Virus record (IMG/VR): IMGVR_UViG_3300010354_000045
Location: 97,494 to 161,493 of that record
Source of the DNA: a virus
Strand: one strand, 5' to 3'
Length of the DNA stretch: 64,000 bases
In this document: one piece after another, positions 1-64,000 of the stretch
Layout: each line of letters begins with the position of its first letter
Position numbering within the stretch: position 1 is the first letter of the stretch
Translations under genes and position numbers: made by a program
The notes under the pieces: generated by a model
Told to the model about the DNA's origin: nothing
The model's database searches: none
What the model saw: only the letters and a program-made list of their open reading frames with translations

Positions 1-2
1 CT

Positions 3-410
3 ATTAACGGTTTAGAATACGGATACGGAGGTGTAAAATTATTGCCAAAACAACTGACTTTAAAAGTTGATACTACTAGTACTGATATGACAATGAGCAT
101 TAGTACAAAATTTAAAGTTATGGAAGAGGTAAGCAATATCACCTCGTTTAATACTGATCCTTTTAGTACTTGGAAATCAGCTTTTCGAGAGTGTTGTAAG
201 TTAGCTAGTAAAGTACCCGATGTCGAAACTTCTTATAGATTAAAAGTGTGGTGCCATGTTGGCGAGGATCAACCGTTCGGAAAATATGCTATTGCTGGCG
301 CACTCGCCGGCCGTGCATACGGTGAAAAAAATGCCGACGATTTGTCGGCATTAAGACTTATCAATGACTTTGATTGGCTACAAGATCAGTTTAATTTAAC
401 TAAATCTTGA
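3..410 (+). CDS. Conserved phage protein, 3' part only (5' end outside window)
   Basis: The reading frame is open from the left edge (codons in phase with base 3) through the first possible internal start (TTG at 42), so the gene begins outside the window and only about 135 C-terminal residues are seen. The segment contains an aromatic/glycine stretch (EYGYGGVKL, coded at 15-41) and a motif around FNTDPFSTWKSAFREC. I know similar text only from uncharacterised marine T4-like phage proteins and cannot assign a function. It is one of the few plus-strand genes and converges on thyX, overlapping its 3' end by 25 nt. Confidence 0.6.
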   Translation: MNGLEYGYGGVKLLPKQLTLKVDTTSTDMTMSISTKFKVMEEVSNITSFNTDPFSTWKSAFRECCKLASKVPDVETSYRLKVWCHVGEDQPFGKYAIAGALAGRAYGEKNADDLSALRLINDFDWLQDQFNLTKS

Positions 411-1057
411 GCCATAGGGAATATAGCAGAAATAGCTGTAGCACAAGCTCTAGCTACTTCCATATGTTCTTTTTGAGTACCATTTCCGGATCTTAATTCA
501 ATAAAATGTATCCATGAACGTAGTGTACCATTCATGTACAAACGACTCTCAATAAGACCTTCGGGTAGCACTGCACGAGCTTGTTCTTTAGCAATGCCGT
601 TATCAATGGCCCATTGATAAGCCATACGTGCCTCAGTAATTACATTGTTTTGAATTTTATTCCAACGATTTTGCAGCTCAGTGTCTTCAATTTCTATACT
701 GTTTTGTCTATTTTTAATATCCTGTAGTCTTGCTTCCCTTGTAACAAAGTTTAGGTCTTGAGTAGGATCGGCATATCGTTGACTAAACTCTTGGAAACTA
801 AAACTACGATGCCGAAGAATTTGTCTAGCAATATCTCTAGTAGTAGTAATTTCCATACATGCACTAACCATTTCTAATGGACTCCAGTGTGCATGTTTGA
901 CCAGATACTTGATTAGTTTTTCACTAGTTTCGGTGTTAAATTGATTACTAGGATTGCTTACCCTTGCACAGTAAGCAATCAGTTCTTGAGCATCATCGAT
1001 ACCTTGTTCTGCAAAGTCTTTAGTTGGTTGTGAGTATGATACTAGTTTTACTTTCAT
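386..1057 (-). CDS. thyX: Flavin-dependent thymidylate synthase ThyX
   Basis: Converts dUMP to dTMP using methylene-tetrahydrofolate, with FAD and NAD(P)H for reduction, supplying dTTP for phage DNA synthesis. The signature RHRxxSxxxxSxRY is intact at residues 82-95, and the length (223 residues) is normal for the family. This is the ThyX type, unrelated to T4 Td (ThyA type). The start ATG overlaps the stop of the next upstream gene (ATGA), so the two are translationally coupled. Its 3' end overlaps the converging plus-strand gene. It fits with the dCMP deaminase at 39.5 kb, which feeds dUMP production. Confidence 0.95.
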   Translation of the reverse strand: MKVKLVSYSQPTKDFAEQGIDDAQELIAYCARVSNPSNQFNTETSEKLIKYLVKHAHWSPLEMVSACMEITTTRDIARQILRHRSFSFQEFSQRYADPTQDLNFVTREARLQDIKNRQNSIEIEDTELQNRWNKIQNNVITEARMAYQWAIDNGIAKEQARAVLPEGLIESRLYMNGTLRSWIHFIELRSGNGTQKEHMEVARACATAISAIFPMAQDLVKLN

Positions 1058-1374
1058 ATTTTTGCCTTATTAAAAAATTTAAGTGTTGATTTTATAACAT
1101 CTTTCTTAACTTTACTAGTATCTAATTTAAAATCTACTTCGACAATTTTGCCATCGTAGCTACGACAGAACTCGGATAAGTTTCTTTCAAACTTTTCCCA
1201 TCCTGCTTTTCGAACAGTAGCAGTTATTTTAATTTCCCAAATTTTTCCATCTTTAAATTTGATCAGAACTGCTTCTAAATAACCAAAAGGAAGCACATTC
1301 AGTTTAACCTCACCGAATACTTCTGGCCAATGTTCGATAGCATCTTTGGGAAGGAGTCTCCCCAAAGATGTCAC
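1054..1374 (-). CDS. Conserved hypothetical phage protein
   Basis: A 106-residue basic protein with alternating charged and hydrophobic segments and no signal peptide or membrane segment. No motif is recognised. It overlaps both neighbours by 4 nt (ATGA at each side), so it is part of the run of coupled genes ending in thyX. Similar small proteins occur in marine T4-like phages, but I know no function. Confidence 0.7.
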   Translation of the reverse strand: MTSLGRLLPKDAIEHWPEVFGEVKLNVLPFGYLEAVLIKFKDGKIWEIKITATVRKAGWEKFERNLSEFCRSYDGKIVEVDFKLDTSKVKKDVIKSTLKFFNKAKI

Positions 1375-1997
1375 GATAATTCTTTAACCTTTTTCTTCGC
1401 AGGTGCTAGTTCTTCGGCCATCCTACGGAAATTAGCAGCTTCTTTAGCTAACTTATCAGCTTGGCTGCGATAAAATTTTGCCTTAGCCTCCGGGCTAGCA
1501 TCTTCATTTATTGTTGCAGTTACTGATTCTGTAGTAGATTCGTTAACACTAGCCGATGTTGTTTTACTAGGATCACTCGGCGGATCTTTTTTAACAACTC
1601 TTTCAGGGCCTGGTGCAATTGAAAGATCATCAACTGCTACTCCACGTTGTTCTGCAATAATCTGATTCAATTCAGAAAGAAGAAGACTAGTAGAAGTAGT
1701 AGGAGTCATTTCAATTTGATTAGTAGGTACCTTAACTAATCGACCTTGAACGTGAAATGCTGCCAACATAGTACTGCCGTCTGGTAGTGTAGATCTAGCC
1801 ATTGCCTCAGCAAATTCGTAAGCAGTTTGACCTGAGTTACTTTCGACTAGATTAATTAGTGAATCGTGATAGCTATCTGGCAAATTTTCAGTAGGTACAA
1901 TTAGACAGCTATTAGCCTCTCCGGGCAAGGTGCGATATGCTACTACACACCTTTTTCCAGTAGATTTTACTCTACCTACATGTTTAAGGACTGCCAT
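1371..1997 (-). CDS. Conserved hypothetical phage protein with basic coiled-coil tail
   Basis: 208 residues. The first ~125 residues look globular; residues ~125-165 are rich in Ser, Thr, Pro and Glu and look disordered; the C-terminal ~40 residues are Ala/Lys/Glu-rich and likely a coiled coil. The start overlaps the upstream stop by one base (TAATG). No enzymatic motif is seen. It sits between small phage genes whose order suggests a conserved housekeeping block, but its role is unknown. Confidence 0.7.
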   Translation of the reverse strand: MAVLKHVGRVKSTGKRCVVAYRTLPGEANSCLIVPTENLPDSYHDSLINLVESNSGQTAYEFAEAMARSTLPDGSTMLAAFHVQGRLVKVPTNQIEMTPTTSTSLLLSELNQIIAEQRGVAVDDLSIAPGPERVVKKDPPSDPSKTTSASVNESTTESVTATINEDASPEAKAKFYRSQADKLAKEAANFRRMAEELAPAKKKVKELS

Positions 1998-2230
1998 TAT
2001 TGCTTTGCCTCTTCAGCTTGCTTGGCAACTTGATCTAAGAAATTAGTTAACTTAGTGTAAGTTTGTCCAACTGCAACCATTTCATTTGGCTTAAATGCAC
2101 CTCTTGAACTAGCAATGTCGATGATAACCTTCATTGCGTTAAGATCATTAATGTTTAGATCAGCTGACGGTGCTGTCTGTTCAGCGGTTTGCTGTTCTGG
2201 TGCCTGTGCGTTTTGCTCGGTTGTATTCAT
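1997..2230 (-). CDS. Small conserved phage protein
   Basis: 77 residues: a Gln/Ala-rich, probably disordered N-terminus (about 25 residues) followed by a helical segment around INDLNAMKVIIDIASSRGAF that I recognise as recurring in T4-like marine phage genomes without known function. A good ribosome binding site (AAGGAGAATTC) lies 6-10 nt before the ATG. It is coupled to the downstream gene by a one-base stop/start overlap. Confidence 0.7.
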   Translation of the reverse strand: MNTTEQNAQAPEQQTAEQTAPSADLNINDLNAMKVIIDIASSRGAFKPNEMVAVGQTYTKLTNFLDQVAKQAEEAKQ

Positions 2231-2261
2231 GAATTCTCCTTATAATGAATATCAATCTTAA

Positions 2262-2549
2262 TTATCTTGTTTGCGTAAATGGACAAGCAATCGTGAAAAA
2301 ACTCAGTTCTTTTTCACTTTCAAATCCAATTCTTGTATTATAGACAATAGTATTTGTTTCATCTAAAGTTATACCTTGTCCTATATAATACCTATTATTT
2401 AAATTAGACATTATCCATTGATTAACAGATCTGATTAAAGACGGATTGTATTTGTTTAATGTAGTATACTTAAAATGAGGGCAAGGTACCTTGACCCTCC
2501 TTAAATCAAAATAGTTGAGCGGATTAGGTTTTCCGTTCTTTAGAGCCAT
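2262..2549 (-). CDS. Hypothetical protein
   Basis: 95 residues, basic, no membrane segment or known motif. The start ATG directly follows the stop of the upstream VWA/metallopeptidase gene (zero spacing), implying co-expression with it. Function unknown. Confidence 0.6.
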   Translation of the reverse strand: MALKNGKPNPLNYFDLRRVKVPCPHFKYTTLNKYNPSLIRSVNQWIMSNLNNRYYIGQGITLDETNTIVYNTRIGFESEKELSFFTIACPFTQTR

Positions 2550-3734
2550 TTAAGCAGGTTCCTTTAGAGTTTCGTAATAAGCATATTCTCCAAAGGGAGG
2601 AACAATTTTATCATTCCCGTGAATGATAAAGACAGTATCGCAATAGATATCGTCTCCCCAACTACCGCAAGGGTACCCATCAGTAAACATGATAAACTTT
2701 TTAGGTTGAATATCATTAGACTTCATATATTGCCAATTAGCATCAAAGTCAGTGCCGCCGCCCCCTGCTGGCTCATATTCGTCAAATTCGTCCATTGTGT
2801 AACCGTCATAATCTTTTTCATTATAAATTTCGGTATCAAAACACCAAAGCTTAATCTTAAAATCTTTGTATTCTTGCATAATACCTTTAATTTCACTTAA
2901 GAAGTCTTTGGCCTGCTCGTCACCAATAGAACCACTCATGTCAATAGCAACACAGATATCAATAGTTTCTTCGTAATTAGTACCTGGTAAGACAGCGTTC
3001 ATGTGCCAACCCTTACGGTTAGGCCTGATAAATGTATAATCGTTTTTAATAGTGCTTTGGATTTGCTGACGAAGAATTTCTCGCCAATTCATTTTTGGCT
3101 CAGTAAATTCTTTAATCATACGTGCAATGCTAGCAGGAACATTACCTGCACCCGCCGCCTGGGCCGCCTGCATAGTAGCTTCACGAATTTCATCTCGAAT
3201 CTGTTTAAGTTCGTCTTTACTATATTGCGGACGATTTCCTTTGCCTTCTTCACCCCAATCAATATGATCATCGAGTAATTGTCCAAGAGCCTCTAACTCT
3301 TGCTCGTCCATTTCGTCAAAAATCTTGTCGTAGATTTCTTCTGCACCCATGCCGTAATATTTAGGATCGTGAAAAATCTTAATACCCGGAATATTATGAT
3401 CTCCGATTTTATCTCGTACAATTTGACCGTTAGCACAAAAGTCAGCGGCAATGTTAAAGATACGAGGATTACGACCTTCACGGCGATTCATATGATCGAA
3501 CACGTTATGGAGGATTTCGTGTGCAATGACAAACTCGACCTGTTTAACAGTCAACGGCTCAAAAAATTTACGATTAAAATAAATAGCCCTACCGTCAGTT
3601 GCCGCTGTAAAACACCAGTCTTCTGCTTCTTTAATCTGCAGGCGTGTAGCCATATTACCAAAGAACGGATGGCGAAGTAGTAGACCTACTCGTGCTACAA
3701 TAATTTTATCTATGATAGGGTCAAAATGTGCCAT
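2550..3734 (-). CDS. DUF2201-type putative metallopeptidase with VWA-like domain
   Basis: The N-terminal half carries a zinc-protease-like HEILH motif at residues 72-76 inside a DUF2201-like putative metallopeptidase domain. The C-terminal half is a von Willebrand A-type fold with the metal-ion-dependent adhesion signature DxSxS at D265-S267-S269 (within DMSGSIGD) and a later FTDG motif. Proteins of this pair architecture are known to work with MoxR-type AAA+ ATPases, and such an ATPase is the next gene upstream. Likely role, by inference, is metal-dependent assembly or remodelling of a protein target during infection. It has its own sigma70-like promoter whose spacer is a perfect palindrome. 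Protease activity is not proven by the motif alone. Confidence 0.85.
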   Translation of the reverse strand: MAHFDPIIDKIIVARVGLLLRHPFFGNMATRLQIKEAEDWCFTAATDGRAIYFNRKFFEPLTVKQVEFVIAHEILHNVFDHMNRREGRNPRIFNIAADFCANGQIVRDKIGDHNIPGIKIFHDPKYYGMGAEEIYDKIFDEMDEQELEALGQLLDDHIDWGEEGKGNRPQYSKDELKQIRDEIREATMQAAQAAGAGNVPASIARMIKEFTEPKMNWREILRQQIQSTIKNDYTFIRPNRKGWHMNAVLPGTNYEETIDICVAIDMSGSIGDEQAKDFLSEIKGIMQEYKDFKIKLWCFDTEIYNEKDYDGYTMDEFDEYEPAGGGGTDFDANWQYMKSNDIQPKKFIMFTDGYPCGSWGDDIYCDTVFIIHGNDKIVPPFGEYAYYETLKEPA

Positions 3735-3761
3735 TGTTAATTCCTTTTTGCTAATGTATAT

Positions 3762-3790
3762 AGTATAACAGGACCCGGAGGTCCTGTCAA
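3762..3790 (-). promoter_or_regulatory. Sigma70-like promoter with palindromic spacer, for the VWA gene
   Basis: On the minus strand TTGACA (3785-3790) is separated by 17 bp from TATACT (3762-3767). The spacer is almost filled by a perfect 8-bp inverted repeat, ACAGGACC at 3768-3775 and GGTCCTGT at 3780-3787, with a 4-base loop. The first GG follows directly on the -35 box, as at two other promoters in the window. Confidence 0.75.
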
Positions 3791-3806
3791 ATGGTATGTA
3801 ACCAAA

Positions 3807-4895
3807 TTATTTCTCAGTTGCCTGCGAAATGTACTTACCAAATCGTGAATGGAATTCGTCAAAACATTTGATTTCGTCTGGATCCAACGGAAGCTTGTAT
3901 TGGCTAAGTGCAACCTTAGTGCCCATAATAACAAGTTCTGTTTCAAAATTATCCATCATAAACTGGAAGAAATAGTTAACCTGATCATTCCAATTCTTAG
4001 CTTTACGATCACAAGAATCTTTGAGTTCGTAGCACAAGCTAACAACCAAAGAATATTGAGCAGAAATTTCTTTACTGTCCATTTTCTTAACCTTGCCCGA
4101 CAGTACGTCTGATGGATTAGGCATTTTAGCTGAATGTTTACGATGTGCCATAAACTTAACAGCAAGGCCTTCACCAACAGCACCGCTAACAAGGTCAGTT
4201 AACGTGCTTTCATCAGTGTCGTCGTCGATAAGAAGTTCGCTAACAAAAGACCAAGAACGGGGAGTAGCAAAGGCACGCGAGCTAGACTTGGGATCAAAGT
4301 CATACAGATCTTTCTTACTAAAAGTCAGGAAACCAACAACGTCCTTATGAACTTTGTTTTCAGTAGCCCACTCAAAGTAATCTTCCCAGTCTACAGTCAT
4401 TTCCAAGTGAACAAACCGGTTAGCCAGCGGAGCAGGCATACGATAAGTAACACCTTTGTCACTTTCGCGATTACCAGCGGCAACAATGCTAACATTGTCA
4501 GGCAAGCGATAAGTGCCAACACGGCGGTTCAAAACTAGTTGATAAGCCGCAGCCTGTACACTAGGTGCAGCCGAATTCATTTCGTCAAGAAACAGAATAA
4601 TCTGTTTGTATTGAGAAGCAAGTTCTTCGTCGGGTAGTTCAATTGGCGGCGCCCACTCCATCTTGTTCGATGTAGAATTGAAATAAGGAATGCCCTTAAT
4701 ATCAGTAGGTTCCCAAAGACTCAATCGAACGTCAATAACATGAGCGTCGAGCTCTAGGCCCATTTGTTTGATAATGTCCGACTTGCCAATACCTGGGGGA
4801 CCCCACAGGAATAGAGGACGTTTATTTTTAAAGGCTTTACGCAGAGACTTTTTTGCTGCTTTTGGCCCAACAGTGCGACTAATGATTTCTGCCAT
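3807..4895 (-). CDS. MoxR-type AAA+ ATPase
   Basis: 362 residues. Walker A GPPGIGKS is at residues 32-39, Walker B around IILFLDEMN, and a sensor-like AAGNRE follows, typical of the AAA_5/MoxR group. MoxR ATPases are chaperone-like and usually encoded beside VWA-domain partners, as here with the downstream metallopeptidase/VWA gene. The pair probably acts as a unit, but the target in the phage cycle is unknown. The gene has its own strong promoter and is separated from the VWA gene by 72 bp that contain the VWA promoter, so the two can be expressed separately. Confidence 0.88.
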   Translation of the reverse strand: MAEIISRTVGPKAAKKSLRKAFKNKRPLFLWGPPGIGKSDIIKQMGLELDAHVIDVRLSLWEPTDIKGIPYFNSTSNKMEWAPPIELPDEELASQYKQIILFLDEMNSAAPSVQAAAYQLVLNRRVGTYRLPDNVSIVAAGNRESDKGVTYRMPAPLANRFVHLEMTVDWEDYFEWATENKVHKDVVGFLTFSKKDLYDFDPKSSSRAFATPRSWSFVSELLIDDDTDESTLTDLVSGAVGEGLAVKFMAHRKHSAKMPNPSDVLSGKVKKMDSKEISAQYSLVVSLCYELKDSCDRKAKNWNDQVNYFFQFMMDNFETELVIMGTKVALSQYKLPLDPDEIKCFDEFHSRFGKYISQATEK

Positions 4896-4943
4896 TTTGT
4901 TTCCTTTAAGTTAACGGCGGGTGAAGTAATTTGCTATGTGTCT

Positions 4944-4972
4944 ATTATATGGCAGAAGTTGTGTAACGTCAA
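4944..4972 (-). promoter_or_regulatory. Sigma70-like promoter for the MoxR gene
   Basis: Minus strand TTGACG (4967-4972), 17 bp spacer, TATAAT (4944-4949). The ATG lies 49 bp downstream, with AAGGAAAC as ribosome binding site. Confidence 0.8.
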
Positions 4973-4989
4973 GCAGATTTTTTGAATTT

Positions 4990-5400
4990 TTAGTCAGTTT
5001 CGTCCAAATTGCCTAATTCTTTTTGGCGTTCGTACATTGCCTTAATGAGTCCAAATTTTCTAATGTCGTCAGAAAACAACATTAGTTCGAAACTCTTTTT
5101 TTCGGAAAACACTGTAATACTTTGATTGGTTAGATAATATGGACAGTCAATATATTTTTCTAAAAAAATGATAGTCTGCGGACTTAGTTCAATTGGTTCA
5201 GTAAATGGAATTTCATAACATTGAACATTTAACGTTTCATTAAGGAATTCAAATCCTTCGTCACTTAATCTATATGCCGTATCTTTGCCCACTCGAGTAG
5301 ATTGCCACCATTTTCTGCCAAATAATTTTACATTAGCATCGTCAATGCTTTTGCCCCATTGTTGTAAAAAAATTTTAGTTAGGGCATTCTTAGAAATCAT
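4990..5400 (-). CDS. Conserved hypothetical phage protein
   Basis: 136 residues, mixed alpha/beta composition, no membrane segment, no catalytic motif recognised. The start overlaps the previous gene's stop by 4 nt (ATGA). Resembles uncharacterised proteins of marine T4-like phages. It ends just before the MoxR promoter. Confidence 0.65.
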   Translation of the reverse strand: MISKNALTKIFLQQWGKSIDDANVKLFGRKWWQSTRVGKDTAYRLSDEGFEFLNETLNVQCYEIPFTEPIELSPQTIIFLEKYIDCPYYLTNQSITVFSEKKSFELMLFSDDIRKFGLIKAMYERQKELGNLDETD

Positions 5401-5681
5401 TTAATAATTTCGCCCTGAGTCAATTTAACTACTTGAAAATCTGAAGTTCCAAATGTTAAGTTAAGTTTCTTAGCTAAATTATGTGCATGTCCAGGATTGC
5501 TAAATGACACTTTTTTATATTTAGGACCTGGATAATTTACTAGACTGTTAAATGTTTTAAGATTAAAGGGCTGTCCTTTGTAAAAGACAGCCCAAATAGC
5601 ATCAGCTTCTAAAATCTGCTCTGCTTTATATGTTTTTTTATTAATATGTTCTAGTAATACTTTTGGTTTTGGTCTACTCAT
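5397..5681 (-). CDS. Conserved hypothetical phage protein
   Basis: 94 residues, strongly basic, with the phrase YPGPKYKKVSFSNPGHA near the middle, which I associate with uncharacterised T4-like marine phage proteins. It begins 28 bp after a GATAAATA late box and is coupled to the next gene. The basic charge may mean nucleic-acid binding, but this is only inference. Confidence 0.65.
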   Translation of the reverse strand: MSRPKPKVLLEHINKKTYKAEQILEADAIWAVFYKGQPFNLKTFNSLVNYPGPKYKKVSFSNPGHAHNLAKKLNLTFGTSDFQVVKLTQGEIIK

Positions 5682-5708
5682 AAATGCGTCCTACATTAAG
5701 TACGCATA

Positions 5709-5716
5709 TATTTATC
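5709..5716 (-). promoter_or_regulatory. T4-like late promoter box
   Basis: GATAAATA on the minus strand, 28 bp before the ATG of the gene starting at 5681. Confidence 0.6.
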
Positions 5717-5717
5717 A

Positions 5718-5966
5718 TTATTTTGTGTCTTCAAAACCTCCACCGTCCATAGTTACTGAAATAACTTCGGTGTTTACACTTTGTTTTAAATCGTTAAATA
5801 ATGATTCGTAATCTCTTGTTAGTTTTTCTAAAACTTCTGCAAGGGCTAGGGATATTAATCTAGCCTGCTGAATGTTTATTTTTATTTCTTTACTTTGACT
5901 TAATTCAGCAGATCTTACCTGTTGAATAAATTGTGTGATAGGTGTTGTATTAATCTGATTTTGCAT
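5718..5966 (-). CDS. Small conserved phage protein
   Basis: 82 residues, predicted mostly helical (Gln/Leu/Glu-rich), ending in the short motif VTMDGGGF that recurs at the C-terminus of small T4-like marine phage proteins. It overlaps the upstream gene by 17 nt. Function unknown. Confidence 0.65.
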   Translation of the reverse strand: MQNQINTTPITQFIQQVRSAELSQSKEIKINIQQARLISLALAEVLEKLTRDYESLFNDLKQSVNTEVISVTMDGGGFEDTK

Positions 5967-6429
5967 TTGATAACACCATTTTCATTTCAAGTTCGCTTTT
6001 AAAAGGGCCTTTAAATGGATATCGTTCTACAGTAATTGCTTTAGGGCAAAAACTTTTGACCCAGCCTTTGTTAAATTTGATAATATAATATCCTGCACAG
6101 TACAAACTTTTACTAGCATTACTTTTAGTAAAAAGGGGAAGCTTCCTTCTCACATCATACATGGCATTATAAGGTTTACATAGTGTTGGATATCCATGAC
6201 ATTCATAAGAGTCTACCGTTTGTATTTTGACTTTTGGTTTAGTAAGAAAAAAGTCTTTGCCAAATTGTTTAGTTAAGTCGTCTTTTTTGTTAAACATTAC
6301 CTCGCCGGTAGTACTACTAAGAATAAATTTGTTATTTTCTTTTTTATGTAAAGTGGCAATTTTTTCTCCACTTTTTTCTACGATCCAAAATTTACCGTCT
6401 ACAATTGGTTTTGCGTGTATCTCTGTCAT
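5950..6429 (-). CDS. Conserved hypothetical phage protein
   Basis: 159 residues, basic, beta-rich, with three scattered cysteines and no metal-binding spacing. A good ribosome binding site (AGGAGGAG) precedes the ATG, and an ATAAATA late box lies 17 bp upstream (6446-6452), overlapping the stop region of the upstream gene. No family recognised. Confidence 0.65.
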   Translation of the reverse strand: MTEIHAKPIVDGKFWIVEKSGEKIATLHKKENNKFILSSTTGEVMFNKKDDLTKQFGKDFFLTKPKVKIQTVDSYECHGYPTLCKPYNAMYDVRRKLPLFTKSNASKSLYCAGYYIIKFNKGWVKSFCPKAITVERYPFKGPFKSELEMKMVLSNAKSD

Positions 6430-6444
6430 AACTCCTCCTGGAAA

Positions 6445-6657
6445 TTATTTATTTTTAGATTCATATTCTGAGATTGCTGCTCTTACATCACGTTGTAGAG
6501 CTTCCCAGTCAGTATGAAAATCAATACGACCGTCTTCGTGTTCAATTCTGGTACTGTGACTACCATGAGTAATTTTAGGCCACCCATTTGTAGGAACATT
6601 TGTCATTTCTGCTACGTCAGCAGATTCAATTACTTGAGTTTTCTTTTTTCTTGGCAT
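6445..6657 (-). CDS. Small hypothetical protein
   Basis: 70 residues; basic N-terminus (PRKKK) and an acidic/helical C-terminus. The start follows the exonuclease stop by one base, so it is probably co-translated with that gene. No motif recognised. Confidence 0.6.
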   Translation of the reverse strand: MPRKKKTQVIESADVAEMTNVPTNGWPKITHGSHSTRIEHEDGRIDFHTDWEALQRDVRAAISEYESKNK

Positions 6658-6658
6658 A

Positions 6659-7645
6659 TTACTCTCCTAAATACTTTGCTTGAAATGGTTCTGCATACTG
6701 CTGAATATTGTCTGCAATTTTTTTCATATCCCATGCGTTGCAAAATTTAAGCATTCTGATTCCAACCTGAGATATATTTTTTTGAACACATCCTGATTTG
6801 ATAGTTTCTTTAATTACTTCTTTAATATGATCTGGTTGATGTGAAAGGTCAATTAGTCTTCGATTTCTTTCATAGTCGTCTAACACACGATGTTCTTTAC
6901 CCTCGTGATCTACCCAGCGTTGAAGCATGAGATTATTCCAATTAAATCCTTTGCTTTTACGATCTTCAAAAGCTTCTGTAAGTCCAACTTTATTTTTAGT
7001 TCCTTTGACACGCACACCAGGATATGCAGAAAACACGTTGTCGCTAGTATCACCCCGCATACATTTTTCAAATAGTAACCATTCTGGGTTTGGAATAGAT
7101 TTAGGTTCCCCTGTTTTTTTATCTTTAACAAGTTTACCTTTAGCATCAAATATACCCTCGTGTGTAATATGATGCTCTTGTACTCCATTATACTGACTTA
7201 CATTAGGAGAGATTAATTGCACAAAATCACTGTCTGTGGATATAATCACATGACGATCATTAGGATGACTTTGAATAAAACCAGCAATTAAATCGTCTGC
7301 TTCTAATGTCGGATTATGAAGGACTGTACAGTTTGTCTTTTCGCTAATAAAAGATTTAAATTCGTCGAACGCTTCCCAAAAGAGTTTATCTTCTTCTTGC
7401 TCTTTAAGAGTTAGTGCTGCACGGCTTTCGGCACGATTTCTTTTATAAGGTTCGTAATAGTCTTTGCGCCAGCTACGACCTTCGAGACAGAAGACAACAT
7501 GTTTCCCCTCAAAATCGTGCCAGGCTTTTTTAATTGAGTTAAAAGTAATATGAAACGCCATTCCTAGTTTAATATCACTAGATCCTTGGATTACATGGCG
7601 TGCTCTAAAAAATGTGTTTGCAGTATCAACTAGTATATAAGTCAT
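6659..7645 (-). CDS. rnh: 5'-3' exonuclease / T4 RNase H-like nuclease
   Basis: 328 residues, close to T4 RNase H (305). The N-terminus ILVDTANTFFRA carries the first metal-binding aspartate of the PIN/FEN fold, followed by the acidic motifs LEADDLIAGF and STDSDF and a later GDTSDN helix-hairpin region. The enzyme removes RNA primers and short flaps during lagging-strand synthesis, acting with gp43 and gp45 encoded at 18-22 kb. The start overlaps the preceding gene by 4 nt. Assignment to the family is firm; the exact RNase H versus general flap-exonuclease label is by analogy with T4. Confidence 0.88.
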   Translation of the reverse strand: MTYILVDTANTFFRARHVIQGSSDIKLGMAFHITFNSIKKAWHDFEGKHVVFCLEGRSWRKDYYEPYKRNRAESRAALTLKEQEEDKLFWEAFDEFKSFISEKTNCTVLHNPTLEADDLIAGFIQSHPNDRHVIISTDSDFVQLISPNVSQYNGVQEHHITHEGIFDAKGKLVKDKKTGEPKSIPNPEWLLFEKCMRGDTSDNVFSAYPGVRVKGTKNKVGLTEAFEDRKSKGFNWNNLMLQRWVDHEGKEHRVLDDYERNRRLIDLSHQPDHIKEVIKETIKSGCVQKNISQVGIRMLKFCNAWDMKKIADNIQQYAEPFQAKYLGE

Positions 7646-8091
7646 TCTACTTGGGCCTTGCCCCCAGCAAGTTTTGTTACATTAATAAAACCAGCATTAC
7701 GATTGGTATCTAACCCTTCTTCTGCTAGCATGTTTCTTGCTAGATCACGGAACCAACGATCGACAATTTCTTCTTCTGGATCGCCGTCATAACCATAACC
7801 TGCTTGCTTCAATTGTACAATAAAATGCTCATTCCAGTCAAGTTCAAAAAAGCCATTTCGAACGTTATCTTTATTTACTTTGGTATCAAGTACAGCTACC
7901 CAAGGTTCTCCTCGTTTAGTTGCACGTTCTTTTGGAGTTAACTTAGCAGTTTCTTCTTCTTCTAATGCTTTTTCAGCAGCTTCTTTAGCCTTAGCTACTT
8001 GTGCTTCAGCTTCAGCAATTTTAGATTTGGTAAGTTCTAGAGTTTGTTCCATCTCAGTTATACCAAAAATTTTCTTTAAAAATGTTTTCAT
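7642..8091 (-). CDS. Conserved hypothetical phage protein with coiled-coil N-terminus
   Basis: About 149 residues. The first ~55 residues form a Glu/Ala/Lys-rich coiled coil; the rest is a compact domain containing FFELDWNEHF and a GYDGDPEEEIVDRWFRDL helix. An ATG four codons further upstream (8103) lies inside queE and has no ribosome binding site; the ATG at 8091 overlaps the queE stop as TAATG and is preferred. Similar proteins sit beside queE in marine T4-like phages, but no function is known. Confidence 0.7.
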   Translation of the reverse strand: MKTFLKKIFGITEMEQTLELTKSKIAEAEAQVAKAKEAAEKALEEEETAKLTPKERATKRGEPWVAVLDTKVNKDNVRNGFFELDWNEHFIVQLKQAGYGYDGDPEEEIVDRWFRDLARNMLAEEGLDTNRNAGFINVTKLAGGKAQVE

Positions 8092-8942
8092 TAAGTGCCC
8101 CATTCATTTTTAAATAACGGAACTTGCAATCTATCACTATATCTAAGTCCGTATTTCATAGCAAGTTCTGCTACTTTTCTATTATTCATACTGTACACAC
8201 TTTCAACACCGCCAACGGGCATAATATAGATATTGCCTTTAAATCCGTGTCTTCGATAAATGTCTACAACTTCTAAAACTTCGTCAGCATCTTCATTAGA
8301 AGCAATTACAAATTTTAAGTAAGTATGTCCAAGTTTTTCATATTGGCAAACTACATCAGGACGAATTGCATCTTCTCTACTTTCACCACTTACACTTAAT
8401 TTTGCACTAACGCTAAATGTTAGTGAGTTGTGACCTCTTTGTTCAATGCCCCAATTGTAAAGATAATTTCGAAAATCTTTTGATATTTCTTGGGTACCGT
8501 TAGTTTCAAAAGTTATTTCTTTAAGATTCTTCATCTTAGGGTGTTCTAGTAAATCAGGATAGTTTCTTTGCCAACCTAACAATGGCTCACCTCCTGTGAT
8601 AACTAAATGTTCGTCTCGCCATTCTTTGTATGGGAGCATTTCGCAGATACTCTCTGCAATGCTGTCTGTTGTAAGTACTGGTGAAAGGTCTTTGAACCTA
8701 GGATCCCAACTAGCATAAGAATCGCAACCGGTATGAACAAGAGGTAAATCTCTATATTGTTTAAACTCTCCAATACGTTCTGCAATAACGTGTCGTTCAT
8801 TTGATTTTTCTCCTCTAGGCAGACCAAATCCGTCACAGGTAAAATTACATCCAAACACACGTAAGAAAACGGAAGGTACACCCATATACCTTCCTTCACC
8901 TTGTATGCTATAAAATAATTCTGCTACTTTTAGTTTACTCAT
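8091..8942 (-). CDS. queE: 7-carboxy-7-deazaguanine synthase QueE (radical SAM)
   Basis: Radical SAM enzyme that converts 6-carboxy-tetrahydropterin to 7-carboxy-7-deazaguanine, the third step from GTP to preQ0. The N-terminus (FYSIQGEGRYMGVPSVFLR) is typical of QueE, as is the ITGGEPLL motif. The iron-sulfur cysteines are unusual: C32 and C36 are followed by the third, C73 in GCDSYASWD, only after 36 residues instead of two, so a 34-residue insertion splits the cluster motif. Context (folE, QueD-like, DpdA-like genes in the same region) supports a role in 7-deazaguanine synthesis for DNA modification. It overlaps its neighbours by 8 nt and 1 nt. Confidence 0.9.
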   Translation of the reverse strand: MSKLKVAELFYSIQGEGRYMGVPSVFLRVFGCNFTCDGFGLPRGEKSNERHVIAERIGEFKQYRDLPLVHTGCDSYASWDPRFKDLSPVLTTDSIAESICEMLPYKEWRDEHLVITGGEPLLGWQRNYPDLLEHPKMKNLKEITFETNGTQEISKDFRNYLYNWGIEQRGHNSLTFSVSAKLSVSGESREDAIRPDVVCQYEKLGHTYLKFVIASNEDADEVLEVVDIYRRHGFKGNIYIMPVGGVESVYSMNNRKVAELAMKYGLRYSDRLQVPLFKNEWGT

Positions 8943-9201
8943 AAATTTTTGACCATATTTTTAGTTTATCTTGTTTCTTTTGACTAGCTTGCTGTAATTC
9001 TTCCTTGGTAAAAACACCATGATCTATTAACAGGTTAATCATTAGCATAACATCACCCGCTTCTTGCGTAAGATGCTGTCTTTGAGAGCCACCATCTTTG
9101 TAGCTATTATCTAGACCAAAACGGCGCACTTTACTAGCAGATACTATTAGCTCTCCGCATTCTTCTTGTAAGATATCAAGTATTTCCTGAATCTTTGACA
9201 T
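8935..9201 (-). CDS. MazG-like nucleotide pyrophosphohydrolase
   Basis: 88 residues, the size of a minimal MazG domain. It has the two metal-binding acidic motifs of the all-alpha NTP pyrophosphatases: EECGE near residues 13-17 and EAGDVML (ExxD) in the third helix. Such enzymes hydrolyse NTPs or dNTPs to the monophosphate; the phage substrate is unknown. It is coupled by overlap to queE downstream and to the Cys-containing protein upstream, so it belongs to the folE operon of nucleotide genes. Confidence 0.75.
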   Translation of the reverse strand: MSKIQEILDILQEECGELIVSASKVRRFGLDNSYKDGGSQRQHLTQEAGDVMLMINLLIDHGVFTKEELQQASQKKQDKLKIWSKIYE

Positions 9202-9529
9202 TTTGTTTCCTAAGTTCTTCTACGTCTTTGACAGCTGATTGTAACACAGTTGCATAGTTAAGAGCAACCTGTTTATTCATAATAATACAAGTTTCAAAAT
9301 CAGTATATCCTTTGGTTAGCAGCTTCCAAATGTGTAACCAACGATTCTTTGACCAGAAATTAGTCCTAGTTGTAGTATAAACGGTTACAGTAACACCTAT
9401 GTCTTCTGCTTCAATATCAATAGTATGTGTGCAGTCATCACTACCGCATTCGCATACGGCCTTGTACATCTTTGATGTACCCCAATCTTTAACTAGTAAA
9501 ACTCCGTTTGCTGGTTTTTGTGGTTTCAT
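9176..9529 (-). CDS. Conserved phage protein with cysteine cluster
   Basis: 117 residues. The N-terminal half has a CECGSDDC cluster (three cysteines within eight residues), suggesting metal binding, followed by a Trp-rich segment ([12 protein letters not shown]) and a helical C-terminus. I recognise this as a conserved but uncharacterised protein of T4-like phages. It overlaps both guaC and the MazG-like gene. Confidence 0.7.
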
Positions 9530-10545
9530 TTTAAAAATACATCGTTAATTTGTCTATTGACTCTAACAAATGTTGTACATTTTGGTAATTGTTTGAGTGT
9601 AGGTGCTCCGACATATGTACAGGTACTGCGTAGGCCACCAAGAATATCTAAAACAGTATTTTTCACAGTACCTCTATATGGAATTTCTACAGTGCGACCT
9701 TCTGATGAACGATATTCCGCAACACCGCCGTGGTGTTTATTCATAGCAGTGTCAGAACTCATACCATAAAATGTAACTTTGCCATCTTTGACTTCGCCGC
9801 CGCCTTCATCGTGTCCAGCTAACATGCCGCCTAACATTACAAAGTCTGCGCCAGCACCAAATGCCTTAGCTACATCTCCAGGACAAGTACAACCGCCGTC
9901 AGCAATGATGTGTCCGCCAAGACCATGAGCGGCATCGGCACATTCGATAATTGCGGATAGTTGCGGATAGCCAACACCTGTCTGTACACGAGTAGTGCAA
10001 ACAGCACCAGGCCCAATACCAACTTTAACAATATCTGCTCCACGTAAGATTAACTCCTGTGTCATGTCTGCGGTAACGACGTTACCAGCAATAATAGTGC
10101 AATGAGGAAATGTTTCTCTAACCTTTTGAACAAAATCAGCGAATCGTTCTTGGTAACCATTAGCTACATCAATACAGATAAAACGTATTTCTGGATACAC
10201 ATTAATAAGTTGGCGTAATTTTAAAAATTCACTATCACTGGTGCCGGTGCTAACTGCAAAATAGTTTCCGCCAATATCTTGAATAGTTGTTTGAAAATAT
10301 TCTATACCAATGTTTTTTACTAAACAAGTAAACATACGATGCTGATATAAGGCATGAGCCATTTGTAGTGTGCCTACACCATCCATATTACTAGCCATAA
10401 TAGGAACCCCATGCCATTCAAATCTGCTGTATTTGAATGTATAATGCCTTACAAGATCTACTTCTTTACGACTACCTAATGTACTGCGCTTAGGACGAAT
10501 AAGTACATCCTTATAATCTAATTTAATTTCGTCTTCAATTCTCAT
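9526..10545 (-). CDS. guaC: GMP reductase
   Basis: Reduces GMP to IMP with NADPH and release of ammonia. The protein follows E. coli GuaC closely over its whole length (about 339 residues versus 347), including the N-terminus [20 protein letters not shown], the catalytic cysteine C183 in GPGAVCTTR, the phosphate-binding DGGC...[18 protein letters not shown] region and FYGMSS. The GuaC-type sequence separates it from IMP dehydrogenase; no CBS domains are present. I chose the ATG at 10545 rather than the one at 10557: it overlaps the upstream stop (ATGA), has a GGTGGGA ribosome binding site, and matches the GuaC N-terminus. In the operon with the phosphoribosyltransferase and folE it probably adjusts purine pools. 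Confidence 0.93.
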
Positions 10546-11129
10546 TGTTCCCACCATGCTTCATAGGGAAATTCTACCCACACATCATTCTCTGCCTTGT
10601 TGACTTCCATGCCAACAAAGTCCATACCTACTCGACATTTACTAGCTAAGTTATCAACGAGAACTGCAAATTTTACATTATTATTCCAAACATGTTCCCA
10701 TTCAGGATCATTTGGTAAACAACTACTAGGCCAGTCATTCATAATCCAGTTGAAGGTAGCACCTGTGTCATTAATGTCATCAACGACGAGAATGTTTTTA
10801 AAATTTTCGCCTTGTTCTAACAGACTCGATGCGGCATCTAATACTGAACCAATATCGTTTTCATCTTCAATATGAATTTCTTGTTTAGGATAGCCTAGCG
10901 CATCTTCAGCCATACTGCAATCACTGACACACTCACCGCCGTCACGCAGACTAACTTGTAAAGGCTTCATAGGAATATTTAGATAATGACTAATCATAAC
11001 AGCTGGAATAAGGCCGCCACGACTAATACCTACAATATAATCTGGCCGCCAGCCGCTATTAGCAATATCTCTACAAATTTTAGAAACTAATTTTTTTAGT
11101 TCTCTATCTTTAAGAATTAATTTATTCAT
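10542..11129 (-). CDS. Purine (Gpt-like) phosphoribosyltransferase
   Basis: 195 residues. The PRPP-binding motif [14 protein letters not shown] is intact (about residues 116-129), preceded by a [12 protein letters not shown] loop and followed by a C-terminal WVEFPYEAW that matches the WIE-PW end of xanthine-guanine phosphoribosyltransferases. Such enzymes convert a free purine base and PRPP to the nucleotide. Base preference (guanine, xanthine, hypoxanthine or a deazapurine) cannot be read from the sequence. It is coupled to folE upstream and guaC downstream by ATGA overlaps. Confidence 0.85.
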
Positions 11130-11869
11130 CTCGGAGCAAACTCTTGTTGTAGTTTAATGTTATCGAAAAACTCTTTTTTAGTACCGGCATCTTCTTTAAA
11201 CGCACCTCTTAACACAGTTGTTTGTGTTAGGCTCGAATGTGCCATGATACCACGATTTTCACAGCAGCCATGTACTGCCTGAATGTAAACCCCTAGGTCT
11301 TTAGTTCCTGTGGCTTTTTGGATCTGCCTAGCAATTTCATTAGCAAGCTCCTCCTGGAGAGTGCCTCGCCTGGCACACCACTGGGCAATCCTTGTATACT
11401 TTGAAAGCCCAATAAGATGTTGGGCAGCAATAATACCAATATAAGCAACGCCAACCACAGGTTGGTGATGATGGCTACACATACTACGAAGCTCACTACG
11501 AACAACAAGCATGCCTTCGTAACGGTCCTCCGAATCATTAGGAAACGATGTTGAGTCTGGTGCTGGGTCATATCTTCCTGCCATTACTTCATTAAAATAC
11601 ATCTTAGCCAGCCTTCGAGCTGTGCCTTTTGAATTAGGATCTGTTTCTCTATCAATTAACAGCCGATCAAGTACTAGTTCAAATGCTTCTGCGGCTTCGT
11701 CGATTAATTGGTCTTTAAATTCTTCAGTAACATACTCACTGATATTATCTCCAGCCCAGAATCTTTTTCCATCTCTCTTCATTTTAAAGCGAAGATAATC
11801 TCCAAGATATGCTTCTTTGTAGCCACCGTCGCCGGCCATGGCATCAAGTGCTGTTTCTTTCTGTGTCAT
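11126..11869 (-). CDS. folE: GTP cyclohydrolase I FolE
   Basis: Converts GTP to 7,8-dihydroneopterin triphosphate, first step shared by folate and 7-deazaguanine synthesis. Zinc ligands are conserved: C131 and H134 in CSHHHQP and C202 in HGCCENRG, matching C110, H113 and C181 of the E. coli enzyme. Length is 247 residues against about 222. It is the first gene after the promoter at 11889-11918 and heads the operon of overlapping genes that includes queE. An AGGAGAAAAA ribosome binding site precedes the ATG. Confidence 0.95.
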   Translation of the reverse strand: MTQKETALDAMAGDGGYKEAYLGDYLRFKMKRDGKRFWAGDNISEYVTEEFKDQLIDEAAEAFELVLDRLLIDRETDPNSKGTARRLAKMYFNEVMAGRYDPAPDSTSFPNDSEDRYEGMLVVRSELRSMCSHHHQPVVGVAYIGIIAAQHLIGLSKYTRIAQWCARRGTLQEELANEIARQIQKATGTKDLGVYIQAVHGCCENRGIMAHSSLTQTTVLRGAFKEDAGTKKEFFDNIKLQQEFAPR

Positions 11870-11888
11870 TTTTTCTCCTATTATGTAT

Positions 11889-11918
11889 AGTATATAGGTT
11901 TATTTAGGTCGTTGTCAA
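11889..11918 (-). promoter_or_regulatory. Sigma70-like promoter for the folE operon
   Basis: Minus strand TTGACA (11913-11918), 18 bp to TATACT (11889-11894), or 16 bp to TATATA (11891-11896). It overlaps the 3' end of the upstream small gene. Confidence 0.75.
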
Positions 11919-12107
11919 ATTTTTATACCTTTTTCGGCATTCTTCTTTTACTTCTTTTGGAATATCTGGATGCCATTCGGCCATTCCGCAGTCATATACT
12001 CTACTTTTTTCACGTGGAGAAAAGTAAATTAATGTAGGAATAATTACAAATAATAAAAATAACATTAACAACAATGTTAAAGAGATTCGCTTAATAATAT
12101 TCGACAT
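11904..12107 (-). CDS. Small membrane protein
   Basis: 67 residues with one strongly hydrophobic N-terminal segment (ISLTLLLMLFLLFVIIPTLIYF, about residues 8-29), then a polar tail with two cysteines ending in basic residues. Probably a single-pass inner-membrane protein. It overlaps the upstream gene by 31 nt. Function unknown. Confidence 0.65.
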   Translation of the reverse strand: MSNIIKRISLTLLLMLFLLFVIIPTLIYFSPREKSRVYDCGMAEWHPDIPKEVKEECRKRYKNLTTT

Positions 12108-12310
12108 AGATTAGCATCTTTAGTTGTTTTAAATGTGAAAGACATATGATACATACCTGGTTTGTAATAAAACCTGTGTCCAGGTAATCCAAATACTTCG
12201 AGTACTTTTGCACACTGTTCGTTCCACCAAGGAACATTTTCATTATACCAAAATATCTCAACTATCTGATTTTTATCGGTTATTTCTTCCCACCATCTGT
12301 CGTTGTTCAT
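12077..12310 (-). CDS. Small conserved phage protein
   Basis: 77 residues, Trp-rich (WW and PWWNEQC motifs), with a FGLPGHRFYYKPGMYHMSF core. The pattern is one I associate with uncharacterised proteins of T4-like marine phages. It overlaps genes on both sides (31 and 38 nt). Confidence 0.65.
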   Translation of the reverse strand: MNNDRWWEEITDKNQIVEIFWYNENVPWWNEQCAKVLEVFGLPGHRFYYKPGMYHMSFTFKTTKDANLCRILLSESL

Positions 12311-12464
12311 TTTCTAAAAACTTTATTTCATCTTTTATGTAATCTCTATAATCAGAAAGTACTTCTAATTTCCTTCCTGATTCACCAGTTGATCTTAGTG
12401 TTTCTAGATCTTTTTCAATAATACTAAGTTTTTCTTTAAGTTCTTTAACAGTTAAATCACTCAT
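12273..12464 (-). CDS. Small coiled-coil protein
   Basis: 63 residues, almost entirely a heptad-like Leu/Glu/Lys helix with a basic C-terminus. It overlaps the upstream gene by 4 nt (ATGA) and the downstream one by 38 nt. No family recognised. Confidence 0.6.
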   Translation of the reverse strand: MSDLTVKELKEKLSIIEKDLETLRSTGESGRKLEVLSDYRDYIKDEIKFLENEQRQMVGRNNR

Positions 12465-12667
12465 AAAGACACAAGCCCTTGTGCTAATGTTTTTACTTCT
12501 TCATCGGTCATAAAAAATTGATAAGTTGACGAAGAATCTACTCCACCATCTTTATTTTTACACTCTTGTATAAATTCAATAGCATTAAGATTATTAGGAT
12601 AAGAACATTTCCAACTTTTAATTCTTAGTCTAAAACCTAAATCTTCTTTGACAATAAATTCTTTCAT
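12461..12667 (-). CDS. Small conserved phage protein
   Basis: 68 residues, mixed alpha/beta, no motif recognised. Coupled to both neighbours through 4-nt ATGA overlaps. Similar short proteins occur in T4-like phages; function unknown. Confidence 0.6.
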   Translation of the reverse strand: MKEFIVKEDLGFRLRIKSWKCSYPNNLNAIEFIQECKNKDGGVDSSSTYQFFMTDEEVKTLAQGLVSL

Positions 12668-13035
12668 TTTTCTTCTCCTTTAATTGATTGCCACATTCTG
12701 TATTTAGAAAGAGTTTCGATATAATCTTCGTATTTTTTCTTTAAAAGAGGATAACTATTTTCTAATGCAACATCTCTTTCGGGGATCATCAAGACTTTTT
12801 CGATTGTTCGTAATCGTTCTTCTAAATCTCTACCATTGTGTATAATCTTACCTTTTACATCTAAACTAGCCGGATCATTGTTAACAATTAAAGTTGGACT
12901 TATTTGATATCCAGTAGTATTCGTGATAGTATACGTCCCATTAGATCCTGCCATGGTACCTAGTGTGCCTCCGCCTAACACAGTATTTTGTGTAGTCCAG
13001 TTAAGTGGTGCTGATACTTTGCTGTTTACGGTCAT
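12664..13035 (-). CDS. Conserved phage protein, Gly/Thr-rich N-terminus
   Basis: 123 residues. The N-terminal half is Gly/Ser/Thr/Asn-rich and beta-like and contains GSNGTYTIT. The C-terminal half has NGRDLEERLRTIEKVLMIPE, a short helical motif that I recognise in several marine T4-like phage proteins. The GS(N/S)GTYTI phrase recurs in the gene at 13467-13847, so the two may be partial paralogues. It may be a small virion component, but this is inference. Confidence 0.6.
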   Translation of the reverse strand: MTVNSKVSAPLNWTTQNTVLGGGTLGTMAGSNGTYTITNTTGYQISPTLIVNNDPASLDVKGKIIHNGRDLEERLRTIEKVLMIPERDVALENSYPLLKKKYEDYIETLSKYRMWQSIKGEEK

Positions 13036-13492
13036 TTAAGTATTTCTCATTATGTACCCAGGTATTTTTTACAAGAAATCCCCATTCACGACGTTGCGGT
13101 CCTGGCATGAACAACGTCCAGCAGTCTACGCCTGCTTCAAGCTCAATACGGTGATAGCTATTAGCACTGCAAATACGGAAATGCCCAGGCCCACGCCAAT
13201 GCCGTGTTTCACTGATCTTGGCACCTTGCGAATTAAAGTTAGGAGTCCATTCATAATAACCACCTTTTAAGATAATTGTAGCGTAAGGCCAAGGATGATC
13301 ATGTACGTCGTCCGGATCGCTACGTAAAAATTTATGTAAAAAAATATTAAAAGGAAAATGCTGTCTATCTTTTAAAAAAACATAGTAACGTTCGAGATAT
13401 GGTTTTTCGCTTACGCGATCCATAATAATTCTTTTTCGATCGTGTTTTTCTAACCACGAAAGAAATTTACTTTTTATCTTTTGGATTATCAT
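13001..13492 (-). CDS. Cupin-fold phage protein
   Basis: About 163 residues. The motif HDHPWPYATIILKGGYYEW followed later by HRIELEAGVDCWTLF has the two-part, His-containing pattern of a cupin beta-barrel, so a metal-dependent enzyme or sugar-binding protein is plausible. I chose the ATG at 13492 over the one at 13534: AAGGA lies 5 nt before it, and the upstream one has no such site and would lengthen the overlap with the preceding gene. Substrate unknown. The glycosyltransferase two genes upstream suggests sugar metabolism, but this is only context. Confidence 0.65.
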   Translation of the reverse strand: MIIQKIKSKFLSWLEKHDRKRIIMDRVSEKPYLERYYVFLKDRQHFPFNIFLHKFLRSDPDDVHDHPWPYATIILKGGYYEWTPNFNSQGAKISETRHWRGPGHFRICSANSYHRIELEAGVDCWTLFMPGPQRREWGFLVKNTWVHNEKYLNDRKQQSISTT

Positions 13493-13847
13493 ATTCGTCC
13501 TTAACAAGATAGTAAGTTGTTTTAAACTTTTCAAAGGCTATTGCTAGTCCTGGAAATTCTTTACACATAGCTTCTATTCTACTAAAACTAGGCAAGCAGT
13601 CTACAAACTCTTTTCCATTACTCCATTCATTAATACTATATGTGCCGGGCACAGTGCCACTGCTAATAGTATAAGTTCCAGAAGATCCTGTAGCTCCAAT
13701 ATAACCACTACCATTACTTCCTGTAATAGATATATTGCTTATTGAAGCAGTATCTAAACTGCTATCCATAGTCCATGAACTAGGATCAATTGTTATTGTA
13801 TCATTTAATGTTATTGAGTAAAGGTCCTGCTGAGAAGAATTGCCCAT
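13467..13847 (-). CDS. Hypothetical Gly/Ser/Thr-rich phage protein
   Basis: 126 residues. The first ~70 are rich in Ser, Thr, Gly and Ile in an alternating, beta-strand-like pattern with GSSGTYTIS, shared with the 12664-13035 gene. The last ~50 residues are a helical, charged domain ending in DNPKDKK. It overlaps the glycosyltransferase stop by 47 nt. Could be a small structural or adhesion protein; no firm assignment. Confidence 0.55.
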   Translation of the reverse strand: MGNSSQQDLYSITLNDTITIDPSSWTMDSSLDTASISNISITGSNGSGYIGATGSSGTYTISSGTVPGTYSINEWSNGKEFVDCLPSFSRIEAMCKEFPGLAIAFEKFKTTYYLVKDEYDNPKDKK

Positions 13848-14892
13848 CTAAAGCCTCCGCTTGTTTTTTAATGAGAGGCAATCTTGTTTCGTAATAGTCC
13901 ATATGACTCATGATTGCTCTACATAGATCTGGCCTATATACATTATAGGCATCCCAGCTTTCAGTCCATTTGCTAGGATATTTAAAATTGTCAAAATACA
14001 TTTCTGTGTAACTGAGTCTGTCTGGAACCATTGGAACAGCATCAACTACTGCACCCTCGTAACAACTAATTCCTAAAGTTTCTTGTAGATTAGCACTGAA
14101 TACCAGTTTTGCTTCACCTAGTAGGGTGTGATATTCGTGTTTAGTTAGTTTACGATCTTGACAAACTACAAACTCATATTGTGGTAAGTGTGTAGATAAG
14201 TCTCGAAAAATTTCAACTTGTTTTTCTGGTGCAATACGATGCGGAAAAAGAATTAAGTTTCTTTTTGGAATACCTTTATACTGAGAAAGTGTACTAGGCA
14301 TATACTCCATAGGCCAGCCTGTACGAATAACCTTGCCGCTATCTAGAAGATCTTTAACATCTTCTTCATACCAGGGATTTTCACTAGGATAGCCATCCTC
14401 CAATAAGTTCTTTATAAAAAGGTCAATATGAAAATTAGTAGCAAAGTAATTATGATCAATAGCATGAAAGAAACTCTTTTCAGCATTTCTAACCCATTTA
14501 GCTTTGCCAATTAATCGACCAAGAAAATCTTGAGGATCGTAACTACCAGCATGCCACAGTGCGTGAATCTTAACAGGAATGTCAAGAAGCTCACTCATGT
14601 ATTTTAAGTTTATGATACCAGGATGCCAAGCATCAGTAAACAAAAAATGATCCCCAGGCTTAACTGCTCCGGATGTAAATAAGCGACTAAATTCTTCAAC
14701 TTGACGAGACTTGTATATATTAGTCCCACCAAAATTGAGAAAGGCACCAGGAGTAGTGGCACTAGGAATATCCTCAGGACCACTGATGACATGAACTTCA
14801 TGTCCTTGTTTTTTAAGAAGTTCGGGTACATGATGTTTCCATTGTCCGGTGTACCTTGTATCAACTGCTTCTAGATCAACAAGATAGATCAT
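13801..14892 (-). CDS. GT-B-like glycosyltransferase
   Basis: 363 residues. The N-terminus (WKHHVPELLKKQGHEVHVISG) and the C-terminal half (LILFPHRIAPEKQVEIFRDL, then an ETLGISCYEGAVVDAVPMVPD donor-site motif) match the two Rossmann domains of GT-B glycosyltransferases. It should transfer a sugar from an activated nucleotide sugar; the acceptor is unknown. Gene position, in the same run as the clamp, the DpdA-like and QueD-like genes, leaves open a DNA target, but a virion protein or a host surface target is equally possible. It is coupled to the next gene by a one-base overlap. Confidence 0.8.
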   Translation of the reverse strand: MIYLVDLEAVDTRYTGQWKHHVPELLKKQGHEVHVISGPEDIPSATTPGAFLNFGGTNIYKSRQVEEFSRLFTSGAVKPGDHFLFTDAWHPGIINLKYMSELLDIPVKIHALWHAGSYDPQDFLGRLIGKAKWVRNAEKSFFHAIDHNYFATNFHIDLFIKNLLEDGYPSENPWYEEDVKDLLDSGKVIRTGWPMEYMPSTLSQYKGIPKRNLILFPHRIAPEKQVEIFRDLSTHLPQYEFVVCQDRKLTKHEYHTLLGEAKLVFSANLQETLGISCYEGAVVDAVPMVPDRLSYTEMYFDNFKYPSKWTESWDAYNVYRPDLCRAIMSHMDYYETRLPLIKKQAEALDGQFFSAGPLLNNIK

Positions 14893-15113
14893 TAATTTTT
14901 AGCCTTGTATCCGTTTTTGTAATTAAATTTTCTTGATCTGTTACTATAGAGATACTTATTCCAAATATCACTCTGCTTGTTGTACAAATGAGCCTCGTTG
15001 AATTCCAAAAGCTCCATGCGACAAAAATCCCTAAATGCATCAAGGTCGTCAAAAATTTTGACTACTTCGGGGCGAGTTTGGAAATAACTTACTTCTTTGT
15101 AATTAATAGCCAT
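14892..15113 (-). CDS. Small hypothetical protein
   Basis: 73 residues, rich in aromatic and charged residues, basic C-terminus (SRKFNYKNGYKAKN). No motif recognised. Its stop overlaps the glycosyltransferase start by one base. Confidence 0.6.
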   Translation of the reverse strand: MAINYKEVSYFQTRPEVVKIFDDLDAFRDFCRMELLEFNEAHLYNKQSDIWNKYLYSNRSRKFNYKNGYKAKN

Positions 15114-15124
15114 ATTAAGTTTCC

Positions 15125-15517
15125 TTAAAATTTAATAAAACAACCATTTTCTCCGTCTTCGGAGACCTCAATCCAAACCTCTCGGCCTGGATACCTTGCG
15201 TTGATCTGTGCATATAAATCTTCACTGATCATTTCGCAACTTTTATAATCAAGTGTCAGTGTACTATCTTTATAAAGATTTTCCAACCAACGCTTGAACT
15301 GAATAAACTCAATATCTCGATCGTTGTGTGTTACAGAGATCCAAACACGAAAGTGAAAGATATGACGATGGGGATAACCAAGAAAGCTAACATCATATTC
15401 ATCGCCTGTGGCTAGATTAGGATCAGTTAATGCTGCTGGATATTTGTGAATACCTTCTTTTTGAAAGGTTACCCAGATCATTCTATTTGGTCTTACATCA
15501 GTTTTAATTGTTGTCAT
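15125..15517 (-). CDS. QueD-like T-fold protein (6-carboxytetrahydropterin synthase-like)
   Basis: 130 residues, the size of QueD (about 120). HRHIFHFRVWI (H50, H52), a preceding His (H24), DIEFIQFKRWLE, and the terminal IEVSEDGENGC line up in order with the zinc-binding LHGHSF, IIDFAELK and VKET...AGC segments of E. coli QueD. The catalytic cysteine that QueD carries just before LHGH is absent; the region reads FLGYPHRH. The fold call is therefore reasonable but the reaction is uncertain. Context supports the pathway: folE supplies the substrate of a QueD, and queE would use its product. Confidence 0.6.
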   Translation of the reverse strand: MTTIKTDVRPNRMIWVTFQKEGIHKYPAALTDPNLATGDEYDVSFLGYPHRHIFHFRVWISVTHNDRDIEFIQFKRWLENLYKDSTLTLDYKSCEMISEDLYAQINARYPGREVWIEVSEDGENGCFIKF

Positions 15518-16038
15518 TTGATAATCTCGTCGTTTTTATATTCGCTCCAAGTAGTATACTTGGATCTATCTTGAAGTTTATGTAGGCTATGACACCATAC
15601 ACCAGGATTTGTTGCTTTAAAATCTTTGTCGTCGATTTTAACCATTGTGTTATAATTCCATAGTTTAATATAAGGAATTGGAACACGAATTTGAGGAATA
15701 AAATTTTCATAACTGCAAAGATTGCCGTCATGAAATTCTTCAATGAAATTTAATGAAATATCTAGAGAACACAGATATTCTTTTTCTAAAAAATACTCAA
15801 TCATAGTTTCCCAACGTTGCCAATCTAATGCATCCTTAGGAGTAAAACTATGATTAGCACCAAAAAAGATATGATCAATTTTAGTGTTTGTTGATGTTAA
15901 AATAGCTTCAACATCTTGTACAGGATGCACATCTACAACAAATAAAGTATTAAGACCAAATGCCGGTGTCTTTTCAACTTCCTTACCAAAGAAAAATTTA
16001 ACATTTTCTCTAACACCGTCGTTATAATTACGCTTCAT
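15514..16038 (-). CDS. Conserved hypothetical phage protein
   Basis: 174 residues, acidic, with FFGKEVEKTPAFGLNTLFVV near the start and a NFIPQIRVPIPYIKLWNYNT segment in the second half. No known domain recognised. It overlaps the QueD-like gene by 4 nt and the upstream BPSL0761-like gene by 11 nt. The steady position between QueD-like and DpdA-like genes makes a role in the same process possible, but nothing in the sequence shows it. Confidence 0.65.
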   Translation of the reverse strand: MKRNYNDGVRENVKFFFGKEVEKTPAFGLNTLFVVDVHPVQDVEAILTSTNTKIDHIFFGANHSFTPKDALDWQRWETMIEYFLEKEYLCSLDISLNFIEEFHDGNLCSYENFIPQIRVPIPYIKLWNYNTMVKIDDKDFKATNPGVWCHSLHKLQDRSKYTTWSEYKNDEIIK

Positions 16039-16306
16039 TTTTCTCTGCCTTAGATTGTTCGTATTGCTTGATTAAGCGAGTAACAGCTTCCATTTGAGTT
16101 TGAAATACATCTGGCGCATCTGCAGAAGCACGTTCCATATCCCAGTCACTAGGATAGTGACGTAGCATACTTCGAGCGTGTTCTCTGATAAGTTTAGGAA
16201 CTCGTGGAGTGTGTTGAGGATTACACAAGTCTATTAAAAATTTACGAGTCTGTATAACAGCTCGATAACGTTCGTCAGGTAGCGTCATGACCCAATTCCA
16301 ATTCAT
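16028..16306 (-). CDS. BPSL0761-family protein
   Basis: 92 residues. MTLPDERYRAVIQTRKFL followed by REHARSMLRHYPSDWDMERA is the characteristic pattern of the small, uncharacterised BPSL0761 family found in proteobacteria and phages. No catalytic residues known. It overlaps the DpdA-like gene by 32 nt. Confidence 0.7.
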   Translation of the reverse strand: MNWNWVMTLPDERYRAVIQTRKFLIDLCNPQHTPRVPKLIREHARSMLRHYPSDWDMERASADAPDVFQTQMEAVTRLIKQYEQSKAEKNEA

Positions 16307-17828
16307 CTAGTTTATCAATTTCGTCTTGAGTAAATTCATCACTGTGCTCAGATTGTACAGGTTCTGGGTCTACTTCGTCAAACAAATTGGCAAACATTGT
16401 AGATGCATTAACTGTTTTCTTTCCAGTGGCACCTCTAGTGCCAATAATACTCATCCAGAAACGGCTATATTCTTCAACGACTGCATCTGCTACAGCACGA
16501 TCGCTAGTTGAAAATATAGCTTCAACAATATCTTTAAAAAAGAGTCGGTCAAATTTTTCTTGTACTAGCATAGCAGGAATTCTACCGTTATCGTACTGTC
16601 GATTAGCTTCTTGTACAGCATTAATATGGCTCCAAACGTTATGACCCATTTGTATAGCGTAACTAAAACTATCCCAACTGGTACGACCTTCCTTGCCAAT
16701 TTTGTTTAGGTCACCTGGCTTATAGATACAAATATCTTTAATTTCAACTTGATCAATTATTGGGCTTGATTCAAAGTTTTTAAAGATTCTGTCTTGGATG
16801 ACCGCATCTTTGAAGAGTCTTGAGTCTGTTGCATACTTTTTGTCATCAGCAGACGGCACCATTCGGTAGACCCATTTTGTTCTGTCTGCTGTTTCTGTTT
16901 GGATGTAGATCTGTCCGTTTGCTGTTGCCAGAAACGGTGAGGCGCAGTCAAAAGATATGGTAAAGTTTTCATTATGATATTTCCTTACAGCACGTTGTAC
17001 ATCAGTTAATAAAGTTGCCCACTCTAACTTTGATGTTCCTAGAAAGTGCATCCAATCTTGTTTGCCTTTTTCTAACAGACCATCAAATCTTAAAGACACA
17101 AGACGTTTTAAAGTCAAGTGTATATCACACATATTTTGCCCACCCATAGCCCATCCGTTAAAATGCCTATTGGGATATTTTTTAGGATCACAGTAGTGTT
17201 TCATACGTTGATACCAATCTTCAGCATCTGTATGATTTTCACCTTGTAAAACATTTAAAAATTTACAATTACCGTTTCGATTGTTAATAAACCAATCGTT
17301 GTTAATGTATGTACCTTGTACTGCTTCTGCGTATGTGGTAATACCAGTAGCTTTTTGACCAGCAGGACTACGAGCAACCCATGCTGGAATGTCTAAACAC
17401 ATACCATAGTCCATAAGTGCATCCATCCACTTAAGAACTTGTTCACGTTTCTTCTGTGCTTTAGGGCAACTAGGATTTTTCCAGTCACCTTCCCACACAC
17501 CTTTGCCAATTTGGAATCCACCACTATCACCTAATACCCAACTGGTAGAACGATTGCGATTTCGAAACATATCTTCGCCTTCGTCTGATTTATTGAGATC
17601 TAGGTTAGCATGACCTGCACTATATAAACACCAATTGTAATAAAATAGTCCTTTATCTGGTTCTAGATAGTTAAGACTTTCTACACCGTTTGTAAAACTT
17701 TTAGGAATACGTGCAGGATCTACATAATTTCCATATCGTTGCTTGCCTATAAACGTGGCATAAAAACCAGACGTAGCAGGCAGGAATACCGCATAGTCAT
17801 TCTGTGTTGATGTTAGATCACGATTCAA
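16275..17828 (-). CDS. dpdA: TGT-family DNA 7-deazaguanine transglycosylase (DpdA-like)
   Basis: 517 residues. All core motifs of the tRNA-guanine transglycosylase barrel are present in order: DSGGFQ (residues 101-106, first active-site Asp), LNVLQGE (191-197, matching the IVQGG substrate loop), GWAMGG (225-230, matching GYAIGG), HFLGTS (261-266), and FDC...NGQIYI with D294 in the place of the TGT nucleophile. The zinc-binding CxCxxC cluster of tRNA enzymes is not seen, and the C-terminal ~190 residues are different. Phage homologues named DpdA exchange guanine in DNA for preQ0-type bases. With FolE, QueD-like and QueE nearby, DNA modification is the best reading, although tRNA cannot be excluded. 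Confidence 0.8.
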   Translation of the reverse strand: MNRDLTSTQNDYAVFLPATSGFYATFIGKQRYGNYVDPARIPKSFTNGVESLNYLEPDKGLFYYNWCLYSAGHANLDLNKSDEGEDMFRNRNRSTSWVLGDSGGFQIGKGVWEGDWKNPSCPKAQKKREQVLKWMDALMDYGMCLDIPAWVARSPAGQKATGITTYAEAVQGTYINNDWFINNRNGNCKFLNVLQGENHTDAEDWYQRMKHYCDPKKYPNRHFNGWAMGGQNMCDIHLTLKRLVSLRFDGLLEKGKQDWMHFLGTSKLEWATLLTDVQRAVRKYHNENFTISFDCASPFLATANGQIYIQTETADRTKWVYRMVPSADDKKYATDSRLFKDAVIQDRIFKNFESSPIIDQVEIKDICIYKPGDLNKIGKEGRTSWDSFSYAIQMGHNVWSHINAVQEANRQYDNGRIPAMLVQEKFDRLFFKDIVEAIFSTSDRAVADAVVEEYSRFWMSIIGTRGATGKKTVNASTMFANLFDEVDPEPVQSEHSDEFTQDEIDKLDELELGHDAT

Positions 17829-18024
17829 TTCGACCCCACTTTACCTTTAACCAAATTCTTTCATGTATATAGTAATCAATACTTAAAAGAATATGTAATG
17901 CTGTAGCAAAGCCGGTGGCATTACCAATATCACCTGTGAACATGTATGTCCACACAATAGTAAACAGCCAGGCAGTAATGCGATAGCTGATCATCCTTGC
18001 AATAGTTCGACGTTTAGTTTCCAT
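17818..18024 (-). CDS. DUF2061-family membrane protein
   Basis: 68 residues with a basic start (ETKRRTIARMISYRITAW) and two hydrophobic segments, about residues 15-31 and 37-52, ending in HERIWLKVKWG. This matches the short DUF2061 membrane family found in bacteria and phages. Role unknown. It overlaps the DpdA-like gene by 11 nt and the clamp gene by one base. Confidence 0.75.
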   Translation of the reverse strand: METKRRTIARMISYRITAWLFTIVWTYMFTGDIGNATGFATALHILLSIDYYIHERIWLKVKWGRIES

Positions 18025-18755
18025 TATTTAGATTGTGCAGGTAGGATATAATTGTAGACAGCAACACCGCTATCAACAGTAATCATCATTGCGCCAACAT
18101 CGGCAATCTTCATAGTGATGTCTCCAGGAAGATTAAGGATACTCATAACTTGAACAACCGGCCAACTCCAAGTTTGTTTTAGCTTACCAGTAACACCCGA
18201 ATGAAACACAAAGCTACCTGCGTGTGTACTAGCATCACCGAAACTAAAAACTAAGTTGCCATTATCAGTTTTGACTTGAAATGTATTTTCTTCACTGTGT
18301 GCGTTGGCTTGAAATTTTAATCTTTGAATGCTAGCAACACTTGGTTCAATCTCAACATCCCAAGTAGATCCTTTAAATTTAACGCTCTTAAGTTTTTCGT
18401 TAATGATTTCTTGATTCATAAATCTATAATCATTTTCAAAGTCGCCGGCAGCATTAACAAAGTGTAAGCCAGTTGGAATTTCTTCATTATTCCTCTGTTG
18501 TTTAACAACATTAATCACAGCATTTTCTTTGTACTCCGGGCACTTTAAATGAATGTCGAGTTTGTTTAAGTTAGGCATTCCAAATGTGCCTTCAAAATCC
18601 GATACTGGATTGTGAGTTTTAGCATTAAGGATAACGCTGCGATCTTCAGCCATTGATTCGATCGACGTCTCTTTGTCATTAGACACGATCTTAACTAAAG
18701 GTAAAAAGCCAATACTATGAGTATGTGCTACTAGGTCTTGTAAAAAATCTTTCAT
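18024..18755 (-). CDS. 45: Sliding clamp (T4 gp45-like)
   Basis: DNA polymerase processivity factor, about 243 residues versus 228 in T4 gp45. The order of amphipathic strands, the weakly conserved clamp body and the C-terminal GDITMKIADVGAMMITVDSG segment fit gp45 of marine T4-like phages. It should be loaded by gp44/gp62 and bind gp43; in T4 it also activates late transcription. I place the start at the ATG at 18755, where TGGAGAC sits 5 nt upstream; the in-frame ATG at 18767 overlaps that site and lacks its own. A strong sigma70-like promoter lies just upstream. Confidence 0.82.
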   Translation of the reverse strand: MKDFLQDLVAHTHSIGFLPLVKIVSNDKETSIESMAEDRSVILNAKTHNPVSDFEGTFGMPNLNKLDIHLKCPEYKENAVINVVKQQRNNEEIPTGLHFVNAAGDFENDYRFMNQEIINEKLKSVKFKGSTWDVEIEPSVASIQRLKFQANAHSEENTFQVKTDNGNLVFSFGDASTHAGSFVFHSGVTGKLKQTWSWPVVQVMSILNLPGDITMKIADVGAMMITVDSGVAVYNYILPAQSK

Positions 18756-18775
18756 GTAAGTCTCCATTAAATTAG

Positions 18776-18804
18776 ATTATATTTAGATCGTTGATAAAAG
18801 TCAA
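18776..18804 (-). promoter_or_regulatory. Sigma70-like promoter for the clamp/dpdA operon
   Basis: Minus strand TTGACT (18799-18804), 17 bp spacer, TATAAT (18776-18781). The -35 box lies in the last codons of the nucleotide-sugar dehydrogenase gene. Confidence 0.82.
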
Positions 18805-19565
18805 CGAATTTTTTCATTATATTCAACCGATTCGTTCAATATTGTTATTGGTTTATTTAGACCGCAACTATATTTTATAAACGCTTTAGTATCCTTGGGA
18901 AAACAATGACCTCCCCATCCTCGCCGACCGTCGGGCCCGGGAACCATTGTGTGATCCATGCCAATTCGATTATCATGGCCTAATACTTGTCTTACAACAT
19001 CGAATTCAGCACCACTAGCTTGGCACACATCATATATTTGATTAAAGAAACTGGTTTTAATTGCTAAGAAACTATTGGCAGTATATTTTATAATACTAGC
19101 CTCTAGACTACTACAATTAAAAAAGATTGTGCAGTGCGGCAAAGTCTTTGTGAATAAGTCCTGCCAAAAACAGTCAGGATCTTCTCCTCCTAATATCATA
19201 AATTTTTGATTTTGAAAATCTTGATTTGCAGTATTTGCTCTTAAAAACTCCGGACTAAAAGTTAAGCTGTGATCTTGATATTTTTCTTCAAGTAATTTAA
19301 CAACATCTGGACTTACTGTACTTTTAATTAGAACAGGTATATGCAATGGACACTGATCTAATACTGCTATAATTTGACTAGCATCACATCGTCCGTCAAT
19401 AGTACTAGGAGTACCAACACAAATTATTAATCCTTCTGCATCCGGATGATTTGAAATTTTATTATTGTTTATAACAGGATCTATAATTTCAATAGAGTAG
19501 TTATTTTTTAAGTTATTTGTTACGGCTTTACCAACAAAACCGTAACCCGCTATAAGTATCTTCAT
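18801..19565 (-). CDS. UDP-glucose/GDP-mannose-type dehydrogenase, short form
   Basis: About 254 residues. The N-terminal Rossmann motif (ILIAGYGFVGKAV), CVGTPST, KSTVSP, SPEFLR and the catalytic cysteine in GWGGHCFPKD mark a nucleotide-sugar dehydrogenase, which oxidises UDP-glucose or a related sugar to the uronate using NAD. The protein ends about 30 residues after the catalytic Cys, so the C-terminal UDP-binding domain of the full-length (~400-450) enzymes is missing. The true start is the ATG at 19565, one base after the gp43 stop; the longer version would need a TTG. It may supply sugars to the glycosyltransferase at 13.8 kb. Confidence 0.85.
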   Translation of the reverse strand: MKILIAGYGFVGKAVTNNLKNNYSIEIIDPVINNNKISNHPDAEGLIICVGTPSTIDGRCDASQIIAVLDQCPLHIPVLIKSTVSPDVVKLLEEKYQDHSLTFSPEFLRANTANQDFQNQKFMILGGEDPDCFWQDLFTKTLPHCTIFFNCSSLEASIIKYTANSFLAIKTSFFNQIYDVCQASGAEFDVVRQVLGHDNRIGMDHTMVPGPDGRRGWGGHCFPKDTKAFIKYSCGLNKPITILNESVEYNEKIR

Positions 19566-19566
19566 A

Positions 19567-22233
19567 TTAAAATTCAAACAGGCTGTTAAATGTGTTCTTT
19601 TCTTCAGTGGATCTAATATCCCAATTTAGAACACCGATTAGATTTTCTAACTTGTTATCAATGATAGTGGCTTCCATCTCGTCATGATCAAAAGGCAAAT
19701 CCTTAAACCATTGCGGCAACCTAAGTTCGTCAACAGGATACGCAACACTAGTAAATTCTAATGGATTAGGTTTAAGTTTACAAACAATAACTTTAGCACC
19801 ATCAGTAATGTTCATACTATACTTGTCACTGAACATACGCTTTAATGTGTTCCAGTTAATACTAGCGCGAACATGCCCAGGCATATTGGCTTTACCTTGT
19901 TTCTTTTCTTTGGCCTCATACTCAGTGATATTGTTAGCACGTTTAGGACTACCCTTCTCCCAACCTGGTCTTGCCTTAAATTTAATTCTAAATTCGGCAA
20001 TATGATCTAACACTTCTTGTTCTGTACTACCAGTTAACACTTTTTCAAGAACTTCACTTAAAAAATCTTGGATAAATTCTGGAGTGTCACTGCGTTTGAG
20101 ATCTAATCCCATAGCTTTAATTTTTCCGGGCTTACCTTCAATGTCAAGACGTTTGCCTTCTTTGTCGTAATAAAGAACTGCATAACGCTTTTTAGTAATA
20201 AACAAGCTCTTACTACCAACAATTTCTCGACCTGCTTTAATTACTTCTCCGCGTGTCTTTGGAACATGGAAAGCATCTAACATAAATTGAGGAAACGTTT
20301 GGTTAACTTCTCCGCCAATTTGATCGTACAGTTGAATAATAGTATCTTTAGTCCAGGGAATATGCCCAGCATCAATTTCATTTTTTAAAGTCTTGAAAGC
20401 ACTAAAGTAACAGGAATCTGTATCGCCGTAGATGATGGCCTTGCCAACATGGTTATATTCTCCTGTAATGATTTCATTGACCTTTCCAGCCATGTGCTTT
20501 GCAATCTGACGCCCAGTAAGAGTTGTAGATTGGCCGATACGCTTATCAAAAAAGCGACACCCAGGATTAAGGATGGCACCATAGAGCGAATTAAGGTTAA
20601 TCTTTTTAACCAACTGTCTTTTGTCCCAATACTCCTCTTCAATTTTGTTACCAGCATTTATAGCCTCCTTTAGTTTAGCCTGCATTTCCTTACGTTCAGC
20701 ATACCAGCGCTTTAACAGTCCTGGAATTATGCCTTCTTTTTCGTAAGTAAATATAGTGCCATTCGCCGAAAGCATCCAAGGCTGATTACTTTCATAGATT
20801 AGCCTATAGACCTCAGCAGCACTTAATACATCACTATCCCCATTTTCCCAGTCAATAGTAATGTCAGTGCCAATTTCACAGTTCATAACTGCGGTATATT
20901 CTAAACTGCCAAATAACCCTTCCCAAGCTGCCGCAAAACTTTTTCCTTTATTAATTTGATCTTGAATATGTGCATCTGTTAATGTTTGACGAAGTTGTCC
21001 TATAATTGTTTCAGGACCCATGTTTAGTGCTCTAATAGCACTAGGATAAAGACTGTTAATGTCTAATGAACCTACCCAGTCGTGTATACCTTCTTTAGGA
21101 TAAGCAACATAAGCTCCGGCAGCATTAGTGTTTTCTCTATCATCCATTTTAGGACGATTCGGAACTTGGAATCCTCTACGATGAGATTCGTTAATAATGG
21201 CCTGTTCAGTAACAGCAACCGCGCCCATAGTAGTTTGAATCAGCACAGTATTTTCATGCGCTAGAGTATTAGCTAGATCCAGAAACTTGAGTTTTTTATC
21301 GAGTTTGTCCAATAGAGCACAGTCTTGTCTGTTGTATTCAATAAATGTTTTGAAGTCGTTGTTGTATAACTGGTCCAGCGTTCCTTCATATTGGGTTTTT
21401 CTTTCCCCAAGTTCGTATTCCGCGATGGCATCCAATCGATAGCTGTGCCTTTCTTCATATGTATACTTTCTGTAAAGTTCAAGGTAGTCAACATGAACAC
21501 GACCAATAAAGTCATAGGTAGTTGCTGTACGACCAAATTTTTCGTATTCTCTCTTTTTCGGCAGTAAATTAAACAAACAAAATTTTCTTGTATCTTCTTT
21601 ACTCAAAACTTTTGTAACACGATTTACAGTATATGGAATATCAAAGCCTTCACTATTCCATCCGCTTAACACATCTGCATCTTGTATTAGATCTAAGAAA
21701 GTATCTAACAAATCTGCTTCTTTATTAAACAGCATAGTATTAGGGAATTCTTTAATCGCCTCTTTAGCCTGCTCCATAGTCATAGTCTTCGGAGGAATAG
21801 CTAAACAGACCATAGTATCTAACCATTGCAAGTGAACGGCAATGGCAGTAATAGGCATAAATGCGTCATCTGGTGATGCATAGCCTCTCTCTGGATCAAA
21901 ATCTACCTCAATATCAAAAAATGCTGCATTTAATTTTGGTGCATCTGCATTCAGATAATTTTCACTTAAACATACAAAAATAGGATTGATATCTGCTTCG
22001 TACATTTCTCGACCACTATTAATGGCCATTTCTTTACGAAGTTCTTTGGTATTTTTACAAACGATTCTAGTCAAGGAATCGCCGTAGATAGATTGGTGTT
22101 TGCCCTTGGGGTCTTTAACGTAAAAGGTGTGCCTTACAGGAATATCTTTGTATTCTCTCTCACCTTTCTTATTTCTTTCGACGATGCGGATAAGATCATT
22201 ATCCCTGTCGAAATAAGCGTCGACATAACTCAT
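19567..22233 (-). CDS. 43: DNA polymerase, family B (T4 gp43-like)
   Basis: 888 residues, close to T4 gp43 (898). The 3'-5' exonuclease motif DIE is at residues 107-109, with later FDIPYTVNR and YNRQDC exonuclease motifs. Polymerase motif A is DINSLYPS (391-398), motif B KINLNSLYGA (about 544-553), and motif C YGDTDS (602-607). The replicative polymerase, working with gp45, gp44 and the exonuclease encoded in the window. It follows the DsbA-like gene by 79 bp with a GGAGAAACT ribosome binding site. No intein or split is seen. Confidence 0.97.
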   Translation of the reverse strand: MSYVDAYFDRDNDLIRIVERNKKGEREYKDIPVRHTFYVKDPKGKHQSIYGDSLTRIVCKNTKELRKEMAINSGREMYEADINPIFVCLSENYLNADAPKLNAAFFDIEVDFDPERGYASPDDAFMPITAIAVHLQWLDTMVCLAIPPKTMTMEQAKEAIKEFPNTMLFNKEADLLDTFLDLIQDADVLSGWNSEGFDIPYTVNRVTKVLSKEDTRKFCLFNLLPKKREYEKFGRTATTYDFIGRVHVDYLELYRKYTYEERHSYRLDAIAEYELGERKTQYEGTLDQLYNNDFKTFIEYNRQDCALLDKLDKKLKFLDLANTLAHENTVLIQTTMGAVAVTEQAIINESHRRGFQVPNRPKMDDRENTNAAGAYVAYPKEGIHDWVGSLDINSLYPSAIRALNMGPETIIGQLRQTLTDAHIQDQINKGKSFAAAWEGLFGSLEYTAVMNCEIGTDITIDWENGDSDVLSAAEVYRLIYESNQPWMLSANGTIFTYEKEGIIPGLLKRWYAERKEMQAKLKEAINAGNKIEEEYWDKRQLVKKINLNSLYGAILNPGCRFFDKRIGQSTTLTGRQIAKHMAGKVNEIITGEYNHVGKAIIYGDTDSCYFSAFKTLKNEIDAGHIPWTKDTIIQLYDQIGGEVNQTFPQFMLDAFHVPKTRGEVIKAGREIVGSKSLFITKKRYAVLYYDKEGKRLDIEGKPGKIKAMGLDLKRSDTPEFIQDFLSEVLEKVLTGSTEQEVLDHIAEFRIKFKARPGWEKGSPKRANNITEYEAKEKKQGKANMPGHVRASINWNTLKRMFSDKYSMNITDGAKVIVCKLKPNPLEFTSVAYPVDELRLPQWFKDLPFDHDEMEATIIDNKLENLIGVLNWDIRSTEEKNTFNSLFEF

Positions 22234-22312
22234 AGTTTCTCCATGCGATTTTAGGCTCGCAAATACCGATGTAGCGGATTATGGCCCGCTTTGCCCACAT
22301 ATTGTACTATTT

Positions 22313-22570
22313 TTAGATACGTTTAGTAATATCCAAAATAGCTTCAATTTCTTCCCAGTCTTCATTGTAGGCTTTCCAATCACCTTTGTGTGCGATCTTA
22401 ATTGCTTTGTTAATGACGCTAGGTTTGATTTGTAATTCTTCTGCTACTGCCTTGACTGTTTCTTTTAAGCCTTCTTGTAAGTCTTCAACTTCACGTAGAA
22501 CTGTTGAGCCTTCAGCAATTAGCCTTTCCAATTTTGCCTTTTCTTCTGCACCGTATGAACGACCTGCCAT
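22313..22570 (-). CDS. dsbA: DsbA-like dsDNA-binding protein (late transcription accessory)
   Basis: 85 residues, all-helical, acidic and basic mixed. The pattern LKETVKAVAEELQIKPSVINKAIKIAHKGD resembles the T4 DsbA family, small double-stranded DNA-binding proteins that bind near late promoters. It has its own promoter at 22594-22622, immediately behind a terminator for the upstream block. An AGGAGAATATA ribosome binding site precedes the ATG. Confidence 0.7.
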   Translation of the reverse strand: MAGRSYGAEEKAKLERLIAEGSTVLREVEDLQEGLKETVKAVAEELQIKPSVINKAIKIAHKGDWKAYNEDWEEIEAILDITKRI

Positions 22571-22593
22571 TATATTCTCCTCTAAATAAGCCT

Positions 22594-22622
22594 ATTGTAT
22601 ATTACTTAGCTACACTTGTCAA
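22594..22622 (-). promoter_or_regulatory. Sigma70-like promoter for dsbA and gp43
   Basis: Minus strand TTGACA (22617-22622), 17 bp spacer, TACAAT (22594-22599), starting just downstream of a terminator hairpin. Confidence 0.85.
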
Positions 22623-22635
22623 TACGTAAAAGAAA

Positions 22636-22656
22636 AACGGCGGATAATCCGCCGTT
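22636..22656 (-). terminator. Rho-independent terminator
   Basis: Perfect 8-bp stem AACGGCGG/CCGCCGTT with a 5-nt loop, followed on the minus strand by TTTCTTTT. It ends transcription from the structural-protein block before the dsbA promoter. Confidence 0.85.
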
Positions 22657-22673
22657 GTTCAAAGGTTGATAAT

Positions 22674-24605
22674 TTATTTTTTACCAGCGCCCATGTCTAA
22701 TTCGGGTGCTCTTTCTGAATCAGAAGGTTTTGGCCCTTCAGGTTTCTTTTCTGGAGCAACTGATTGATTAACTCTATCAATAAGATTCTGTGCTTTTTCA
22801 AGCTCAGTGAACACTTCTTGATCTTCGATATCTGCAAGTTGACTCATTATAGCTTGGATTTCTTTTATAAGCTCTTTTTGTTTGTCGGTTAATTGTTTTT
22901 CAGGAGCCGCGTTCGCCGCATTAGCTGTATTAGCTGCATTAGCTGCATTAGCCGCATCGGCTGCATTAGACGTAGTATTACCTCCGGCTGCTTGGTCTGA
23001 ACTACCAGCTCCAGCTGGTTGAGCGCCTTGTCCTGAACTACCAGTTCCAGCCTGTTGTGCTGCTGATCCTGCATCAGAATCTCTATTAGCTAGATATCCT
23101 ACACCGCCCGCAGCCGCTGCGGTAGCTAATCCAGTTTTAACCGGATTGTTGGCAATGGCTTGACCTGTTCTGTTGGCACCGGTTGCAAGCCTAGTAGCTG
23201 GATTAACAGTACCAATACCTGCTCTTGCTTGTTGAGCTAATTGTGCAGGAGTTAACGGCTTTTTACCTGCTGCTACTCTTGTTGCATTTGTAGCAGCTTG
23301 GCTTGCAGCTAGTTCATCAGCAGTGCGTGTTGTTCCTTGAGCAGCTCGACCACGTAGTCCACCTATGAGATTTTTTCCAACGTTCACTGCACCTCTTCCA
23401 AGTCCGCTGATGACATCAAATATACCCTCGTCGACTTCGGCATCCGGAGAATAATCTCTTTGACTTCTTTCTAATAGGATTAGTTTATTTCTTAGATTGG
23501 CCATACTTTCGGCTACATCTTCTCTAATTCCTGCTGCACCATATGTTTCTGGGCCAGGCATTCCGTCTGCTTTAATTCCTTTTTTCTGTTGCCAAGCTTT
23601 AAGTTTAGCTGCTGTTTCAGGTCCCATAATACCATCTGGATTAGCACCTATAATTTTTTGTAATTTGGCTAATTTGTTATCGCTAGCCGGCATACCAGCT
23701 TGCCCAGATGAAGATTGAGCAGTTTGTGTAGGTTTATTACTATTAGCTACTGCTGTTTTAATTTCTTCATCGTCTGGAAAAAAACTTCCAGTACGAGCCT
23801 TGTCTCTTCCTGCGTTGTATCCTGCTAGTCCCAGACTAGCAGCAGTTCCGACACCTGGTATCATACCAGCTAGACCAGCTGCACCAGAAAGAGCAGCACC
23901 TGTATAATCACCTTGTTGCGCTCTTCTGTATGCATCGTATCCACCAGCAGCTAATCCTAATCCAGGAATAGCTTTACCGATAGTTGACCATACTCCTTCA
24001 TCAGTTTGCTGATAGCCAAAACTTTCTACTAATTCTTTAGAAATACTTCTCTGACCAACAGATTCTCTTAGCGTTCTTTCTAATTCAAACATACGTGTGC
24101 TTAGTTTAAACAGTGCGTCTTTAATAAATGCATCGCCTGAAATTTTTGCACCTGTTTGTGCGCTTGACTTTTTAACTTGATCAAATTCTTGGCCTGCTTT
24201 GCCGCCGGTTAGTAAGTTAGTTAATCCTGCAGGACCTTGTGCATTTTGTGGAACTAGTCCTAACTTCATTAATGGTTGCCAATCGGCTGGTGTTGGCGGA
24301 GCAATCTGCGGAGCACCGCCAGTTTGACCATCCATTCTTTTACTTGTAGCAACAACAAATTCACCCTTGCTATTAAATAAACCAGGTAATCCTGCTTTGT
24401 CTGCTAAATCAGCTAGGGCAACGTTGCCTGCTGTAACAGGATCAAAGGTTGTAAATGCTTTCCAACCGCCCTTAGCCTTATCCATCGCAGCCTGTCTAGC
24501 AGCCATTTTTTCTATTTCCTGTACTTGCTGGAGAGTTACTGCTTCCGAAATAACTTGAGTGTTTTCTATTGCTTCAAGTTCTTGAAGTAATGCTTTAAAA
24601 TCCAT
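22674..24605 (-). CDS. Large probable virion protein with peptidoglycan-binding domain
   Basis: 643 residues. Residues ~305-352 (LAKLQKIIGANPDGIMGPETAAKL...) are a peptidoglycan-binding type 1 domain. Residues ~228-268 are a Gly/Ala-rich hydrophobic stretch (ALSGAAGLAGMIPGVGTAAS), like a glycine-zipper hairpin able to enter membranes. The C-terminal third is Ala/Asn-rich low complexity followed by a helical, acidic end. The N-terminus (MDFKALLQELEAIENTQVISEA) contains I/L-x-E sites of the kind cleaved by T4 prohead protease. I infer a capsid-internal or ejected protein acting on the cell wall or membrane; no homologue of known function is recognised. Confidence 0.7.
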   Translation of the reverse strand: MDFKALLQELEAIENTQVISEAVTLQQVQEIEKMAARQAAMDKAKGGWKAFTTFDPVTAGNVALADLADKAGLPGLFNSKGEFVVATSKRMDGQTGGAPQIAPPTPADWQPLMKLGLVPQNAQGPAGLTNLLTGGKAGQEFDQVKKSSAQTGAKISGDAFIKDALFKLSTRMFELERTLRESVGQRSISKELVESFGYQQTDEGVWSTIGKAIPGLGLAAGGYDAYRRAQQGDYTGAALSGAAGLAGMIPGVGTAASLGLAGYNAGRDKARTGSFFPDDEEIKTAVANSNKPTQTAQSSSGQAGMPASDNKLAKLQKIIGANPDGIMGPETAAKLKAWQQKKGIKADGMPGPETYGAAGIREDVAESMANLRNKLILLERSQRDYSPDAEVDEGIFDVISGLGRGAVNVGKNLIGGLRGRAAQGTTRTADELAASQAATNATRVAAGKKPLTPAQLAQQARAGIGTVNPATRLATGANRTGQAIANNPVKTGLATAAAAGGVGYLANRDSDAGSAAQQAGTGSSGQGAQPAGAGSSDQAAGGNTTSNAADAANAANAANTANAANAAPEKQLTDKQKELIKEIQAIMSQLADIEDQEVFTELEKAQNLIDRVNQSVAPEKKPEGPKPSDSERAPELDMGAGKK

Positions 24606-24609
24606 TTTT

Positions 24610-24924
24610 TCAATCCTCTTTATTCTTTAGTCTTACACGTTCTGCTATTACAGAAGCATATTGATTAATAAGAGCTCTGCGCTGTTCTTTTTCTTTTAAT
24701 ATTTCTTCTTCAGCCTCCATAAAATACTTTTTTAGTAAAGTATCTTTTTGTTTTGCTGGTTGAGATTTTTGATAATGTTGCATGGTCATTTGTACAGGCA
24801 AACTAACTTTATGAGGACTAGTTCCTTCGTTTACTATCTGTACAAAACGTTTCATGTCGTTAGATCCTTCTACAGGCTTCGATGAAGCTCCGTCGATGGC
24901 CTGTAGAATTTTCCTCATATCCAT
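24610..24924 (-). CDS. Conserved phage protein, possible head-core component
   Basis: 104 residues, helical and strongly charged towards the C-terminus. The N-terminus (MRKILQAIDGASSKPVEGSNDMKRF) resembles short proteins found next to head-core genes in marine T4-like phages. It lies between two charged, virion-like proteins, four bases from each, so it is co-expressed with them. Function not known. Confidence 0.6.
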   Translation of the reverse strand: MDMRKILQAIDGASSKPVEGSNDMKRFVQIVNEGTSPHKVSLPVQMTMQHYQKSQPAKQKDTLLKKYFMEAEEEILKEKEQRRALINQYASVIAERVRLKNKED

Positions 24925-24928
24925 GATA

Positions 24929-26251
24929 TTATCCTAACAAACGCTGTGTTAGTTCTTTAACTCTTAAAACTTCGGCAGATTCTTTTACAGTCTCTTTTTT
25001 ATCTTCTTTGCCCATTGCTTTTTTGATTGCAGCGTCTTTATTATCTTTGTATTCTTTAGAATCTTTTTCTTTCTTACCGTCGTGATCCATGTCACCTTTT
25101 TCTGCTTCAGCTTCTGCTAGAGATTTCTTAGCGTCTTCTTTGACATTTTTCCACATGGTAACCGCAGCTGATTCCATTTTCTTACCAAACTTTTCTCCGC
25201 CCTTCATGCCCCATGTATTGCCTTTGTGCTTAGGTAGTTTAATATCATTGGCTTTATCTGCTTTCTTTTCAGCGGCCGATTTTTCTTTTACTTTGCTAGG
25301 TGCTTCACCGTGCTCTTCATCACTAAAATCTGTACGCTTATGCTTAACACCTGTTGCAGTTTTAGTTAGTTCACCAGTTTTTGTTTTTTTAGTATCGCCT
25401 ACTTTTTCTAATTCTTCTTTGACTTTCTTAGCTTTGCCGCCTTTTTCATCTTTACCTAAGCGTCCTGCAATAACATCACCGCGTGTTACTTTATCGTATG
25501 GTTTGGCATTGTTAGCTAAATTACCATCGCCTTTACCTTCGTCTAAATCTTTTTTCTTTTCTTTGTCTGCTTCTTTATCAGCTTTTTGACTTTGCCATCC
25601 TTGAACTTTAGTTGCTTTAACTTTAGCACCACTTGGTAGTTCTACTTCGCGCTCAGACTTTTTAGCTGGTTTACGATCTTCAGCTTCTGCAACTGCGGTT
25701 TCTGCACCAGCTTCAGCTTTTTTAGTTGGAGCTTTTTTAGCAGCAGGCTTTTTAGGAGCAGGCGCACTTCCACCGTCTGGATTGTGTGGCGGTGGAACAC
25801 CTTTATCAGGAGTAGAAACCCATACTCCGCCTTGAATAGATCCTTCTTTTACTTTTTCAGCTTGGGCTTTTTTAAGTTCTTTCATTTTAGCCTTAGCTTC
25901 TAAAAGTTTATTTTTTAATTCAGTTCTTTGACTTTCACTTAAAACATCGCTATTATCTAACTTATGTCCGTACTCACTAAATTTCATTTCGTATTCTAGA
26001 TAGTGATATACACTGGCAATATAGTCAGCAGCTTTGGTAATCTTTGCTTGTACCCAGGCTTCTAGTTGATCCTGATCCTGGATTTTTTTGAATAGTTTTA
26101 AGCTATAGTTAGCTAACTTGTATAGGTCAGCTTTGGCCATAGCACCTTCATGATCTGTTTCTCCAGGAGGAATAAACCCTTGTGGTTCGTCTGTAGGCAT
26201 AGAACCGCCTAGGTCCATTGGTGCATTCATTTGATCTAATTCTGGTGGCAT
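24929..26251 (-). CDS. Large Lys/Glu-rich probable virion-internal protein
   Basis: 440 residues. A folded, helical region (about residues 38-140, containing ADLYKLANYSLKLFKKI and AADYIASVYHYLEYEM) is followed by ~290 residues of Lys/Glu/Ala/Asp-rich low complexity with short repeated KAEAEAE and MDHDGKKEK blocks, and ends in a helix (VLRVKELTQRLLG). Such composition is typical of phage head-core or DNA-associated internal proteins. A CTAAATA late box lies 24 bp upstream and CGGAGT serves as ribosome binding site. No domain name can be given. Confidence 0.65.
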   Translation of the reverse strand: MPPELDQMNAPMDLGGSMPTDEPQGFIPPGETDHEGAMAKADLYKLANYSLKLFKKIQDQDQLEAWVQAKITKAADYIASVYHYLEYEMKFSEYGHKLDNSDVLSESQRTELKNKLLEAKAKMKELKKAQAEKVKEGSIQGGVWVSTPDKGVPPPHNPDGGSAPAPKKPAAKKAPTKKAEAGAETAVAEAEDRKPAKKSEREVELPSGAKVKATKVQGWQSQKADKEADKEKKKDLDEGKGDGNLANNAKPYDKVTRGDVIAGRLGKDEKGGKAKKVKEELEKVGDTKKTKTGELTKTATGVKHKRTDFSDEEHGEAPSKVKEKSAAEKKADKANDIKLPKHKGNTWGMKGGEKFGKKMESAAVTMWKNVKEDAKKSLAEAEAEKGDMDHDGKKEKDSKEYKDNKDAAIKKAMGKEDKKETVKESAEVLRVKELTQRLLG

Positions 26252-26274
26252 GAGTAAACTCCGTTTTCTTTATG

Positions 26275-26281
26275 TATTTAG
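26275..26281 (-). promoter_or_regulatory. Late promoter box
   Basis: CTAAATA on the minus strand, 24 bp before the ATG at 26251. Confidence 0.45.
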
Positions 26282-27054
26282 CGTTTTATAAATGATTGTT
26301 TTCCAATACTGCCCCCAGTAATAAGGTTAGTACCTTTCATATCTTGGGCGTTTTTAACAGTTCCATCTGGATTTTTAGCAGCTTTTGCTGGTTTGTTTTT
26401 GTATGTAGGACCAATGCTTACATTAGCAGCGCTGGTTGCTCCTGCGGTAGCTGATTCTTCTAAAGAGTTGTCGGAGTTCTTTTGCAACCAACTGTAAGCG
26501 CTGACAAAGTCACTAGGAAAATCTTCATCGTATCTAAAAATACCTGCTGCACGTTTTCTACCTAAATCATCTACAGCATACTTGTAACCTACATCTAAAA
26601 GTTCATCTGCCCTACCACTCGAGTCTAGATTAGGGTTATCAGAAAATACTTTCTTAGCAAGGATTTCGGAATACCTATCGCCGTCTTCGGCTAGACTTTG
26701 TTCGTCATCTTGTGCTTTCTTAGTTAAAAATATTTTACCATCTAGCTCTGGTTTGTTTTTTAATATGGCTAGTGCATAGTTATTTGCACCGCGTTTCCAA
26801 TCAAATACTTTAACTTCACCTTTACTTTTAAGAAGTTTTCCGTTAATTTTAATATACCAGGGGCCGCGATCACGGTCAATTTCTTGCTGTCGCATTTGTC
26901 GTTGCCAATTAGGATCGTCTTCATGCCCTAATTCGTGTTGTAATTCTGCACGTTTAAATGCACGCCTATCAGCATCCATCGCTCGTTGTTCTCTACGTTC
27001 ATAATCCATTGGATTATAAAAACTACTTCTTCTATAAATTTCGTTAAATCTCAT
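26278..27054 (-). CDS. Conserved hypothetical phage protein
   Basis: 258 residues. The first ~75 residues are a long, highly charged Arg/Glu/Gln helix; a small domain (WYIKINGKLLKSKGEVKVFDWKRG...) follows; the end is Gly/Ala/Lys-rich and probably flexible. No enzymatic motif. Coupled to the next upstream gene by a 4-nt overlap and located among virion-like genes, so a structural role is plausible. Confidence 0.6.
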   Translation of the reverse strand: MRFNEIYRRSSFYNPMDYERREQRAMDADRRAFKRAELQHELGHEDDPNWQRQMRQQEIDRDRGPWYIKINGKLLKSKGEVKVFDWKRGANNYALAILKNKPELDGKIFLTKKAQDDEQSLAEDGDRYSEILAKKVFSDNPNLDSSGRADELLDVGYKYAVDDLGRKRAAGIFRYDEDFPSDFVSAYSWLQKNSDNSLEESATAGATSAANVSIGPTYKNKPAKAAKNPDGTVKNAQDMKGTNLITGGSIGKQSFIKR

Positions 27055-27329
27055 AATTTTTTCTCACCTGTAAAGTAAGGTAAACTAAACCAAAGTTTAA
27101 ACCATTCGGGTGTGCCTGGCTTAATATTATTCTCTCTTTGTATTCTGCCGTTTTCACTGCCTGTTACACTAATATTCATTCCTCGCATTTCATGCAACTT
27201 AGCATCTGCTCCAAGACCTGCTAGGTGTTGCATGGCTTTTAATTCATGTATAGGATCGTCGGGGGCAAGATAACAGTCGTCGGGACTGTTTTGATTTAAA
27301 TGTTCAGTAGTGATCCTGTATTGTTTCAT
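27051..27329 (-). CDS. Conserved hypothetical phage protein
   Basis: 92 residues. Contains DDCYLAPDDPIHELKAMQHLAG and ends with the basic YFTGEKKL. I recognise it as a recurring protein of marine T4-like phages with no known function. ATGA overlaps join it to both neighbours. Confidence 0.6.
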   Translation of the reverse strand: MKQYRITTEHLNQNSPDDCYLAPDDPIHELKAMQHLAGLGADAKLHEMRGMNISVTGSENGRIQRENNIKPGTPEWFKLWFSLPYFTGEKKL

Positions 27330-27760
27330 TTTAACGTTGACCTTAACTGCCAGCTGTACTTTTTATGTATGTCTTGTCGTTCAGCTAGGAAGTTTGCAAG
27401 GCCATGATCTCCTGCTTGCTCGGCCATTTCATAGGTAATACGAAAAATATTAGCCATTTTTTCGCTATCTGATAATAGTTCAGCCACCATTGAACCTTGA
27501 TCTGGTACATCATCTTCGTCGTTAACTACAGATAACATACTAAATTTTTGTAAACTAGCAGGTGTATATAATTGTAATGCTCTCAGTTGTTCAGCAAATG
27601 TATCAATTCCTTCGTAAACTGCTTCGTAAATTTTTTCAAACAACATATGTAGTTGAGGAAAACTTGCTCCTTCTACGTTCCAATGAAAATTCTGTGCTTT
27701 AAGTGCAAATGCATACTCACTGGCAAATGCTGTTTTAAGTGCTAAATGATACTTGTCCAC
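27326..27760 (-). CDS. dps: Dps-like ferritin-family protein
   Basis: 144 residues, start codon GTG with GGAG 8 nt upstream. The sequence has the Dps signature NFHWNVEG...LHMLFEKIYEAVYEGIDTFAEQLRAL: H26, H38, E42, D53 and E57 correspond to the intersubunit ferroxidase ligands. Dps proteins form 12-subunit shells that oxidise and store iron with hydrogen peroxide and often protect DNA. The gene lies between virion-like genes and the NMNAT-like gene, four bases or less from each, so it is expressed with them. It may protect phage DNA or manage iron during infection. Confidence 0.85.
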   Translation of the reverse strand: MDKYHLALKTAFASEYAFALKAQNFHWNVEGASFPQLHMLFEKIYEAVYEGIDTFAEQLRALQLYTPASLQKFSMLSVVNDEDDVPDQGSMVAELLSDSEKMANIFRITYEMAEQAGDHGLANFLAERQDIHKKYSWQLRSTLK

Positions 27761-27761
27761 A

Positions 27762-28754
27762 TTAAACTCCGTATTTGTTCTTCTTAGGTTTAGCTACTGG
27801 GCTTGTTTTATTTACGTCGGCTACTTCTTCGCTACGGTTCCCACTCCAGTTTTGTATAGTACCTGCACCAACTTGTTGAGCAGCCTTTTTAACCATCTCA
27901 AATTCTTCTTCTGTATATGATGAAAGTAAAGGGTCTCCGCCAATCCAATTATCAGCTTCCATTTTAGTTGGATAATCAGGAGCGCCTGCTAATGCAATTC
28001 CCATGCGATAATTCATATAAGCAGATCCTGTACTCATATTAAGTCCGGGTAATGTTGATGCATTTCTCATAGCAGCTTTTTGAGTAGGGTCCATAGGTTT
28101 CATCTTGCCCTTAGCTTCTGCTACTGCTGATTTCTTTTTATCAGGATACTTGTTTAAAAAATATGCAACAACGTCAAACACTGGTAATTCTCTACCTTCA
28201 ACTTCTAAAGTAACGCTGGGTTTAATGCCCATATCTTTATAAAATACTTCTCTATTACCAGATTTTGCTGCTGCCCGCAAATTAGTAGCACTAGCTAGTC
28301 TTTCAGTCTTAATCCAGTCAATTTGATTAAACTTGTACATACCATGCGGCTTGTCACTTGCACCATTATACTGTTGTAACGTTTTAATTAACCACTCTTC
28401 GTCTGTGTAGACTTTTAAATGAACATTTGATCCGTGTTCTTCATATATTCTACTAGCAAGTGTTAGTAGACTTTGTTCAGGGATAACATGCCCAGCAACT
28501 TGCGGCCATACTGCTGCCATGCATTGTAATTTAACATCATACGGTAATGGATCTTTAGGTCCACTAGTAGCTTCGTTTGTGCCCACAAACCATATAGGAT
28601 TTTTACTAGCTGCCTTCCATACTTCTCTGTGACCACGATGCGGAGGATTAAATCGGCCAAAACACACGCCAATAGTTTTCAAACTTCCGTCAAACTCTTC
28701 TCCGCCTTCAGGAACTGTTTCATAAATGTTTTCAAAAAGTTCTCTTAATCTCAT
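27762..28754 (-). CDS. NMNAT-like nucleotidyltransferase with extra N- and C-terminal regions
   Basis: About 330 residues from the ATG at 28754, which overlaps the upstream stop as ATGA (an ATG 8 codons earlier is inside that gene). GRFNPPHRGH at residues 33-42 is the (H/T)xGH nucleotide-binding motif of nicotinamide-nucleotide adenylyltransferases, and SATNLRAA matches their second (ISSTxxR-like) motif. The core is followed by ~130 C-terminal residues of unknown role. The enzyme would transfer an adenylyl group, possibly for NAD synthesis. A 30-residue N-terminal extension before the catalytic core, MRLRELFENIYE..., looks like a capsid-targeting peptide. Confidence 0.78.
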   Translation of the reverse strand: MRLRELFENIYETVPEGGEEFDGSLKTIGVCFGRFNPPHRGHREVWKAASKNPIWFVGTNEATSGPKDPLPYDVKLQCMAAVWPQVAGHVIPEQSLLTLASRIYEEHGSNVHLKVYTDEEWLIKTLQQYNGASDKPHGMYKFNQIDWIKTERLASATNLRAAAKSGNREVFYKDMGIKPSVTLEVEGRELPVFDVVAYFLNKYPDKKKSAVAEAKGKMKPMDPTQKAAMRNASTLPGLNMSTGSAYMNYRMGIALAGAPDYPTKMEADNWIGGDPLLSSYTEEEFEMVKKAAQQVGAGTIQNWSGNRSEEVADVNKTSPVAKPKKNKYGV

Positions 28755-29968
28755 GCTGCTGTTGCTCCTGGGGCCCAAGAAGTGGGGACTATTTTTATAT
28801 TACCATATTTATGATGTTTTTGTGCATAGCGAACATGTCCTTCGCTGTTAGTATCCCATATTTCTTTACGAGGCTGTTGCCTAATACCCGCATCTACCTC
28901 GTCTTTCATGTTTCTAATGCCTTTAATTAAAAAGAATATAGCATCTAGGCCACCGGGGTGTGCTTCAATCATGTTTAATATGTGCTGTTGTTTTTTACCA
29001 CTAACGCCTTTTTCTTTCATCCATTGCAAAAAAGTATTTCCCGAAATACTGTTAAAATCTTGTTTACCAGACGCATGTAAATTACTCATCTGATTAAAGA
29101 ATGGATAAAATATGCCATTCTTATCTGGATCTGGTAAACTAGATAGAAAGTTATCTACAGCAGGTCCGTGTTCATTAACATATGCAATCATTTCGTCAAT
29201 GGGACTAGTATCAATTTCTGGTGCAGTATCTGTATATATAGGACCTTGAACAATTAAACCTGGTGTTTGATTAAATTGACTAAAGTCATCCATAGGCTGT
29301 TGAGCACGATCAGGAGCACCAAAAGTTTCAAAATAAGCATGGCCTACCACCATTACCTGCGCCTGGCCTATTCGTGTTCCAAGTTCGCTAGCAGCATCTA
29401 CATGATAACAGGTGTTTGATTTAGGGTTTGGACAAAAAGTCCATACGCCTTTAGGATATTCTTTAGTTGGATTATCTAATCTTTTAGGATTTGCAGGTTC
29501 AACACCAAATAAATTGTCTGCATATACAAACCCTACAAAATCTTCAGGTGTAGCTGCATCAAATAAAGGATAAAGATTAGCAAAATTTGTTGCAAATTCT
29601 TGACGCTTTTTTGCATCTTCAGGAGTTTTAGGATTGCCACTTTTGTTAGCAATAAAATCGTATACTTCTTGAGGACTAGTGCCTTTAACCCCTCTACTCC
29701 ATTGGTTATGTCCTGCTAGTATAAGCGGTCCGCCCTTTTCTTCTCTGCCCCAATATACTTGAGGATTACCATCCCATTTACGTCTAATAGTTGTCTTACC
29801 TGGTTGTTCTTCTGCTATTTCTTTAAAGTGTCCTAGTGCTTCAAGTGTTCCTCTAGATCCTTTAAAAAATACAAGGTGTTCGGGATGATTGAAAGGTCTA
29901 CCATACCTTTCCATGCTGTCGTCTACGTCAGCATTAGCTTCACGAAAAAATAATTCACGTAGCAGCAC
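28751..29968 (-). CDS. DUF6267-like protein with KxDG ligase-type motif
   Basis: 405 residues, start codon GTG with AAGGA 7 nt upstream. The motif IRRKWDGNPQVYWGR (K64-W-D-G67) resembles motif I of nucleotidyltransferase-fold ligases and is the hallmark of the phage DUF6267 family. Residues 22-60 (HPEHLVFFKG...) also fit that family. Activity is unproven; the lysine could be adenylylated. The N-terminus MLLRELFFREANAD is a short amphipathic leader like those of other proteins in this block. It overlaps the NMNAT-like gene by 4 nt. Confidence 0.7.
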   Translation of the reverse strand: MLLRELFFREANADVDDSMERYGRPFNHPEHLVFFKGSRGTLEALGHFKEIAEEQPGKTTIRRKWDGNPQVYWGREEKGGPLILAGHNQWSRGVKGTSPQEVYDFIANKSGNPKTPEDAKKRQEFATNFANLYPLFDAATPEDFVGFVYADNLFGVEPANPKRLDNPTKEYPKGVWTFCPNPKSNTCYHVDAASELGTRIGQAQVMVVGHAYFETFGAPDRAQQPMDDFSQFNQTPGLIVQGPIYTDTAPEIDTSPIDEMIAYVNEHGPAVDNFLSSLPDPDKNGIFYPFFNQMSNLHASGKQDFNSISGNTFLQWMKEKGVSGKKQQHILNMIEAHPGGLDAIFFLIKGIRNMKDEVDAGIRQQPRKEIWDTNSEGHVRYAQKHHKYGNIKIVPTSWAPGATAA

Positions 29969-29971
29969 AGT

Positions 29972-30343
29972 TTATTCCTTATATTTGCCTTCTTTAATTT
30001 GTGTGCAAATTTCTTCATGTAACTTTTTACATATCTCGTTGCACACTTCTTCATCTAAGGATCCAGGAAGTTCTCTAATAGGAAATTTTTTGCAATAATG
30101 ATTGTAACTATCTAAAACAGCGGTTTTAAATAGAGTAGGATTTGTTGGTTGTTTTAGATCTATACGATCTTGGCAGCGCATTATAGCTGGGTACAAATTA
30201 CGACGGTAAATATCATCGTCGTTATTCATAAAGTAGACAAGATCTTCAGCTAGATCAAAGTTAATTTCTCTCTTGTCGCCAGAGTGTTTAACGAATTCTA
30301 GATCTTTGAAATTTTTGCCTTCTATTAAGTCAATAATACGCAT
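29972..30343 (-). CDS. Conserved hypothetical phage protein
   Basis: 123 residues with four cysteines, mostly helical, ending in a Lys/Glu-rich helix. The N-terminus MRIIDLIEGKNF carries an L-x-E/G site near residue 8, like the leaders of neighbouring proteins. A GATAAATA late box lies 44 bp upstream, overlapped by a 7-bp inverted repeat. Function unknown. Confidence 0.65.
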   Translation of the reverse strand: MRIIDLIEGKNFKDLEFVKHSGDKREINFDLAEDLVYFMNNDDDIYRRNLYPAIMRCQDRIDLKQPTNPTLFKTAVLDSYNHYCKKFPIRELPGSLDEEVCNEICKKLHEEICTQIKEGKYKE

Positions 30344-30366
30344 ATACTGTTTCCTAAGAAAATACT

Positions 30367-30394
30367 TACTCTAAATGATTATAGAGTATTTATC
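30367..30394 (-). promoter_or_regulatory. Late promoter box with adjoining inverted repeat
   Basis: GATAAATA on the minus strand (30387-30394) runs into a 7-bp inverted repeat, TACTCTA at 30367-30373 and TAGAGTA at 30382-30388. Other late boxes in the window do not have this repeat. Confidence 0.55.
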
Positions 30395-30412
30395 GCTTTT
30401 GGTATTGCAGTA

Positions 30413-31054
30413 TTATTGTTTTTGCTTGACAATCTGTTCTATTTTAGCTATAGATCCACCTAAATGCATTTTAGCCATCAGAAGATTTTTTTCGCCTTTA
30501 ACATAAAAGTGAGTACCGCCCCAACTTTTATCTTTGCTAAGGCAAGTTTTGCAACTTTTTGTTATTTTTAAATTGTTACTATTTTCTGCCCAATTAATAA
30601 AAGCGTTATGATTTGTAGTAGTTCTACCTAATGTAACTTTATAGTCATAATCTCTTTTAGGCGAAATGATAGTATTTTTATCTAGTACTGTATCTACAGG
30701 CGGTAATGACACATACTTAACTCGATCTTTATCTATAGCTATTAGATTATTAATTTGATTTTGATCGCAAGTATAGACAGTTATATACGGTGATTCTACT
30801 CTAAGCTCGATATTTGTAAAATCTTTTATAACATTGTATAGTTTAAATGCGTAATCTAATTCATTTTGTGTTTTAGTTAAATTCCTATGCCCTATTAACA
30901 ATGATTTGTTATTAGGAGCTATTCTTACTTTTAGTAAATTTTGATAAATTAAATCAAGTTGATTGCCCCTAAAGCTAGAGGCAATTGCTGAAAGTAATAC
31001 TATTTTATAAGGATAAATTCCTCTATAAAGTTTTGTAGTTGTCTTATACAACAT
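30413..31054 (-). CDS. Hypothetical basic protein
   Basis: About 213 residues, strongly basic (Lys/Arg/Asn-rich) with KLYRGIYPYKIVLLSA near the start and a CKTC pair near residue 180. No domain recognised. I use the ATG at 31054; the frame could start at a TTG two codons earlier. It overlaps the ClpA stop by 11 nt, so it is probably co-translated with it. Might bind nucleic acid, judging only by charge. Confidence 0.6.
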   Translation of the reverse strand: MLYKTTTKLYRGIYPYKIVLLSAIASSFRGNQLDLIYQNLLKVRIAPNNKSLLIGHRNLTKTQNELDYAFKLYNVIKDFTNIELRVESPYITVYTCDQNQINNLIAIDKDRVKYVSLPPVDTVLDKNTIISPKRDYDYKVTLGRTTTNHNAFINWAENSNNLKITKSCKTCLSKDKSWGGTHFYVKGEKNLLMAKMHLGGSIAKIEQIVKQKQ

Positions 31055-33302
31055 TTTCAATAGCGTCTACAGTAAGTAACGGGACTTTAGTAATTTTAGG
31101 TTTAGCAGTTAATAAAATTTTATTATTATCAACAGATATAGTTACCCAGCCTCCATTTTTTAAATCCCCAAACAACATCATCTTAGCTAGGTCTCTTTTA
31201 ATTTCTTTGTCAATAATTCTAGCTAACGGCCTAGCTCCCATTTTAGGATCAAATCCTTTATCGATTAACCAGTTAATCGCTTCTTTATCGATCTTAATTC
31301 GAACAGCTTTTTCCTTAACTTGTTCTTTTAGTTCGTCGATAAACTTCACAACAACTTTGGCCATTGTTTCTTTGCCAAGTTTATTAAAAGTAATAATACC
31401 ATCTAAGCGGTTACGGAACTCAGGAGTAAAGAATTTGTTAAGTTCTTTGTCGCTATATTCTTTTTGTTGACTACCGAACCCAATGGCATTTTTTTCTGCA
31501 TCTTGTGCGCCTGCATTAGTTGTAAGGATTAAAACTAATTGACGGCAATCTGCACGTTTACCATTTGACCCAGTAACAAAACCATTATCCATCATCTGTA
31601 GCAAAATTGTTGCTACATCAGGATGTGACTTTTCAATTTCGTCAAACAACAGAACAGCATTTGGATTCTCTTGAATCTGTGTAATTAGCAAACCTGCGTT
31701 TTCTTCAAATCCAACATATCCAGGAGGGCTACCAATTAGCTTACTAACACTATGCTTTTCTTGATATTCACTCATATCAAACCGGATAAGTTTAACACCA
31801 AGATTTTTCGCTAGACTTTTTGCAGTTTCAGTTTTTCCACAACCAGTCGGCCCCATAAACACAAAACTACCAATAGGTTTATTTTCTGATTTTAGACCTG
31901 CTTGTGCAACAATGATCTTATCTACAACTTCTTGAATAGCTATGTCTTGTCCGTAAACTTCTGATTGAAGATTTTCTTGGAGTGATGCTAGATTACTACT
32001 TTCTGTTTCCATAATCTTTTCTTCAGGCATCTGAATCATTTTAGCTAGCTCATACTGCACTTCTTGTTCGCCAATAATTTTTTCAGTGCTCAGTTTAAGA
32101 TTAAATCTAGAACAAGCAAGATCAATCAAGTCAATAGCCTTATCAGGTAATTTTTTATCTGTTTGATATTTCACAGACAATTTAATTGCAGCTTGAAGTG
32201 CCTCATCTTTAATCTTAGTACTATGAAACTGCTCATAGTATTTTTTAATACCTTTAAGTATCTGTAATGTAACTTCTTGAGTTGGCTCGTCAACTGTAAT
32301 TCGTTGGAATCGACGCATCAAAGCACGATCCTTTTCGAAATGTTTACGATATTCTTCCCAAGTAGTTGAAGCAATAACCTTAATATTTCCTTTACTTAGT
32401 GCGGGTTTCATCATATTAGCAAGATCGTTAGCGCTATTACCTGCACTACCTGCACCGCTAATCATATGTGCTTCGTCAATAAACAAAATAGTCTTGCCTT
32501 TTTTCTGCAATGCTTTGAGGACAACTTTAAATCTTTCTTCAAAGTCTCCTCGATATTTGCTACCAGCAAGCATAGCACTAATATCTAAATTGTAGACAAC
32601 ATAGTCTTTAAGGAAATCCGGAACAGCACCCTTAACAATATTATAGGCAAGTCCTTCTGCTATAGCAGTCTTACCTACACCTGGATCCCCAACAAGAATA
32701 ACATTATTCTTGCTACGTCTACCTAAAGATAGTGCAATGTTTTCAAGTTCGTCAATACGTCCGATTACAGGATCAATTTTATTTTTCTTAACCTGTTCAT
32801 TTAAATTAGTAGTAAACGCATTTAGAGCTTTGTCGTTTCCAGGATTTGATTCTTCTTCTCCAGTTTCTTCAACTGAATTATTAATATATTCTGCAAATTT
32901 TTCTTTTTGTATATCGGCAGTGGTAATATAATAGTAAGCCCATGATCGTTTTTCGCTCATCATAGCAATAAAAACATCAGTGGGATCAATACGTTGACGA
33001 CCATTAAACAATACCTGTGTAAAAGCTCGATTAAGTACACGCTCTACACTTTGAGTTTTTTTAGGTTTAACTACAACGTCTTCAACAGTAATTTCACTAC
33101 ATTGATTTTGTAAATAGTTAGCTAAATTTTGTTTTAACTCATCGGCATTTGCACCAAATCCTTTAACACAATTGACAAAAGAATCGTCTAACAACATTGA
33201 AAATAATAAATGTTCAATTGTTAGATATTCGTGATGTAATTTTTTCGCCGTATCGATTGCTTTTTCAAATACTGCTTGCAAATTATCGCTAGGTTCAACC
33301 AT
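31044..33302 (-). CDS. clpA: ClpA-type AAA+ unfoldase, full length, with ClpP-docking motif
   Basis: 752 residues, nearly the length of E. coli ClpA (758). The N-domain (YLTIEHLLFSMLLDD) is followed by AAA+ module D1 with Walker A GDPGVGKT (205-212), Walker B ILFIDEAH (about 272-279) and arginine-finger region ALMRRFQ. Module D2 has Walker A GPTGCGKT (484-491), YVGFEENAG, and LLFDEIEKSHPDV. The IGF tripeptide (607-609) that ClpA and ClpX use to dock on ClpP is present. No middle coiled-coil of ClpB type exists. It should unfold proteins and could feed the host ClpP. A weak promoter-like TATAAT lies at 33329-33334. Confidence 0.95.
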   Translation of the reverse strand: MVEPSDNLQAVFEKAIDTAKKLHHEYLTIEHLLFSMLLDDSFVNCVKGFGANADELKQNLANYLQNQCSEITVEDVVVKPKKTQSVERVLNRAFTQVLFNGRQRIDPTDVFIAMMSEKRSWAYYYITTADIQKEKFAEYINNSVEETGEEESNPGNDKALNAFTTNLNEQVKKNKIDPVIGRIDELENIALSLGRRSKNNVILVGDPGVGKTAIAEGLAYNIVKGAVPDFLKDYVVYNLDISAMLAGSKYRGDFEERFKVVLKALQKKGKTILFIDEAHMISGAGSAGNSANDLANMMKPALSKGNIKVIASTTWEEYRKHFEKDRALMRRFQRITVDEPTQEVTLQILKGIKKYYEQFHSTKIKDEALQAAIKLSVKYQTDKKLPDKAIDLIDLACSRFNLKLSTEKIIGEQEVQYELAKMIQMPEEKIMETESSNLASLQENLQSEVYGQDIAIQEVVDKIIVAQAGLKSENKPIGSFVFMGPTGCGKTETAKSLAKNLGVKLIRFDMSEYQEKHSVSKLIGSPPGYVGFEENAGLLITQIQENPNAVLLFDEIEKSHPDVATILLQMMDNGFVTGSNGKRADCRQLVLILTTNAGAQDAEKNAIGFGSQQKEYSDKELNKFFTPEFRNRLDGIITFNKLGKETMAKVVVKFIDELKEQVKEKAVRIKIDKEAINWLIDKGFDPKMGARPLARIIDKEIKRDLAKMMLFGDLKNGGWVTISVDNNKILLTAKPKITKVPLLTVDAIENVV

Positions 33303-33352
33303 TATGTTTCCTTGTTAAGCTGTTAAAATTATACACGAACTATCAGTATATT

Positions 33353-34198
33353 TTAAAGTTTTTGATTGATCTTTTTTAGTTCTTCAATAATATTTGGATC
33401 TGTTATCTTAGGAGTTTTAATTTCGACAACAGACACAAATCTTCCTCTTTGGTTTGTATTAAGATTAACAAACCCTTGCCCGTTGCTAGCATATTCAACA
33501 CCGGTCTCAACTCCTGGCCTTATATCAATCATCATAGTTTCACCAGTTATAGATTTTACTTGTTTACGACAACCAATAATTGCTTCTATTGGGTTAATGC
33601 TAATTTTAGTATACAAATCGTCTCCGGTTCTGGTAAAATCATTGTCTGGCATTACAAGAACAGTAACATTCAAATTTCCACGAGGCGCATTTGGAAAACT
33701 ATCATCACCTAGGCCCTGGTACCTTATAGTATCACCATGGTTGACGCCAGCAGGAATATTAACAGCAACAGTTTGAAATTTTCCGCTAGGCATTTGATAT
33801 TTTGCTTCCAACTGTTTACCTACATAAGAATCAAACAGACTTATTTGACATTGAATGTTTAAATCTCTATTTCTCCGCATACCACGTGCATGACCAAATA
33901 TATCTCCAAACGGACTATGCCCACCAAAATGAGCATTAAACATATCTTGGAAATGACTAAATCCTCCGTTTCCTGTATTAAAATGGAATTGTGTTCCACC
34001 GAACTGTCTTTGTTGGTCGTATTCGGCTTTTTTTTGAGGATCACTAAGAGTGTCGTAAGCTACACTAATATCCTTGAATTTAGCCTGATCGCCCCCTTTA
34101 TCGGGATGATGTTTGTTGGCTAAACTTCTGTATGCTTTTTTAATTTCGTCTGGGCTAGCTGATTCGCTAACACCTAAAATTGAATAATAGTCAGTCAT
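33353..34198 (-). CDS. dnaJ: DnaJ/CbpA-type J-domain co-chaperone
   Basis: 281 residues. J domain at residues 1-65 with HPD at 31-33; a Gly/Phe-rich linker (FGGTQFHFNTGNGGFSHF and beyond); and two beta-sandwich substrate-binding domains. The cysteine zinc finger of class I DnaJ is absent, so this is the class II form, as in CbpA. It would stimulate the host DnaK ATPase and bring clients to it. It lies 50 bp upstream of clpA and has its own promoter flanked by a 9-bp inverted repeat; the two genes probably share a transcript. Confidence 0.92.
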   Translation of the reverse strand: MTDYYSILGVSESASPDEIKKAYRSLANKHHPDKGGDQAKFKDISVAYDTLSDPQKKAEYDQQRQFGGTQFHFNTGNGGFSHFQDMFNAHFGGHSPFGDIFGHARGMRRNRDLNIQCQISLFDSYVGKQLEAKYQMPSGKFQTVAVNIPAGVNHGDTIRYQGLGDDSFPNAPRGNLNVTVLVMPDNDFTRTGDDLYTKISINPIEAIIGCRKQVKSITGETMMIDIRPGVETGVEYASNGQGFVNLNTNQRGRFVSVVEIKTPKITDPNIIEELKKINQKL

Positions 34199-34208
34199 AG
34201 TCGTAATA

Positions 34209-34255
34209 ACAGGTCAAGTAATATAGATAATACTATATTTACATTGACCTGTCAA
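34209..34255 (-). promoter_or_regulatory. Promoter of the dnaJ-clpA unit, flanked by an inverted repeat
   Basis: Minus strand TTGACA (34250-34255), 17 bp spacer, TATTAT (34227-34232). A perfect 9-bp inverted repeat, ACAGGTCAA at 34209-34217 and TTGACCTGT at 34244-34252, brackets the -10 region and overlaps the -35 box, as an operator might. Confidence 0.7.
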
Positions 34256-34266
34256 GCGAAAAGAAA

Positions 34267-34470
34267 TTATTTCTTTTCTGGAACTTTTTCACCTTCTACT
34301 TTTTTATGTACTTTAATTTTCTTACATTCTTTAGCAACTGATCCGTCTGCCTTTTTGATTACGTTGCCTTTGCTGTCTTTTTTATCTGTACAAACTTCTT
34401 TCATCTCGCCACCTGCATAGGCTGTTCCAGCCAATGCTAAACTGGTTACTAATGCTAATAAAATTTTCAT
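34267..34470 (-). CDS. Small secreted (periplasmic) Lys-rich protein
   Basis: 67 residues. The N-terminus MKILLALVTSLALAGTAYA-GG is a clear Sec signal peptide with cleavage after AYA. The mature ~48 residues are Lys-rich with two cysteines (VCTDKK... and ECKKIKV) that could form a disulfide. The ATG at 34470 has AAGGAGTG 5 nt upstream, which fixes the start; the longer frame to 34530 has no such site. It comes last in the lysis region, so a role at the envelope is plausible. Confidence 0.75.
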   Translation of the reverse strand: MKILLALVTSLALAGTAYAGGEMKEVCTDKKDSKGNVIKKADGSVAKECKKIKVHKKVEGEKVPEKK

Positions 34471-34480
34471 ATTACACTCC

Positions 34481-35029
34481 TTATAATAATGGTTGTGGTT
34501 CATCTGGCACAACTTTCTTTCCGCTAGCATTAGTAGTTACTCCTGCCGGCGCCCCAAATGATCCTGTATTTGATGGTGCAAATGTAGGTTCTGTTTTTGC
34601 TCCAAAGTTGCCAGATGAGCTTCCAAAGCCACTTCCGCCAGATGTACCTGCTGCTGGTGCACCAAACGAGCTTGATGCTCCGAATCCTCCTGCTGAAGGT
34701 TGGCCAAATGTTGAAGGCTGGCTTGATGCCACTGGTTGTATGCCGCCATTATTTGCTCCGTTTAATTTTTCTTGTGTACGACCCCATGCTGCTAAACCAA
34801 GTACAGCGCCCATAGCGATGTGGAACAGCCCTGCACCTTGTAGTGTTAATGGATTCCATTGCGTGATAGGCACTTTATTAAACGTCTGTAGTAAACTCCA
34901 AAGAATAGGAAATATAACCATGTCCATAGTGCAGACAATCATGTACATCCAACCCATCATTGGACGCCACTTAGAATTCATCCAATCTTCTTTTTTCTTT
35001 TCACTTTCGCTCTTAACTTCTTCAGTCAT
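34481..35029 (-). CDS. Holin candidate (GTA-type membrane protein)
   Basis: 182 residues. A basic N-terminus ending in NSKWRPMMGW is followed by hydrophobic segments (about 25-48 and 61-82, MYMIVCTMDMVIFPILWSL and LFHIAMGAVLGLAAWG). The WRP motif before membrane helices is typical of the phage/gene-transfer-agent holin group. The C-terminal ~95 residues are Gly/Ser/Ala/Phe-rich low complexity (GFGAS and SFGAP repeats), unusual for a holin. The neighbourhood (endolysin, spanins) supports the call. It could also be another envelope protein. Confidence 0.6.
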   Translation of the reverse strand: MTEEVKSESEKKKEDWMNSKWRPMMGWMYMIVCTMDMVIFPILWSLLQTFNKVPITQWNPLTLQGAGLFHIAMGAVLGLAAWGRTQEKLNGANNGGIQPVASSQPSTFGQPSAGGFGASSSFGAPAAGTSGGSGFGSSSGNFGAKTEPTFAPSNTGSFGAPAGVTTNASGKKVVPDEPQPLL

Positions 35030-35048
35030 TGTCTGCTCCTAAAACTAA

Positions 35049-35612
35049 TTACCAGAAAAGGAATAATCCGTTAGCCGATAAAACTACCCCAACGGCTGCA
35101 ACTCCAAAGCTTGCCCAAAACATAGGCATGCTTACAGCAAGAATGCTAGCAGATAATACAACAATAGATAATTGATATGCAGTTGAAGCATATCCAATCC
35201 ACGGGCTACCTTTCTTAGCTATATCTCTTTCTAGTTCTAGCTTCTTAGCTTTTTCCATGATTTCTTTTTTGTCAGTTTCCATACGTGCTGCTTCAGCTTC
35301 TAACTTTGCTTTATTTTCAGGTAATTTAGCTTCTAATGCTGCTGTTTCATATAAAACCTGACGTACATTTTTTGCTTGATACCATGCCCATTGGTTATTT
35401 GCAGCAATAGTGTTATTTAAAACGGTACCAGATAATTTTCCGCCGTACCATGCATTTACGGCCAATAATAACGCAAATACAGAAATTACCATGCCTGCTT
35501 TATCTTTAATTTTTGCTTCACGCTCGCTGCGACTACCTACAGGAGGTTTTGGTGCATCTTGATCCTTAGGTTCTTTATTGATTAATTTTAAAATAGAATC
35601 ATGTAACGCCAT
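35049..35612 (-). CDS. DUF4337-family membrane protein
   Basis: 187 residues. A membrane segment near residues 40-58, NNQWAWYQAKNVRQ, a ~50-residue charged coiled coil, then two C-terminal hydrophobic segments (about 144-164 and 166-187). This order and the N-(N/D)QW-x-YQAK signature match the DUF4337 family. Role unknown; because it lies between the holin and spanin candidates a lysis or envelope function is possible. An AATAAATA late box is 25 bp upstream. Confidence 0.75.
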   Translation of the reverse strand: MALHDSILKLINKEPKDQDAPKPPVGSRSEREAKIKDKAGMVISVFALLLAVNAWYGGKLSGTVLNNTIAANNQWAWYQAKNVRQVLYETAALEAKLPENKAKLEAEAARMETDKKEIMEKAKKLELERDIAKKGSPWIGYASTAYQLSIVVLSASILAVSMPMFWASFGVAAVGVVLSANGLFLFW

Positions 35613-35635
35613 TGTTTGCCCCTAATATAATACTA

Positions 35636-35923
35636 TTATTTATTGGATTTTTCCATAATTTCTTTATAGGCTAATCGCCTCTCTTCAGACGCTTTAACTT
35701 CTAGCATGAGCTCGTGAGCAACTTTTTGGGCCTTTTCAGCCGCCGCAAGAGCAGATTGGTATTCTTTGTCAGTAGCTTCTGCTGCTCTACGTTTAGCTTC
35801 TATTAGTTCTTTTTCAGCTTTTTCTAAATCACTGATAGCAGAATCCGCATATTTTTTAGCGCCCAAGAATAATCTTTTAAGTCTTTTTGCTGCCGCTTCT
35901 TCTAATTTTCTTATAAAGCTCAT
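35636..35923 (-). CDS. Coiled-coil protein in the lysis region
   Basis: 95 residues, almost entirely a Lys/Glu/Ala coiled coil without hydrophobic membrane segment. It starts 2 bp after the o-spanin candidate gene. A late box for the next gene lies over its stop codon. Function unknown. Confidence 0.6.
   Translation of the reverse strand: MSFIRKLEEAAAKRLKRLFLGAKKYADSAISDLEKAEKELIEAKRRAAEATDKEYQSALAAAEKAQKVAHELMLEVKASEERRLAYKEIMEKSNK
35637..35644 (-). promoter_or_regulatory. Late promoter box
   Basis: AATAAATA on the minus strand, 25 bp before the ATG at 35612. Confidence 0.5.
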
Positions 35924-35925
35924 AG

Positions 35926-36201
35926 TTATTTCCCGTCGTGGATTTCTTTCTGTCCTTTATACCATAAAATCCAATCGTCTACTTTAGCTCTACATTCGTG
36001 GTATTGTTTGTAGTTTTCAACTACTACTTCTAACACTCCGCTTAGTTTACTAGTATTTTCTGGAACATTTTTAAGATCAGGACAAGCTTCTAATAATTCT
36101 TGAGTTACTCCTGGCCAGGGCTGTTTAACTGGCGGAGTCTTAGCTACTGAAAAACATCCACTTAATATAACACTTAAAGAAATAATTAGGAGTTTTTTCA
36201 T
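35926..36201 (-). CDS. Outer-membrane spanin (o-spanin) candidate lipoprotein
   Basis: 91 residues. MKKLLIISLSVILSGC is a lipoprotein signal with lipobox LSGC, so the mature protein would begin at a lipidated Cys16. The mature part is Pro-containing near its start, has a C-P pair, and ends in a helical region with one more Cys (YHECRAKVDDW). It overlaps the upstream coiled-coil membrane gene by 4 nt (ATGA), as expected for a two-component spanin. It would bridge to the inner-membrane partner to disrupt the outer membrane at lysis. Confidence 0.75.
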   Translation of the reverse strand: MKKLLIISLSVILSGCFSVAKTPPVKQPWPGVTQELLEACPDLKNVPENTSKLSGVLEVVVENYKQYHECRAKVDDWILWYKGQKEIHDGK

Positions 36202-36701
36202 TTTTTAACTCCCAATGGATTTTTAGCAGCATCATTTAAAATGTTAACTGCTTCTTGAGGTACTTCGCATTTAGCGTCAATAATTTCACGTTGAACAACA
36301 ATTTTTTCTTTAACAACATCAACATACTGTGTAATAACTTGTTGTTTCTTTTTTCTTTCTGTTTCTAAATCTCTATTTAATCTATCAGCTTGGGCTGCTT
36401 TTCTATTAGCATCTTCTTGGGCAGTTCTAACACGTTCATTCCACATAGATTGAACTTCAGAAGCTCCAAACATAAAAACTGATAGTAGTGTTATAAGGCC
36501 GAAAACAGGCCTTAAAAATCTTGCGTAAACACCTATGGCAGGAAAATGACTTAATATGCCGTTGGCAAAGTATATTGCTAATGATGCACCAGCCGACGCT
36601 AACCAAACCCAAGGAGGTATACTACTTAATACAGTATCAATAATACTAGCAAAAGATGGTAGACTGCCAAACATTAGGCTAGTTAACCAATCAAATCCCA
36701 C
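36198..36701 (-). CDS. Inner-membrane spanin (i-spanin) candidate
   Basis: 167 residues. Hydrophobic segments at about 29-48 and 61-82, then a long charged coiled coil (about 88-140, with NRKAAQADRLNRDLETERKKKQQ) and a short tail with a single Cys (DAKCEVP). This topology fits an Rz-type i-spanin, though these usually have one membrane segment. The gene lies directly after the endolysin gene (1 bp) and overlaps the o-spanin candidate. Confidence 0.65.
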   Translation of the reverse strand: MGFDWLTSLMFGSLPSFASIIDTVLSSIPPWVWLASAGASLAIYFANGILSHFPAIGVYARFLRPVFGLITLLSVFMFGASEVQSMWNERVRTAQEDANRKAAQADRLNRDLETERKKKQQVITQYVDVVKEKIVVQREIIDAKCEVPQEAVNILNDAAKNPLGVKK

Positions 36702-36702
36702 T

Positions 36703-37332
36703 TCATTCTCCTAAAATATGAAGTGCGTGATTGTAGTGTTTGATTCGGTCTTCTAGACCTAACGTTCCTCCGTTAATTCTTTTAGTCAAAGTTAACATAT
36801 CACCTTTATCGGCCCACTGATTAAGATTGTTGGCCTCCCAGAACCAAGCTGCTGATTGTACACACCCTTCAAATGTAGTTAAGTGCTCGCCAGCTTCTTC
36901 TACAGATATTTCTAAACTTTGTGCATATCTTTCATAATTGCTTTTTCCAGTTAACTGGATCAATCCTCGACCACAATATCTCCATCCATCGCCACTTTCT
37001 TCAGGGCCATTGCCCATCCTGTTAGCATATGCTCTATTGGCAATTTTTTCAGGCTGTTGTGCATATTGTCTAGCTATTTCTATGGTAGGAAAATATCTTG
37101 GCCATACCTTCATTAAACTTTCTGCTCTATAATTTAGATTTTCTTTAATTGCACGATAGTTTCCTGATTCATGTGCTGTTTGTGCTAAGAATGCAGCAAC
37201 TCTAGGCACAGTTTGAATTTCGTAATCTGGTAAAATTTGGCATAGTGCTTCATACCAATGATCTGCGTAAGGGTTTTTTCCAATGAAAAAAGAAAATTTC
37301 TTAAAGGTAAAGTCAAAATCGAATCCGCTCAT
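36703..37332 (-). CDS. Endolysin, GH19 (chitinase-like) muramidase
   Basis: 209 residues. The glycoside hydrolase 19 pattern is clear: FLAQTAHESGNYRAIKENLNY with general-acid E55, then ANRMGNGPEESGDGWRYCGRGLIQLTG. Phage GH19 enzymes cut peptidoglycan. There is no signal peptide, so it needs the holin to reach the wall. It is the first gene of the lysis run and overlaps the preceding gene by 4 nt. Confidence 0.88.
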   Translation of the reverse strand: MSGFDFDFTFKKFSFFIGKNPYADHWYEALCQILPDYEIQTVPRVAAFLAQTAHESGNYRAIKENLNYRAESLMKVWPRYFPTIEIARQYAQQPEKIANRAYANRMGNGPEESGDGWRYCGRGLIQLTGKSNYERYAQSLEISVEEAGEHLTTFEGCVQSAAWFWEANNLNQWADKGDMLTLTKRINGGTLGLEDRIKHYNHALHILGE

Positions 37333-38063
37333 AGTTTCTCCAATGCTACAGCCCAGTTACTGTTTTCAAAAATAAAATAGTTTCCAATTTTGTTTATGTT
37401 ATAATTTCCTATGTACTTGGTAAGAAATAGTGTTTCTGCTATTCCGTTCCCTTCGATTACAATAGGACCTTTAATTTGTTCATAAACTAACTGTTTAGGA
37501 CCACTTGTTACTATTCTAAAGCTGATAGGATCAGCCCAGGCTTTTTTAAATTTTATGTTTTCGTCAAGGACGCTTATATTTTCTAAGTAACTGTTACTAA
37601 AAAAATTGGTAAAGTTTTCTAATACATTTTTTTGTGTAGCAAGTGTGTATGATTCTTTATCAATAGGGACAATCGCTGACAAGTTTTCAATTGTTGCGTC
37701 TTGGCTTTTGAAATTTTTAAAGTATCTAAAACGCATCAATGGTATACCTGTTATTTTTTCTAGACCTTCTAGTATCTCAAAAATTTGCTCAGGTACATGT
37801 CTAGTTCTTTCTAGTTCGACAAAAACTTTATAAGTACCGTCATCTGTTTCGCCTGATGACACATCTGCATCAAGAACAAAGTCGTACCCCATCTCTATAA
37901 AGTTTTCTAAATCTTTAGCAGGGTCTTCGTATTCAACGGTAAAACTTAAAACAACCGTATCTTGATCATCACCTATTTTACTTTTATAGGCATCTATTTC
38001 AAAAACCTTTTTAACTAGGCCTTGAAGATCTTTAGCAAGTAAACTTTCATTTAATGTTTTCAT
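37329..38063 (-). CDS. Conserved hypothetical phage protein
   Basis: 244 residues, acidic in the first half, beta-rich in the second. No catalytic motif. The N-terminus MKTLNESLLAKDLQG has an L-N-E/S site six residues in, similar to the leaders of the suspected packaged proteins. It overlaps the endolysin start by 4 nt and starts 2 bp after the upstream gene. Function unknown. Confidence 0.65.
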   Translation of the reverse strand: MKTLNESLLAKDLQGLVKKVFEIDAYKSKIGDDQDTVVLSFTVEYEDPAKDLENFIEMGYDFVLDADVSSGETDDGTYKVFVELERTRHVPEQIFEILEGLEKITGIPLMRFRYFKNFKSQDATIENLSAIVPIDKESYTLATQKNVLENFTNFFSNSYLENISVLDENIKFKKAWADPISFRIVTSGPKQLVYEQIKGPIVIEGNGIAETLFLTKYIGNYNINKIGNYFIFENSNWAVALEKL

Positions 38064-38065
38064 AT

Positions 38066-38626
38066 TTACTGTGCCGGTGGTGTAGCTGGTGCAGCACCTG
38101 CTACTGGCGCTGCTTGAGGGTTAGCTGCCGGGGCTGCGGGCACCGGAGCTGCCGGGGGAGCAGATCCTTCTTTAGGAGCTGAACTATCTTTATAGTCATT
38201 TTTCATTTTTTCCATGTAGCCTTTATAGATATCAAAAGCTACTTTCTTTGGCATTTGTATTTCTACAATCCAAATTGGTTTGCGATCTAGTTTACCTTTT
38301 TTTGTACCTGGTCTAAAATCTTCGTGACTTCTAATAGGCATTGCTTCTAGTAAGTGAGATTTTTGATACTTAACTTTGCAGCCTAAATCTAATAAACGCT
38401 TTCCACCTATAGGGTCAGGCATTTTATTTTGAGGCCACATAAAGCCTGCGGTAATCCAGTGACGGTCTACTTTAGGTCCGTAGGCTAATTCACCGTCGTA
38501 CCAGTTATCATAAGCATACAGATCCATTTGATCTAGAACTCGTTCGAAGTCTTTTAATACCGCTAAACTACTGTTATTTTCGTACAGATCTTGTATGTTT
38601 CTAATAACATCTAAAATGTCGTGCAT
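38066..38626 (-). CDS. Conserved phage protein with Pro/Ala-rich tail
   Basis: 186 residues. A helical and alpha/beta domain of about 150 residues (YAYDNWYDGELAYGPKVDRHWI, MWPQNKMPDPIGGKRLL) precedes a ~35-residue Pro/Ala tail (APPAAPVPAAPAA...). I recognise the type from marine T4-like phages but not its role. A CTAAATA box lies 28 bp upstream. It is transcribed away from phoH. Confidence 0.65.
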   Translation of the reverse strand: MHDILDVIRNIQDLYENNSSLAVLKDFERVLDQMDLYAYDNWYDGELAYGPKVDRHWITAGFMWPQNKMPDPIGGKRLLDLGCKVKYQKSHLLEAMPIRSHEDFRPGTKKGKLDRKPIWIVEIQMPKKVAFDIYKGYMEKMKNDYKDSSAPKEGSAPPAAPVPAAPAANPQAAPVAGAAPATPPAQ

Positions 38627-38653
38627 GTTTTTAATCCTAGGATTTACTATACT

Positions 38654-38660
38654 TATTTAG
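38654..38660 (-). promoter_or_regulatory. Late promoter box
   Basis: CTAAATA on the minus strand, 28 bp before the ATG at 38626. Confidence 0.45.
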
Positions 38661-38704
38661 CTGGATCAAAATCATAACATATCAGTTTATTTTTTTAGGA
38701 AACT

Positions 38705-38783
38705 GTTAAATATTTTTGTAGGACCTCTGTAGTTATCGGGCGGTCGCTACAAGTCCTGCTTACTATAAAGTAGGAGTTACTAG
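38705..38783 (+). promoter_or_regulatory. Structured, switch-like 5' leader of phoH with late-type promoter
   Basis: GTTAAATA (38705-38712) is a late-type box; transcription would start near 38718. Exactly there begins GTAGGAC (38718-38724), which pairs fully with GTCCTGC (38753-38759) and encloses an inner stem TGTAG/CTACA (38728-38732 with 38747-38751) and a 14-nt GC-rich loop. The same GTCCTGC can instead pair with GTAGGAG (38770-38776), which contains the ribosome binding site of phoH. The two pairings exclude each other, so the leader could open or hide the site. Confidence 0.6.
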
Positions 38784-39500
38784 ATGAGTAAAAGAGTGAA
38801 AAAACGCTTTACATCAGAAGTTAAAGTAATAGATTTTGAAGCATATCTTCCACAAAAGAAATATCGTGTTACAATTTCAGCACGTAATCCTAATCAAAAA
38901 ACGTACTTGCAAAAACTACAAGACGAAAGCAAAAATATAATTTTAGCAGTCGGTCCAGCTGGCACAGGTAAAACTATGCTAGCAGTTCAGCACGGTATAA
39001 AAATGTATCAGGAAGGGCTTGTTGATAAAATCGTAGTTACTAGACCCGCCGTTTCAGTAGACGAAGATCTAGGATTTTTGCCAGGAACATTACAAGAAAA
39101 AATGGCCCCTTGGACAAGACCTATTTTTGACGTTTTCCAAGAGTATTATCAACAAAAAGAAATAGCTAAAATGCTAGAAGAAGGAGTAATTGAAATAAGT
39201 CCGTTAGCATATATGCGCGGCCGCACATTTAAAAACGCATATATAGTTGCCGACGAGATGCAAAATGCAACAGTTAATCAAATGAAAATGTTGCTAACAA
39301 GATTAGGTGAAGGGTCAAAAATGGTAGTCACCGGAGACCTTAACCAAGCAGACAGACTAAAAGATAATGGTCTTATAGATTTTTGTAATCTTATTACAAA
39401 CAAACAATTACACCATATCGATGTAGTGCAGTTTGATCACACTGATATAGAAAGGCACAATGCTGTAAAAGAAGTTTTAGAAGTTTACGGCGATTATTAA
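38784..39500 (+). CDS. phoH: PhoH-like P-loop ATPase
   Basis: 238 residues. The PhoH core is complete: Walker A GPAGTGKT (57-64), VTRPAVSVDEDLGFLPG, Walker B-like YIVADEMQNAT and VVTGDLNQAD. PhoH-type ATPases are widespread in marine phages and linked to phosphate stress or RNA metabolism, but their exact function is unsettled. One of few plus-strand genes; the leader is structured and a bidirectional terminator follows. Confidence 0.93.
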   Translation: MSKRVKKRFTSEVKVIDFEAYLPQKKYRVTISARNPNQKTYLQKLQDESKNIILAVGPAGTGKTMLAVQHGIKMYQEGLVDKIVVTRPAVSVDEDLGFLPGTLQEKMAPWTRPIFDVFQEYYQQKEIAKMLEEGVIEISPLAYMRGRTFKNAYIVADEMQNATVNQMKMLLTRLGEGSKMVVTGDLNQADRLKDNGLIDFCNLITNKQLHHIDVVQFDHTDIERHNAVKEVLEVYGDY

Positions 39501-39530
39501 AAATAAAGGGCGATTATTCGCCCTTTATTT
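39501..39530. terminator. Bidirectional rho-independent terminator between phoH and the deaminase gene
   Basis: A 13-bp palindrome with GC core AAAGGGCGA/TCGCCCTTT, loop TTAT, and AAATAAA/TTTATTT arms works on both strands. The dCMP deaminase stop codon lies inside it. Confidence 0.85.
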
Positions 39531-40029
39531 GATTTACCTCAATTCCACTTTTTTCTAGGAATTTGATTCCTGCATCATCTCTATAGTTTTGACCAAAATA
39601 AACACGACGAATACCTGACTGACAAATGAGCTTGGCACAGTCAAGACAAGGGCTGTGAGTAACAAATAAGTCCGCGCCGAGTCCACTGTTGTTAGACTTT
39701 GCCAGTTTTGCAATAGCGTTTGATTCAGCATGAAGAACTTCAGGTTTTGTTTTTAGGCCGTATCGAACATCACGGCCCGCTTCTTCGTGCCAACCTTCGT
39801 AGGGATATTGTTCGTCAAACTCTTCAGGACTCAACCATCCGCCTGCACCCTTGTCCCAAACTTGATCTTCGCAGTTGTTGTCCCAACCAGCAGGCATACC
39901 GTTATAGCCGTAGCTGATGACACTGTCGTCTTTAACAATAACAGCACCTACCTGTAGTCTACGTGCATGACTAAGTTCGGCACATCGCTTTGCCCAATCC
40001 ATATATAATTGTAGAAATTTATTTTTCAT
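39514..40029 (-). CDS. cd: Deoxycytidylate (dCMP) deaminase
   Basis: 171 residues (T4 Cd is 193). Zinc site HAE (100-102) and PCLDC (127-131, C128 and C131) are intact, and the N-terminal VGAVIVKDDSVISYGYNGMPAG is typical. It deaminates dCMP to dUMP, which ThyX then methylates, so the two gene products act in series. A segment NNCEDQVWDKG adds a further Cys, as in T4-type enzymes. It overlaps the DUF2452 gene by 11 nt. Confidence 0.93.
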   Translation of the reverse strand: MKNKFLQLYMDWAKRCAELSHARRLQVGAVIVKDDSVISYGYNGMPAGWDNNCEDQVWDKGAGGWLSPEEFDEQYPYEGWHEEAGRDVRYGLKTKPEVLHAESNAIAKLAKSNNSGLGADLFVTHSPCLDCAKLICQSGIRRVYFGQNYRDDAGIKFLEKSGIEVNQIKGE

Positions 40030-40492
40030 CGACTTCTATCCAAGTATGATCACCCAACCATTTAACTTGACAAATATATTCATACTCTTCAGGAGCTCCA
40101 GTTGACCAGTCATTAGGACCATGATGTGCTAATATTGTTCTATTTTTTCTATGATCAACTGCTAACCAGTATGTCTTTCCGTGGTACACTTGAAACTGAT
40201 AATATGCACCGTGTACCATATCAGTTATATCTAATCTTCTTTTTATTTGTGCTGCCTGTTTTTGTAAGACTGCAACTAATTCCATGATTCTATTGTATTC
40301 TTGTTCGGCGTGCATTCTGGCCACATTGACCATAATGTCTTTTTGTTTTTCAACCGGTATTAAATCAAATTTAGGGCCACCGGCCTCGGTAGCATAAGGT
40401 GTTACATTCCTATTAAAAAAAGGAACGATACTTTCGCCTATATTAGCGTCGTAACTATTAACACCTTTAGCTGAATTAGGTTTATCATCCAT
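40019..40492 (-). CDS. DUF2452-family protein
   Basis: 157 residues. PKFDLIPVEKQKDIMVNVARMHAEQEYNRIMELV, GAYYQFQVYHGKTYWLAVD and LAHHGPNDWSTGAPEEYEYICQVKWLGDHTW form the conserved DUF2452 text, shared by phages and some bacteria. No function is known. It overlaps gp44 by 8 nt and the deaminase by 11 nt, so it belongs to the replication run. Confidence 0.85.
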   Translation of the reverse strand: MDDKPNSAKGVNSYDANIGESIVPFFNRNVTPYATEAGGPKFDLIPVEKQKDIMVNVARMHAEQEYNRIMELVAVLQKQAAQIKRRLDITDMVHGAYYQFQVYHGKTYWLAVDHRKNRTILAHHGPNDWSTGAPEEYEYICQVKWLGDHTWIEVDEK

Positions 40493-41405
40493 TTAAATGA
40501 CTTAATCTAATTAAGGTTGCCGCAAGGTTAATTTCCGGATCGCTGACCAGTGTGTGATCAACAAGACCTTGCTTGATAATAAGAATAGCTTTGTCTTGAG
40601 TTTGTTCGTTTCCAAAAATGGCAATGTTGTCGTAGAGCCATCTATAAATTTCTTCCATCTCCTCTGGGCGAGCCTGACCGCAGACGAGCTTACGGGCTTC
40701 CGAGATTTTACCTTTTTTGAATAACTCAACCATTTCGAGTTTGTAATCTGCCTCACCGGCATCTCCTTTTTCTGGACTGTGTAATTTACCGTCCAAACTG
40801 TTCATTTGCACCATATTGATACATTTCCTTAAATCAGGATATGTGGCACGTACAAATGTATCTAGTGTGTCTAGTTCGAATTCAATATTTTCTTCTACAA
40901 GAATTGTTGCAACACGAGCTGTAAATTCATTAATATCAACTCGCTCAATATGGAAACCTTGACAACGAGAATGTAAAGCAGGAATGATCCGATTAGGATA
41001 ATTGCAAGTAAGAATAAAACGAGCAGTAGTATGATACTCCTCCATAACCCCGCGAAGCGCGGCCTGTGCATTTGGTGATAGATAATCTGCTTCATCTAAT
41101 AACACTATCTTAAAATTTCCAAAAGGAATCATCTGAACAAAATTGACAATCTTGTCTCTAACGTCTTCTACAGAGTTTGTGCGACTTGCATTAATTTCTA
41201 AAATATCTAAGGGATTAATATCTAGTTCATTAAACAAGATCTTAGCAAGGGTAGTTTTACCAATACCTGCATTACCACTAAACAACAAGTGAGGAATAGT
41301 TCCTTCTTTCACCCACCGATGTACTTGTTCTTTTTGATGTTCATCTCTAAAAACATAACCATCTAATGTCTTAGGACGATATTTTTCAACCCAAAGTTCT
41401 TTCAT
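40485..41405 (-). CDS. 44: Clamp-loader large subunit (T4 gp44-like)
   Basis: 306 residues (T4 gp44 is 319). Walker A GNAGIGKT (44-51), Walker B VLLDEADYLS, the sensor LTCNYPNRI and the RFC-box SRC motif (HSRCQGF) are present. It loads the gp45 clamp onto DNA with the small subunit gp62, which I do not see in the window. The start overlaps the stop of a 47-residue zinc-ribbon-like gene (ATGA). Confidence 0.95.
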   Translation of the reverse strand: MKELWVEKYRPKTLDGYVFRDEHQKEQVHRWVKEGTIPHLLFSGNAGIGKTTLAKILFNELDINPLDILEINASRTNSVEDVRDKIVNFVQMIPFGNFKIVLLDEADYLSPNAQAALRGVMEEYHTTARFILTCNYPNRIIPALHSRCQGFHIERVDINEFTARVATILVEENIEFELDTLDTFVRATYPDLRKCINMVQMNSLDGKLHSPEKGDAGEADYKLEMVELFKKGKISEARKLVCGQARPEEMEEIYRWLYDNIAIFGNEQTQDKAILIIKQGLVDHTLVSDPEINLAATLIRLSHLNG

Positions 41406-41545
41406 TTAAACCATCCTTTAATAATTTTCCAAAGATTAAGAAAGCGCATAGAATGCAAATTCACTGTTGCTGGGTGGTGTGGGCACCTTCCCTGTTGCCA
41501 ATCACAAGTGATAGTATATTCTTTGCCACAAGTTTGACAATTCAT
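41402..41545 (-). CDS. Small zinc-ribbon-like protein
   Basis: A 47-residue frame that fills the gap between the cytidylyltransferase gene and gp44. It starts at an ATG that overlaps the upstream stop (ATGA) and ends in an ATGA overlap with gp44. The protein starts MNCQTCGKEY and has further cysteines at 14 and 21 (CDWQQGRCPHHP), so a CxxC plus two cysteines can bind zinc. The C-terminus is basic and aromatic (KIIKGWFK). The tight overlaps on both sides are good evidence that it is real. It may bind nucleic acid or a replication partner. Confidence 0.8.
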   Translation of the reverse strand: MNCQTCGKEYTITCDWQQGRCPHHPATVNLHSMRFLNLWKIIKGWFK

Positions 41546-41970
41546 GGATTATCCTTATAAGTTTTTATTAACTCGGCATCGACTACTCTTTGCCTAAGCT
41601 CACTAGTTGAAAAAGAATGTCTTCTTTTGTTAAAATAAAATTCCATTGGAATTTTATGACCGGTGAATTCATTTTTCATATATTCTTCACCTAAAATTCT
41701 AACATCTATAGGATAAGAAAGTAATATATCTTCTAATTCTTTTTCCGTAGTGTAGGGTATAACTTCATCAATATATTTACAAGCCTGTAATTGCACAAAC
41801 CTTTCAAATACACTCTGAACAGGTTTGTTTTTTGTGTTTGGTCGATCTACGGTAGGGTCTGTTTGAAGCCCTACAATAAGATAGTCACATTGAGTTTTTG
41901 CTTCTTTAAGCATCATTATATGACCTGCATGAAACAAGTCAAAAGTTGAACAAGTAAATCCTATACGCAT
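41542..41970 (-). CDS. Cytidylyltransferase-like nucleotidyltransferase (TagD/RfaE type)
   Basis: About 142 residues from the ATG at 41970, where the protein begins MRIGFTCSTFDLFHAGH; the ATG 12 codons upstream is unlikely. FDLFHAGHIMML is the HxGH motif of the glycerol-3-phosphate cytidylyltransferase family, and RRHSFSTSELR matches the second motif (SSTxxR-like). It would attach CMP or AMP to a small phosphorylated substrate, in lipid or sugar synthesis. It has a near-perfect promoter whose predicted start site falls at or near the ATG. Confidence 0.82.
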   Translation of the reverse strand: MRIGFTCSTFDLFHAGHIMMLKEAKTQCDYLIVGLQTDPTVDRPNTKNKPVQSVFERFVQLQACKYIDEVIPYTTEKELEDILLSYPIDVRILGEEYMKNEFTGHKIPMEFYFNKRRHSFSTSELRQRVVDAELIKTYKDNP

Positions 41971-41976
41971 AATAAC

Positions 41977-42006
41977 ATTGTAGCAAAAACAAATAGGGCC
42001 TGTCAA
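41977..42006 (-). promoter_or_regulatory. Sigma70-like promoter for the cytidylyltransferase
   Basis: Minus strand TTGACA (42001-42006) followed by GG, 18 bp spacer, TACAAT (41977-41982). The -10 box ends only 6 bp before the ATG at 41970, so the transcript would be almost leaderless. Confidence 0.7.
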
Positions 42007-42134
42007 GACCCTATTTTATACATTTCAATAAAAGACTCAAACGGCAATCGCCGCCAAAACTCAAAAGCTTCGTTTAAAGTTTTGAATTCTTTCGTATGTT
42101 TAGTATTATAGATAGCATAAACAACTTTATACAT
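42003..42134 (-). CDS. Small hypothetical protein
   Basis: 43 residues (MYKVVYAIYNTKHTKEF...), found by reading the gap between the MazG-like and the cytidylyltransferase genes. Start ATG overlaps the end of the MazG-like gene by 8 nt. The composition (amphipathic, basic, with a FWRRLPFESF segment) looks like a real small phage protein, but there is no strong ribosome binding site and its stop codon lies inside the next promoter. No function known. Confidence 0.55.
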   Translation of the reverse strand: MYKVVYAIYNTKHTKEFKTLNEAFEFWRRLPFESFIEMYKIGS

Positions 42135-42504
42135 TGTTTTTATTTAGGTAAGGTTTTAAGTTAGGAGGAGTCCATCCAACTGGCTTTAACACTTTACCAT
42201 CTTCACGTTTTCGAACCTTGCCTGTCTGAGAGTCAATTTTGTCAAAATTTGTACGCATGACTTCTTTCCACGCACCCTCAGCATCGGCCCCCATAGAATG
42301 GATAGCACCAATTGTAACAACTAGTATGTCGATAAGAGCATCTAATTGTTCTACGGAATCTTTGTTAGATTCTGCTGTAACAAGTTCATCGAATTCTTCT
42401 TCGATTAGATTTTTGTACATTTCAAACTGTTTAAGATTGAAATCGCCAACAGTTTGATCGCAGGCTTTCATAAATTTTTCTTGATCTCTAAAAGGATTTG
42501 TCAT
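42127..42504 (-). CDS. MazG-like / phosphoribosyl-ATP pyrophosphohydrolase-like protein
   Basis: 125 residues. EEEFDEL (about residues 35-41) and DALIDILVVTIGA (ExxD-like acidic pair in the following helix) fit the all-alpha NTP pyrophosphatase fold. It probably hydrolyses a nucleoside triphosphate to its monophosphate; the substrate is not known. Together with the short MazG-like protein at 8.9 kb it makes two members of this fold in the window. It starts 2 bp after the GroES-like gene. Confidence 0.7.
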   Translation of the reverse strand: MTNPFRDQEKFMKACDQTVGDFNLKQFEMYKNLIEEEFDELVTAESNKDSVEQLDALIDILVVTIGAIHSMGADAEGAWKEVMRTNFDKIDSQTGKVRKREDGKVLKPVGWTPPNLKPYLNKNNV

Positions 42505-42506
42505 TT

Positions 42507-42878
42507 TTAAAAGTTAAAAGTTTGATGTTGTGCAGTACTTACATTACTAAAAATTGTTTCTGATGGTTTATCATCACTGACTGCAAGAATTGCTTTAGTA
42601 TCTGCTCTTCGGATAACAATTTCGTCACCGTTTTCATTTACTACAGTAATGCCTCTCGACCATCGACCGTGTTCTAATAGAATCCATTCACCTACTTTGA
42701 CGTCTTCTTGTTGAGGGCCAATTGCCCATACACGCCCCCAGCGACTCTTAACACCTTCGCTCTTGCCATCTTGGCTAGGAATAATAATTCCTCCTTTGGT
42801 TTTTTCTTCTCCGAACTCCATATCGGAAACAAAAATATTATCCTTTAGTGGTATTAGTTTTCCAGTTACTTTACTCAT
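42507..42878 (-). CDS. GroES-like co-chaperonin
   Basis: 123 residues. GKLIPLKDNIFVSDMEFGEE, the mobile-loop region KTKGGIIIPS (about 26-35), GRVWAIGPQQEDVKVGEWILL and GDEIVIRRADTKAILAV follow the GroES/Cpn10 core. In T4, gp31 replaces host GroES to fold the major capsid protein; this gene probably plays the same role. It overlaps the upstream gene by one base. With clpA and dnaJ it forms a phage-encoded chaperone set. Confidence 0.85.
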   Translation of the reverse strand: MSKVTGKLIPLKDNIFVSDMEFGEEKTKGGIIIPSQDGKSEGVKSRWGRVWAIGPQQEDVKVGEWILLEHGRWSRGITVVNENGDEIVIRRADTKAILAVSDDKPSETIFSNVSTAQHQTFNF

Positions 42879-43159
42879 TATTCGTTACCTTCTGGATCCA
42901 TATTCGAAACGTCTTTTTTCTGAACCTGTGTTCTAGTATTAATCTGATCGGGTACAGAAACTCCTCCCGATGTATCCTGTAATACTTCTTCACGTTTACG
43001 GATAATTTTGCCACCTGGACCTAATTCGTCGCCCCTGGCATTTACCTTAGCGTTGCCGACAGCAGGAGTTAGTTCATTTTGCATCATTAGCTTGTGCATG
43101 TCAACTTCTTTTCCCTGCATTGTTCTGTAAACTTGTCTTGGTTGCTCTTTCATAGCCAT
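42878..43159 (-). CDS. Conserved hypothetical phage protein
   Basis: 93 residues. VYRTMQGKEVDMHKLMMQNELTPAVGNAKVNARGDELGPGGKIIRKREE is a stretch I recognise as highly conserved in marine T4-like phages, with no assigned function. The rest is polar and probably flexible. GGAGACAGGT serves as ribosome binding site. Confidence 0.7.
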   Translation of the reverse strand: MAMKEQPRQVYRTMQGKEVDMHKLMMQNELTPAVGNAKVNARGDELGPGGKIIRKREEVLQDTSGGVSVPDQINTRTQVQKKDVSNMDPEGNE

Positions 43160-43183
43160 ACCTGTCTCCTTAATGTATATTAC

Positions 43184-43699
43184 TTATCTTAGAAATTCGC
43201 GCCAGTCCAAATTATATTTTATGCTGTCTATTTTATGAACGCCTAACAAATATAAAACATAACTGGCTACGCTGCTTCCTCGTCCTACACCCCATAATAT
43301 ATTTTCTTTTGAACAAACGTCTACAAAATATTTTAGCCATCGCAATAAATCTAGCATGTTTCTTGCTTTAAACTCTTCTAGTTCTTCTTTAACTCTAGTA
43401 AAGTTTGGATCCCATGGTGGCGATCGATCTAAAATAAAAGATTCAATATCTAGACTTTTGTATTCTTTGGGCATGTGCCAATCGGCTTGCATGTATCGAT
43501 CAAAATCTTCTATACTCAAATCATCATTAGGATTAATTGGCGGAACAAAACTAAAGTCAAACTGTTCTTCCAATTTAGCAATTTCGTCTGTTCTATCAAC
43601 AATGATAGTGTCGTTGATTGTTATTTGATGCCCTTTGTATATGGCATCAAATAAATCTTTCTCATTAAAAATAGGATTTTTATACTGATCGAGTCTCAT
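43184..43699 (-). CDS. DnaE-like fragment (DNA polymerase III alpha-like motif)
   Basis: 171 residues. The C-terminal ~35 residues (GVGRGSSVASYVLYLLGVHKID...YNLDWREFL) match the [32 protein letters not shown] segment of bacterial DNA polymerase III alpha. The gene stops (TAA) just where the alpha subunit would continue to its catalytic aspartates, so it cannot be a polymerase. Either a domesticated fragment with another role or a remnant. The N-terminal ~130 residues show no recognised domain. The phage has its own family B polymerase. Confidence 0.6.
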   Translation of the reverse strand: MRLDQYKNPIFNEKDLFDAIYKGHQITINDTIIVDRTDEIAKLEEQFDFSFVPPINPNDDLSIEDFDRYMQADWHMPKEYKSLDIESFILDRSPPWDPNFTRVKEELEEFKARNMLDLLRWLKYFVDVCSKENILWGVGRGSSVASYVLYLLGVHKIDSIKYNLDWREFLR

Positions 43700-43708
43700 G
43701 TCAACATT

Positions 43709-43939
43709 TTAGTTGACATTTATCAGTTTGTCAAGATTTTTATCTCGAGATGCTATCATTTTCTCGTATTCTTTAGCTCGCCGACTGCTTAGTTCTTCTC
43801 TATAACAGTCAAGAACAGCAACTATTTGAGCTTGCACCCCTGGATTAACTGTTTGGAAATATTTTCTAGTTAACTCGTTTATTTTGTTTTCCAATTCAGC
43901 ATCTTTAAATGTATTTAAATCTGGAACTAATGGATGCAT
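43709..43939 (-). CDS. Conserved small phage protein
   Basis: About 76 residues from the ATG at 43939 (MHPLVPDLNTFKDAEL...), which begins just after the stop of the upstream structural gene; the longer frame to 44005 would run into that gene. Helical with two amphipathic helices and RKYFQTVNPGVQAQIVAVLDCYREEL, a pattern found in T4-like phages. Function unknown. Confidence 0.65.
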   Translation of the reverse strand: MHPLVPDLNTFKDAELENKINELTRKYFQTVNPGVQAQIVAVLDCYREELSSRRAKEYEKMIASRDKNLDKLINVN

Positions 43940-43941
43940 AA

Positions 43942-44547
43942 TTAAGATACTACGTAAGAACCAAGCAACCTTATAAAGACATTTGCACCATTGTCGTATG
44001 ACCAAGCTTCGATAACTTTATGATCACCAGTAGCATTAACTGTTAACGCTGCCCAGCCGTCGGGCAGTCTTATAGTGCCACCACCTTCTGTTGCAAAAGA
44101 CACACTGTAAGGAGCACCTACAGCAGGTACAGGAACTGTTCCTGTAGATAATAAATGGATTTTTATTTTAGTAGATCCAACGTTTGGCCAATTAATAAAT
44201 CTTAAAGTTGCCGCAGCACTTAATTTAAAAATCTGTGTAGCTGCTGTTAATAAATTAACATCAGTTGTTCCTGAAATCACTGTGGGTCCGTATGACACTT
44301 CTGATAAAGAATTAACTAAGCCGTTTGATAATGTACTACCTAACAAATCGTTAACTACTGGAGTGCTAGGTATAGCTAATGTTCCTCTAAGAAGTGCTTT
44401 ATCTTGCAACGATGTAATTTCGTTTTTAGCAGTAGATAAAGCCGATGCTATCGCTGTAAAATTATCTCTAAATCCTTGACTGTCGTTATCTATCCCAGCT
44501 ACTGGATATAGCTGATTAATAGACGCGGTGTTTATTTGGCTGGTCAT
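43942..44547 (-). CDS. Virion structural (tail fibre-like) protein
   Basis: 201 residues. The N-terminus ASINQLYPVAGIDNDSQGFRDNFTAIASAL is a variant of the segment shared by the other fibre genes (ND...G..(L/F)R..F...N.NF). The remainder is Ser/Thr/Gly/Val-rich and beta-like. Probably a small adhesin or fibre-associated component. A GATAAATA late box lies 31 bp upstream, in the end of the next gene. Confidence 0.7.
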   Translation of the reverse strand: MTSQINTASINQLYPVAGIDNDSQGFRDNFTAIASALSTAKNEITSLQDKALLRGTLAIPSTPVVNDLLGSTLSNGLVNSLSEVSYGPTVISGTTDVNLLTAATQIFKLSAAATLRFINWPNVGSTKIKIHLLSTGTVPVPAVGAPYSVSFATEGGGTIRLPDGWAALTVNATGDHKVIEAWSYDNGANVFIRLLGSYVVS

Positions 44548-46994
44548 ATGGTAATCCTATCGTTCTTGAATACAAGATATTTATCGCTTGTATAACCGTC
44601 AGTTGAATCTATTATATATCTATCTACGGTAAAATCTATGTTTTTAAAGTCAAATCCGCTGTATTTTATTTTTAAAATGATATCGCTGGCAGTTCCTGCC
44701 TTACAAAAACATATCGGAACAGCAAGTTTAAATCCTAACTCGTCTCTAGTGCCTGGTTGTATACTACGCATCCATAGAGGCAAGTAATTTCTTTCTACAG
44801 CAAGTAATTGTCCATTTGAATTTCTAGCTTGCTTTAAACGCTCTTGCCAGTTGCTAATACTGCTAGGATAATATTTAACAGAATTTGGATCTGATGTTAG
44901 TACGCCGGTACTGTCGATAGTTAATAATTCTTCTCTACGAACATTAGTAGGCGCCGGAATAGCTAACCTATCAATTTTAGCTTGCTGACCCGCAGTTGGT
45001 GTTGGTTTATTATAGGGAAATCCTCCTAACCAATAACTATTATCGTTGTCTACTGTAATTTTATCTGTACGTTTACTTCTCTTAACGGCTAACGGTAATT
45101 TTTTGTCACCTACTTCTAACGGATCTAGCATTTCAACATAAATTACTTCGTATAGAATTTCTGTTGTTCCCGGCATTACTGCTGCTGCTGATTTAATTTC
45201 GCCGAAGTGAAATCTTTTTCTTTTATGATTTAATCCCATCGCACTAACATAAGCACCTGCGTTAGTACTTTCTATTCCGGCATATACTAACAATCCCATG
45301 TCTTCTTGAACACCAAAGTTTGGATCTCCTGATCGATATATACTAGAGGGTGTAAAGATGTTTGGATTGTTAATGAAATCCTTCCATAGTGTTCTTTGAT
45401 CTAGTTTTAAAAATGGTTTGGTAATGATATTACTAAACACCAATTGATTTGGTGTATCAACTGTTATAACAAATTCTCTAGTTACAGCACTAAACCCGTA
45501 TTGATCTTTAGCTTGTGCAGTAAATTTGTAAACTCGGTCAACAGTAGTTTTCCCACCGTCGAATGTTGTTGGTTTGCCACTTGATGTGGGATTCTTAGTT
45601 TGGTCGTAGTTAAAAGATGTTAATCCTAATCGATCTACAACTACTGTAGACCCCACTAAGTGATAATCACCATACTGTGTAACTTTACCAATTATTTCTC
45701 CGTCTTGACTAAGTTCCAACCCTGGCGGTAATTTACCGCTTATTTTTGTATAGATGAGTTCTGCATTAGGAATTGAAGTTGTTGCTTTAATAAACAATGT
45801 TGAAACAAAGTTAGCATTAATTCCTCCTAAATTACTAGATGTATTCCAGTATATAGTGCTTTCTACTTCACCGACTATTTGAATAGTAAATGTTCTTGAA
45901 GCACTTGCAGTCTCACCATCTTCACCGTATCTAGTACCTGTAACAGTAAAAGTGTATGTTTTTGTTATAGCAGGTTGATATGGAATAACACCATAAAGGT
46001 CAGCAGTAGCAAGATCAAAATTTAATCCTGGAGGTAAGTTATTAACATTATCTATGGTAAAAACAACAGGACTATCTGGAACATCGTAGACATCAAGTCT
46101 TATAAACACGTAATTGTTAGCTCTTACAATTCCTAAATTTGCAGGAGTTAACCATATAGGAGTTCTTAGATAAGTTACATCGGCAGTGAATAATCCGTTA
46201 TTATCTAACCACGAAGCTGTGTTGTCTGCTCTAAAGTAATCATCAGCTACAACAAATATTTTAAAAGTTCTTTTTACAAATGAATCACCGTCTGTTACAG
46301 TTACAGTAAATTCATAATTCCTATTAATTTTTTTAGGTTGGTTCGTTGGTACGTTAAAATCGTAAAATACTGTATCATAAATGTATGTGTCGTATCCATT
46401 TGAGGATACTATAGCAAAATCAAAAGCAACAGAATCAAAATATCCAGAGTCAAATGTTCCGTCACCGTCTGTTGGCTGTAAAGAATATATAGGTCTAGTA
46501 AATCCTACAATACGTCCATCTTCAGTTAGTTGTAATCCAGGGGGAAGTTCACCGTCTCCTGCTGCAATAAAATAATTTAATGTCTGTCCTGCGGCAGTAT
46601 CTGGGTCAATAACTTCAAGTTGATAATTTACATAGCTATTATCTAGCGCAAAATACTGTTGAGCATTTCCAACAGGTAAACTACCACTAGGTGTTATAAA
46701 AGAAGGTACATCTGCTCCTTCTATAGTAATTTTAAAAGTTCTATCACTAATTTCACCGTTTTTACTAGCTCTGACACAAAACTTAAATTCCGTAGTTCTT
46801 GAAACTTCGTACGGAGATCCTGTAATTGCAGAGTCTACAAGACGTAGTCCGCCGGGCAATTGTCCAGAAATTATATTATAAGCAACTCCGGTAGTACCGT
46901 TTACTGGTAATTGAATAGCAGGGGTCACTAAAGTACTTTCTTGAAAAGTACCTAGAGAATACCCCGAAGCTTGAGTCCAAACATTTAGTGCCAT
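44544..46994 (-). CDS. Tail fibre protein with putative Ig (He_PIG-like) repeats
   Basis: 816 residues, beta-rich. Four or more repeats share the pattern LPxGLxL...GxIxG (LPGGLRLVDSAITG, LPPGLQLTEDGRIVG, LPPGLNFDLATADLYG, LPPGLELSQDGEIIG), each followed by a F-x-V-x-x-x-D strand, as in He_PIG domains. The C-terminal ~200 residues differ and may bind a receptor. It is a surface adhesin or fibre. Overlaps the downstream gene by 4 nt; a GATAAATA late box lies at 47012-47019. Confidence 0.82.
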   Translation of the reverse strand: MALNVWTQASGYSLGTFQESTLVTPAIQLPVNGTTGVAYNIISGQLPGGLRLVDSAITGSPYEVSRTTEFKFCVRASKNGEISDRTFKITIEGADVPSFITPSGSLPVGNAQQYFALDNSYVNYQLEVIDPDTAAGQTLNYFIAAGDGELPPGLQLTEDGRIVGFTRPIYSLQPTDGDGTFDSGYFDSVAFDFAIVSSNGYDTYIYDTVFYDFNVPTNQPKKINRNYEFTVTVTDGDSFVKRTFKIFVVADDYFRADNTASWLDNNGLFTADVTYLRTPIWLTPANLGIVRANNYVFIRLDVYDVPDSPVVFTIDNVNNLPPGLNFDLATADLYGVIPYQPAITKTYTFTVTGTRYGEDGETASASRTFTIQIVGEVESTIYWNTSSNLGGINANFVSTLFIKATTSIPNAELIYTKISGKLPPGLELSQDGEIIGKVTQYGDYHLVGSTVVVDRLGLTSFNYDQTKNPTSSGKPTTFDGGKTTVDRVYKFTAQAKDQYGFSAVTREFVITVDTPNQLVFSNIITKPFLKLDQRTLWKDFINNPNIFTPSSIYRSGDPNFGVQEDMGLLVYAGIESTNAGAYVSAMGLNHKRKRFHFGEIKSAAAVMPGTTEILYEVIYVEMLDPLEVGDKKLPLAVKRSKRTDKITVDNDNSYWLGGFPYNKPTPTAGQQAKIDRLAIPAPTNVRREELLTIDSTGVLTSDPNSVKYYPSSISNWQERLKQARNSNGQLLAVERNYLPLWMRSIQPGTRDELGFKLAVPICFCKAGTASDIILKIKYSGFDFKNIDFTVDRYIIDSTDGYTSDKYLVFKNDRITI
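44578..44585 (-). promoter_or_regulatory. Late promoter box
   Basis: GATAAATA on the minus strand, 31 bp before the ATG at 44547. Confidence 0.55.
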
Positions 46995-47011
46995 ACTTAA
47001 TCTCTTTTAAG

Positions 47012-47019
47012 TATTTATC
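47012..47019 (-). promoter_or_regulatory. Late promoter box
   Basis: GATAAATA on the minus strand, 18 bp before the ATG at 46994. Confidence 0.6.
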
Positions 47020-47030
47020 GGCAGATGATT

Positions 47031-47594
47031 TTAGGTTGCTGGCTGGTTAAATGGTCCGAAATCTAGTACATTTGCTAGGTTATCCCCAAATGTTCCCATG
47101 TCCATAGGTAATCCTGCTGGTAAAACGTTAGGGATGATACCTGTAGGTATAGTAAATGTGCCAAAATCGATGTCAACCATATTAGAATTAATAATAAATG
47201 CTACTAAGGTACTTAATACTGGAACGCTATGCCCAAATACACTAACATTAGCACTTCCTGATCCTGTAATATTAAATCCGTTAGTATTAAGATTTCCGCC
47301 TAACGTTGGAGTAGTATCATTTTGTACTGTCGTAACAGCACTTAAATTAATAGTAGTTGCAGTATTACCAAAAACAACTGTATTATTTGTGCTAGTTAGA
47401 GTTTTAAATTCTAAATTAGCAACGTTACGTTGGGCAAAAAGTCCAGCACCGCCTCCAATATTAACACCGTTTATAATTCCAACAGTACTACTAACTTCGG
47501 TAAAATTTGCATTTACCTTTTGGAAGGCTGTACGTAAGTCGTCACCAGTTCCGTCATTGGGATATGTTCCTAGATTTATTGTTTGGATCGGCAT
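47031..47594 (-). CDS. Virion structural (tail fibre-like) protein
   Basis: 187 residues. The N-terminus INLGTYPNDGTGDDLRTAFQ...NANFTEV is the fibre-shared segment, here in its clearest form. The rest is beta-rich, with a Gly/Pro-rich, hydrophobic tail. Probably a short fibre or fibre-attachment component. GTAAATA late box at 47613-47619 (19 bp upstream). Confidence 0.7.
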   Translation of the reverse strand: MPIQTINLGTYPNDGTGDDLRTAFQKVNANFTEVSSTVGIINGVNIGGGAGLFAQRNVANLEFKTLTSTNNTVVFGNTATTINLSAVTTVQNDTTPTLGGNLNTNGFNITGSGSANVSVFGHSVPVLSTLVAFIINSNMVDIDFGTFTIPTGIIPNVLPAGLPMDMGTFGDNLANVLDFGPFNQPAT

Positions 47595-47612
47595 ATTTTG
47601 CTCCGTTTAGTA

Positions 47613-47619
47613 TATTTAC
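47613..47619 (-). promoter_or_regulatory. Late promoter box
   Basis: GTAAATA on the minus strand, 19 bp before the ATG at 47594. Confidence 0.5.
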
Positions 47620-47621
47620 CG

Positions 47622-49430
47622 TTATTGTAGTTGTTCAATTGTACAGTATGCTTCACCTGCTATTCCAACACCAGGCATTTCGTCTGCTATTACAGTCACT
47701 CTATAAATTTTATGAAAGGTCTGATCGGTAACGGTAAAACTTAAACTATTGCCCGGAACAGAAAGATTGCCAACGTTATCCCAGGTAGTATTACCAGCAG
47801 TTTTAGTTGTAAAGCCGGAATAAATGTTTAGAGGAGTTGGATATGCCCTATACACACTTATGCTTCTTTGCCCCCCAGCATTGCTGTATTTTAGTTCTAC
47901 ATCAAGCGTATTACTGTTATTTGTTAGCCTAACAGATAAATCACCTCTTGTTGCTGTAACCTGTCCTACTACTATTACGCTTGATCCGTCATGTTCATTT
48001 GTTATTCCCGGATAAGCAGTAGTCTGCACAGTTGAATCCGGAAATGTTAGGTTACCATTATTACCAAATGTCCAAGTATATAAAGTGCCTCCTCCTACAG
48101 TTGACATTGGAGTAATTTTAATATTTCCATTGTTGTAAAAAATATTAAAAGCATTGTTCATTCCATCATCAACTGTGTTATTACCTTGCGTAAAGATATA
48201 ACCGTTGGTGTTGTTTGCATGGGGGAATACCGCAGCAACCTGTTTATTGTTTTCCGCCAGAGGAAACTCTAAGTATGCTCGAGTAAATGTTTCTCCAAAT
48301 TGATCTATTCTAAAGTTAAATTTCTTATCGCTAGCATCGTCAGCGGGAGTAATTTTTACAGTTCGACCCGATGGTCCTCCTGGTCCTGATACTATTGAAC
48401 CGTGTAGTTCGCCCGGCAATGTTAAATTTCCAGCTGTGCTAAATGTCCAAGTTTTTGTAGTTACTCCTGATACTGTATTAATTGTTAAGTTATTACTGCT
48501 AGGTGATATAGTCGCATTATTGGCAAAAGTTATATCACCGTTAGCTGAACTATCAAATATTAGCCCGCCTAGAGTGTTGATATCACCACCAAACTTACCG
48601 CCACTTTCTACAACTAACCATCCAGGAAAGCTAGTGTTTAATCCGCCGTTGTTTGAAGGCAATGATGATCCTACAAATAATGAACCTTCAATTTGCACAC
48701 TCATATTACCAGTTCCATTTGCTCCAAATGTAAACAACGAGTTGGTTGAAGTTTGTGTTACTCTGTTCCTATATACACCACTTATATCGTCACCTAAAAC
48801 ACTAGCCGAACCTGACCAATAATAAGAACTTGAACCGCCAGCAATAACTAAGTTTGAGTTATCTCCGATGAATAAAGTGTTAATTGTAGGATTTGTATCA
48901 AGAACTAATGTTGAATTATTACCAGTAGTTGTTGTAATATTATTTGAATTTATTTGAAAAACATTACCTTGACCTGGTTGAATATTAATAGTTTTATTTG
49001 TAAATGTAGCCGAAGAAGATGCCGTTAAAATTGTTTCCCATGAAGTAGTACTACCGTTAGTAAATAAAAATTTTCCTGCGTTGTTTAGTTGTGAAGGCAA
49101 TTCTAAAGGCAACACGTCCCAAGAAATTGCTGTACCATTGGTATATAGATATTTTCCAGAATTACCTGAAACAGAAGGAATAGAATTAGTTACTGAGGCA
49201 ATTAATTTATTATTAGCATCGTCATAACTAAATGTAATTCCGGTATGACTAGCATGATTTAATAACGGTGCTGCATAATCTTGAGCAATTTCAGTTAATT
49301 CTGCTACAGTTCCTCCTACTAACGCATATAACTCGTTAAAATTAGAATTAGTTTTAGAAAATGCAGTTCGTAAAGGATCGCCGCTTTTATCATTAGCGGC
49401 TGCTCCAATGTTAATTGTTTGTTTAGCCAT
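47622..49430 (-). CDS. Tail fibre protein
   Basis: 602 residues. Begins with the shared segment INIGAAANDKSGDPLRTAFSKTNSNFNEL. The body repeats beta-rich phrases such as GNLTLPGEL and GNLTFPDSTVQTTAYPG, typical of fibre shafts in marine T4-like phages. The C-terminal ~130 residues are distinct and may be the receptor-binding head. Its start overlaps the stop of the giant fibre gene by one base (TAATG). Confidence 0.78.
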   Translation of the reverse strand: MAKQTINIGAAANDKSGDPLRTAFSKTNSNFNELYALVGGTVAELTEIAQDYAAPLLNHASHTGITFSYDDANNKLIASVTNSIPSVSGNSGKYLYTNGTAISWDVLPLELPSQLNNAGKFLFTNGSTTSWETILTASSSATFTNKTINIQPGQGNVFQINSNNITTTTGNNSTLVLDTNPTINTLFIGDNSNLVIAGGSSSYYWSGSASVLGDDISGVYRNRVTQTSTNSLFTFGANGTGNMSVQIEGSLFVGSSLPSNNGGLNTSFPGWLVVESGGKFGGDINTLGGLIFDSSANGDITFANNATISPSSNNLTINTVSGVTTKTWTFSTAGNLTLPGELHGSIVSGPGGPSGRTVKITPADDASDKKFNFRIDQFGETFTRAYLEFPLAENNKQVAAVFPHANNTNGYIFTQGNNTVDDGMNNAFNIFYNNGNIKITPMSTVGGGTLYTWTFGNNGNLTFPDSTVQTTAYPGITNEHDGSSVIVVGQVTATRGDLSVRLTNNSNTLDVELKYSNAGGQRSISVYRAYPTPLNIYSGFTTKTAGNTTWDNVGNLSVPGNSLSFTVTDQTFHKIYRVTVIADEMPGVGIAGEAYCTIEQLQ

Positions 49431-52400
49431 TATAGTCTCCCTACGGCAATTTGAATTACTCCGGCTTCGCCGTAGTCTTTATCTTCTAAGGCTTTACCAA
49501 TAATGCTACCTAGTGTTGGATTAAGAGCTTTTACGGCATAACCTGGTGTAGCACTAGTAGTTAGCATGTCACCTTTCTTAACCCTGCCAACTACTTTACA
49601 TGGAACTCGACCAGCTAGCGCTAAACAGACTTTTTGTCCTTTCTGATCAGTGTTCATGATATAAGCAGGGTTAGTTGTAACCACGCCAGCTGCTCTAGTG
49701 TCATTAATAGTTTTAGTAGTTGTAACTTCTTTGTCTCCACCAAACACTAGTACAGATCCGGGTTCATATTCTTGATCACCTTCATAATATTCTGCTAAGT
49801 CAGCATAAGTAGCCTGCAATGTACTAGAACCTACTAATGACCAACGTCCAGTTATTTGTCCAGTAGTTGATTCATCACCTGTAGTAATTGACTTAACTTT
49901 TAGAACGTTGTTATTAGCTGCTAAATCTAAACTTGAATCTGCAGATAGTGTCCATTGACCTGTTAATGTTGCTGCTGAACCAGTACCAGTAGCAGCACCA
50001 CTAGTTAGTTGCTTAACTGTAATTTTTGAATTAGTATCAATAACGCTTAAATTACCTTTTACTGTAACTGTAGTGTTATTTTCATCAGTTCCAGTAGCAG
50101 TAGCAAAATTATATGTACCAGGTGTATAAAATTCTACAGTTGTGGCAGTAGCATCAAGATCAATTACTTTTTTGTCGTCAACTTTAAGATAAGCTACATC
50201 AATTCCACCATTAGTATCAGTTTGCAATAATTTACTACTTTCTCTTGTAGTAGTGTATCCTAATGTAGTATATGTATTTGCATATCCGGTTAATGTAGTT
50301 CCAGCCTCATTAGCTCCATTAGTTGCAGTGCTTAATACTAGTACACCGGCACTGGTGAATAATGAGTTTTGCAGACCATTACCATTTTTAACCACATCAG
50401 ACATGGTAACACCAGTAGCATCAGTTAACGCTGTATTAGTTTTATTACCTAATACAGTATCTTTGGCAACTTGTTCTATTTTACTAAATGCAATACCGTT
50501 TGTTTTAAGTTGAACCCATCCTTGAGCATTTACTGTAAATTCACTGCTATTGAATGTAGATAAACCCAAGTCTGCTTGAACAATGGCACCACCAGTACCT
50601 GTACCACCATCTACAGCTCTTGCACTAGCTACAGTCATGCTCAGTTTGCTCTGCACAATAGCTGCTGTAGTAGACACCATTGCATTAGTAATTTTATTAT
50701 TTTGGATAGCACTAGTAAACACACCTGTTGCACTGTTGTAGGTTAACAGTACATCACTAGTATTGCTATCGCTTGGTAAAGTTACATTACGCCACTTAGT
50801 AGCAGTAGCAGTTCCAGATAACCCACTTAGTGTTGTAGAAGCAGTGCCAACAAATGTTACTGTTGTAGTACTGCAAGTTAGAACAATCTTTTCTCCATTA
50901 TATGAAGCTGAACCGCTACCTGCTCCTACCCCTGAAACAACTATAATAGAACCTACAGCAAATGGAGCACTTGCTTGTATGTTAAACCATAGAGTAGAAA
51001 CAGTTCCAGTACCTTGTGCATTGGTAATTGTTACCTGAGTTTGATTGTCGTAGACAGCAATTTGTCCATTTGCTGGATTTACAAATTCTGTATCACGTAA
51101 TTCTCTAAACTGATCAAATGCAGCAATTTGACTATCAACATAATCTTTAGTAGTTGCATCAGCATTTTCTGTAGGAGTACCAAGCTGTGTGATCTTAAAT
51201 GCACCCATAACCATGTTACCCTTCATAGAAAGGGCGCCATTAAGTGCCATAAATCCTGGACCAATTAAATTGCTAACAGGCAAAACACCACCAGAATGAT
51301 CTAGTCCAAGACGTTTGTCAATGTATCCTCTAACAGCAGATTGTGTTGAAACTGTGTCTGGTGCATTATTAGTCATTGAACTATCGGTTGAAAATTCACT
51401 AACAACAACACCTCGTTTAAATCCTAAGCCGTCTAAGTTACTCAACGCAATTGAAGCACTGAATGTAACAGTTCCAGTACCTTGGTCAACTGTAAAGAAT
51501 CGACCTACACGGAAAATACCGTTTTGGTCAGTTGTAACATAGAATACACGGCCTACACCATCTTCTTTAACTTCATTTTGTGGCTGACGACTTTGTGCAG
51601 GATTACCATAAATGGTATATGGATAGTTTGTAGTCGAGTAACTTCCAGTACCGATGTCTAAGAAGTCGTGTCCGCTTGCACGGCAAGTACTAATTCTAAC
51701 AGTAATTTGACCGGTAGTATCTGCAGGGTAACCTAATCTTAAAGTTGAACTGGTGCTAGTATTGAAAGGTATACCTAAACCGCGTTTATTAGTTGTAGCA
51801 TTAGTTGGATCATAGTAAACTGAGGCAGTACCTGCAAATGTTCCTGGGTTAGAAGGATATCTAACTACTAATGTTGTATTGTTAGTATTAGTAGCAGTTG
51901 CTTGATAGAATCCGTTATATAGACTATTACTACTGTTGCTAATATAATACCAATTGCCTAAAGTGCTGGTAAAATTAGCACCTAATGTAAATGTAACTAG
52001 ATAACTTACTGTACCGTTAATGGTTGTGCTAGCAACAGGTGCTGCTGCTGAGTTAATGGTAACAGTGGTAGGAACTCCGTAGTCTGGACTATGATAAGTC
52101 ATTGTGCCAGATAGTGTTCCACTGTTAACAGGAACAAATACAGTGCCTGCCACACCATTAGATATTGTAGCACTTACAGTAATATTTTTATTAGGTCCAT
52201 CAATAGTCTTAATATAGTAAGTAACACCAGTTACAATGTTTCCAATATCACTTCCTGTTGCTGTCTTGTAGAATATAATTCTGTTATTAACATCTAGCCC
52301 AGTTACGGAATCTAATGTAATAATATTACCACTATTTGCCACCTGAACTAAGTTTCCAGTAACACCAGGATCTCTTGGGTAGTATATAGATATATTTCTA

Positions 52401-55400
52401 GTTGTTATACCACCAGTGGATGTTACGGCGTTAGTTGCTGTAGCACTCATTACCGCAGTTAGTGCTGTGGTAACTTCTACATTGTTATAAAATAACTTAA
52501 CACTAGGTGCAGATGTATATCCAAATCCTGGACTAATAATTGTCCATCCAGTAATTGTGTAAACGTTACCAGCAGTAATCTGTGTATTTGCTTTTACTCT
52601 ACCTTGTACTACAGTTCCGGCTGTACCTCCAGTAGTCACAGTACCAATTCTTACTTCTAATAAACTAGGATCAGCAAATGTAGTTGTAGGTAATGAACCA
52701 GCTATACTAGTAATATAAGCATAGATTGTAGCAGTAATAGTAGTACCTGAAGGTATCCAACATGAAGGACTTACAGTGATAGTTTTAGATATAGGGTCTA
52801 TGCTTTGAATAATTGTGCTAGGTGGAACTATTGCACTAGGTGCTGCGCTGCTAACAATCATGCCAACAACTAGACCGTCTACACTAGGAACAGCAACAAC
52901 AGTTTGATCTGTTACACCCGATATTTGATAATATCCATTATAAGGTGTAGCTAGGGTGTTTCCTTGAATATTAACATAACTATCTACAACAGGAAGTACA
53001 CTGCCGTTTACAGTATTACCAAATGGTATATCAAATGTTACAATTCTACTACCGCTAGAAGTACCAGCTACAGACGATGTATAAGTTAATGCACTAATGC
53101 TATTGCCTTCAGAACTGTTGTTGTCTATAGCGTTAGGATCTAATCTTAAATAACCTGTATAAGCAACTCCAAAAACAAATGGTGCATTACCTACAGAAGG
53201 AAGCACCGTTGGTGTTGCGCTAAATGTAACTTCATATGTAAGCACGCCGCCAACTAATCCAGAAGTCACATTAGTAACTGTAATAGGATTTGATCCGCTA
53301 TCAACAAACTGTACTAAATTGCCTCCACTGGTATATTTGATTATGTCGCCTATTTCTATATTACCAGTTACAACTTGAACTCTTAACTTATTTGTACCAA
53401 CAATACCCCAATCAACAAAAGTATTAGCACTAGCTATAAATTGAGGAACAACGTATTCTTTAACTCTAAATACTCTTCCTCCCCAACCTACAATATAAAT
53501 TCCTTTGTTAATTTGATTTATAATACTAGATTGAGTTACTTCAAGCACAGATACTTTATCGTCTCCAGGTAATGATCCTTGAGTTTTAGTAGAAAATGTT
53601 ATTACAGCATTTGTTGTTGGCACGCTGCTAGGAGGTTTACTTAATACTACAGTCCAATTGCCTCCTCCTCCTGTAGCACTGACAACAAACTGTCCAGTAT
53701 TAATACCACCAGACTCGATCCAAACTCCCATTCCTTGTGTAATAGACCCAGTGGCGTTAGACACGGTAATTGTTGTACTGCTTACACTAGCACCTGCATT
53801 AATAGTAGCTGTTACTGGGGTTATGGCAGGATCTGGTTTAACTATATTAGAAACATCTACAATAAATTTATAGTAATCAAATGAACTGTCACTTTCTAAA
53901 ATAGCAACGTTAGACGGAAGTATTTCACCTGTGGAGTCTGCTAGTCCATATGCTAAAATTCTATAGATATCAGCAAGGTCTTCATTATATTGTAAAGCTG
54001 TACTTGGTCTAGTTGGATTTACGTTAGCAATGCCGTTAAATTTATTTTTAGTTAACGTTCTAATTGTAATTTGCTGTCCGTTATACAGTGCTCTTGCAAG
54101 TCCAGTACTTGATGTTCCACTATTACCTGTAGTACTTAGGTTAAGTTTTAAAACACTTTTACCGTTTATTGAAACTGTTGTGTATTCAACAGATTTAACT
54201 TCATATCTAACTATACCTACGGTTGAGTCTGCAATGCTGTGATCAATTTCTAATTCACTAGATCCCATTGGGTTGTAAGAATAGTCTGTTATATAAACAA
54301 ATAAAGCCTGCTGGGTAGCAGTAGGAGTCATCTCATTGCCAAATATACCTTGTTTGTATACTCTAGCAGTTTGGATCATATTATTTGCTAAACTAACTGC
54401 ATCTGGTACTTCAGTTACATCATAACCGCTAGCTCTTAATCCATATGTTCCGTGAGCATTTGATCCTGCTACTGATCTAATTTGACCACCGTTATTTGAC
54501 CAATAGTGAGTATGGCAGTAATAGGTAAATGTTGAAACTTGTTCTGATACAGCACCGTTGGTACAAACAATGGCATAACCTAAGTCATTAATCATAGCAA
54601 AATCGTTTGCTAACATTGACTTGTTACCACCCATTTCAATATTAATTAATAAATCAGCTCCGTTATTAAGATAACTTATTACACTAGACTGTGTAGTTGA
54701 TTTATTAGTATCAATAGTAGTCCTTGCAGTTTTTAAACCGGTGTCATAGGTATAGGTTACGCCGGCATATCCTGTAGCACCTGTTGCAACATCTGGATAA
54801 GTTACTACAGGTCTAATGTTGAATACTAGTCCAGTAGTAGTTGAATTTGAAGTTGTAATTGCCTGACCGTTTGGAATTGCAGATAGTGTAAAACTGGTAG
54901 TACCGTTTGTTGCTATAATATAATAAGTTTGTCCAGATGTTACACCAGTTACGTTACCAGTTAACGTTCCTGTGACATGTACATACTGTCCTAAATATAA
55001 TGTGCTACTGGTGCAAGTAAATTGTCCAGAAGTTCCTACACAGGTAACAGATGATAGCGTAGTTGCAGTAAATTGTCCGTCATTTACATAATCAATAACA
55101 TTATCAGATAAAGTATTTAATTTTGTCTGTACTGCTGTTAATATAGCACCGGCAGATGGTGCGTTAGTTGTTATTTGATTTTCAGTATTTCCAGCAGTTA
55201 TTGATATTGATGTTCCGGCTACAATATTACCTAATATAGCCTTTAGTCTAGTAAATGCTGATTGATACACAGACTCTAAATTAGTTCCAAACAAATTGGT
55301 GTTTGTTGTCGGATTTACATATAAATTTCTATAATAGAAAGATTCGGCAACATTTATAGTTTGGCTGTTACCTCCATAATATATGTCATAAATGAAAGCA

Positions 55401-58400
55401 TTTAAAACATTAACCACATAGTTCTGTAACGTGGTTGCTTTATATGCTGGATAGCTTTTTAATATAAATGTATCAGCTATATAAGCTGTAATTTCATTTT
55501 GAATAAATGTTCTATTGGCAATTAATATATCTCTTGCTTTATTAAGATTAGTATCAGAACCAGCAGAAGGTGTAGGATACGTAATTGCCGGAGAACCGTT
55601 AATTCCTTGATCCAATATAGTAGTAATAGTGTCAAATCTATTAATGATAGCAGTATCAATTGCATTATTAGCACTAACACTAGCAACTGTAATTCTAAAG
55701 CCAGTGCCACTTCCTCCTAAACTAGCATTTGATGCAGTTAAAATATCGCCAACTTTATAATTGCTACCTCCTAGTGTAACACTTACTGAAGTAACAACAC
55801 CATTATTAACGTCTATACTAGCAGTTGCACCAGTTCCTTTAACAGAAACAGTGTAAGGTGTTAATGGCACATTTGGATAAGTTTGAATTCCGCTAGCCGG
55901 TGCATAATTAGATCCACCGACTAAACTACTGTTGTTCAGTGTTAATAATGATCTATAGCCGGTATTTGTTTGTAGTAGTGCAAGATCTCTTGCTTTTTGA
56001 ATACCAGCAATAGTAGAAGTTTTTTGTCCTCCTACAACATTAGTTGCTGATGATCGTTGATATGCTAGACCTGCTGTAATAGATTGATAATTCGAGCCAG
56101 TTACAATATCATATCCTACAGCATCTAAAATATATCCAACATCTCTACTGCATTTAACATTATTATATGAACCTAACGCATTATAAGGAGTATCAACGTT
56201 CATAGTAACAACAACTGTTCTAGTTGTTGGATCGTGACTAACTATATCGTCAATTTGATATCTGTACCCGCTTACATAAAATGCACAAGGCGGCTGTGGT
56301 GGCCTAAAATCTAATCCGCTGTTAGCGTCGCCTACAATAGTTACGGTTATACCATTACCATTTCCATTAACGGCTTGTACTCCAATAACTCCTCCGCCAG
56401 CAATATTTGTAAGACCTGGAATTGTTTGCCCAACAGTGTCAATAACTAACAGATCGGCAAATTTATATCCCTGTCCCGCTGATGTAATTGTTGCGGCGGT
56501 AATAGTAGTTCCGACACCAGCTGTTCCAATAGTAATAGTAGCTACTGCACCTATACCTGTAACATTTGAATTAGCGCCTGTTAGTTTAACGTTAGTGTAT
56601 ATTCCTGGAGTGTATCCAGATCCTGCGGTTTGGATATTTAATGACTGTATGCCGTCATAGACAATATTTGTAATAAATCCTTTTAGTCGACCTGCAAATC
56701 CGTCAACAAATTGACCTCCAGCAAATCTCTTATTGTTGTTTGATTGGCTAAATGACGAACAAACTTGCCCGTAAGGTGATTTAGTTTTAATCTGACCTTC
56801 AGGATCAAGTACCATAGCAAATCCGCCGTGGCCTTGTATAGTGACGTTGTTTACTCTAACTGCGTCGTTACATAAGAACACATCAATATCTTTGTTATTT
56901 TTAGCAGGACTATTAACGTCTAACGGATTAGTTAGATAATGTCTAGCATAATTAATTCCGTCGTATAGTTTCCAATTTGGAGATGCTACTGTGCCTTTAT
57001 TATAAAACGGATAGATAACAGAGCAGTTCATAAAGTTACCGCTGATACTATCAATTGTGGCTTTACCGACTCTTGATTCACCTATAGCAGTACTTCCTTG
57101 ATCTACATAAGATACTTGTAAAATTTTTCCAATCCATGTACTTGGCACTTGACCTGTGCCTAATGTAATGACTATTTGATTTGTAGTTCCGTCTAATGTA
57201 ATAGATGAAGTATTAGCATAGTTTGTGCTAGTATCTATTAATCCAATTTGCATAGCGTCAATAACTGCATCTCTATAGAAGAAAATCTTTCTCCAAGGCG
57301 ATTGTGAAATTCTGTCTCTAGGACGAATAATTGTTCTACGGAATTCGTCACCTTTAATAGATACGTTGTTAGGTAGACGAATTGGATAGTCTTCGTAATA
57401 AATTCCGCTTTCAACAAAGATTGTTATGTTAGTTGCTTGTACAGTTTCACCAAACTCTATTTGTTCACCTACTCCGCCAACACCCATACTGTTAGTAACA
57501 AAGAATCCTGGTTTTGTTTTTCTTACTTCGATAACGTCAACTGAACCAGTTCCGCCTATATTACCAGGAGTGTATTTTACAATTGATGCATAAGCATTTG
57601 AAGTAAACCCAACAATGATCTTAGCTGGAATAATATCATTATTGCCAGCTTTACCTTGATCAACAGCACCAGTTCCGCCGTTAGTTACACTGACTTTCCA
57701 GATACCGGTTCCAAAAGATGATACAGGCGCCGCACCAATTCCGTTGTTTATGATATTAATCATAATATCCATGTTATTACTGAATGTTGTAATAGCTGTG
57801 GAATTTGTATTATAATCACCAGATACACCAGTGATACCTATTAATGTTGTAGGTAGTGTTCCTACAATACTGGTAATTTGCGGCACAAGTATTTGATACC
57901 TTGAAGCAGATGATTTGTTTAGAACTTGTATTGCTAAGGCATAGGTAAAATTAATACCGTCAAGAGTTTCAGAATACTGTGTACCAATAGCTATGGCTTT
58001 TGCGCTAGAATTTTTGTAGTAACTCTTACCAGCAAAAATACTCTGATAAGTTCCCCCAGTAATCAAATCAATGCTCATAGCATCAATGATCAATCCAATG
58101 TCTCTATAACACAGAGATTCGTCATAGGCAAATCCGCCAGTAAATGTAGTGTCTAAAAAGACAATAGTATCATTAGCTACTGTAGTCTTGCTAGCAACTA
58201 TATCTGTTTTAGCAGAAAGTTTTGTTGAATTGTAGCCAACATCAGACGGATATACAATAGTAGGAACGTTAGTTAAACTATTTAAAATAGCTTTAACGGT
58301 ATTGAATCTATCATTAATAGTTGTTGAAGCACTAGAAGCCAGTGCATTACCTGCAATATTATTTTGTCTAACTCTTGTATTGTTTGTAGTAATTCCTAAA

Positions 58401-61400
58401 GATCCACTTGCAGTACTTGAAGCGTTAAATGCTGCACCTACAGTATTTGTACCAGTGTTGTAAGTAGCAAGTGTGATTGTAGTAGAAGTTACGCCAGTGA
58501 TAAAGTAAGTGGTATTATTGGCTAATCCACCAAAAGATCCGCTAACCGATGTAGTTATAATATTACCAACAACAAATTTTCCAGTGATAGGAGGTACGAT
58601 TGTTACAGTGCTGCTGTTTAAGGTAGTTCCTGTAATAGTAGCTGTAATAATGGTTAACGGTGAAATTAAGACAGTTTCTAATACATTAGTAGAACACTTA
58701 ATTGCTAAATCTTGAGCCTTGTCTAGAACGTCTGATATATAATCTCGGTCAACACCTGCTGGCCAAGAACTGGCAGCATTAACCCAAAATTGTTTAGCAA
58801 TATCAACAGTGGCTACATTACTGGTAGTAGTGCCGTATGTAATATCATAACTAATAGCACTTATTACTCTTTTAACTATTCGTTTAACATTTTCTCTACC
58901 AAGAGTAGTACCTAATGTACCGTATGTATATGTTGGATTATCTGCTTCACCTTTAGCTACAGCTTCTGCCGCAATAAAATCCAAGTTAGCTTGTAATCCT
59001 AATCTTGCATAATCAAATGCACTAGTAGGAGCACCGTTTGGATTTGTATAAGTTGGATATTGAATATTCTGATTGGTAATTCCCAAAGTTAATATATCTA
59101 TGATAACTTGGAATTTATTATTAATTGCTGTTAATACTCCACTATCGCTGATGACAGGATAAGTTAAGTCAACGAATGAGTTAGCATTAGTCTTATATGT
59201 TGTAGCATTAGTAACAGTCATAGCTGTTCTAATATTAGCAGTAGTTCCAGCAGGTATAGTCGGATTAACTACTGCAATGACACTGTGCTGATTAACAATA
59301 GCTACAATACTATTAATGTTATTAGTTATGGATGTTGAAACTGTACCACCACCAGCTAATGATTCATTTCTATATTGTCTGATAGTCTGTTGATAGACTA
59401 TTGCAGGACTTGTGTTTGTAATAATAGCTTGAGCTAAGGTATTGATATATCCTATCATCGATACAACGGGTTGTACTTCGATATCTTCTATGGTCCTAGT
59501 AGCACCGTTCCAATAGCTGTTTCCAACATAAACGCTTTCTTTATTGCCACCATACATAAAGTCAAACACTAAAGATTTGATAATTTTATCTATATCTGCT
59601 TTGTATCTTACTCGGTCGTACGGCAAATTAGGATATTCTGATGAAAGATATGCAATTAGTTCTGCTTGTATAAAATTAATGTTTTCAATCAACAATGTCT
59701 TGGCATTGATTTGACCAGTTGTTGTCGCCGGAACTGTTCCGTAAAATAATTCTGGAACAGTGCCATTTTTTATTAAATTAATTATAGTAGCAAAACTATT
59801 TTTAATAGTTGTTTGGATACTAGAACTGTTAACTACATCTGGGATGTTTAAAATAGTATTAGGGGTAGTTGTACTTCCTAGTAGATTGTTAAGAACAGCT
59901 TCAATTTGACTAGTAGTTAACGCAGTACCAGCAGATGAGAATTTGTGACCTGCACTAATACTTTGATAATTTGAAGAAAATACAAGATCATAAGATACTG
60001 AATCTAATATAACATCTATATAAGAATTTAATCCGGTAGAGCTATATGCAAATCCTAAAACTTGGTCTCTAGCAAATTTAATAGCTTCAATTGTTTGTGT
60101 TAGTTGTCCCGGCAAAATTTTAGTACTGTCTTCATTAAAATATCTTGCGCCAGCATTAAAACTATTGTATGTTGTATCAAATACTAGATCATTAGCTACT
60201 CCTTCTACAGCAGCTTGAATATCTACATTATATTTTGCCTTATCATATGTAAATGTATTAACATATTTGTTATTGATATATGCAATAGTTTCTGCTTGAA
60301 TAAATGTTTTATTAGCTTGTAATAAGTTGTAAGCAGCCTGATAAGGTATGCTTTGAGAATTGCCATTTACTAATTGCACACTGCTAATAGTACTAAATGT
60401 TTGATCTGGGCCTATAGTATAAGCAATTCTTTGGCGATAAGGTCCTGGTTCTTGGCTAGCTAAAGTTATTAAATTTTCAGCTGCTAGAGCCGCAGCACCA
60501 ATTGATCGATAAGCATACTGCCAAAATCTTCCTTCTTTTCCGGGAGGAACTTTTGTTTGTAGATCGTCGCCTGATGTAGTTACAAACAGATTAACATTAC
60601 TTGAGAATGTATTATTGTCAACATAGTACTTTGTTGCTGCTTGAAGGTCGTCGGCGCTTGTTTGTATGCCGGCACCAGCCAACGGAGCAGGATGATCTGA
60701 CAAATATAATTTGCCAGTCATGGTGTCGCCGCCTCTGTAGACTACATTTTTTCTTGGTAATACTTCTGTTGATAGATAATTGCTAGTTAAGGCTCCGTCA
60801 TAATCTGGATCTGAAGTTTGTCCACTAGTTGGTTCTTCTCTAGCTCTTAAAGCATCTGGAAGATAAAATTTATTATTAGTTAAATTTTTCTCTTTAATTA
60901 CGTATCTATTGTCAGCATATCCTTTTGGTATAGCAAATGAATCTGTTGTTAATAAATTTGTTCCGTGTACATTATTATATAAATTTAAATTTGTAGTGTT
61001 TGGTTCGCCTACATTTCCTAATGCTAGGCCAGAAGAGTTTAGTGGTGCACCTAACGTTGGTTTAGTATCGTCATTGAGTTCACCTACAGTAGCTGAAATA
61101 GTAAGCTGATCGTCGCTGTTGTAATTAATACTAATACCAGCACCAGCAGTCATAGTTCTAGCTGACAGTCTACTACCTAACCCATTGGCCATAATAAATT
61201 GATTTGGATCGTACGCCGGTCTTGTTCTTGGATTAGTTGGGCTAATGGGTAATGCTGGATTTTGAGCTTTTAACGGAGTATCACCTAAGTCAGTAAGACC
61301 AATTACCCCGTCTACTCCAAAAACAGCATAGATTTCATTAAAGTTTTCATTAACTTTACGGAATGATTCTCTAATACTGTCACCAGTACCGTCGTTACCC

Positions 61401-61432
61401 TGTACACCAATATCAATTGTTTGTTTTGCCAT
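49430..61432 (-). CDS. Giant tail fibre protein (about 4000 residues)
   Basis: 12.0 kb. The protein begins with the shared segment IDIGVQGNDGTGDSIRESFRK. Between about 60.2 and 55.3 kb it has seven degenerate ~100-200-residue repeats centred on (N/T)YQSIxAGxxYxxxS (variants near 60.15, 59.96, 59.53, 58.81, 58.03, 56.06 and 55.35 kb), each preceded by R/K-D(I/V)..(I/V)(I/L)DA..YD. A beta-helix-like block (IFVESGIYYEDYPIRLP) follows at ~57.4 kb. The last ~150 residues (ADLAEYYEGDQEYEPGSVL...GKALED) resemble a C-terminal fibre chaperone or G2-peptidase domain. I chose the ATG at 61432, with TGGAGTTT 5-9 nt before it, rather than 61465, which lies in the ErpA gene. Confidence 0.85.
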   Translation of the reverse strand: MAKQTIDIGVQGNDGTGDSIRESFRKVNENFNEIYAVFGVDGVIGLTDLGDTPLKAQNPALPISPTNPRTRPAYDPNQFIMANGLGSRLSARTMTAGAGISINYNSDDQLTISATVGELNDDTKPTLGAPLNSSGLALGNVGEPNTTNLNLYNNVHGTNLLTTDSFAIPKGYADNRYVIKEKNLTNNKFYLPDALRAREEPTSGQTSDPDYDGALTSNYLSTEVLPRKNVVYRGGDTMTGKLYLSDHPAPLAGAGIQTSADDLQAATKYYVDNNTFSSNVNLFVTTSGDDLQTKVPPGKEGRFWQYAYRSIGAAALAAENLITLASQEPGPYRQRIAYTIGPDQTFSTISSVQLVNGNSQSIPYQAAYNLLQANKTFIQAETIAYINNKYVNTFTYDKAKYNVDIQAAVEGVANDLVFDTTYNSFNAGARYFNEDSTKILPGQLTQTIEAIKFARDQVLGFAYSSTGLNSYIDVILDSVSYDLVFSSNYQSISAGHKFSSAGTALTTSQIEAVLNNLLGSTTTPNTILNIPDVVNSSSIQTTIKNSFATIINLIKNGTVPELFYGTVPATTTGQINAKTLLIENINFIQAELIAYLSSEYPNLPYDRVRYKADIDKIIKSLVFDFMYGGNKESVYVGNSYWNGATRTIEDIEVQPVVSMIGYINTLAQAIITNTSPAIVYQQTIRQYRNESLAGGGTVSTSITNNINSIVAIVNQHSVIAVVNPTIPAGTTANIRTAMTVTNATTYKTNANSFVDLTYPVISDSGVLTAINNKFQVIIDILTLGITNQNIQYPTYTNPNGAPTSAFDYARLGLQANLDFIAAEAVAKGEADNPTYTYGTLGTTLGRENVKRIVKRVISAISYDITYGTTTSNVATVDIAKQFWVNAASSWPAGVDRDYISDVLDKAQDLAIKCSTNVLETVLISPLTIITATITGTTLNSSTVTIVPPITGKFVVGNIITTSVSGSFGGLANNTTYFITGVTSTTITLATYNTGTNTVGAAFNASSTASGSLGITTNNTRVRQNNIAGNALASSASTTINDRFNTVKAILNSLTNVPTIVYPSDVGYNSTKLSAKTDIVASKTTVANDTIVFLDTTFTGGFAYDESLCYRDIGLIIDAMSIDLITGGTYQSIFAGKSYYKNSSAKAIAIGTQYSETLDGINFTYALAIQVLNKSSASRYQILVPQITSIVGTLPTTLIGITGVSGDYNTNSTAITTFSNNMDIMINIINNGIGAAPVSSFGTGIWKVSVTNGGTGAVDQGKAGNNDIIPAKIIVGFTSNAYASIVKYTPGNIGGTGSVDVIEVRKTKPGFFVTNSMGVGGVGEQIEFGETVQATNITIFVESGIYYEDYPIRLPNNVSIKGDEFRRTIIRPRDRISQSPWRKIFFYRDAVIDAMQIGLIDTSTNYANTSSITLDGTTNQIVITLGTGQVPSTWIGKILQVSYVDQGSTAIGESRVGKATIDSISGNFMNCSVIYPFYNKGTVASPNWKLYDGINYARHYLTNPLDVNSPAKNNKDIDVFLCNDAVRVNNVTIQGHGGFAMVLDPEGQIKTKSPYGQVCSSFSQSNNNKRFAGGQFVDGFAGRLKGFITNIVYDGIQSLNIQTAGSGYTPGIYTNVKLTGANSNVTGIGAVATITIGTAGVGTTITAATITSAGQGYKFADLLVIDTVGQTIPGLTNIAGGGVIGVQAVNGNGNGITVTIVGDANSGLDFRPPQPPCAFYVSGYRYQIDDIVSHDPTTRTVVVTMNVDTPYNALGSYNNVKCSRDVGYILDAVGYDIVTGSNYQSITAGLAYQRSSATNVVGGQKTSTIAGIQKARDLALLQTNTGYRSLLTLNNSSLVGGSNYAPASGIQTYPNVPLTPYTVSVKGTGATASIDVNNGVVTSVSVTLGGSNYKVGDILTASNASLGGSGTGFRITVASVSANNAIDTAIINRFDTITTILDQGINGSPAITYPTPSAGSDTNLNKARDILIANRTFIQNEITAYIADTFILKSYPAYKATTLQNYVVNVLNAFIYDIYYGGNSQTINVAESFYYRNLYVNPTTNTNLFGTNLESVYQSAFTRLKAILGNIVAGTSISITAGNTENQITTNAPSAGAILTAVQTKLNTLSDNVIDYVNDGQFTATTLSSVTCVGTSGQFTCTSSTLYLGQYVHVTGTLTGNVTGVTSGQTYYIIATNGTTSFTLSAIPNGQAITTSNSTTTGLVFNIRPVVTYPDVATGATGYAGVTYTYDTGLKTARTTIDTNKSTTQSSVISYLNNGADLLINIEMGGNKSMLANDFAMINDLGYAIVCTNGAVSEQVSTFTYYCHTHYWSNNGGQIRSVAGSNAHGTYGLRASGYDVTEVPDAVSLANNMIQTARVYKQGIFGNEMTPTATQQALFVYITDYSYNPMGSSELEIDHSIADSTVGIVRYEVKSVEYTTVSINGKSVLKLNLSTTGNSGTSSTGLARALYNGQQITIRTLTKNKFNGIANVNPTRPSTALQYNEDLADIYRILAYGLADSTGEILPSNVAILESDSSFDYYKFIVDVSNIVKPDPAITPVTATINAGASVSSTTITVSNATGSITQGMGVWIESGGINTGQFVVSATGGGGNWTVVLSKPPSSVPTTNAVITFSTKTQGSLPGDDKVSVLEVTQSSIINQINKGIYIVGWGGRVFRVKEYVVPQFIASANTFVDWGIVGTNKLRVQVVTGNIEIGDIIKYTSGGNLVQFVDSGSNPITVTNVTSGLVGGVLTYEVTFSATPTVLPSVGNAPFVFGVAYTGYLRLDPNAIDNNSSEGNSISALTYTSSVAGTSSGSRIVTFDIPFGNTVNGSVLPVVDSYVNIQGNTLATPYNGYYQISGVTDQTVVAVPSVDGLVVGMIVSSAAPSAIVPPSTIIQSIDPISKTITVSPSCWIPSGTTITATIYAYITSIAGSLPTTTFADPSLLEVRIGTVTTGGTAGTVVQGRVKANTQITAGNVYTITGWTIISPGFGYTSAPSVKLFYNNVEVTTALTAVMSATATNAVTSTGGITTRNISIYYPRDPGVTGNLVQVANSGNIITLDSVTGLDVNNRIIFYKTATGSDIGNIVTGVTYYIKTIDGPNKNITVSATISNGVAGTVFVPVNSGTLSGTMTYHSPDYGVPTTVTINSAAAPVASTTINGTVSYLVTFTLGANFTSTLGNWYYISNSSNSLYNGFYQATATNTNNTTLVVRYPSNPGTFAGTASVYYDPTNATTNKRGLGIPFNTSTSSTLRLGYPADTTGQITVRISTCRASGHDFLDIGTGSYSTTNYPYTIYGNPAQSRQPQNEVKEDGVGRVFYVTTDQNGIFRVGRFFTVDQGTGTVTFSASIALSNLDGLGFKRGVVVSEFSTDSSMTNNAPDTVSTQSAVRGYIDKRLGLDHSGGVLPVSNLIGPGFMALNGALSMKGNMVMGAFKITQLGTPTENADATTKDYVDSQIAAFDQFRELRDTEFVNPANGQIAVYDNQTQVTITNAQGTGTVSTLWFNIQASAPFAVGSIIVVSGVGAGSGSASYNGEKIVLTCSTTTVTFVGTASTTLSGLSGTATATKWRNVTLPSDSNTSDVLLTYNSATGVFTSAIQNNKITNAMVSTTAAIVQSKLSMTVASARAVDGGTGTGGAIVQADLGLSTFNSSEFTVNAQGWVQLKTNGIAFSKIEQVAKDTVLGNKTNTALTDATGVTMSDVVKNGNGLQNSLFTSAGVLVLSTATNGANEAGTTLTGYANTYTTLGYTTTRESSKLLQTDTNGGIDVAYLKVDDKKVIDLDATATTVEFYTPGTYNFATATGTDENNTTVTVKGNLSVIDTNSKITVKQLTSGAATGTGSAATLTGQWTLSADSSLDLAANNNVLKVKSITTGDESTTGQITGRWSLVGSSTLQATYADLAEYYEGDQEYEPGSVLVFGGDKEVTTTKTINDTRAAGVVTTNPAYIMNTDQKGQKVCLALAGRVPCKVVGRVKKGDMLTTSATPGYAVKALNPTLGSIIGKALEDKDYGEAGVIQIAVGRL

Positions 61433-61434
61433 TA

Positions 61435-61758
61435 TTAAACTCCAAAGCTCGAACCGCAACCGCAAGTAGTAGTTGCATTAGGATTTTTTATTGTAAATGA
61501 ACTGCCCATTAAATCATCTTTATAATCTATCTCTGCACCTTGCAGATATTGCATACTCATTGAATCTACTAGTACTCGATAAGACTCTAATGGTATAGAA
61601 AAGTCATCTTCTGCTTGTTCTTCGTCAAATGTAAATCCGTAACTGAATCCCGAACAACCGCCGCCCTGAACAAAAGTCCTTAAAGCTAAATTGGGATTCC
61701 CTTCTTCATTAAGTAAATCTATAATTTTTTTCTTAGCAGATTCTGATATAGTCAGCAT
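61435..61758 (-). CDS. erpA: ErpA/IscA-type iron-sulfur carrier protein
   Basis: 107 residues, the family size. The three cluster cysteines are conserved: C35 in [11 protein letters not shown] and C99, C101 in the C-terminal CGCGSSF. The run [32 protein letters not shown] is typical of ErpA. It would accept and deliver Fe-S clusters, for example to radical SAM QueE (inference). A GATAAATA late box lies 18 bp upstream, so this is expressed late. The giant fibre gene starts 2 bp after its stop. Confidence 0.93.
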
Positions 61759-61775
61759 TTTTTATCCTTATACCA

Positions 61776-61783
61776 TATTTATC
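61776..61783 (-). promoter_or_regulatory. Late promoter box
   Basis: GATAAATA on the minus strand, 18 bp before the ATG of the ErpA-like gene. Confidence 0.6.
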
Positions 61784-61817
61784 AAACGGATTTTATAATC
61801 TTAATGTAAATAATTTT

Positions 61818-62105
61818 ATGTATATAGGACAAGAATACGAGCAACATAGCTACTATAGAAAAAGCAAGCATGGTAATATTCATGCCTATCTAAGGAAAAA
61901 ATCAGTATTAATTTTTAGATGCGACAGTTGCCAAGAAATTTTTAAAAGAGATAAAGGTGATATGGATCCTAAACGTGTTAGTAATAATTTCTATCACGTT
62001 TGTAGTAATTGTGATGCTAAAAAGTTTGCTCAAGAAAAAGGAGTTGAAGCCAGGCGAGTATGGGATATGCCAGTAAGTAGCCTTAAGACTCTAGGCCAAT
62101 TCTAG
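61818..62105 (+). CDS. Zinc-finger phage protein
   Basis: 95 residues with two CxxC pairs, RCDSCQEIF (about residue 34-42) and HVCSNCDAKKF (about 61-71), forming a zinc finger of treble-clef type as in HNH-like or DNA-binding phage proteins. The rest is basic. A homologue is common in marine T4-like phages without known function. It converges on and overlaps the SOD gene by 23 nt. No clear ribosome binding site is seen before the ATG, so the true start may differ. Confidence 0.65.
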   Translation: MYIGQEYEQHSYYRKSKHGNIHAYLRKKSVLIFRCDSCQEIFKRDKGDMDPKRVSNNFYHVCSNCDAKKFAQEKGVEARRVWDMPVSSLKTLGQF

Positions 62106-62637
62106 CACTAACTACATTCCAGTTAATTATTTTCCATTGGTTTTCTAAATACTTCTTTTTGTCAGCTTGGTAATCTAAAGCCCAAGCGTGTTCCCACCAA
62201 TCTATTAATAACGCGATATCTTGCTTTATCTGATGGTTAACAATAGTTTTTATTTCGCCTTTTTTAGACAAGTATACCCAGCCAGATCCTTGTATTTTCA
62301 TTGCTATTTTTTCAAAATCATCTTTAAATTTTTCAAATGTTTTAAATTTTTCAATTATAAGTTCGCTAGCAGGGCCTTCTGGTTTATTATTGTTTTTAGG
62401 TTTTTGAAATTGTGTAAAGTATAAATCGTGTAAAAACGCACCTGCTTCATTAAATTCAGGATCGCCTTCACCGTTGTTAAATCTGTCTACATATCCTTTA
62501 TATAGTTTACCATGATGATAATCTAAAGATTGTTTACTTAGACTGCGACCTAATCCATCTTTAGGATATGGTAAGGGCGTTTGTTCTAATTTTTTTAATG
62601 ATCTACCTTCTACTATTGTTTTTATAAAGTTATACAT
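62083..62637 (-). CDS. sodB: Fe/Mn-type superoxide dismutase with N-terminal extension
   Basis: 184 residues. LDYHHGKLYKGYV, FNEAGAFLHDLYF, GSGWVYLSKKG and LLIDWWEHAWALDYQADKKKYL are the conserved SOD segments; the four metal ligands align as H41, H70, D146 and H150. It converts superoxide to hydrogen peroxide and oxygen. Canonical enzymes begin near LPYPKDGL (here residue 22), so about 20 extra residues, MYNFIKTIVEGRSLKKLEQT, precede the domain; they contain I-V-E/G, a T4-prohead-protease-like site. Metal preference cannot be told from this. Confidence 0.88.
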   Translation of the reverse strand: MYNFIKTIVEGRSLKKLEQTPLPYPKDGLGRSLSKQSLDYHHGKLYKGYVDRFNNGEGDPEFNEAGAFLHDLYFTQFQKPKNNNKPEGPASELIIEKFKTFEKFKDDFEKIAMKIQGSGWVYLSKKGEIKTIVNHQIKQDIALLIDWWEHAWALDYQADKKKYLENQWKIINWNVVSARIGLES

Positions 62638-62644
62638 TTTTTCT

Positions 62645-62652
62645 AGTAAATA
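62645..62652 (+). promoter_or_regulatory. Late-type promoter box for the 62657 RNA
   Basis: AGTAAATA on the plus strand. A T4-type late start 6 bp downstream would fall at 62658, the first bases of the closing stem of the structured RNA. Confidence 0.4.
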
Positions 62653-62656
62653 CTTT

Positions 62657-62755
62657 GCTAAGTGGTCAACTAGGCGTCCGAGGATCCCTAAATCACTGTT
62701 TTCCTAGTTTCTAAGTGGTACAGTCATTGTGACTACAGGCAAATCGGCACTTAGC
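62657..62755 (+). ncRNA. Candidate 99-nt structured RNA
   Basis: A gap of 174 bp between sodB and the next gene holds a compact folded element. The ends pair perfectly over 8 bp (GCTAAGTG 62657-62664 with CACTTAGC 62748-62755). Inside are AACTAGG/CCTAGTT (62668-62674 with 62703-62709) and AGTCA/TGACT around a 3-nt loop near 62722-62734. TTTTTG follows the 3' end. A second copy of CTAAGTG (62711-62717) can also pair with CACTTAG, giving an alternative terminator-like hairpin. It is not a tRNA. Confidence 0.5.
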
Positions 62756-62781
62756 ATTTTTGTTTATTATGGTATTTAGTT

Positions 62782-62789
62782 TATAAATA
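62782..62789 (+). promoter_or_regulatory. T4-like late promoter box (exact consensus)
   Basis: TATAAATA on the plus strand, 22 bp before the ATG at 62812, with AGGAGGAATCC as ribosome binding site in between. Confidence 0.75.
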
Positions 62790-62811
62790 CTATCCTAAGG
62801 AGGAATCCCAT

Positions 62812-63063
62812 ATGTTAGGATTTATTAAAAAACTTTTAGGCTACCCTACTGAGGCAGAAAAAGCAGCAGCCAAGGCAGCAACAGAAGCACCGTATAAAGT
62901 TGAAGTAGCAACACCTGCACCTGCACCTGCACCTGCACCTGCACCAGTCGTCAGTCAGCCTGAAAAAGTTGTCGAAGTTAAGAAACCTAAAACTGCCGGA
63001 AGAAAGCCAAAGAAGGCAGTTGAAGAAAAGAAGCCAAGAAAAACAAAGGGTAGCAAAAACTAA
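62812..63063 (+). CDS. Small Ala/Pro/Lys-rich protein
   Basis: 83 residues: a short hydrophobic-basic N-terminus (LGFIKKLLGY), an Ala/Glu helix, an (AP)n linker coded by CACCTG repeats, and a Lys/Arg-rich C-terminus with AGRKPKKA, similar to AT-hook or histone-H1-like tails. Probably binds DNA or another polyanion, perhaps as an internal virion protein. It has a perfect late promoter and an exceptionally strong ribosome binding site, so it is likely abundant late. A bidirectional terminator follows. Confidence 0.75.
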   Translation: MLGFIKKLLGYPTEAEKAAAKAATEAPYKVEVATPAPAPAPAPAPVVSQPEKVVEVKKPKTAGRKPKKAVEEKKPRKTKGSKN

Positions 63064-63088
63064 AAAAAGGGCGAAAGCCCTTTTTTTT
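63062..63088. terminator. Bidirectional rho-independent terminator
   Basis: AAAAAAAGGGC-GAAA-GCCCTTTTTTT. The GGGC/GCCC stem with GAAA tetraloop is flanked by A- and T-runs, so it works in both directions between the two convergent genes. Confidence 0.9.
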
Positions 63089-63269
63089 AATTTATTTTTT
63101 TGTTATTTTTTTCAATTTCGTCTTTAAGACGTAACTTTTGTTTTTTAAGTTCTTCAACTTGAATGTCGTCTGCTCTTGACAAGTATAATTGATTAATTCT
63201 TTTGTCTAGCTCGTCGTGTTTTTCTTTTAGACTTTCAACATAATGAATTAGTTTCTCTCTGGTAATCAT
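63087..63269 (-). CDS. DUF465 (YdcH-like) small protein
   Basis: 60 residues from the ATG at 63269, which overlaps the UvsE stop as ATGA; the frame extends further but that part lies in uvsE. HDELDKRINQLYLSRADDIQVEELKKQKLRLKDEIEK is the DUF465 helical hairpin found in many proteobacteria. Function unknown. Confidence 0.75.
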   Translation of the reverse strand: MITREKLIHYVESLKEKHDELDKRINQLYLSRADDIQVEELKKQKLRLKDEIEKNNKKIN

Positions 63270-64000
63270 ACCATTTCCTTCATTTGTTTGTAAAGTTCTA
63301 TGCTGGCTAGATTCTTGCCCTTGCTTTCGCACATTATGTCGAAATTGTCTGTGAACGTTATTGCCCAATTGTTAACTTCCTTATTCCAGTAAAAGTCAGA
63401 GTGTGCTCTGAGTTTTGCTTTTTTGTGTCCTGTTTCTAACAATGATTTATAGTCAGGGATGGTATTTGTACAATGCCCAACTAAGTAATCTTCTCTTGAT
63501 ACAGAATAATGCATGGCGGGCCTAACTCCCCGCCAGCTATCAATTACACGTAGAACTCGATCGTCGGTGGACTGAATGTACTCTCCTTCACGGCACCAGT
63601 GGTGGTGTATATCGAGTACAAGGGCACAATATTTTGCAAGTTCGAGGGTTGAGTCGAGTCCCCATGCATTTTCTTCGTTTTCGATAGTAATGGTGTTTCT
63701 TGCTTCTGGACTGAGTCGTAAAAGAGCACGTTTGATGCCCTCGGGACCGGCTCGACCCGCGATGTGGACGTTGATCTTAAAATCTTGAAATGTGTTGCCG
63801 TATCCCATCCAGCGGGCCATATCCACATGATATTCAAACTCCTCTATACTTCTATTTACAATATCTGGATTATCACTAGCAAGGACGCAAAACTGCCCAG
63901 GATGAAAACTAAGCCGAACACCCATCTTGCGAGCGATATCTCCCACGGTTCGGAAATGTCTTTGGGCGTAATCTCTGACATCGGCTGACCTATAAAACCA
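63266..64000 (-). CDS. uvsE: UV damage endonuclease (UvsE/UvdE type), 5' end outside window
   Basis: The frame is open to the right edge of the window, so the N-terminus lies outside; 244 C-terminal residues are seen. RLSFHPGQFCVLASDNPDIVNRSIEEFEYHVDMARWMGYG, KINVHIAGRAG and the acidic/His metal-binding segments (ITIENEENAWG, LVLDIHHHWC) fit the TIM-barrel UvsE. It nicks DNA 5' to pyrimidine dimers, which would protect phage DNA in sunlit water. T4 itself uses unrelated DenV. Confidence 0.9.
   Translation of the reverse strand, partial: WFYRSADVRDYAQRHFRTVGDIARKMGVRLSFHPGQFCVLASDNPDIVNRSIEEFEYHVDMARWMGYGNTFQDFKINVHIAGRAGPEGIKRALLRLSPEARNTITIENEENAWGLDSTLELAKYCALVLDIHHHWCREGEYIQSTDDRVLRVIDSWRGVRPAMHYSVSREDYLVGHCTNTIPDYKSLLETGHKKAKLRAHSDFYWNKEVNNWAITFTDNFDIMCESKGKNLASIELYKQMKEMV

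Follow-up and report, generated by a model that had tools for sequence, protein, structure and literature searches.

Four proteins encoded in the window (the whole 64,000-nucleotide stretch analysed, positions 97,494 to 161,493 of IMG/VR record IMGVR_UViG_3300010354_000045) begin with conserved leaders that we read, with a probability of roughly 0.85, as T4-type capsid-targeting sequences (CTSs), by which cargo is packed into the prohead, cut by a gp21-type protease, and probably ejected. In this T4-like aquatic phage, an address tag of the T4 kind marks several enzymes, among them a superoxide dismutase (SOD), an NAD-type nucleotidyltransferase, and a ligase-like protein, and the tagged enzymes are therefore likely to enter the head and reach the host with the DNA. 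Judged from sequence comparison, the leaders of genes 29972, 28751, 27762, and 62083 are real; packaging is well supported by the same comparisons together with the published presence of leader-bearing homologues in virions, and for this phage we infer packaging, leader cleavage, and delivery to the host. All four proteins share one layout: a conserved N-terminal leader of 8–12 residues (a CTS has 6–20) ending in hydrophobic-x-Glu, a variable linker, and then the enzyme.

Leader-bearing genes

Genes 29972, 28751, and 27762 adjoin one another, and SOD gene 62083 is a separate leader-bearing gene. A DNA search with the window region and a tblastn search with the DUF6267 protein against named phages gave no match, so relatives were drawn from IMG/VR.

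The run of three begins with gene 29972 (29972..30343, minus strand), which encodes a small protein of 123 amino acids starting MRIIDLIE/GK, with leader codons 1–8 at 30320–30343. Its relatives read MRI[RTVEN][ED]LLE/[GNS]; MRI..L.E is kept in all twenty-eight, with M1, R2, I3, L6, and E8 invariant. In the AlphaFold model, residues 1–16 are disordered (pLDDT about 42) and a folded helical domain begins at residue 31.

Next is a DUF6267 protein (28751..29968, minus strand), a putative ligase-like covalent nucleotidyltransferase with the leader MLLRELFFRE/A (codons 1–10 at 29939–29968). This leader is present in 28/28 relatives, and Met1, Leu2, Leu3, Arg4, Glu5, Phe7, and Glu10 are invariant among fifteen aligned sequences. 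The Pfam DUF6267 domain begins at residue 27, and the leader is modelled as a separate helix (residues 2–12). The sequences KWDG and EGxV...K[IL]V, which resemble ligase motifs I, IV, and V, are invariant. When residues 24–402 of the model were compared using VIA-align, RNA/DNA ligases and capping enzymes made up almost all of the top rows (Z at most 6.5); Foldseek and profile searches against the PDB gave no significant match.

The third gene (27762..28754, minus strand) encodes a predicted NMNAT/cytidylyltransferase-like enzyme with the leader MRLRELFE/N (codons 1–8 at 28731–28754). It starts at the ATG at 28754 (MRLRELFEN...) rather than the upstream TTG at 28778. The original prediction was right about the leader of this protein, but its proposed cleavage site, IYE/T, was rejected, being unconserved and absent from many homologues. 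The conserved site is instead L-F-E/N at Glu8, as in the relatives MKLRELFE/NPRQ... and MNLRELFE/ATHH.... All intact NMNAT relatives of the window clade but one carry M[RKN]LR[EQ]LFE, the exception being the variant MNIIQLIE, and a leader is found in 80/80 cyanophage relatives; the NMNAT-like protein of P-HM2 is without one. The protein matches a PHROG cytidyltransferase (1e-14), with Pfam CTP_transf_like below cutoff, and its sequence contains GRFNPPHRGH (GRFNPPHxGH) and SATNLR, active-site motifs of the HxGH and S-x-T-x-x-R types. Adjoining it is a Dps/ferritin-like protein (27326..27760, minus strand; Pfam Ferritin 8.5e-18). This protein and protein 27051 were rejected as leader-bearing, their homologues being leaderless.

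The Fe/Mn SOD (62083..62637, minus strand) carries the leader MYNFIKTIVE/G (codons 1–10 at 62608–62637) ahead of Sod_Fe_N (Pfam, 4.6e-08) and Sod_Fe_C (1.1e-22). When aligned to solved SODs, the sequence has the metal ligands His (YHHGK), His (FLHDLYF), and Asp and His (IDWWEHAW), and residue 20 of the phage protein aligns with residue 6 of the solved SODs. The SOD and NMNAT-like leaders precede the enzyme domain, as had been predicted. Each of eighty SOD relatives has the leader, with its Glu at position 10, 11, or 12 and the site in forms that include IVE/G, LNE/G, INE/N, LSE/D, LKE/S, and LQE/G; the site survives indels of one and two residues.

Head module and late-promoter-like motifs

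The cleavage site of the major capsid protein (gp23) is conserved in this clade as YL[MQILV]E/S, the same form as the leader sites; hydrophobic P3 and Glu P1 are near-invariant in the four leader families, as in gp21 sites. The record has a T4 head module, in which PHROGs identified the portal, scaffold, and capsid proteins. Its gp21-type protease homologue is frameshifted here and intact upstream in 74/80 related contigs.

A late-promoter-like NATAAATA motif lies 44–51 nt upstream of gene 29972, at the head of the three-gene run (30387..30394, minus strand), and another precedes the NMNAT-like gene and falls within the terminal part of the DUF6267 gene (28806..28813, minus strand). The record has twenty-eight motifs of this type, and twenty-three genes have one at most 80 nt upstream (about one expected). 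None was found within 80 nt upstream of the SOD gene.

Leader-bearing homologues in virions

Published mass spectrometry places the NMNAT-like protein in purified virions of the cyanophages S-SZBM1 and S-CREM2, and the leaders of these detected proteins are textbook T4-like (MRFRQFIIE/A and MKNFSSFLTE/A, respectively). In S-CREM2, such leaders are also present on a SAM lyase (MKDFDSFLEE), a kinase (MKRFDAFLTE), and gp13 (MKDLHSFLTE), and the kinase and its neighbours bear them in S-CRM01, S-N03, and S-B68. The strict T4-type pattern occurs in 4/28 virion-detected non-structural proteins of S-CREM2 and in 0/144 undetected ones (P = 0.0006). NMNAT-like enzymes, kinases, and a SAM lyase turn up repeatedly in published cyanophage virion proteomes, where they could not be assigned by the authors to cargo or to contamination.

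The best-surviving alternative, though an unlikely one, is that prohead targeting by the leaders is genuine but that the proteins help to build the head, as T4 gp67, gp68, and IPIII do, rather than reaching the host as active enzymes. Encoded beside the portal is a conserved short protein with a leader of the same form (MILRELFYID), the shape of the T4 head is influenced by IPIII, and the emPAI of the S-SZBM1 NMNAT-like protein is low, similar to that of the protease. This reading sits poorly with the apparent retention of enzyme motifs (the SOD metal ligands, the DUF6267 KWDG, and the nucleotidyltransferase motifs) and with a SAM lyase and a kinase-like protein among the packaged set of S-CREM2.

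Much less probable is that the leader, being amphipathic, docks enzymes on some other phage or host structure, such as the membrane or the replication complex, and that the virion homologues are abundant lysate proteins, a contamination by co-purification that the S-CREM2 authors themselves raised. The detected non-structural proteins of S-CREM2 share the leader, however, while its strict form is missing from the undetected ones. In S-SZBM1, the gene next to that for the virion-detected NMNAT-like protein encodes a DUF6267 protein that is leaderless and missing from the virion list, though this is a single case. Docking would also leave unexplained why a gp23-type hydrophobic-x-Glu junction is retained.

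Conservation and chance expectation

Short motifs of this kind are common. A loose form was found in the first thirteen residues of 14 of the 146 proteins of the record, compared with 6.7 ± 2.5 in shuffles (P = 0.006) and 5.0 expected from internal windows, in genes called on stretches of the record with a simple caller that may miss or misplace starts. About half of the motif-only matches would therefore be chance. The proteins of S-SZBM1 show no excess over chance, and minimal [ILF]xE fails to separate virion-detected from undetected proteins; motif counting alone was rejected as proof. Taken alone, the motif is about two-fold enriched in this record and not enriched in S-SZBM1.

What makes the core cases real is evolutionary conservation, not the motif alone. 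The alignment of leaders across relatives, also proposed earlier, shows invariant leader residues followed by freely variable ones, with the site kept across indels. Leader pN/pS is 0.13–0.23, at or below that of the enzyme cores, and the linkers are looser. The least probable alternative, that these are ordinary N-terminal extensions with chance sites on enzymes acting only in the infected cell, can point to the commonness of the loose motif and to leaderless DUF6267 and NMNAT-like homologues (no in-frame leader was seen upstream of their annotated starts), but in the four core cases it has for the most part been refuted by this pattern of constraint, by the SOD and 24610 sites kept across indels, and by the leader-bearing homologues in virions.

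Additional candidates

Gene 24610 (24610..24924, minus strand; codons 1–33 at 24826–24924), overlooked in the first reading, encodes a candidate cargo or core protein with the CTS-like stretch DMKRFVQIVNE/G (Glu33). Relatives have IVNE/G, VVTE/G, IINE/G, VLKE/G, LLQE/G, or QISE/G.

A large Ala-rich protein with a peptidoglycan-binding domain (PG_binding_1; 22674..24605, minus strand) has a possible leader of about 20–21 residues ending ISE/A (24543–24605). The few homologues end LEE/A, LSE/A, or ILE/A at similar positions, which makes this leader plausible but weaker. Gene 37329 (37329..38063, minus strand), encoding a virion structural protein homologue (PHROG 13138, head and packaging), has a candidate LNE/S at residue 6, and its relatives read MINE/S or MQLTE/S. 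Its closeness to the start does not by itself count against it, given that cleavage of T4 Alt can occur at ITE-6 (PMC5694885). A further protein (26278..27054, minus strand) contains, away from its N-terminus, the junction at which the capsid protein is cleaved, LEE/SATAGATSAANVS, matching the gp23 junction of the same clade, L[QM]E/S[AP]TAGATSAG. Several of its relatives have typical leaders (MKILDIINE/V, MKVTEILSE/V), while the window copy does not.

Among the six leaders first listed, those of 29972, 28751, and 62083 are upheld by translation and homologue conservation, that of 27762 stands with its site reassigned, and those of 22674 and 37329 are weaker. For the four core proteins, the proposed T4 capsid-targeting function draws support from conservation, the T4 head module, the gp23-like site, and the virion homologues.

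Proposed mechanism and implications

Under the capsid-targeting reading, the leader-bearing proteins would be made late in infection, and the amphipathic N-terminal peptide would draw each into the core of the assembling prohead. A gp21-type protease would cut after the Glu as the scaffold and major capsid protein are cut, and the untagged enzyme would stay in the head at low copy number during DNA packaging and probably be ejected into the next host. The cargo would comprise the Fe/Mn SOD, the NMNAT-like enzyme, the ligase-like DUF6267 protein, and the 29972 protein, with 24610 and 22674 as probable further members. Within minutes of the start of infection, this cargo might serve, for example, in NAD or nucleic-acid repair or in protection from superoxide or host defence.

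Such a conserved, removable tag would offer a simple mechanism for virion enzymes and allow cargo to be predicted from sequence, and natural leaders could be used to load proteins into phage heads. By this reading, phages that infect abundant aquatic bacteria may inject enzymes already made, SOD included, and could thereby influence the metabolism or defence of the host before phage transcription begins. One broader hypothesis, to which we give even odds, is that freshwater and marine T4-like phages share a modular cargo system in which a ten-residue leader lets any enzyme be packed and injected, with lineages loading different early-infection kits that act before phage gene expression. If so, the kit here would be SOD with NMNAT-like and RNA/DNA-ligase-like enzymes, and that of S-CREM2 a SAM lyase, a kinase, and an NMNAT-like enzyme, with roles such as restoring NAD, sealing RNA or DNA cut by defences, or blocking superoxide or restriction.

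Comparison with known systems

The closest parallel is with the gp21-cut proteins of T4 (IPI, IPII, IPIII, and Alt), which have in common with these a short amphipathic leader, a hydrophobic-x-Glu site, a T4-type head module, and late genes. T4 Alt is also an enzyme, and the IPII/IPIII leader MKTYQEFIAE/A closely matches the cyanophage leaders. The rule derived from T4 assigns targeting to residues 4 and 7 and processing to residues 8 and 10 (L/I-x-E); in IPIII, a Glu-to-Asp change at P1 stops the cut while leaving packaging intact. The cyanophage NMNAT leaders fit the hydrophobic positions 4 and 7 after a one-residue shift and the SOD leader fits by half (F4, T7), while MRLRELFE, MLLRELFFRE, and MRIIDLIE are spaced unlike T4. 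In this clade the leaders often take the form MxLRELF, with residue 8 or 10 as the Glu, the cargo seems to be present in few copies, and the predicted cargo (SOD, NMNAT-like, ligase-like) belongs to different families from the T4 internal proteins.

Virion-associated NMNAT-like, kinase, and SAM-lyase proteins are known from the cyanophages S-CREM2, S-SZBM1, S-SCSM1, S-CBWM1, and S-CRM01, with virion presence of the homologous NMNAT-like enzyme by published mass spectrometry, and its leader is common to S-CREM2, S-SZBM1, S-CRM01, and this phage. In the published accounts consulted, the leader is unmentioned and SOD and DUF6267 are not among the reported cargo. The literature searched holds no report of SOD as T4-type cargo and no virion data on PA5oct and SOD. 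In SPN3US and phiKZ-like giant phages, internal head (ejection) proteins are likewise directed into the head and processed after a Glu by a related protease, but their propeptides are mostly far longer than the 8–12 residues here and the cargo differs (virion RNA polymerase). The mechanism of capsid-targeting sequence plus gp21 is already established for T4; what is new here is the cargo and how widely it occurs.

Leader conservation among relatives

On translation, the leader-bearing N-termini of the original prediction were borne out, with the exception of one start, that of the NMNAT-like gene (27762), which lies at ATG 28754 and reads MRLRELFEN. We assessed these leaders (short N-terminal stretches ending in hydrophobic-x-Glu) gene by gene through relatives, and the alignments show them conserved in the 28751, 29972, NMNAT-like, and SOD families. 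The DUF6267 ligase-like protein (28751) begins MLLRE[LM]F[FYL].E in 28/28 related contigs, and the next residue is A, G, or S. Across fifteen aligned sequences, M1, L2, L3, R4, E5, F7, and E10 are invariant, and the ~10 residues after the leader vary in sequence and length. The small protein at 29972 starts MRI..L.E in all twenty-eight relatives. Every intact NMNAT-like relative save one (MNIIQLIE) carries M[RKN]LR[EQ]LFE, joined to the enzyme by a linker of a few to ~20 residues. The proposed NMNAT-like cleavage site, IYE/T, is missing from many relatives, so the cut likely falls after Glu8.

For the Fe/Mn SOD (62083), 371 relatives were found and 80 kept. All eighty start M[YF]NFI[KR], though the sample may favour MYNFIK because the scan patterns, any one of which (of six) sufficed to bring in a contig, took in the query's first eight residues. 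Hydrophobic-x-Glu follows at residue 10, 11, or 12, and then G, D, N, S, or K. A leader that keeps this site while changing in length is difficult to account for unless a protease acts on it.

In the leader codons silent changes are frequent and amino acid changes rare, with pN/pS of 0.15 for DUF6267, 0.17 for the NMNAT-like gene, and 0.23 and 0.13 for two SOD classes. These ratios do not exceed those of the enzyme cores. In the NMNAT-like and SOD genes the linkers are under looser constraint, the NMNAT-like core and linker values being upper limits because indels were unaligned. In single sequences the motif matched 14 of 146 record proteins versus 6.7 in shuffles, and it was not above chance among S-SZBM1 proteins. 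The motif is thus a poor guide in single sequences, and a database-wide count of sites would be uninformative without homologues.

Alignments and structure models place the leaders outside the enzymes. As predicted, the SOD leader precedes the normal start, with phage residue 20 aligning to residue 6 of solved SODs. The Pfam DUF6267 domain begins at residue 27 in the window protein, 19 in phage Melnitz, and 4 in leaderless cyanophage versions. The modeled DUF6267 leader is a separate helix (residues 2-12), and that of 29972 is disordered ahead of a helical domain.

A Dps/ferritin-like gene without a leader (27326-27760) adjoins the NMNAT-like gene, a placement kept in relatives. The SOD of Pseudomonas phage MIJ3 (L128:3983-4531), a jumbo phage from a different family, is likewise extended at its N-terminus, with an I-A-E/A site (MNDSIKKYISIAE/AASS). 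Some phage SOD reading frames are ~340 residues long (L088, L101, L103, L104, L107, L118), which suggests a C-terminal fusion.

Head module, protease site, and timing

The record is 161,493 bases long with 36.7% G+C, the window being its positions 97494-161493. By similarity searches its nearest named relatives are cyanophages and Methylophilales phage Melnitz (Kyanoviridae). PHROGs identify a T4-type head module in the record, with portal, scaffold, and major capsid protein. The gene for the gp21-type prohead protease (record 45190-45836, minus strand, outside the window) is interrupted here by a frameshift. Its upstream part is intact in 74/80 related contigs; the other six have a short upstream stretch, mostly with the match at a contig end. 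The frameshift probably reflects a mistake in assembly or base calling.

In T4, gp21 cleaves on the C-terminal side of L/I-x-E. The conserved junction of the major capsid protein gp23 in relatives, YL[MQILV]E/S (P3 Leu, P1 Glu, P2 free), matches the cargo leaders' site, and by analogy with T4 this clade's junction would be cut. In the T4 internal protein IPIII, targeting depends on residues 4 and 7 and processing on residues 8 and 10; Asp at 10 prevents cutting but leaves targeting in place. A conserved small protein, MILRELFYI[DN] (record 46760-46999), adjoins the portal gene, between the clade's portal and core genes. It has the cargo leader form except that Glu is replaced by Asp or Asn, the Asp variant being the change that blocks cutting and not targeting in IPIII; by that analogy it may be targeted yet uncut.

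Separate proteins echo the sequence just past the capsid cut. One at 26278-27054 echoes SATAGATSAG. In S-CREM2 the sequence is FTGAAAPxGPxAGYDP, echoed in gp160 (L009:14343-15236), which was detected in virions; P-HM2_171 (L007:19433-20137) is a further case.

The late-promoter-like motif NATAAATA, read as late by analogy with T4-like phages generally, occurs 28 times in the record and lies within 80 nt upstream of 23 genes (~1 expected). Copies precede 29972, the head of a three-gene run, and the NMNAT-like gene; none was found within 80 nt upstream of SOD. Outside the window, copies also precede two leader-like starts, MKSFKEYLIE/S (record 5549-6160, a PHROG virion structural protein) and MKILDIVHKEQINE/Y (record 52105-53286).

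Virion proteins of relatives

Published mass spectrometry found the NMNAT-like gp140 (MRFRQFIIE/AVAAAAKK) in S-SZBM1 virions (two peptides, 13.5% coverage). All 80 of its NMNAT relatives in IMG/VR have the leader; in two of them it comes after another possible ATG further upstream. Proteins detected in S-CREM2 virions include NMNAT-like gp154 (MKNFSSFLTE), SAM lyase gp6 (MKDFDSFLEE; lyase domain at residues 37-170), kinase-like gp14 (MKRFDAFLTE), and gp13 (MKDLHSFLTE). The authors of that study could not rule out contamination, and the section covered here says nothing of a leader. The strict T4-internal-protein pattern, M-[KR]-x-hydrophobic-xx-hydrophobic-hydrophobic-x-E, marks 4/28 detected non-structural S-CREM2 proteins versus 0/144 undetected (P = 0.0006, descriptive since the pattern was tightened after the data were seen); looser patterns gave P = 0.01 to 0.12. 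S-SZBM1 alone is too small for this comparison. NMNAT-like proteins are also reported in virions of S-SM1, S-SCSM1, and S-CBWM1, and such leaders also occur on kinase-type genes and adjacent genes of S-CRM01, S-N03, and S-B68.

S-CREM2 gp12 (L015:7704-10313), a virion-detected protein with a Cas9-like nuclease annotation, had no Pfam match. It has a longer leader ending FMAE/A, a form common to proteins at a similar position in S-CRM01, S-N03, and S-B68.

Relatives also supply natural controls, in which presence or absence of the leader would predict presence or absence of the protein in virions. DUF6267 is leaderless in S-SZBM1, P-HM2, P-TIM40, and S-SSM4; the S-SZBM1 version is absent from the published virion list, which includes the neighbouring NMNAT-like protein. 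Melnitz DUF6267 has a leader (MLTLINFSKYITE/D), as in the window, and the P-HM2 NMNAT-like protein has none.

Possible cargo function and comparison with T4

The SOD retains all four metal ligands and DUF6267 retains ligase motifs I, IV, and V. Almost every one of the best VIA-align rows for DUF6267 is an RNA or DNA ligase or a capping enzyme, at modest Z (6.5 at most), so motifs and model make it a likely, not proven, ligase-like nucleotidyltransferase. If injected, the NMNAT-like enzyme could replenish NAD, its ligase-like companion could repair nucleic acid that host defence has cut, and SOD could hold superoxide down. In the literature covered, restoring NAD is a recognised way for phages to counter defences that deplete it, and the window's NMNAT-like protein may take part in this.

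The original observation of leaders was largely right, being conserved in relatives, and T4-type capsid targeting is the best interpretation of them. In the literature searched, 'capsid targeting' and 'cyanophage' occurred together only in a T4 review, which suggests that capsid-targeting sequences may enable T4-like phages to load a variety of proteins. The mechanism is already known from T4; what is new is the cargo and its spread.

Follow-up and report, generated by a model that had tools for sequence, protein, structure and literature searches.

A full-length viral ClpA with a conserved ClpP-docking tripeptide, probably the motor of a ClpAP protease encoded by the phage

The window analysed here, a stretch of 64,000 nucleotides from a large aquatic phage (positions 97,494 to 161,493 of IMG/VR record IMGVR_UViG_3300010354_000045), encodes a complete ClpA without a ClpP, raising the question of which protease, if any, this unfoldase serves. 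The original prediction considered such a protein unexpected in a T4-like phage and proposed host ClpP as its target. Overall, the full ClpA with a conserved docking tripeptide stood up to our analysis, whereas the other two points did not: phage ClpA is widespread (PHROG 4871, many jumbo phages), and relatives of the window encode their own ClpP, accompanied in a 345-kb relative by ClpS and DnaK. Our preferred reading, to which we assign a probability of roughly 0.75, is that this ClpA serves as the unfolding motor of a ClpAP protease owned by the phage.

A complete ClpA and its docking loop

The clpA gene (31044-33302, minus strand) starts with ATG, closely preceded by a purine-rich AAGGA, and encodes a protein of 752 aa consisting of an N-domain, the AAA+ modules D1 and D2, and a D2-small domain (Clp_N, AAA, AAA_lid_9, AAA_2 and ClpB_D2-small in a Pfam profile search). 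TIGR02639 (ClpA) was the top NCBIfam model, covering residues 6-723 in a single stretch (profile positions 3-733/734) with 883 bits, which falls short of the NCBI equivalog cut-off of 993 bits; judged by its sequence, the protein is a divergent ClpA of the viral clade, outside the orthologues of the cellular equivalog set. Residues 6-734 match PHROG 4871 (‘ATP-dependent protease’, 4.7e-250), residues 12-732 align with E. coli ClpA (PDB 1KSF, E ~3e-200; 6W1Z aligns as well), and identity to cellular ClpA is ~45% over the full length. The coiled-coil middle domain of the ClpB/ClpC type is absent between the modules, since ClpB and ClpC align only as two separate pieces while the ClpA match is unbroken. 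TIGR02639, Pfam and the 1KSF alignment thus bear out the original prediction of a full-length, two-module ClpA at this position. Both ATPase modules are complete (GVGKT, FIDEAH, KYRG and RRF; TGCGKT, FDEIEK, GYVG and NRLD), and Walker A and B motifs, pore loops (GYVG; K/R-Y/F-RG), arginine fingers and sensor-2 are conserved in 85 viral ClpAs. The median dN/dS of 0.029 over 23 unsaturated pairs indicates that clpA is under strong purifying selection.

The tripeptide IGF (residues 607-609) takes the place of IGL in the alignment with E. coli ClpA, in agreement with its original assignment to ClpP docking, and because solved ClpA homologues align by sequence, the position of the loop is already placed. 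Lack of IGF conservation among close relatives had been named beforehand as one of the results that would speak against the prediction, and the opposite was observed. IGFG (residues 607-610; codons 31473-31484, minus strand), the predicted tip of the docking loop, is invariant in 81 out of 81 close sequences, comprising the window and 80 viral ClpAs about 78-86% identical. All four IGFG codons vary synonymously in this set, Gly608 being encoded by all four glycine codons, and the flanking sites 606 and 611 are hypervariable (entropy 1.9 and 2.2 bits); K604, N605 and Q612 are likewise invariant. Conservation of IGFG, as read from this alignment, exceeds chance expectation. Among 85 broadly sampled viral ClpAs, 79 retain [ILV]GF, the six exceptions being 121Q (IGM), RaK2 (IGV), Vibrio 2.275 (IGV), GAP32 (LGM), L194 (IGM) and R16F (QGM), the last of which is the only one of nine jumbo or large isolates without any PF00574 match.

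Gene neighbourhood and origin

Upstream of clpA, and ending 50 bp before it, lies dnaJ (33353-34198, minus strand), encoding 281 aa with a J-domain including HPD and a DnaJ_C domain (PF00226 and PF01556; CbpA-like layout), in which no zinc finger was found. We collected 148 distinct viral loci and scored the 111 with at least 1.5 kb upstream of clpA; 110 of these carry dnaJ directly upstream. As the loci were picked for resemblance to the ClpA of the window or of PA5oct, this ratio describes the corresponding portion of the viral clade. While dnaJ abuts clpA in 38 loci (-16 to +81 bp), a peptide deformylase gene (pdf) sits exactly between the two in 72 out of 110 (e.g., L053, L009 and L147, but not the window), identified by PF01327 profile confirmation in four records and by motifs. 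Among isolates, Atu_ph07 and PA5oct show the order dnaJ-clpA and Phosso dnaJ-pdf-clpA, and the dnaJ-clpA arrangement was not found in RaK2-type phages, Vibrio 2.275, 1.170.O and R16F. In the 41 cellular loci checked (including some ClpC-type genes), neither dnaJ nor pdf was found beside clpA, and 30 of them have clpS there. Phage ClpA is thereby tied to DnaJ, and often to peptide deformylase, by a gene order kept across very divergent viral ClpAs.

On the other side, orf215 (30413-31054, minus strand; 213 aa from ATG) encodes a phage-only protein, its start overlapping the end of clpA by 11 bp, and follows clpA in 80 out of 80 closest loci. A sequence search of the phages collection returned no match, and a pattern scan of viral contigs returned a single locus, orf215 being too divergent for that method. 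A fold search with its AF2 model (pLDDT 90) found nothing in the PDB at E<=0.001, and its viral fold matches are uncharacterised phage proteins, including a distant one in Atu_ph07. Elsewhere in the window, the ORF at 49430-61465 encodes 4011 aa, is probably tail-associated as suggested by a baseplate-like neighbour, and has a much shorter counterpart (~1670 aa) in G001, the closest relative of the window.

A tree of 32 viral ClpAs and 20 cellular ones, with two ClpC sequences as outgroup, recovered the viral sequences as a single clade (SH-aLRT 98) and the cellular sequences as one group (87). FastTree with 125 rows agrees on this split, with the exception of Vibrio 1.170.O and R16F, which belong to neither side; cellular sampling was chiefly from Pseudomonadota, so that the rooting of the viral clade is provisional. 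Database matches to ‘Acinetobacter phage MD-2021a’ were set aside as bacterial (argC, pyrG and clpS surround clpA on the contig), as were the IMG/VR loci L151, L154 and L163, which nest among cellular ClpAs in the tree.

The missing clpP and the likely partner

No gene for ClpP, ClpS, DnaK or peptide deformylase was found in the entire 161,493-bp record, so that the claimed absence of ClpP and ClpS from the window was correct even beyond its limits, although the record is an incomplete fragment, of which the window is the last 64 kb, ending exactly at the record end. Seven out of 12 close-clade contigs encode ClpP 30-52 kb upstream of clpA (distances calculated from contig ranges), and the window holds only 30.7 kb of sequence upstream of clpA. 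The window is collinear gene by gene with G001 as far as the last gene of the record, a PHROG 8420 endonuclease (63266-64000, minus strand), and in G001 clpP (41016-41642) is located ~11.5 kb past the gene matching this one (28502-29554). Read against these relatives, contig truncation short of the clpP position is the best explanation of its absence from the window. Five close-clade contigs are without ClpP: two have less than 7 kb upstream of clpA, two have 38-40 kb, where truncation is likely judging from distance alone, without synteny, and G006 has 49.7 kb and breaks off inside the gene preceding clpP in G009. In the relatives, clpA and clpP do not share an operon and lie tens of kb apart. 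A partner gene missing from a metagenomic fragment gives no ground for inferring host dependence.

Among the nine isolate records, ClpP is plausible in seven (Atu_ph07, Phosso, PA5oct, 121Q, RaK2, Vibrio 2.275 and GAP32), and the same seven encode ClpS. The PF00574 match of Vibrio 1.170.O (46 bits) was not taken as ClpP, being annotated as ‘coil containing protein’ and missed by the E. coli ClpP query. The wider viral set comprised 27 contigs, all fragments, with ClpP in 12 and ClpS in five; ClpP was not found in the long, incomplete relatives G027 (195 kb), G029 (188 kb) and G030 (270 kb). Within the close clade, G008 (345 kb) encodes clpA, clpP, clpS and dnaK on one contig. At 300190-302915 of G008, dnaK is followed shortly downstream by clpS, a pair that is also close together in G028.

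The phage ClpPs look functional from their sequences: the Ser97-His122-Asp171 triad is kept in all 26 extracted, the top PDB matches of the G001 ClpP are bacterial ClpPs, and docking-cleft positions are mostly hydrophobic in the ClpPs of the window clade. At cleft position 112, where E. coli has Phe, five ClpPs of the close clade have Lys; this could weaken the predicted ClpA-ClpP docking, the strength of which cannot be read off sequence. ClpP history is more mixed than that of ClpA, and the ClpP tree does not neatly track the ClpA tree. The ClpPs of G001 and G003 (L110/L111) are 83-88% identical to window-clade ClpPs over residues 5-95, and over residues 100-190 they are 44-48% identical to these and 81% identical to another phage ClpP type (L207), which suggests mosaic proteins with an exchanged C-terminal half. 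The ClpP-like proteins of 121Q, RaK2, Vibrio 2.275 and GAP32 (L246-L249) keep the triad, and three of them are annotated as ‘head maturation protease’; their genes are set among nucleotide-metabolism genes, and those of 121Q, RaK2 and Vibrio 2.275 adjoin dCMP deaminase or DNA ligase. No capsid genes lie alongside in the stretches examined, and the label may be wrong.

That a ClpP-less phage docks its ClpA on host ClpP, steering host proteolysis to phage-chosen targets, would suit a 161-kb record without ClpP or ClpS as well as the window tripeptide, since IGF is found in 21 out of 30 sampled Pseudomonadota ClpAs (IGL in two more) and should fit a bacterial ClpP. We nevertheless regard this as unlikely: the record stops short of the relatives' clpP position, ClpP is present in every relative whose contig reaches that place (seven contigs), and the ClpA tripeptide diverges alongside a divergent phage ClpP in 121Q (IGM), RaK2 (IGV) and GAP32 (LGM). 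Because the relatives encode their own ClpP and the window record is truncated, phage ClpP appears the more likely partner. Docking on host ClpP is conceivable too, and both may occur.

A stand-alone unfoldase or remodelling chaperone, acting with DnaJ in virion assembly or replication and carrying the ClpP loop as a relic, is quite unlikely. ClpA and DnaJ/DnaK are both able to remodel P1 RepA, which fits such a role, as does the tighter linkage of clpA to dnaJ than to clpP. A virion-related role has been proposed for jumbo-phage ClpA (PMC7824862), and clpA adjoins virion genes in RaK2, 121Q, GAP32, Vibrio 2.275 and PA5oct. However, a relic loop would be expected to drift, yet IGFG is invariant between hypervariable sites, and ClpP co-occurs in relatives. 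A recently captured host clpA, an accessory gene without a phage-specific role, is highly improbable despite the ~45% identity to cellular ClpA over its full length that could be quoted in its favour, because the viral ClpAs cluster together, separate from the cellular ones sampled; the phylogeny, proposed originally as a check for descent from the host group, thus gave no sign of recent capture. The order dnaJ-(pdf)-clpA, seen in none of the 41 cellular loci, 30 of which have clpS in that place, and the strong purifying selection on clpA likewise argue against it.

In a phage-owned ClpAP protease, clpP would lie in the full genome beyond the contig end, as in the relatives, and ClpA hexamers would dock on phage ClpP by placing their IGF loops in its hydrophobic clefts, then feed it unfolded proteins. 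ClpS, often encoded by those relatives whose sequence is sufficiently long, would deliver N-degron substrates to ClpA wherever it occurs, and phage DnaJ, from the same gene cluster, would pass non-native clients to DnaK or ClpA. Our guess is that the likeliest clients in an infected cell would be phage proteins that are misfolded or in surplus, together with certain host proteins. Several points weigh against this main reading: clpP is predicted from relatives and is not seen in the record itself, clpA and clpP lie tens of kb apart, the long contigs G027, G029 and G030 show no ClpP, five close-clade ClpPs have Lys at cleft position 112, and the ClpP and ClpA trees do not match neatly. More tentatively, and with considerable doubt, the lineage may long have possessed a dedicated pathway for quality control of nascent proteins, built on a dnaJ-(pdf)-clpA core that was not seen in the sampled bacteria. 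Besides DnaJ and ClpA, it would comprise ClpS and ClpP, with a peptide deformylase in many members and DnaK in some, and would deformylate proteins, inspect them and degrade them in the infected cell without host adaptors. If the main reading is true, large phages operate their own ATP-dependent protease during infection, and phage ClpA, so far named in genome papers with no partner assigned, gains a testable assignment to phage ClpP via a docking loop under selection.

Comparison with known systems

Phage ClpA itself is already known, and it is the dnaJ-(pdf)-clpA order and phage ClpP as a partner that appear undescribed in the literature searched; a dedicated search, which covered few subscription journals, gave no match for a phage-encoded ClpP or a dnaJ-deformylase-clpA module. 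A survey of jumbo phages (PMC7824862) notes ClpA, ClpP, ClpS and DnaJ separately, suggesting that ClpA acts in virion assembly or in translocation and that phage ClpS works with host ClpAP. A close parallel is the Agrobacterium jumbo phage Atu_ph07, which like the window has dnaJ (gp293) directly before clpA (gp292) and the tripeptide IGF, and unlike the truncated window record encodes its own ClpP and ClpS. It differs further in a ClpA of 40% identity, in being a 490-kb phage of another lineage, and in having no orf215-like gene beside clpA by sequence. Excerpts of its genome paper (PMC6102473) list ClpX, ClpA, ClpB, ClpP, ClpS and DnaJ and call ClpA highly conserved in RaK2-like phages, and in these excerpts the Clp genes are not described as a conserved module.

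RaK2, 121Q, GAP32 and PA5oct share with the window a full-length ClpA (PHROG 4871) in large T4-related phages and have genes for a ClpP-like protein and for ClpS at other genomic positions, but the RaK2 group differs in its tripeptides (IGM/IGV/LGM), its divergent ClpP-like ‘head maturation protease’ and the lack of dnaJ beside clpA. Moraphages, large and mostly freshwater aquatic phages whose core gene set includes ClpA (VOG02072, 24 genomes; PMC12619734), encode ClpA and DnaJ as in the window, and sometimes DnaK; their description mentions no ClpP, and no dnaJ-clpA linkage was found described in it. The T4-related phage RB43 likewise has a DnaJ-type protein, its J-domain protein being reported to bind host DnaK (Perrody 2012, as cited in PMC12619734), and that citation claims no ClpA linkage for it. 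For a Sinorhizobium jumbo phage, the gene listing in PMC11242549 places deformylase gp154 beside DnaJ gp155, without comment there. Finally, bacterial ClpAPS, represented by E. coli ClpA (1KSF/6W1Z), has the same domain layout, motifs and docking loop as the window ClpA, from which it differs by an identity of only ~45% and by genomic context, bacterial clpA usually lying beside clpS and phage clpA beside dnaJ.
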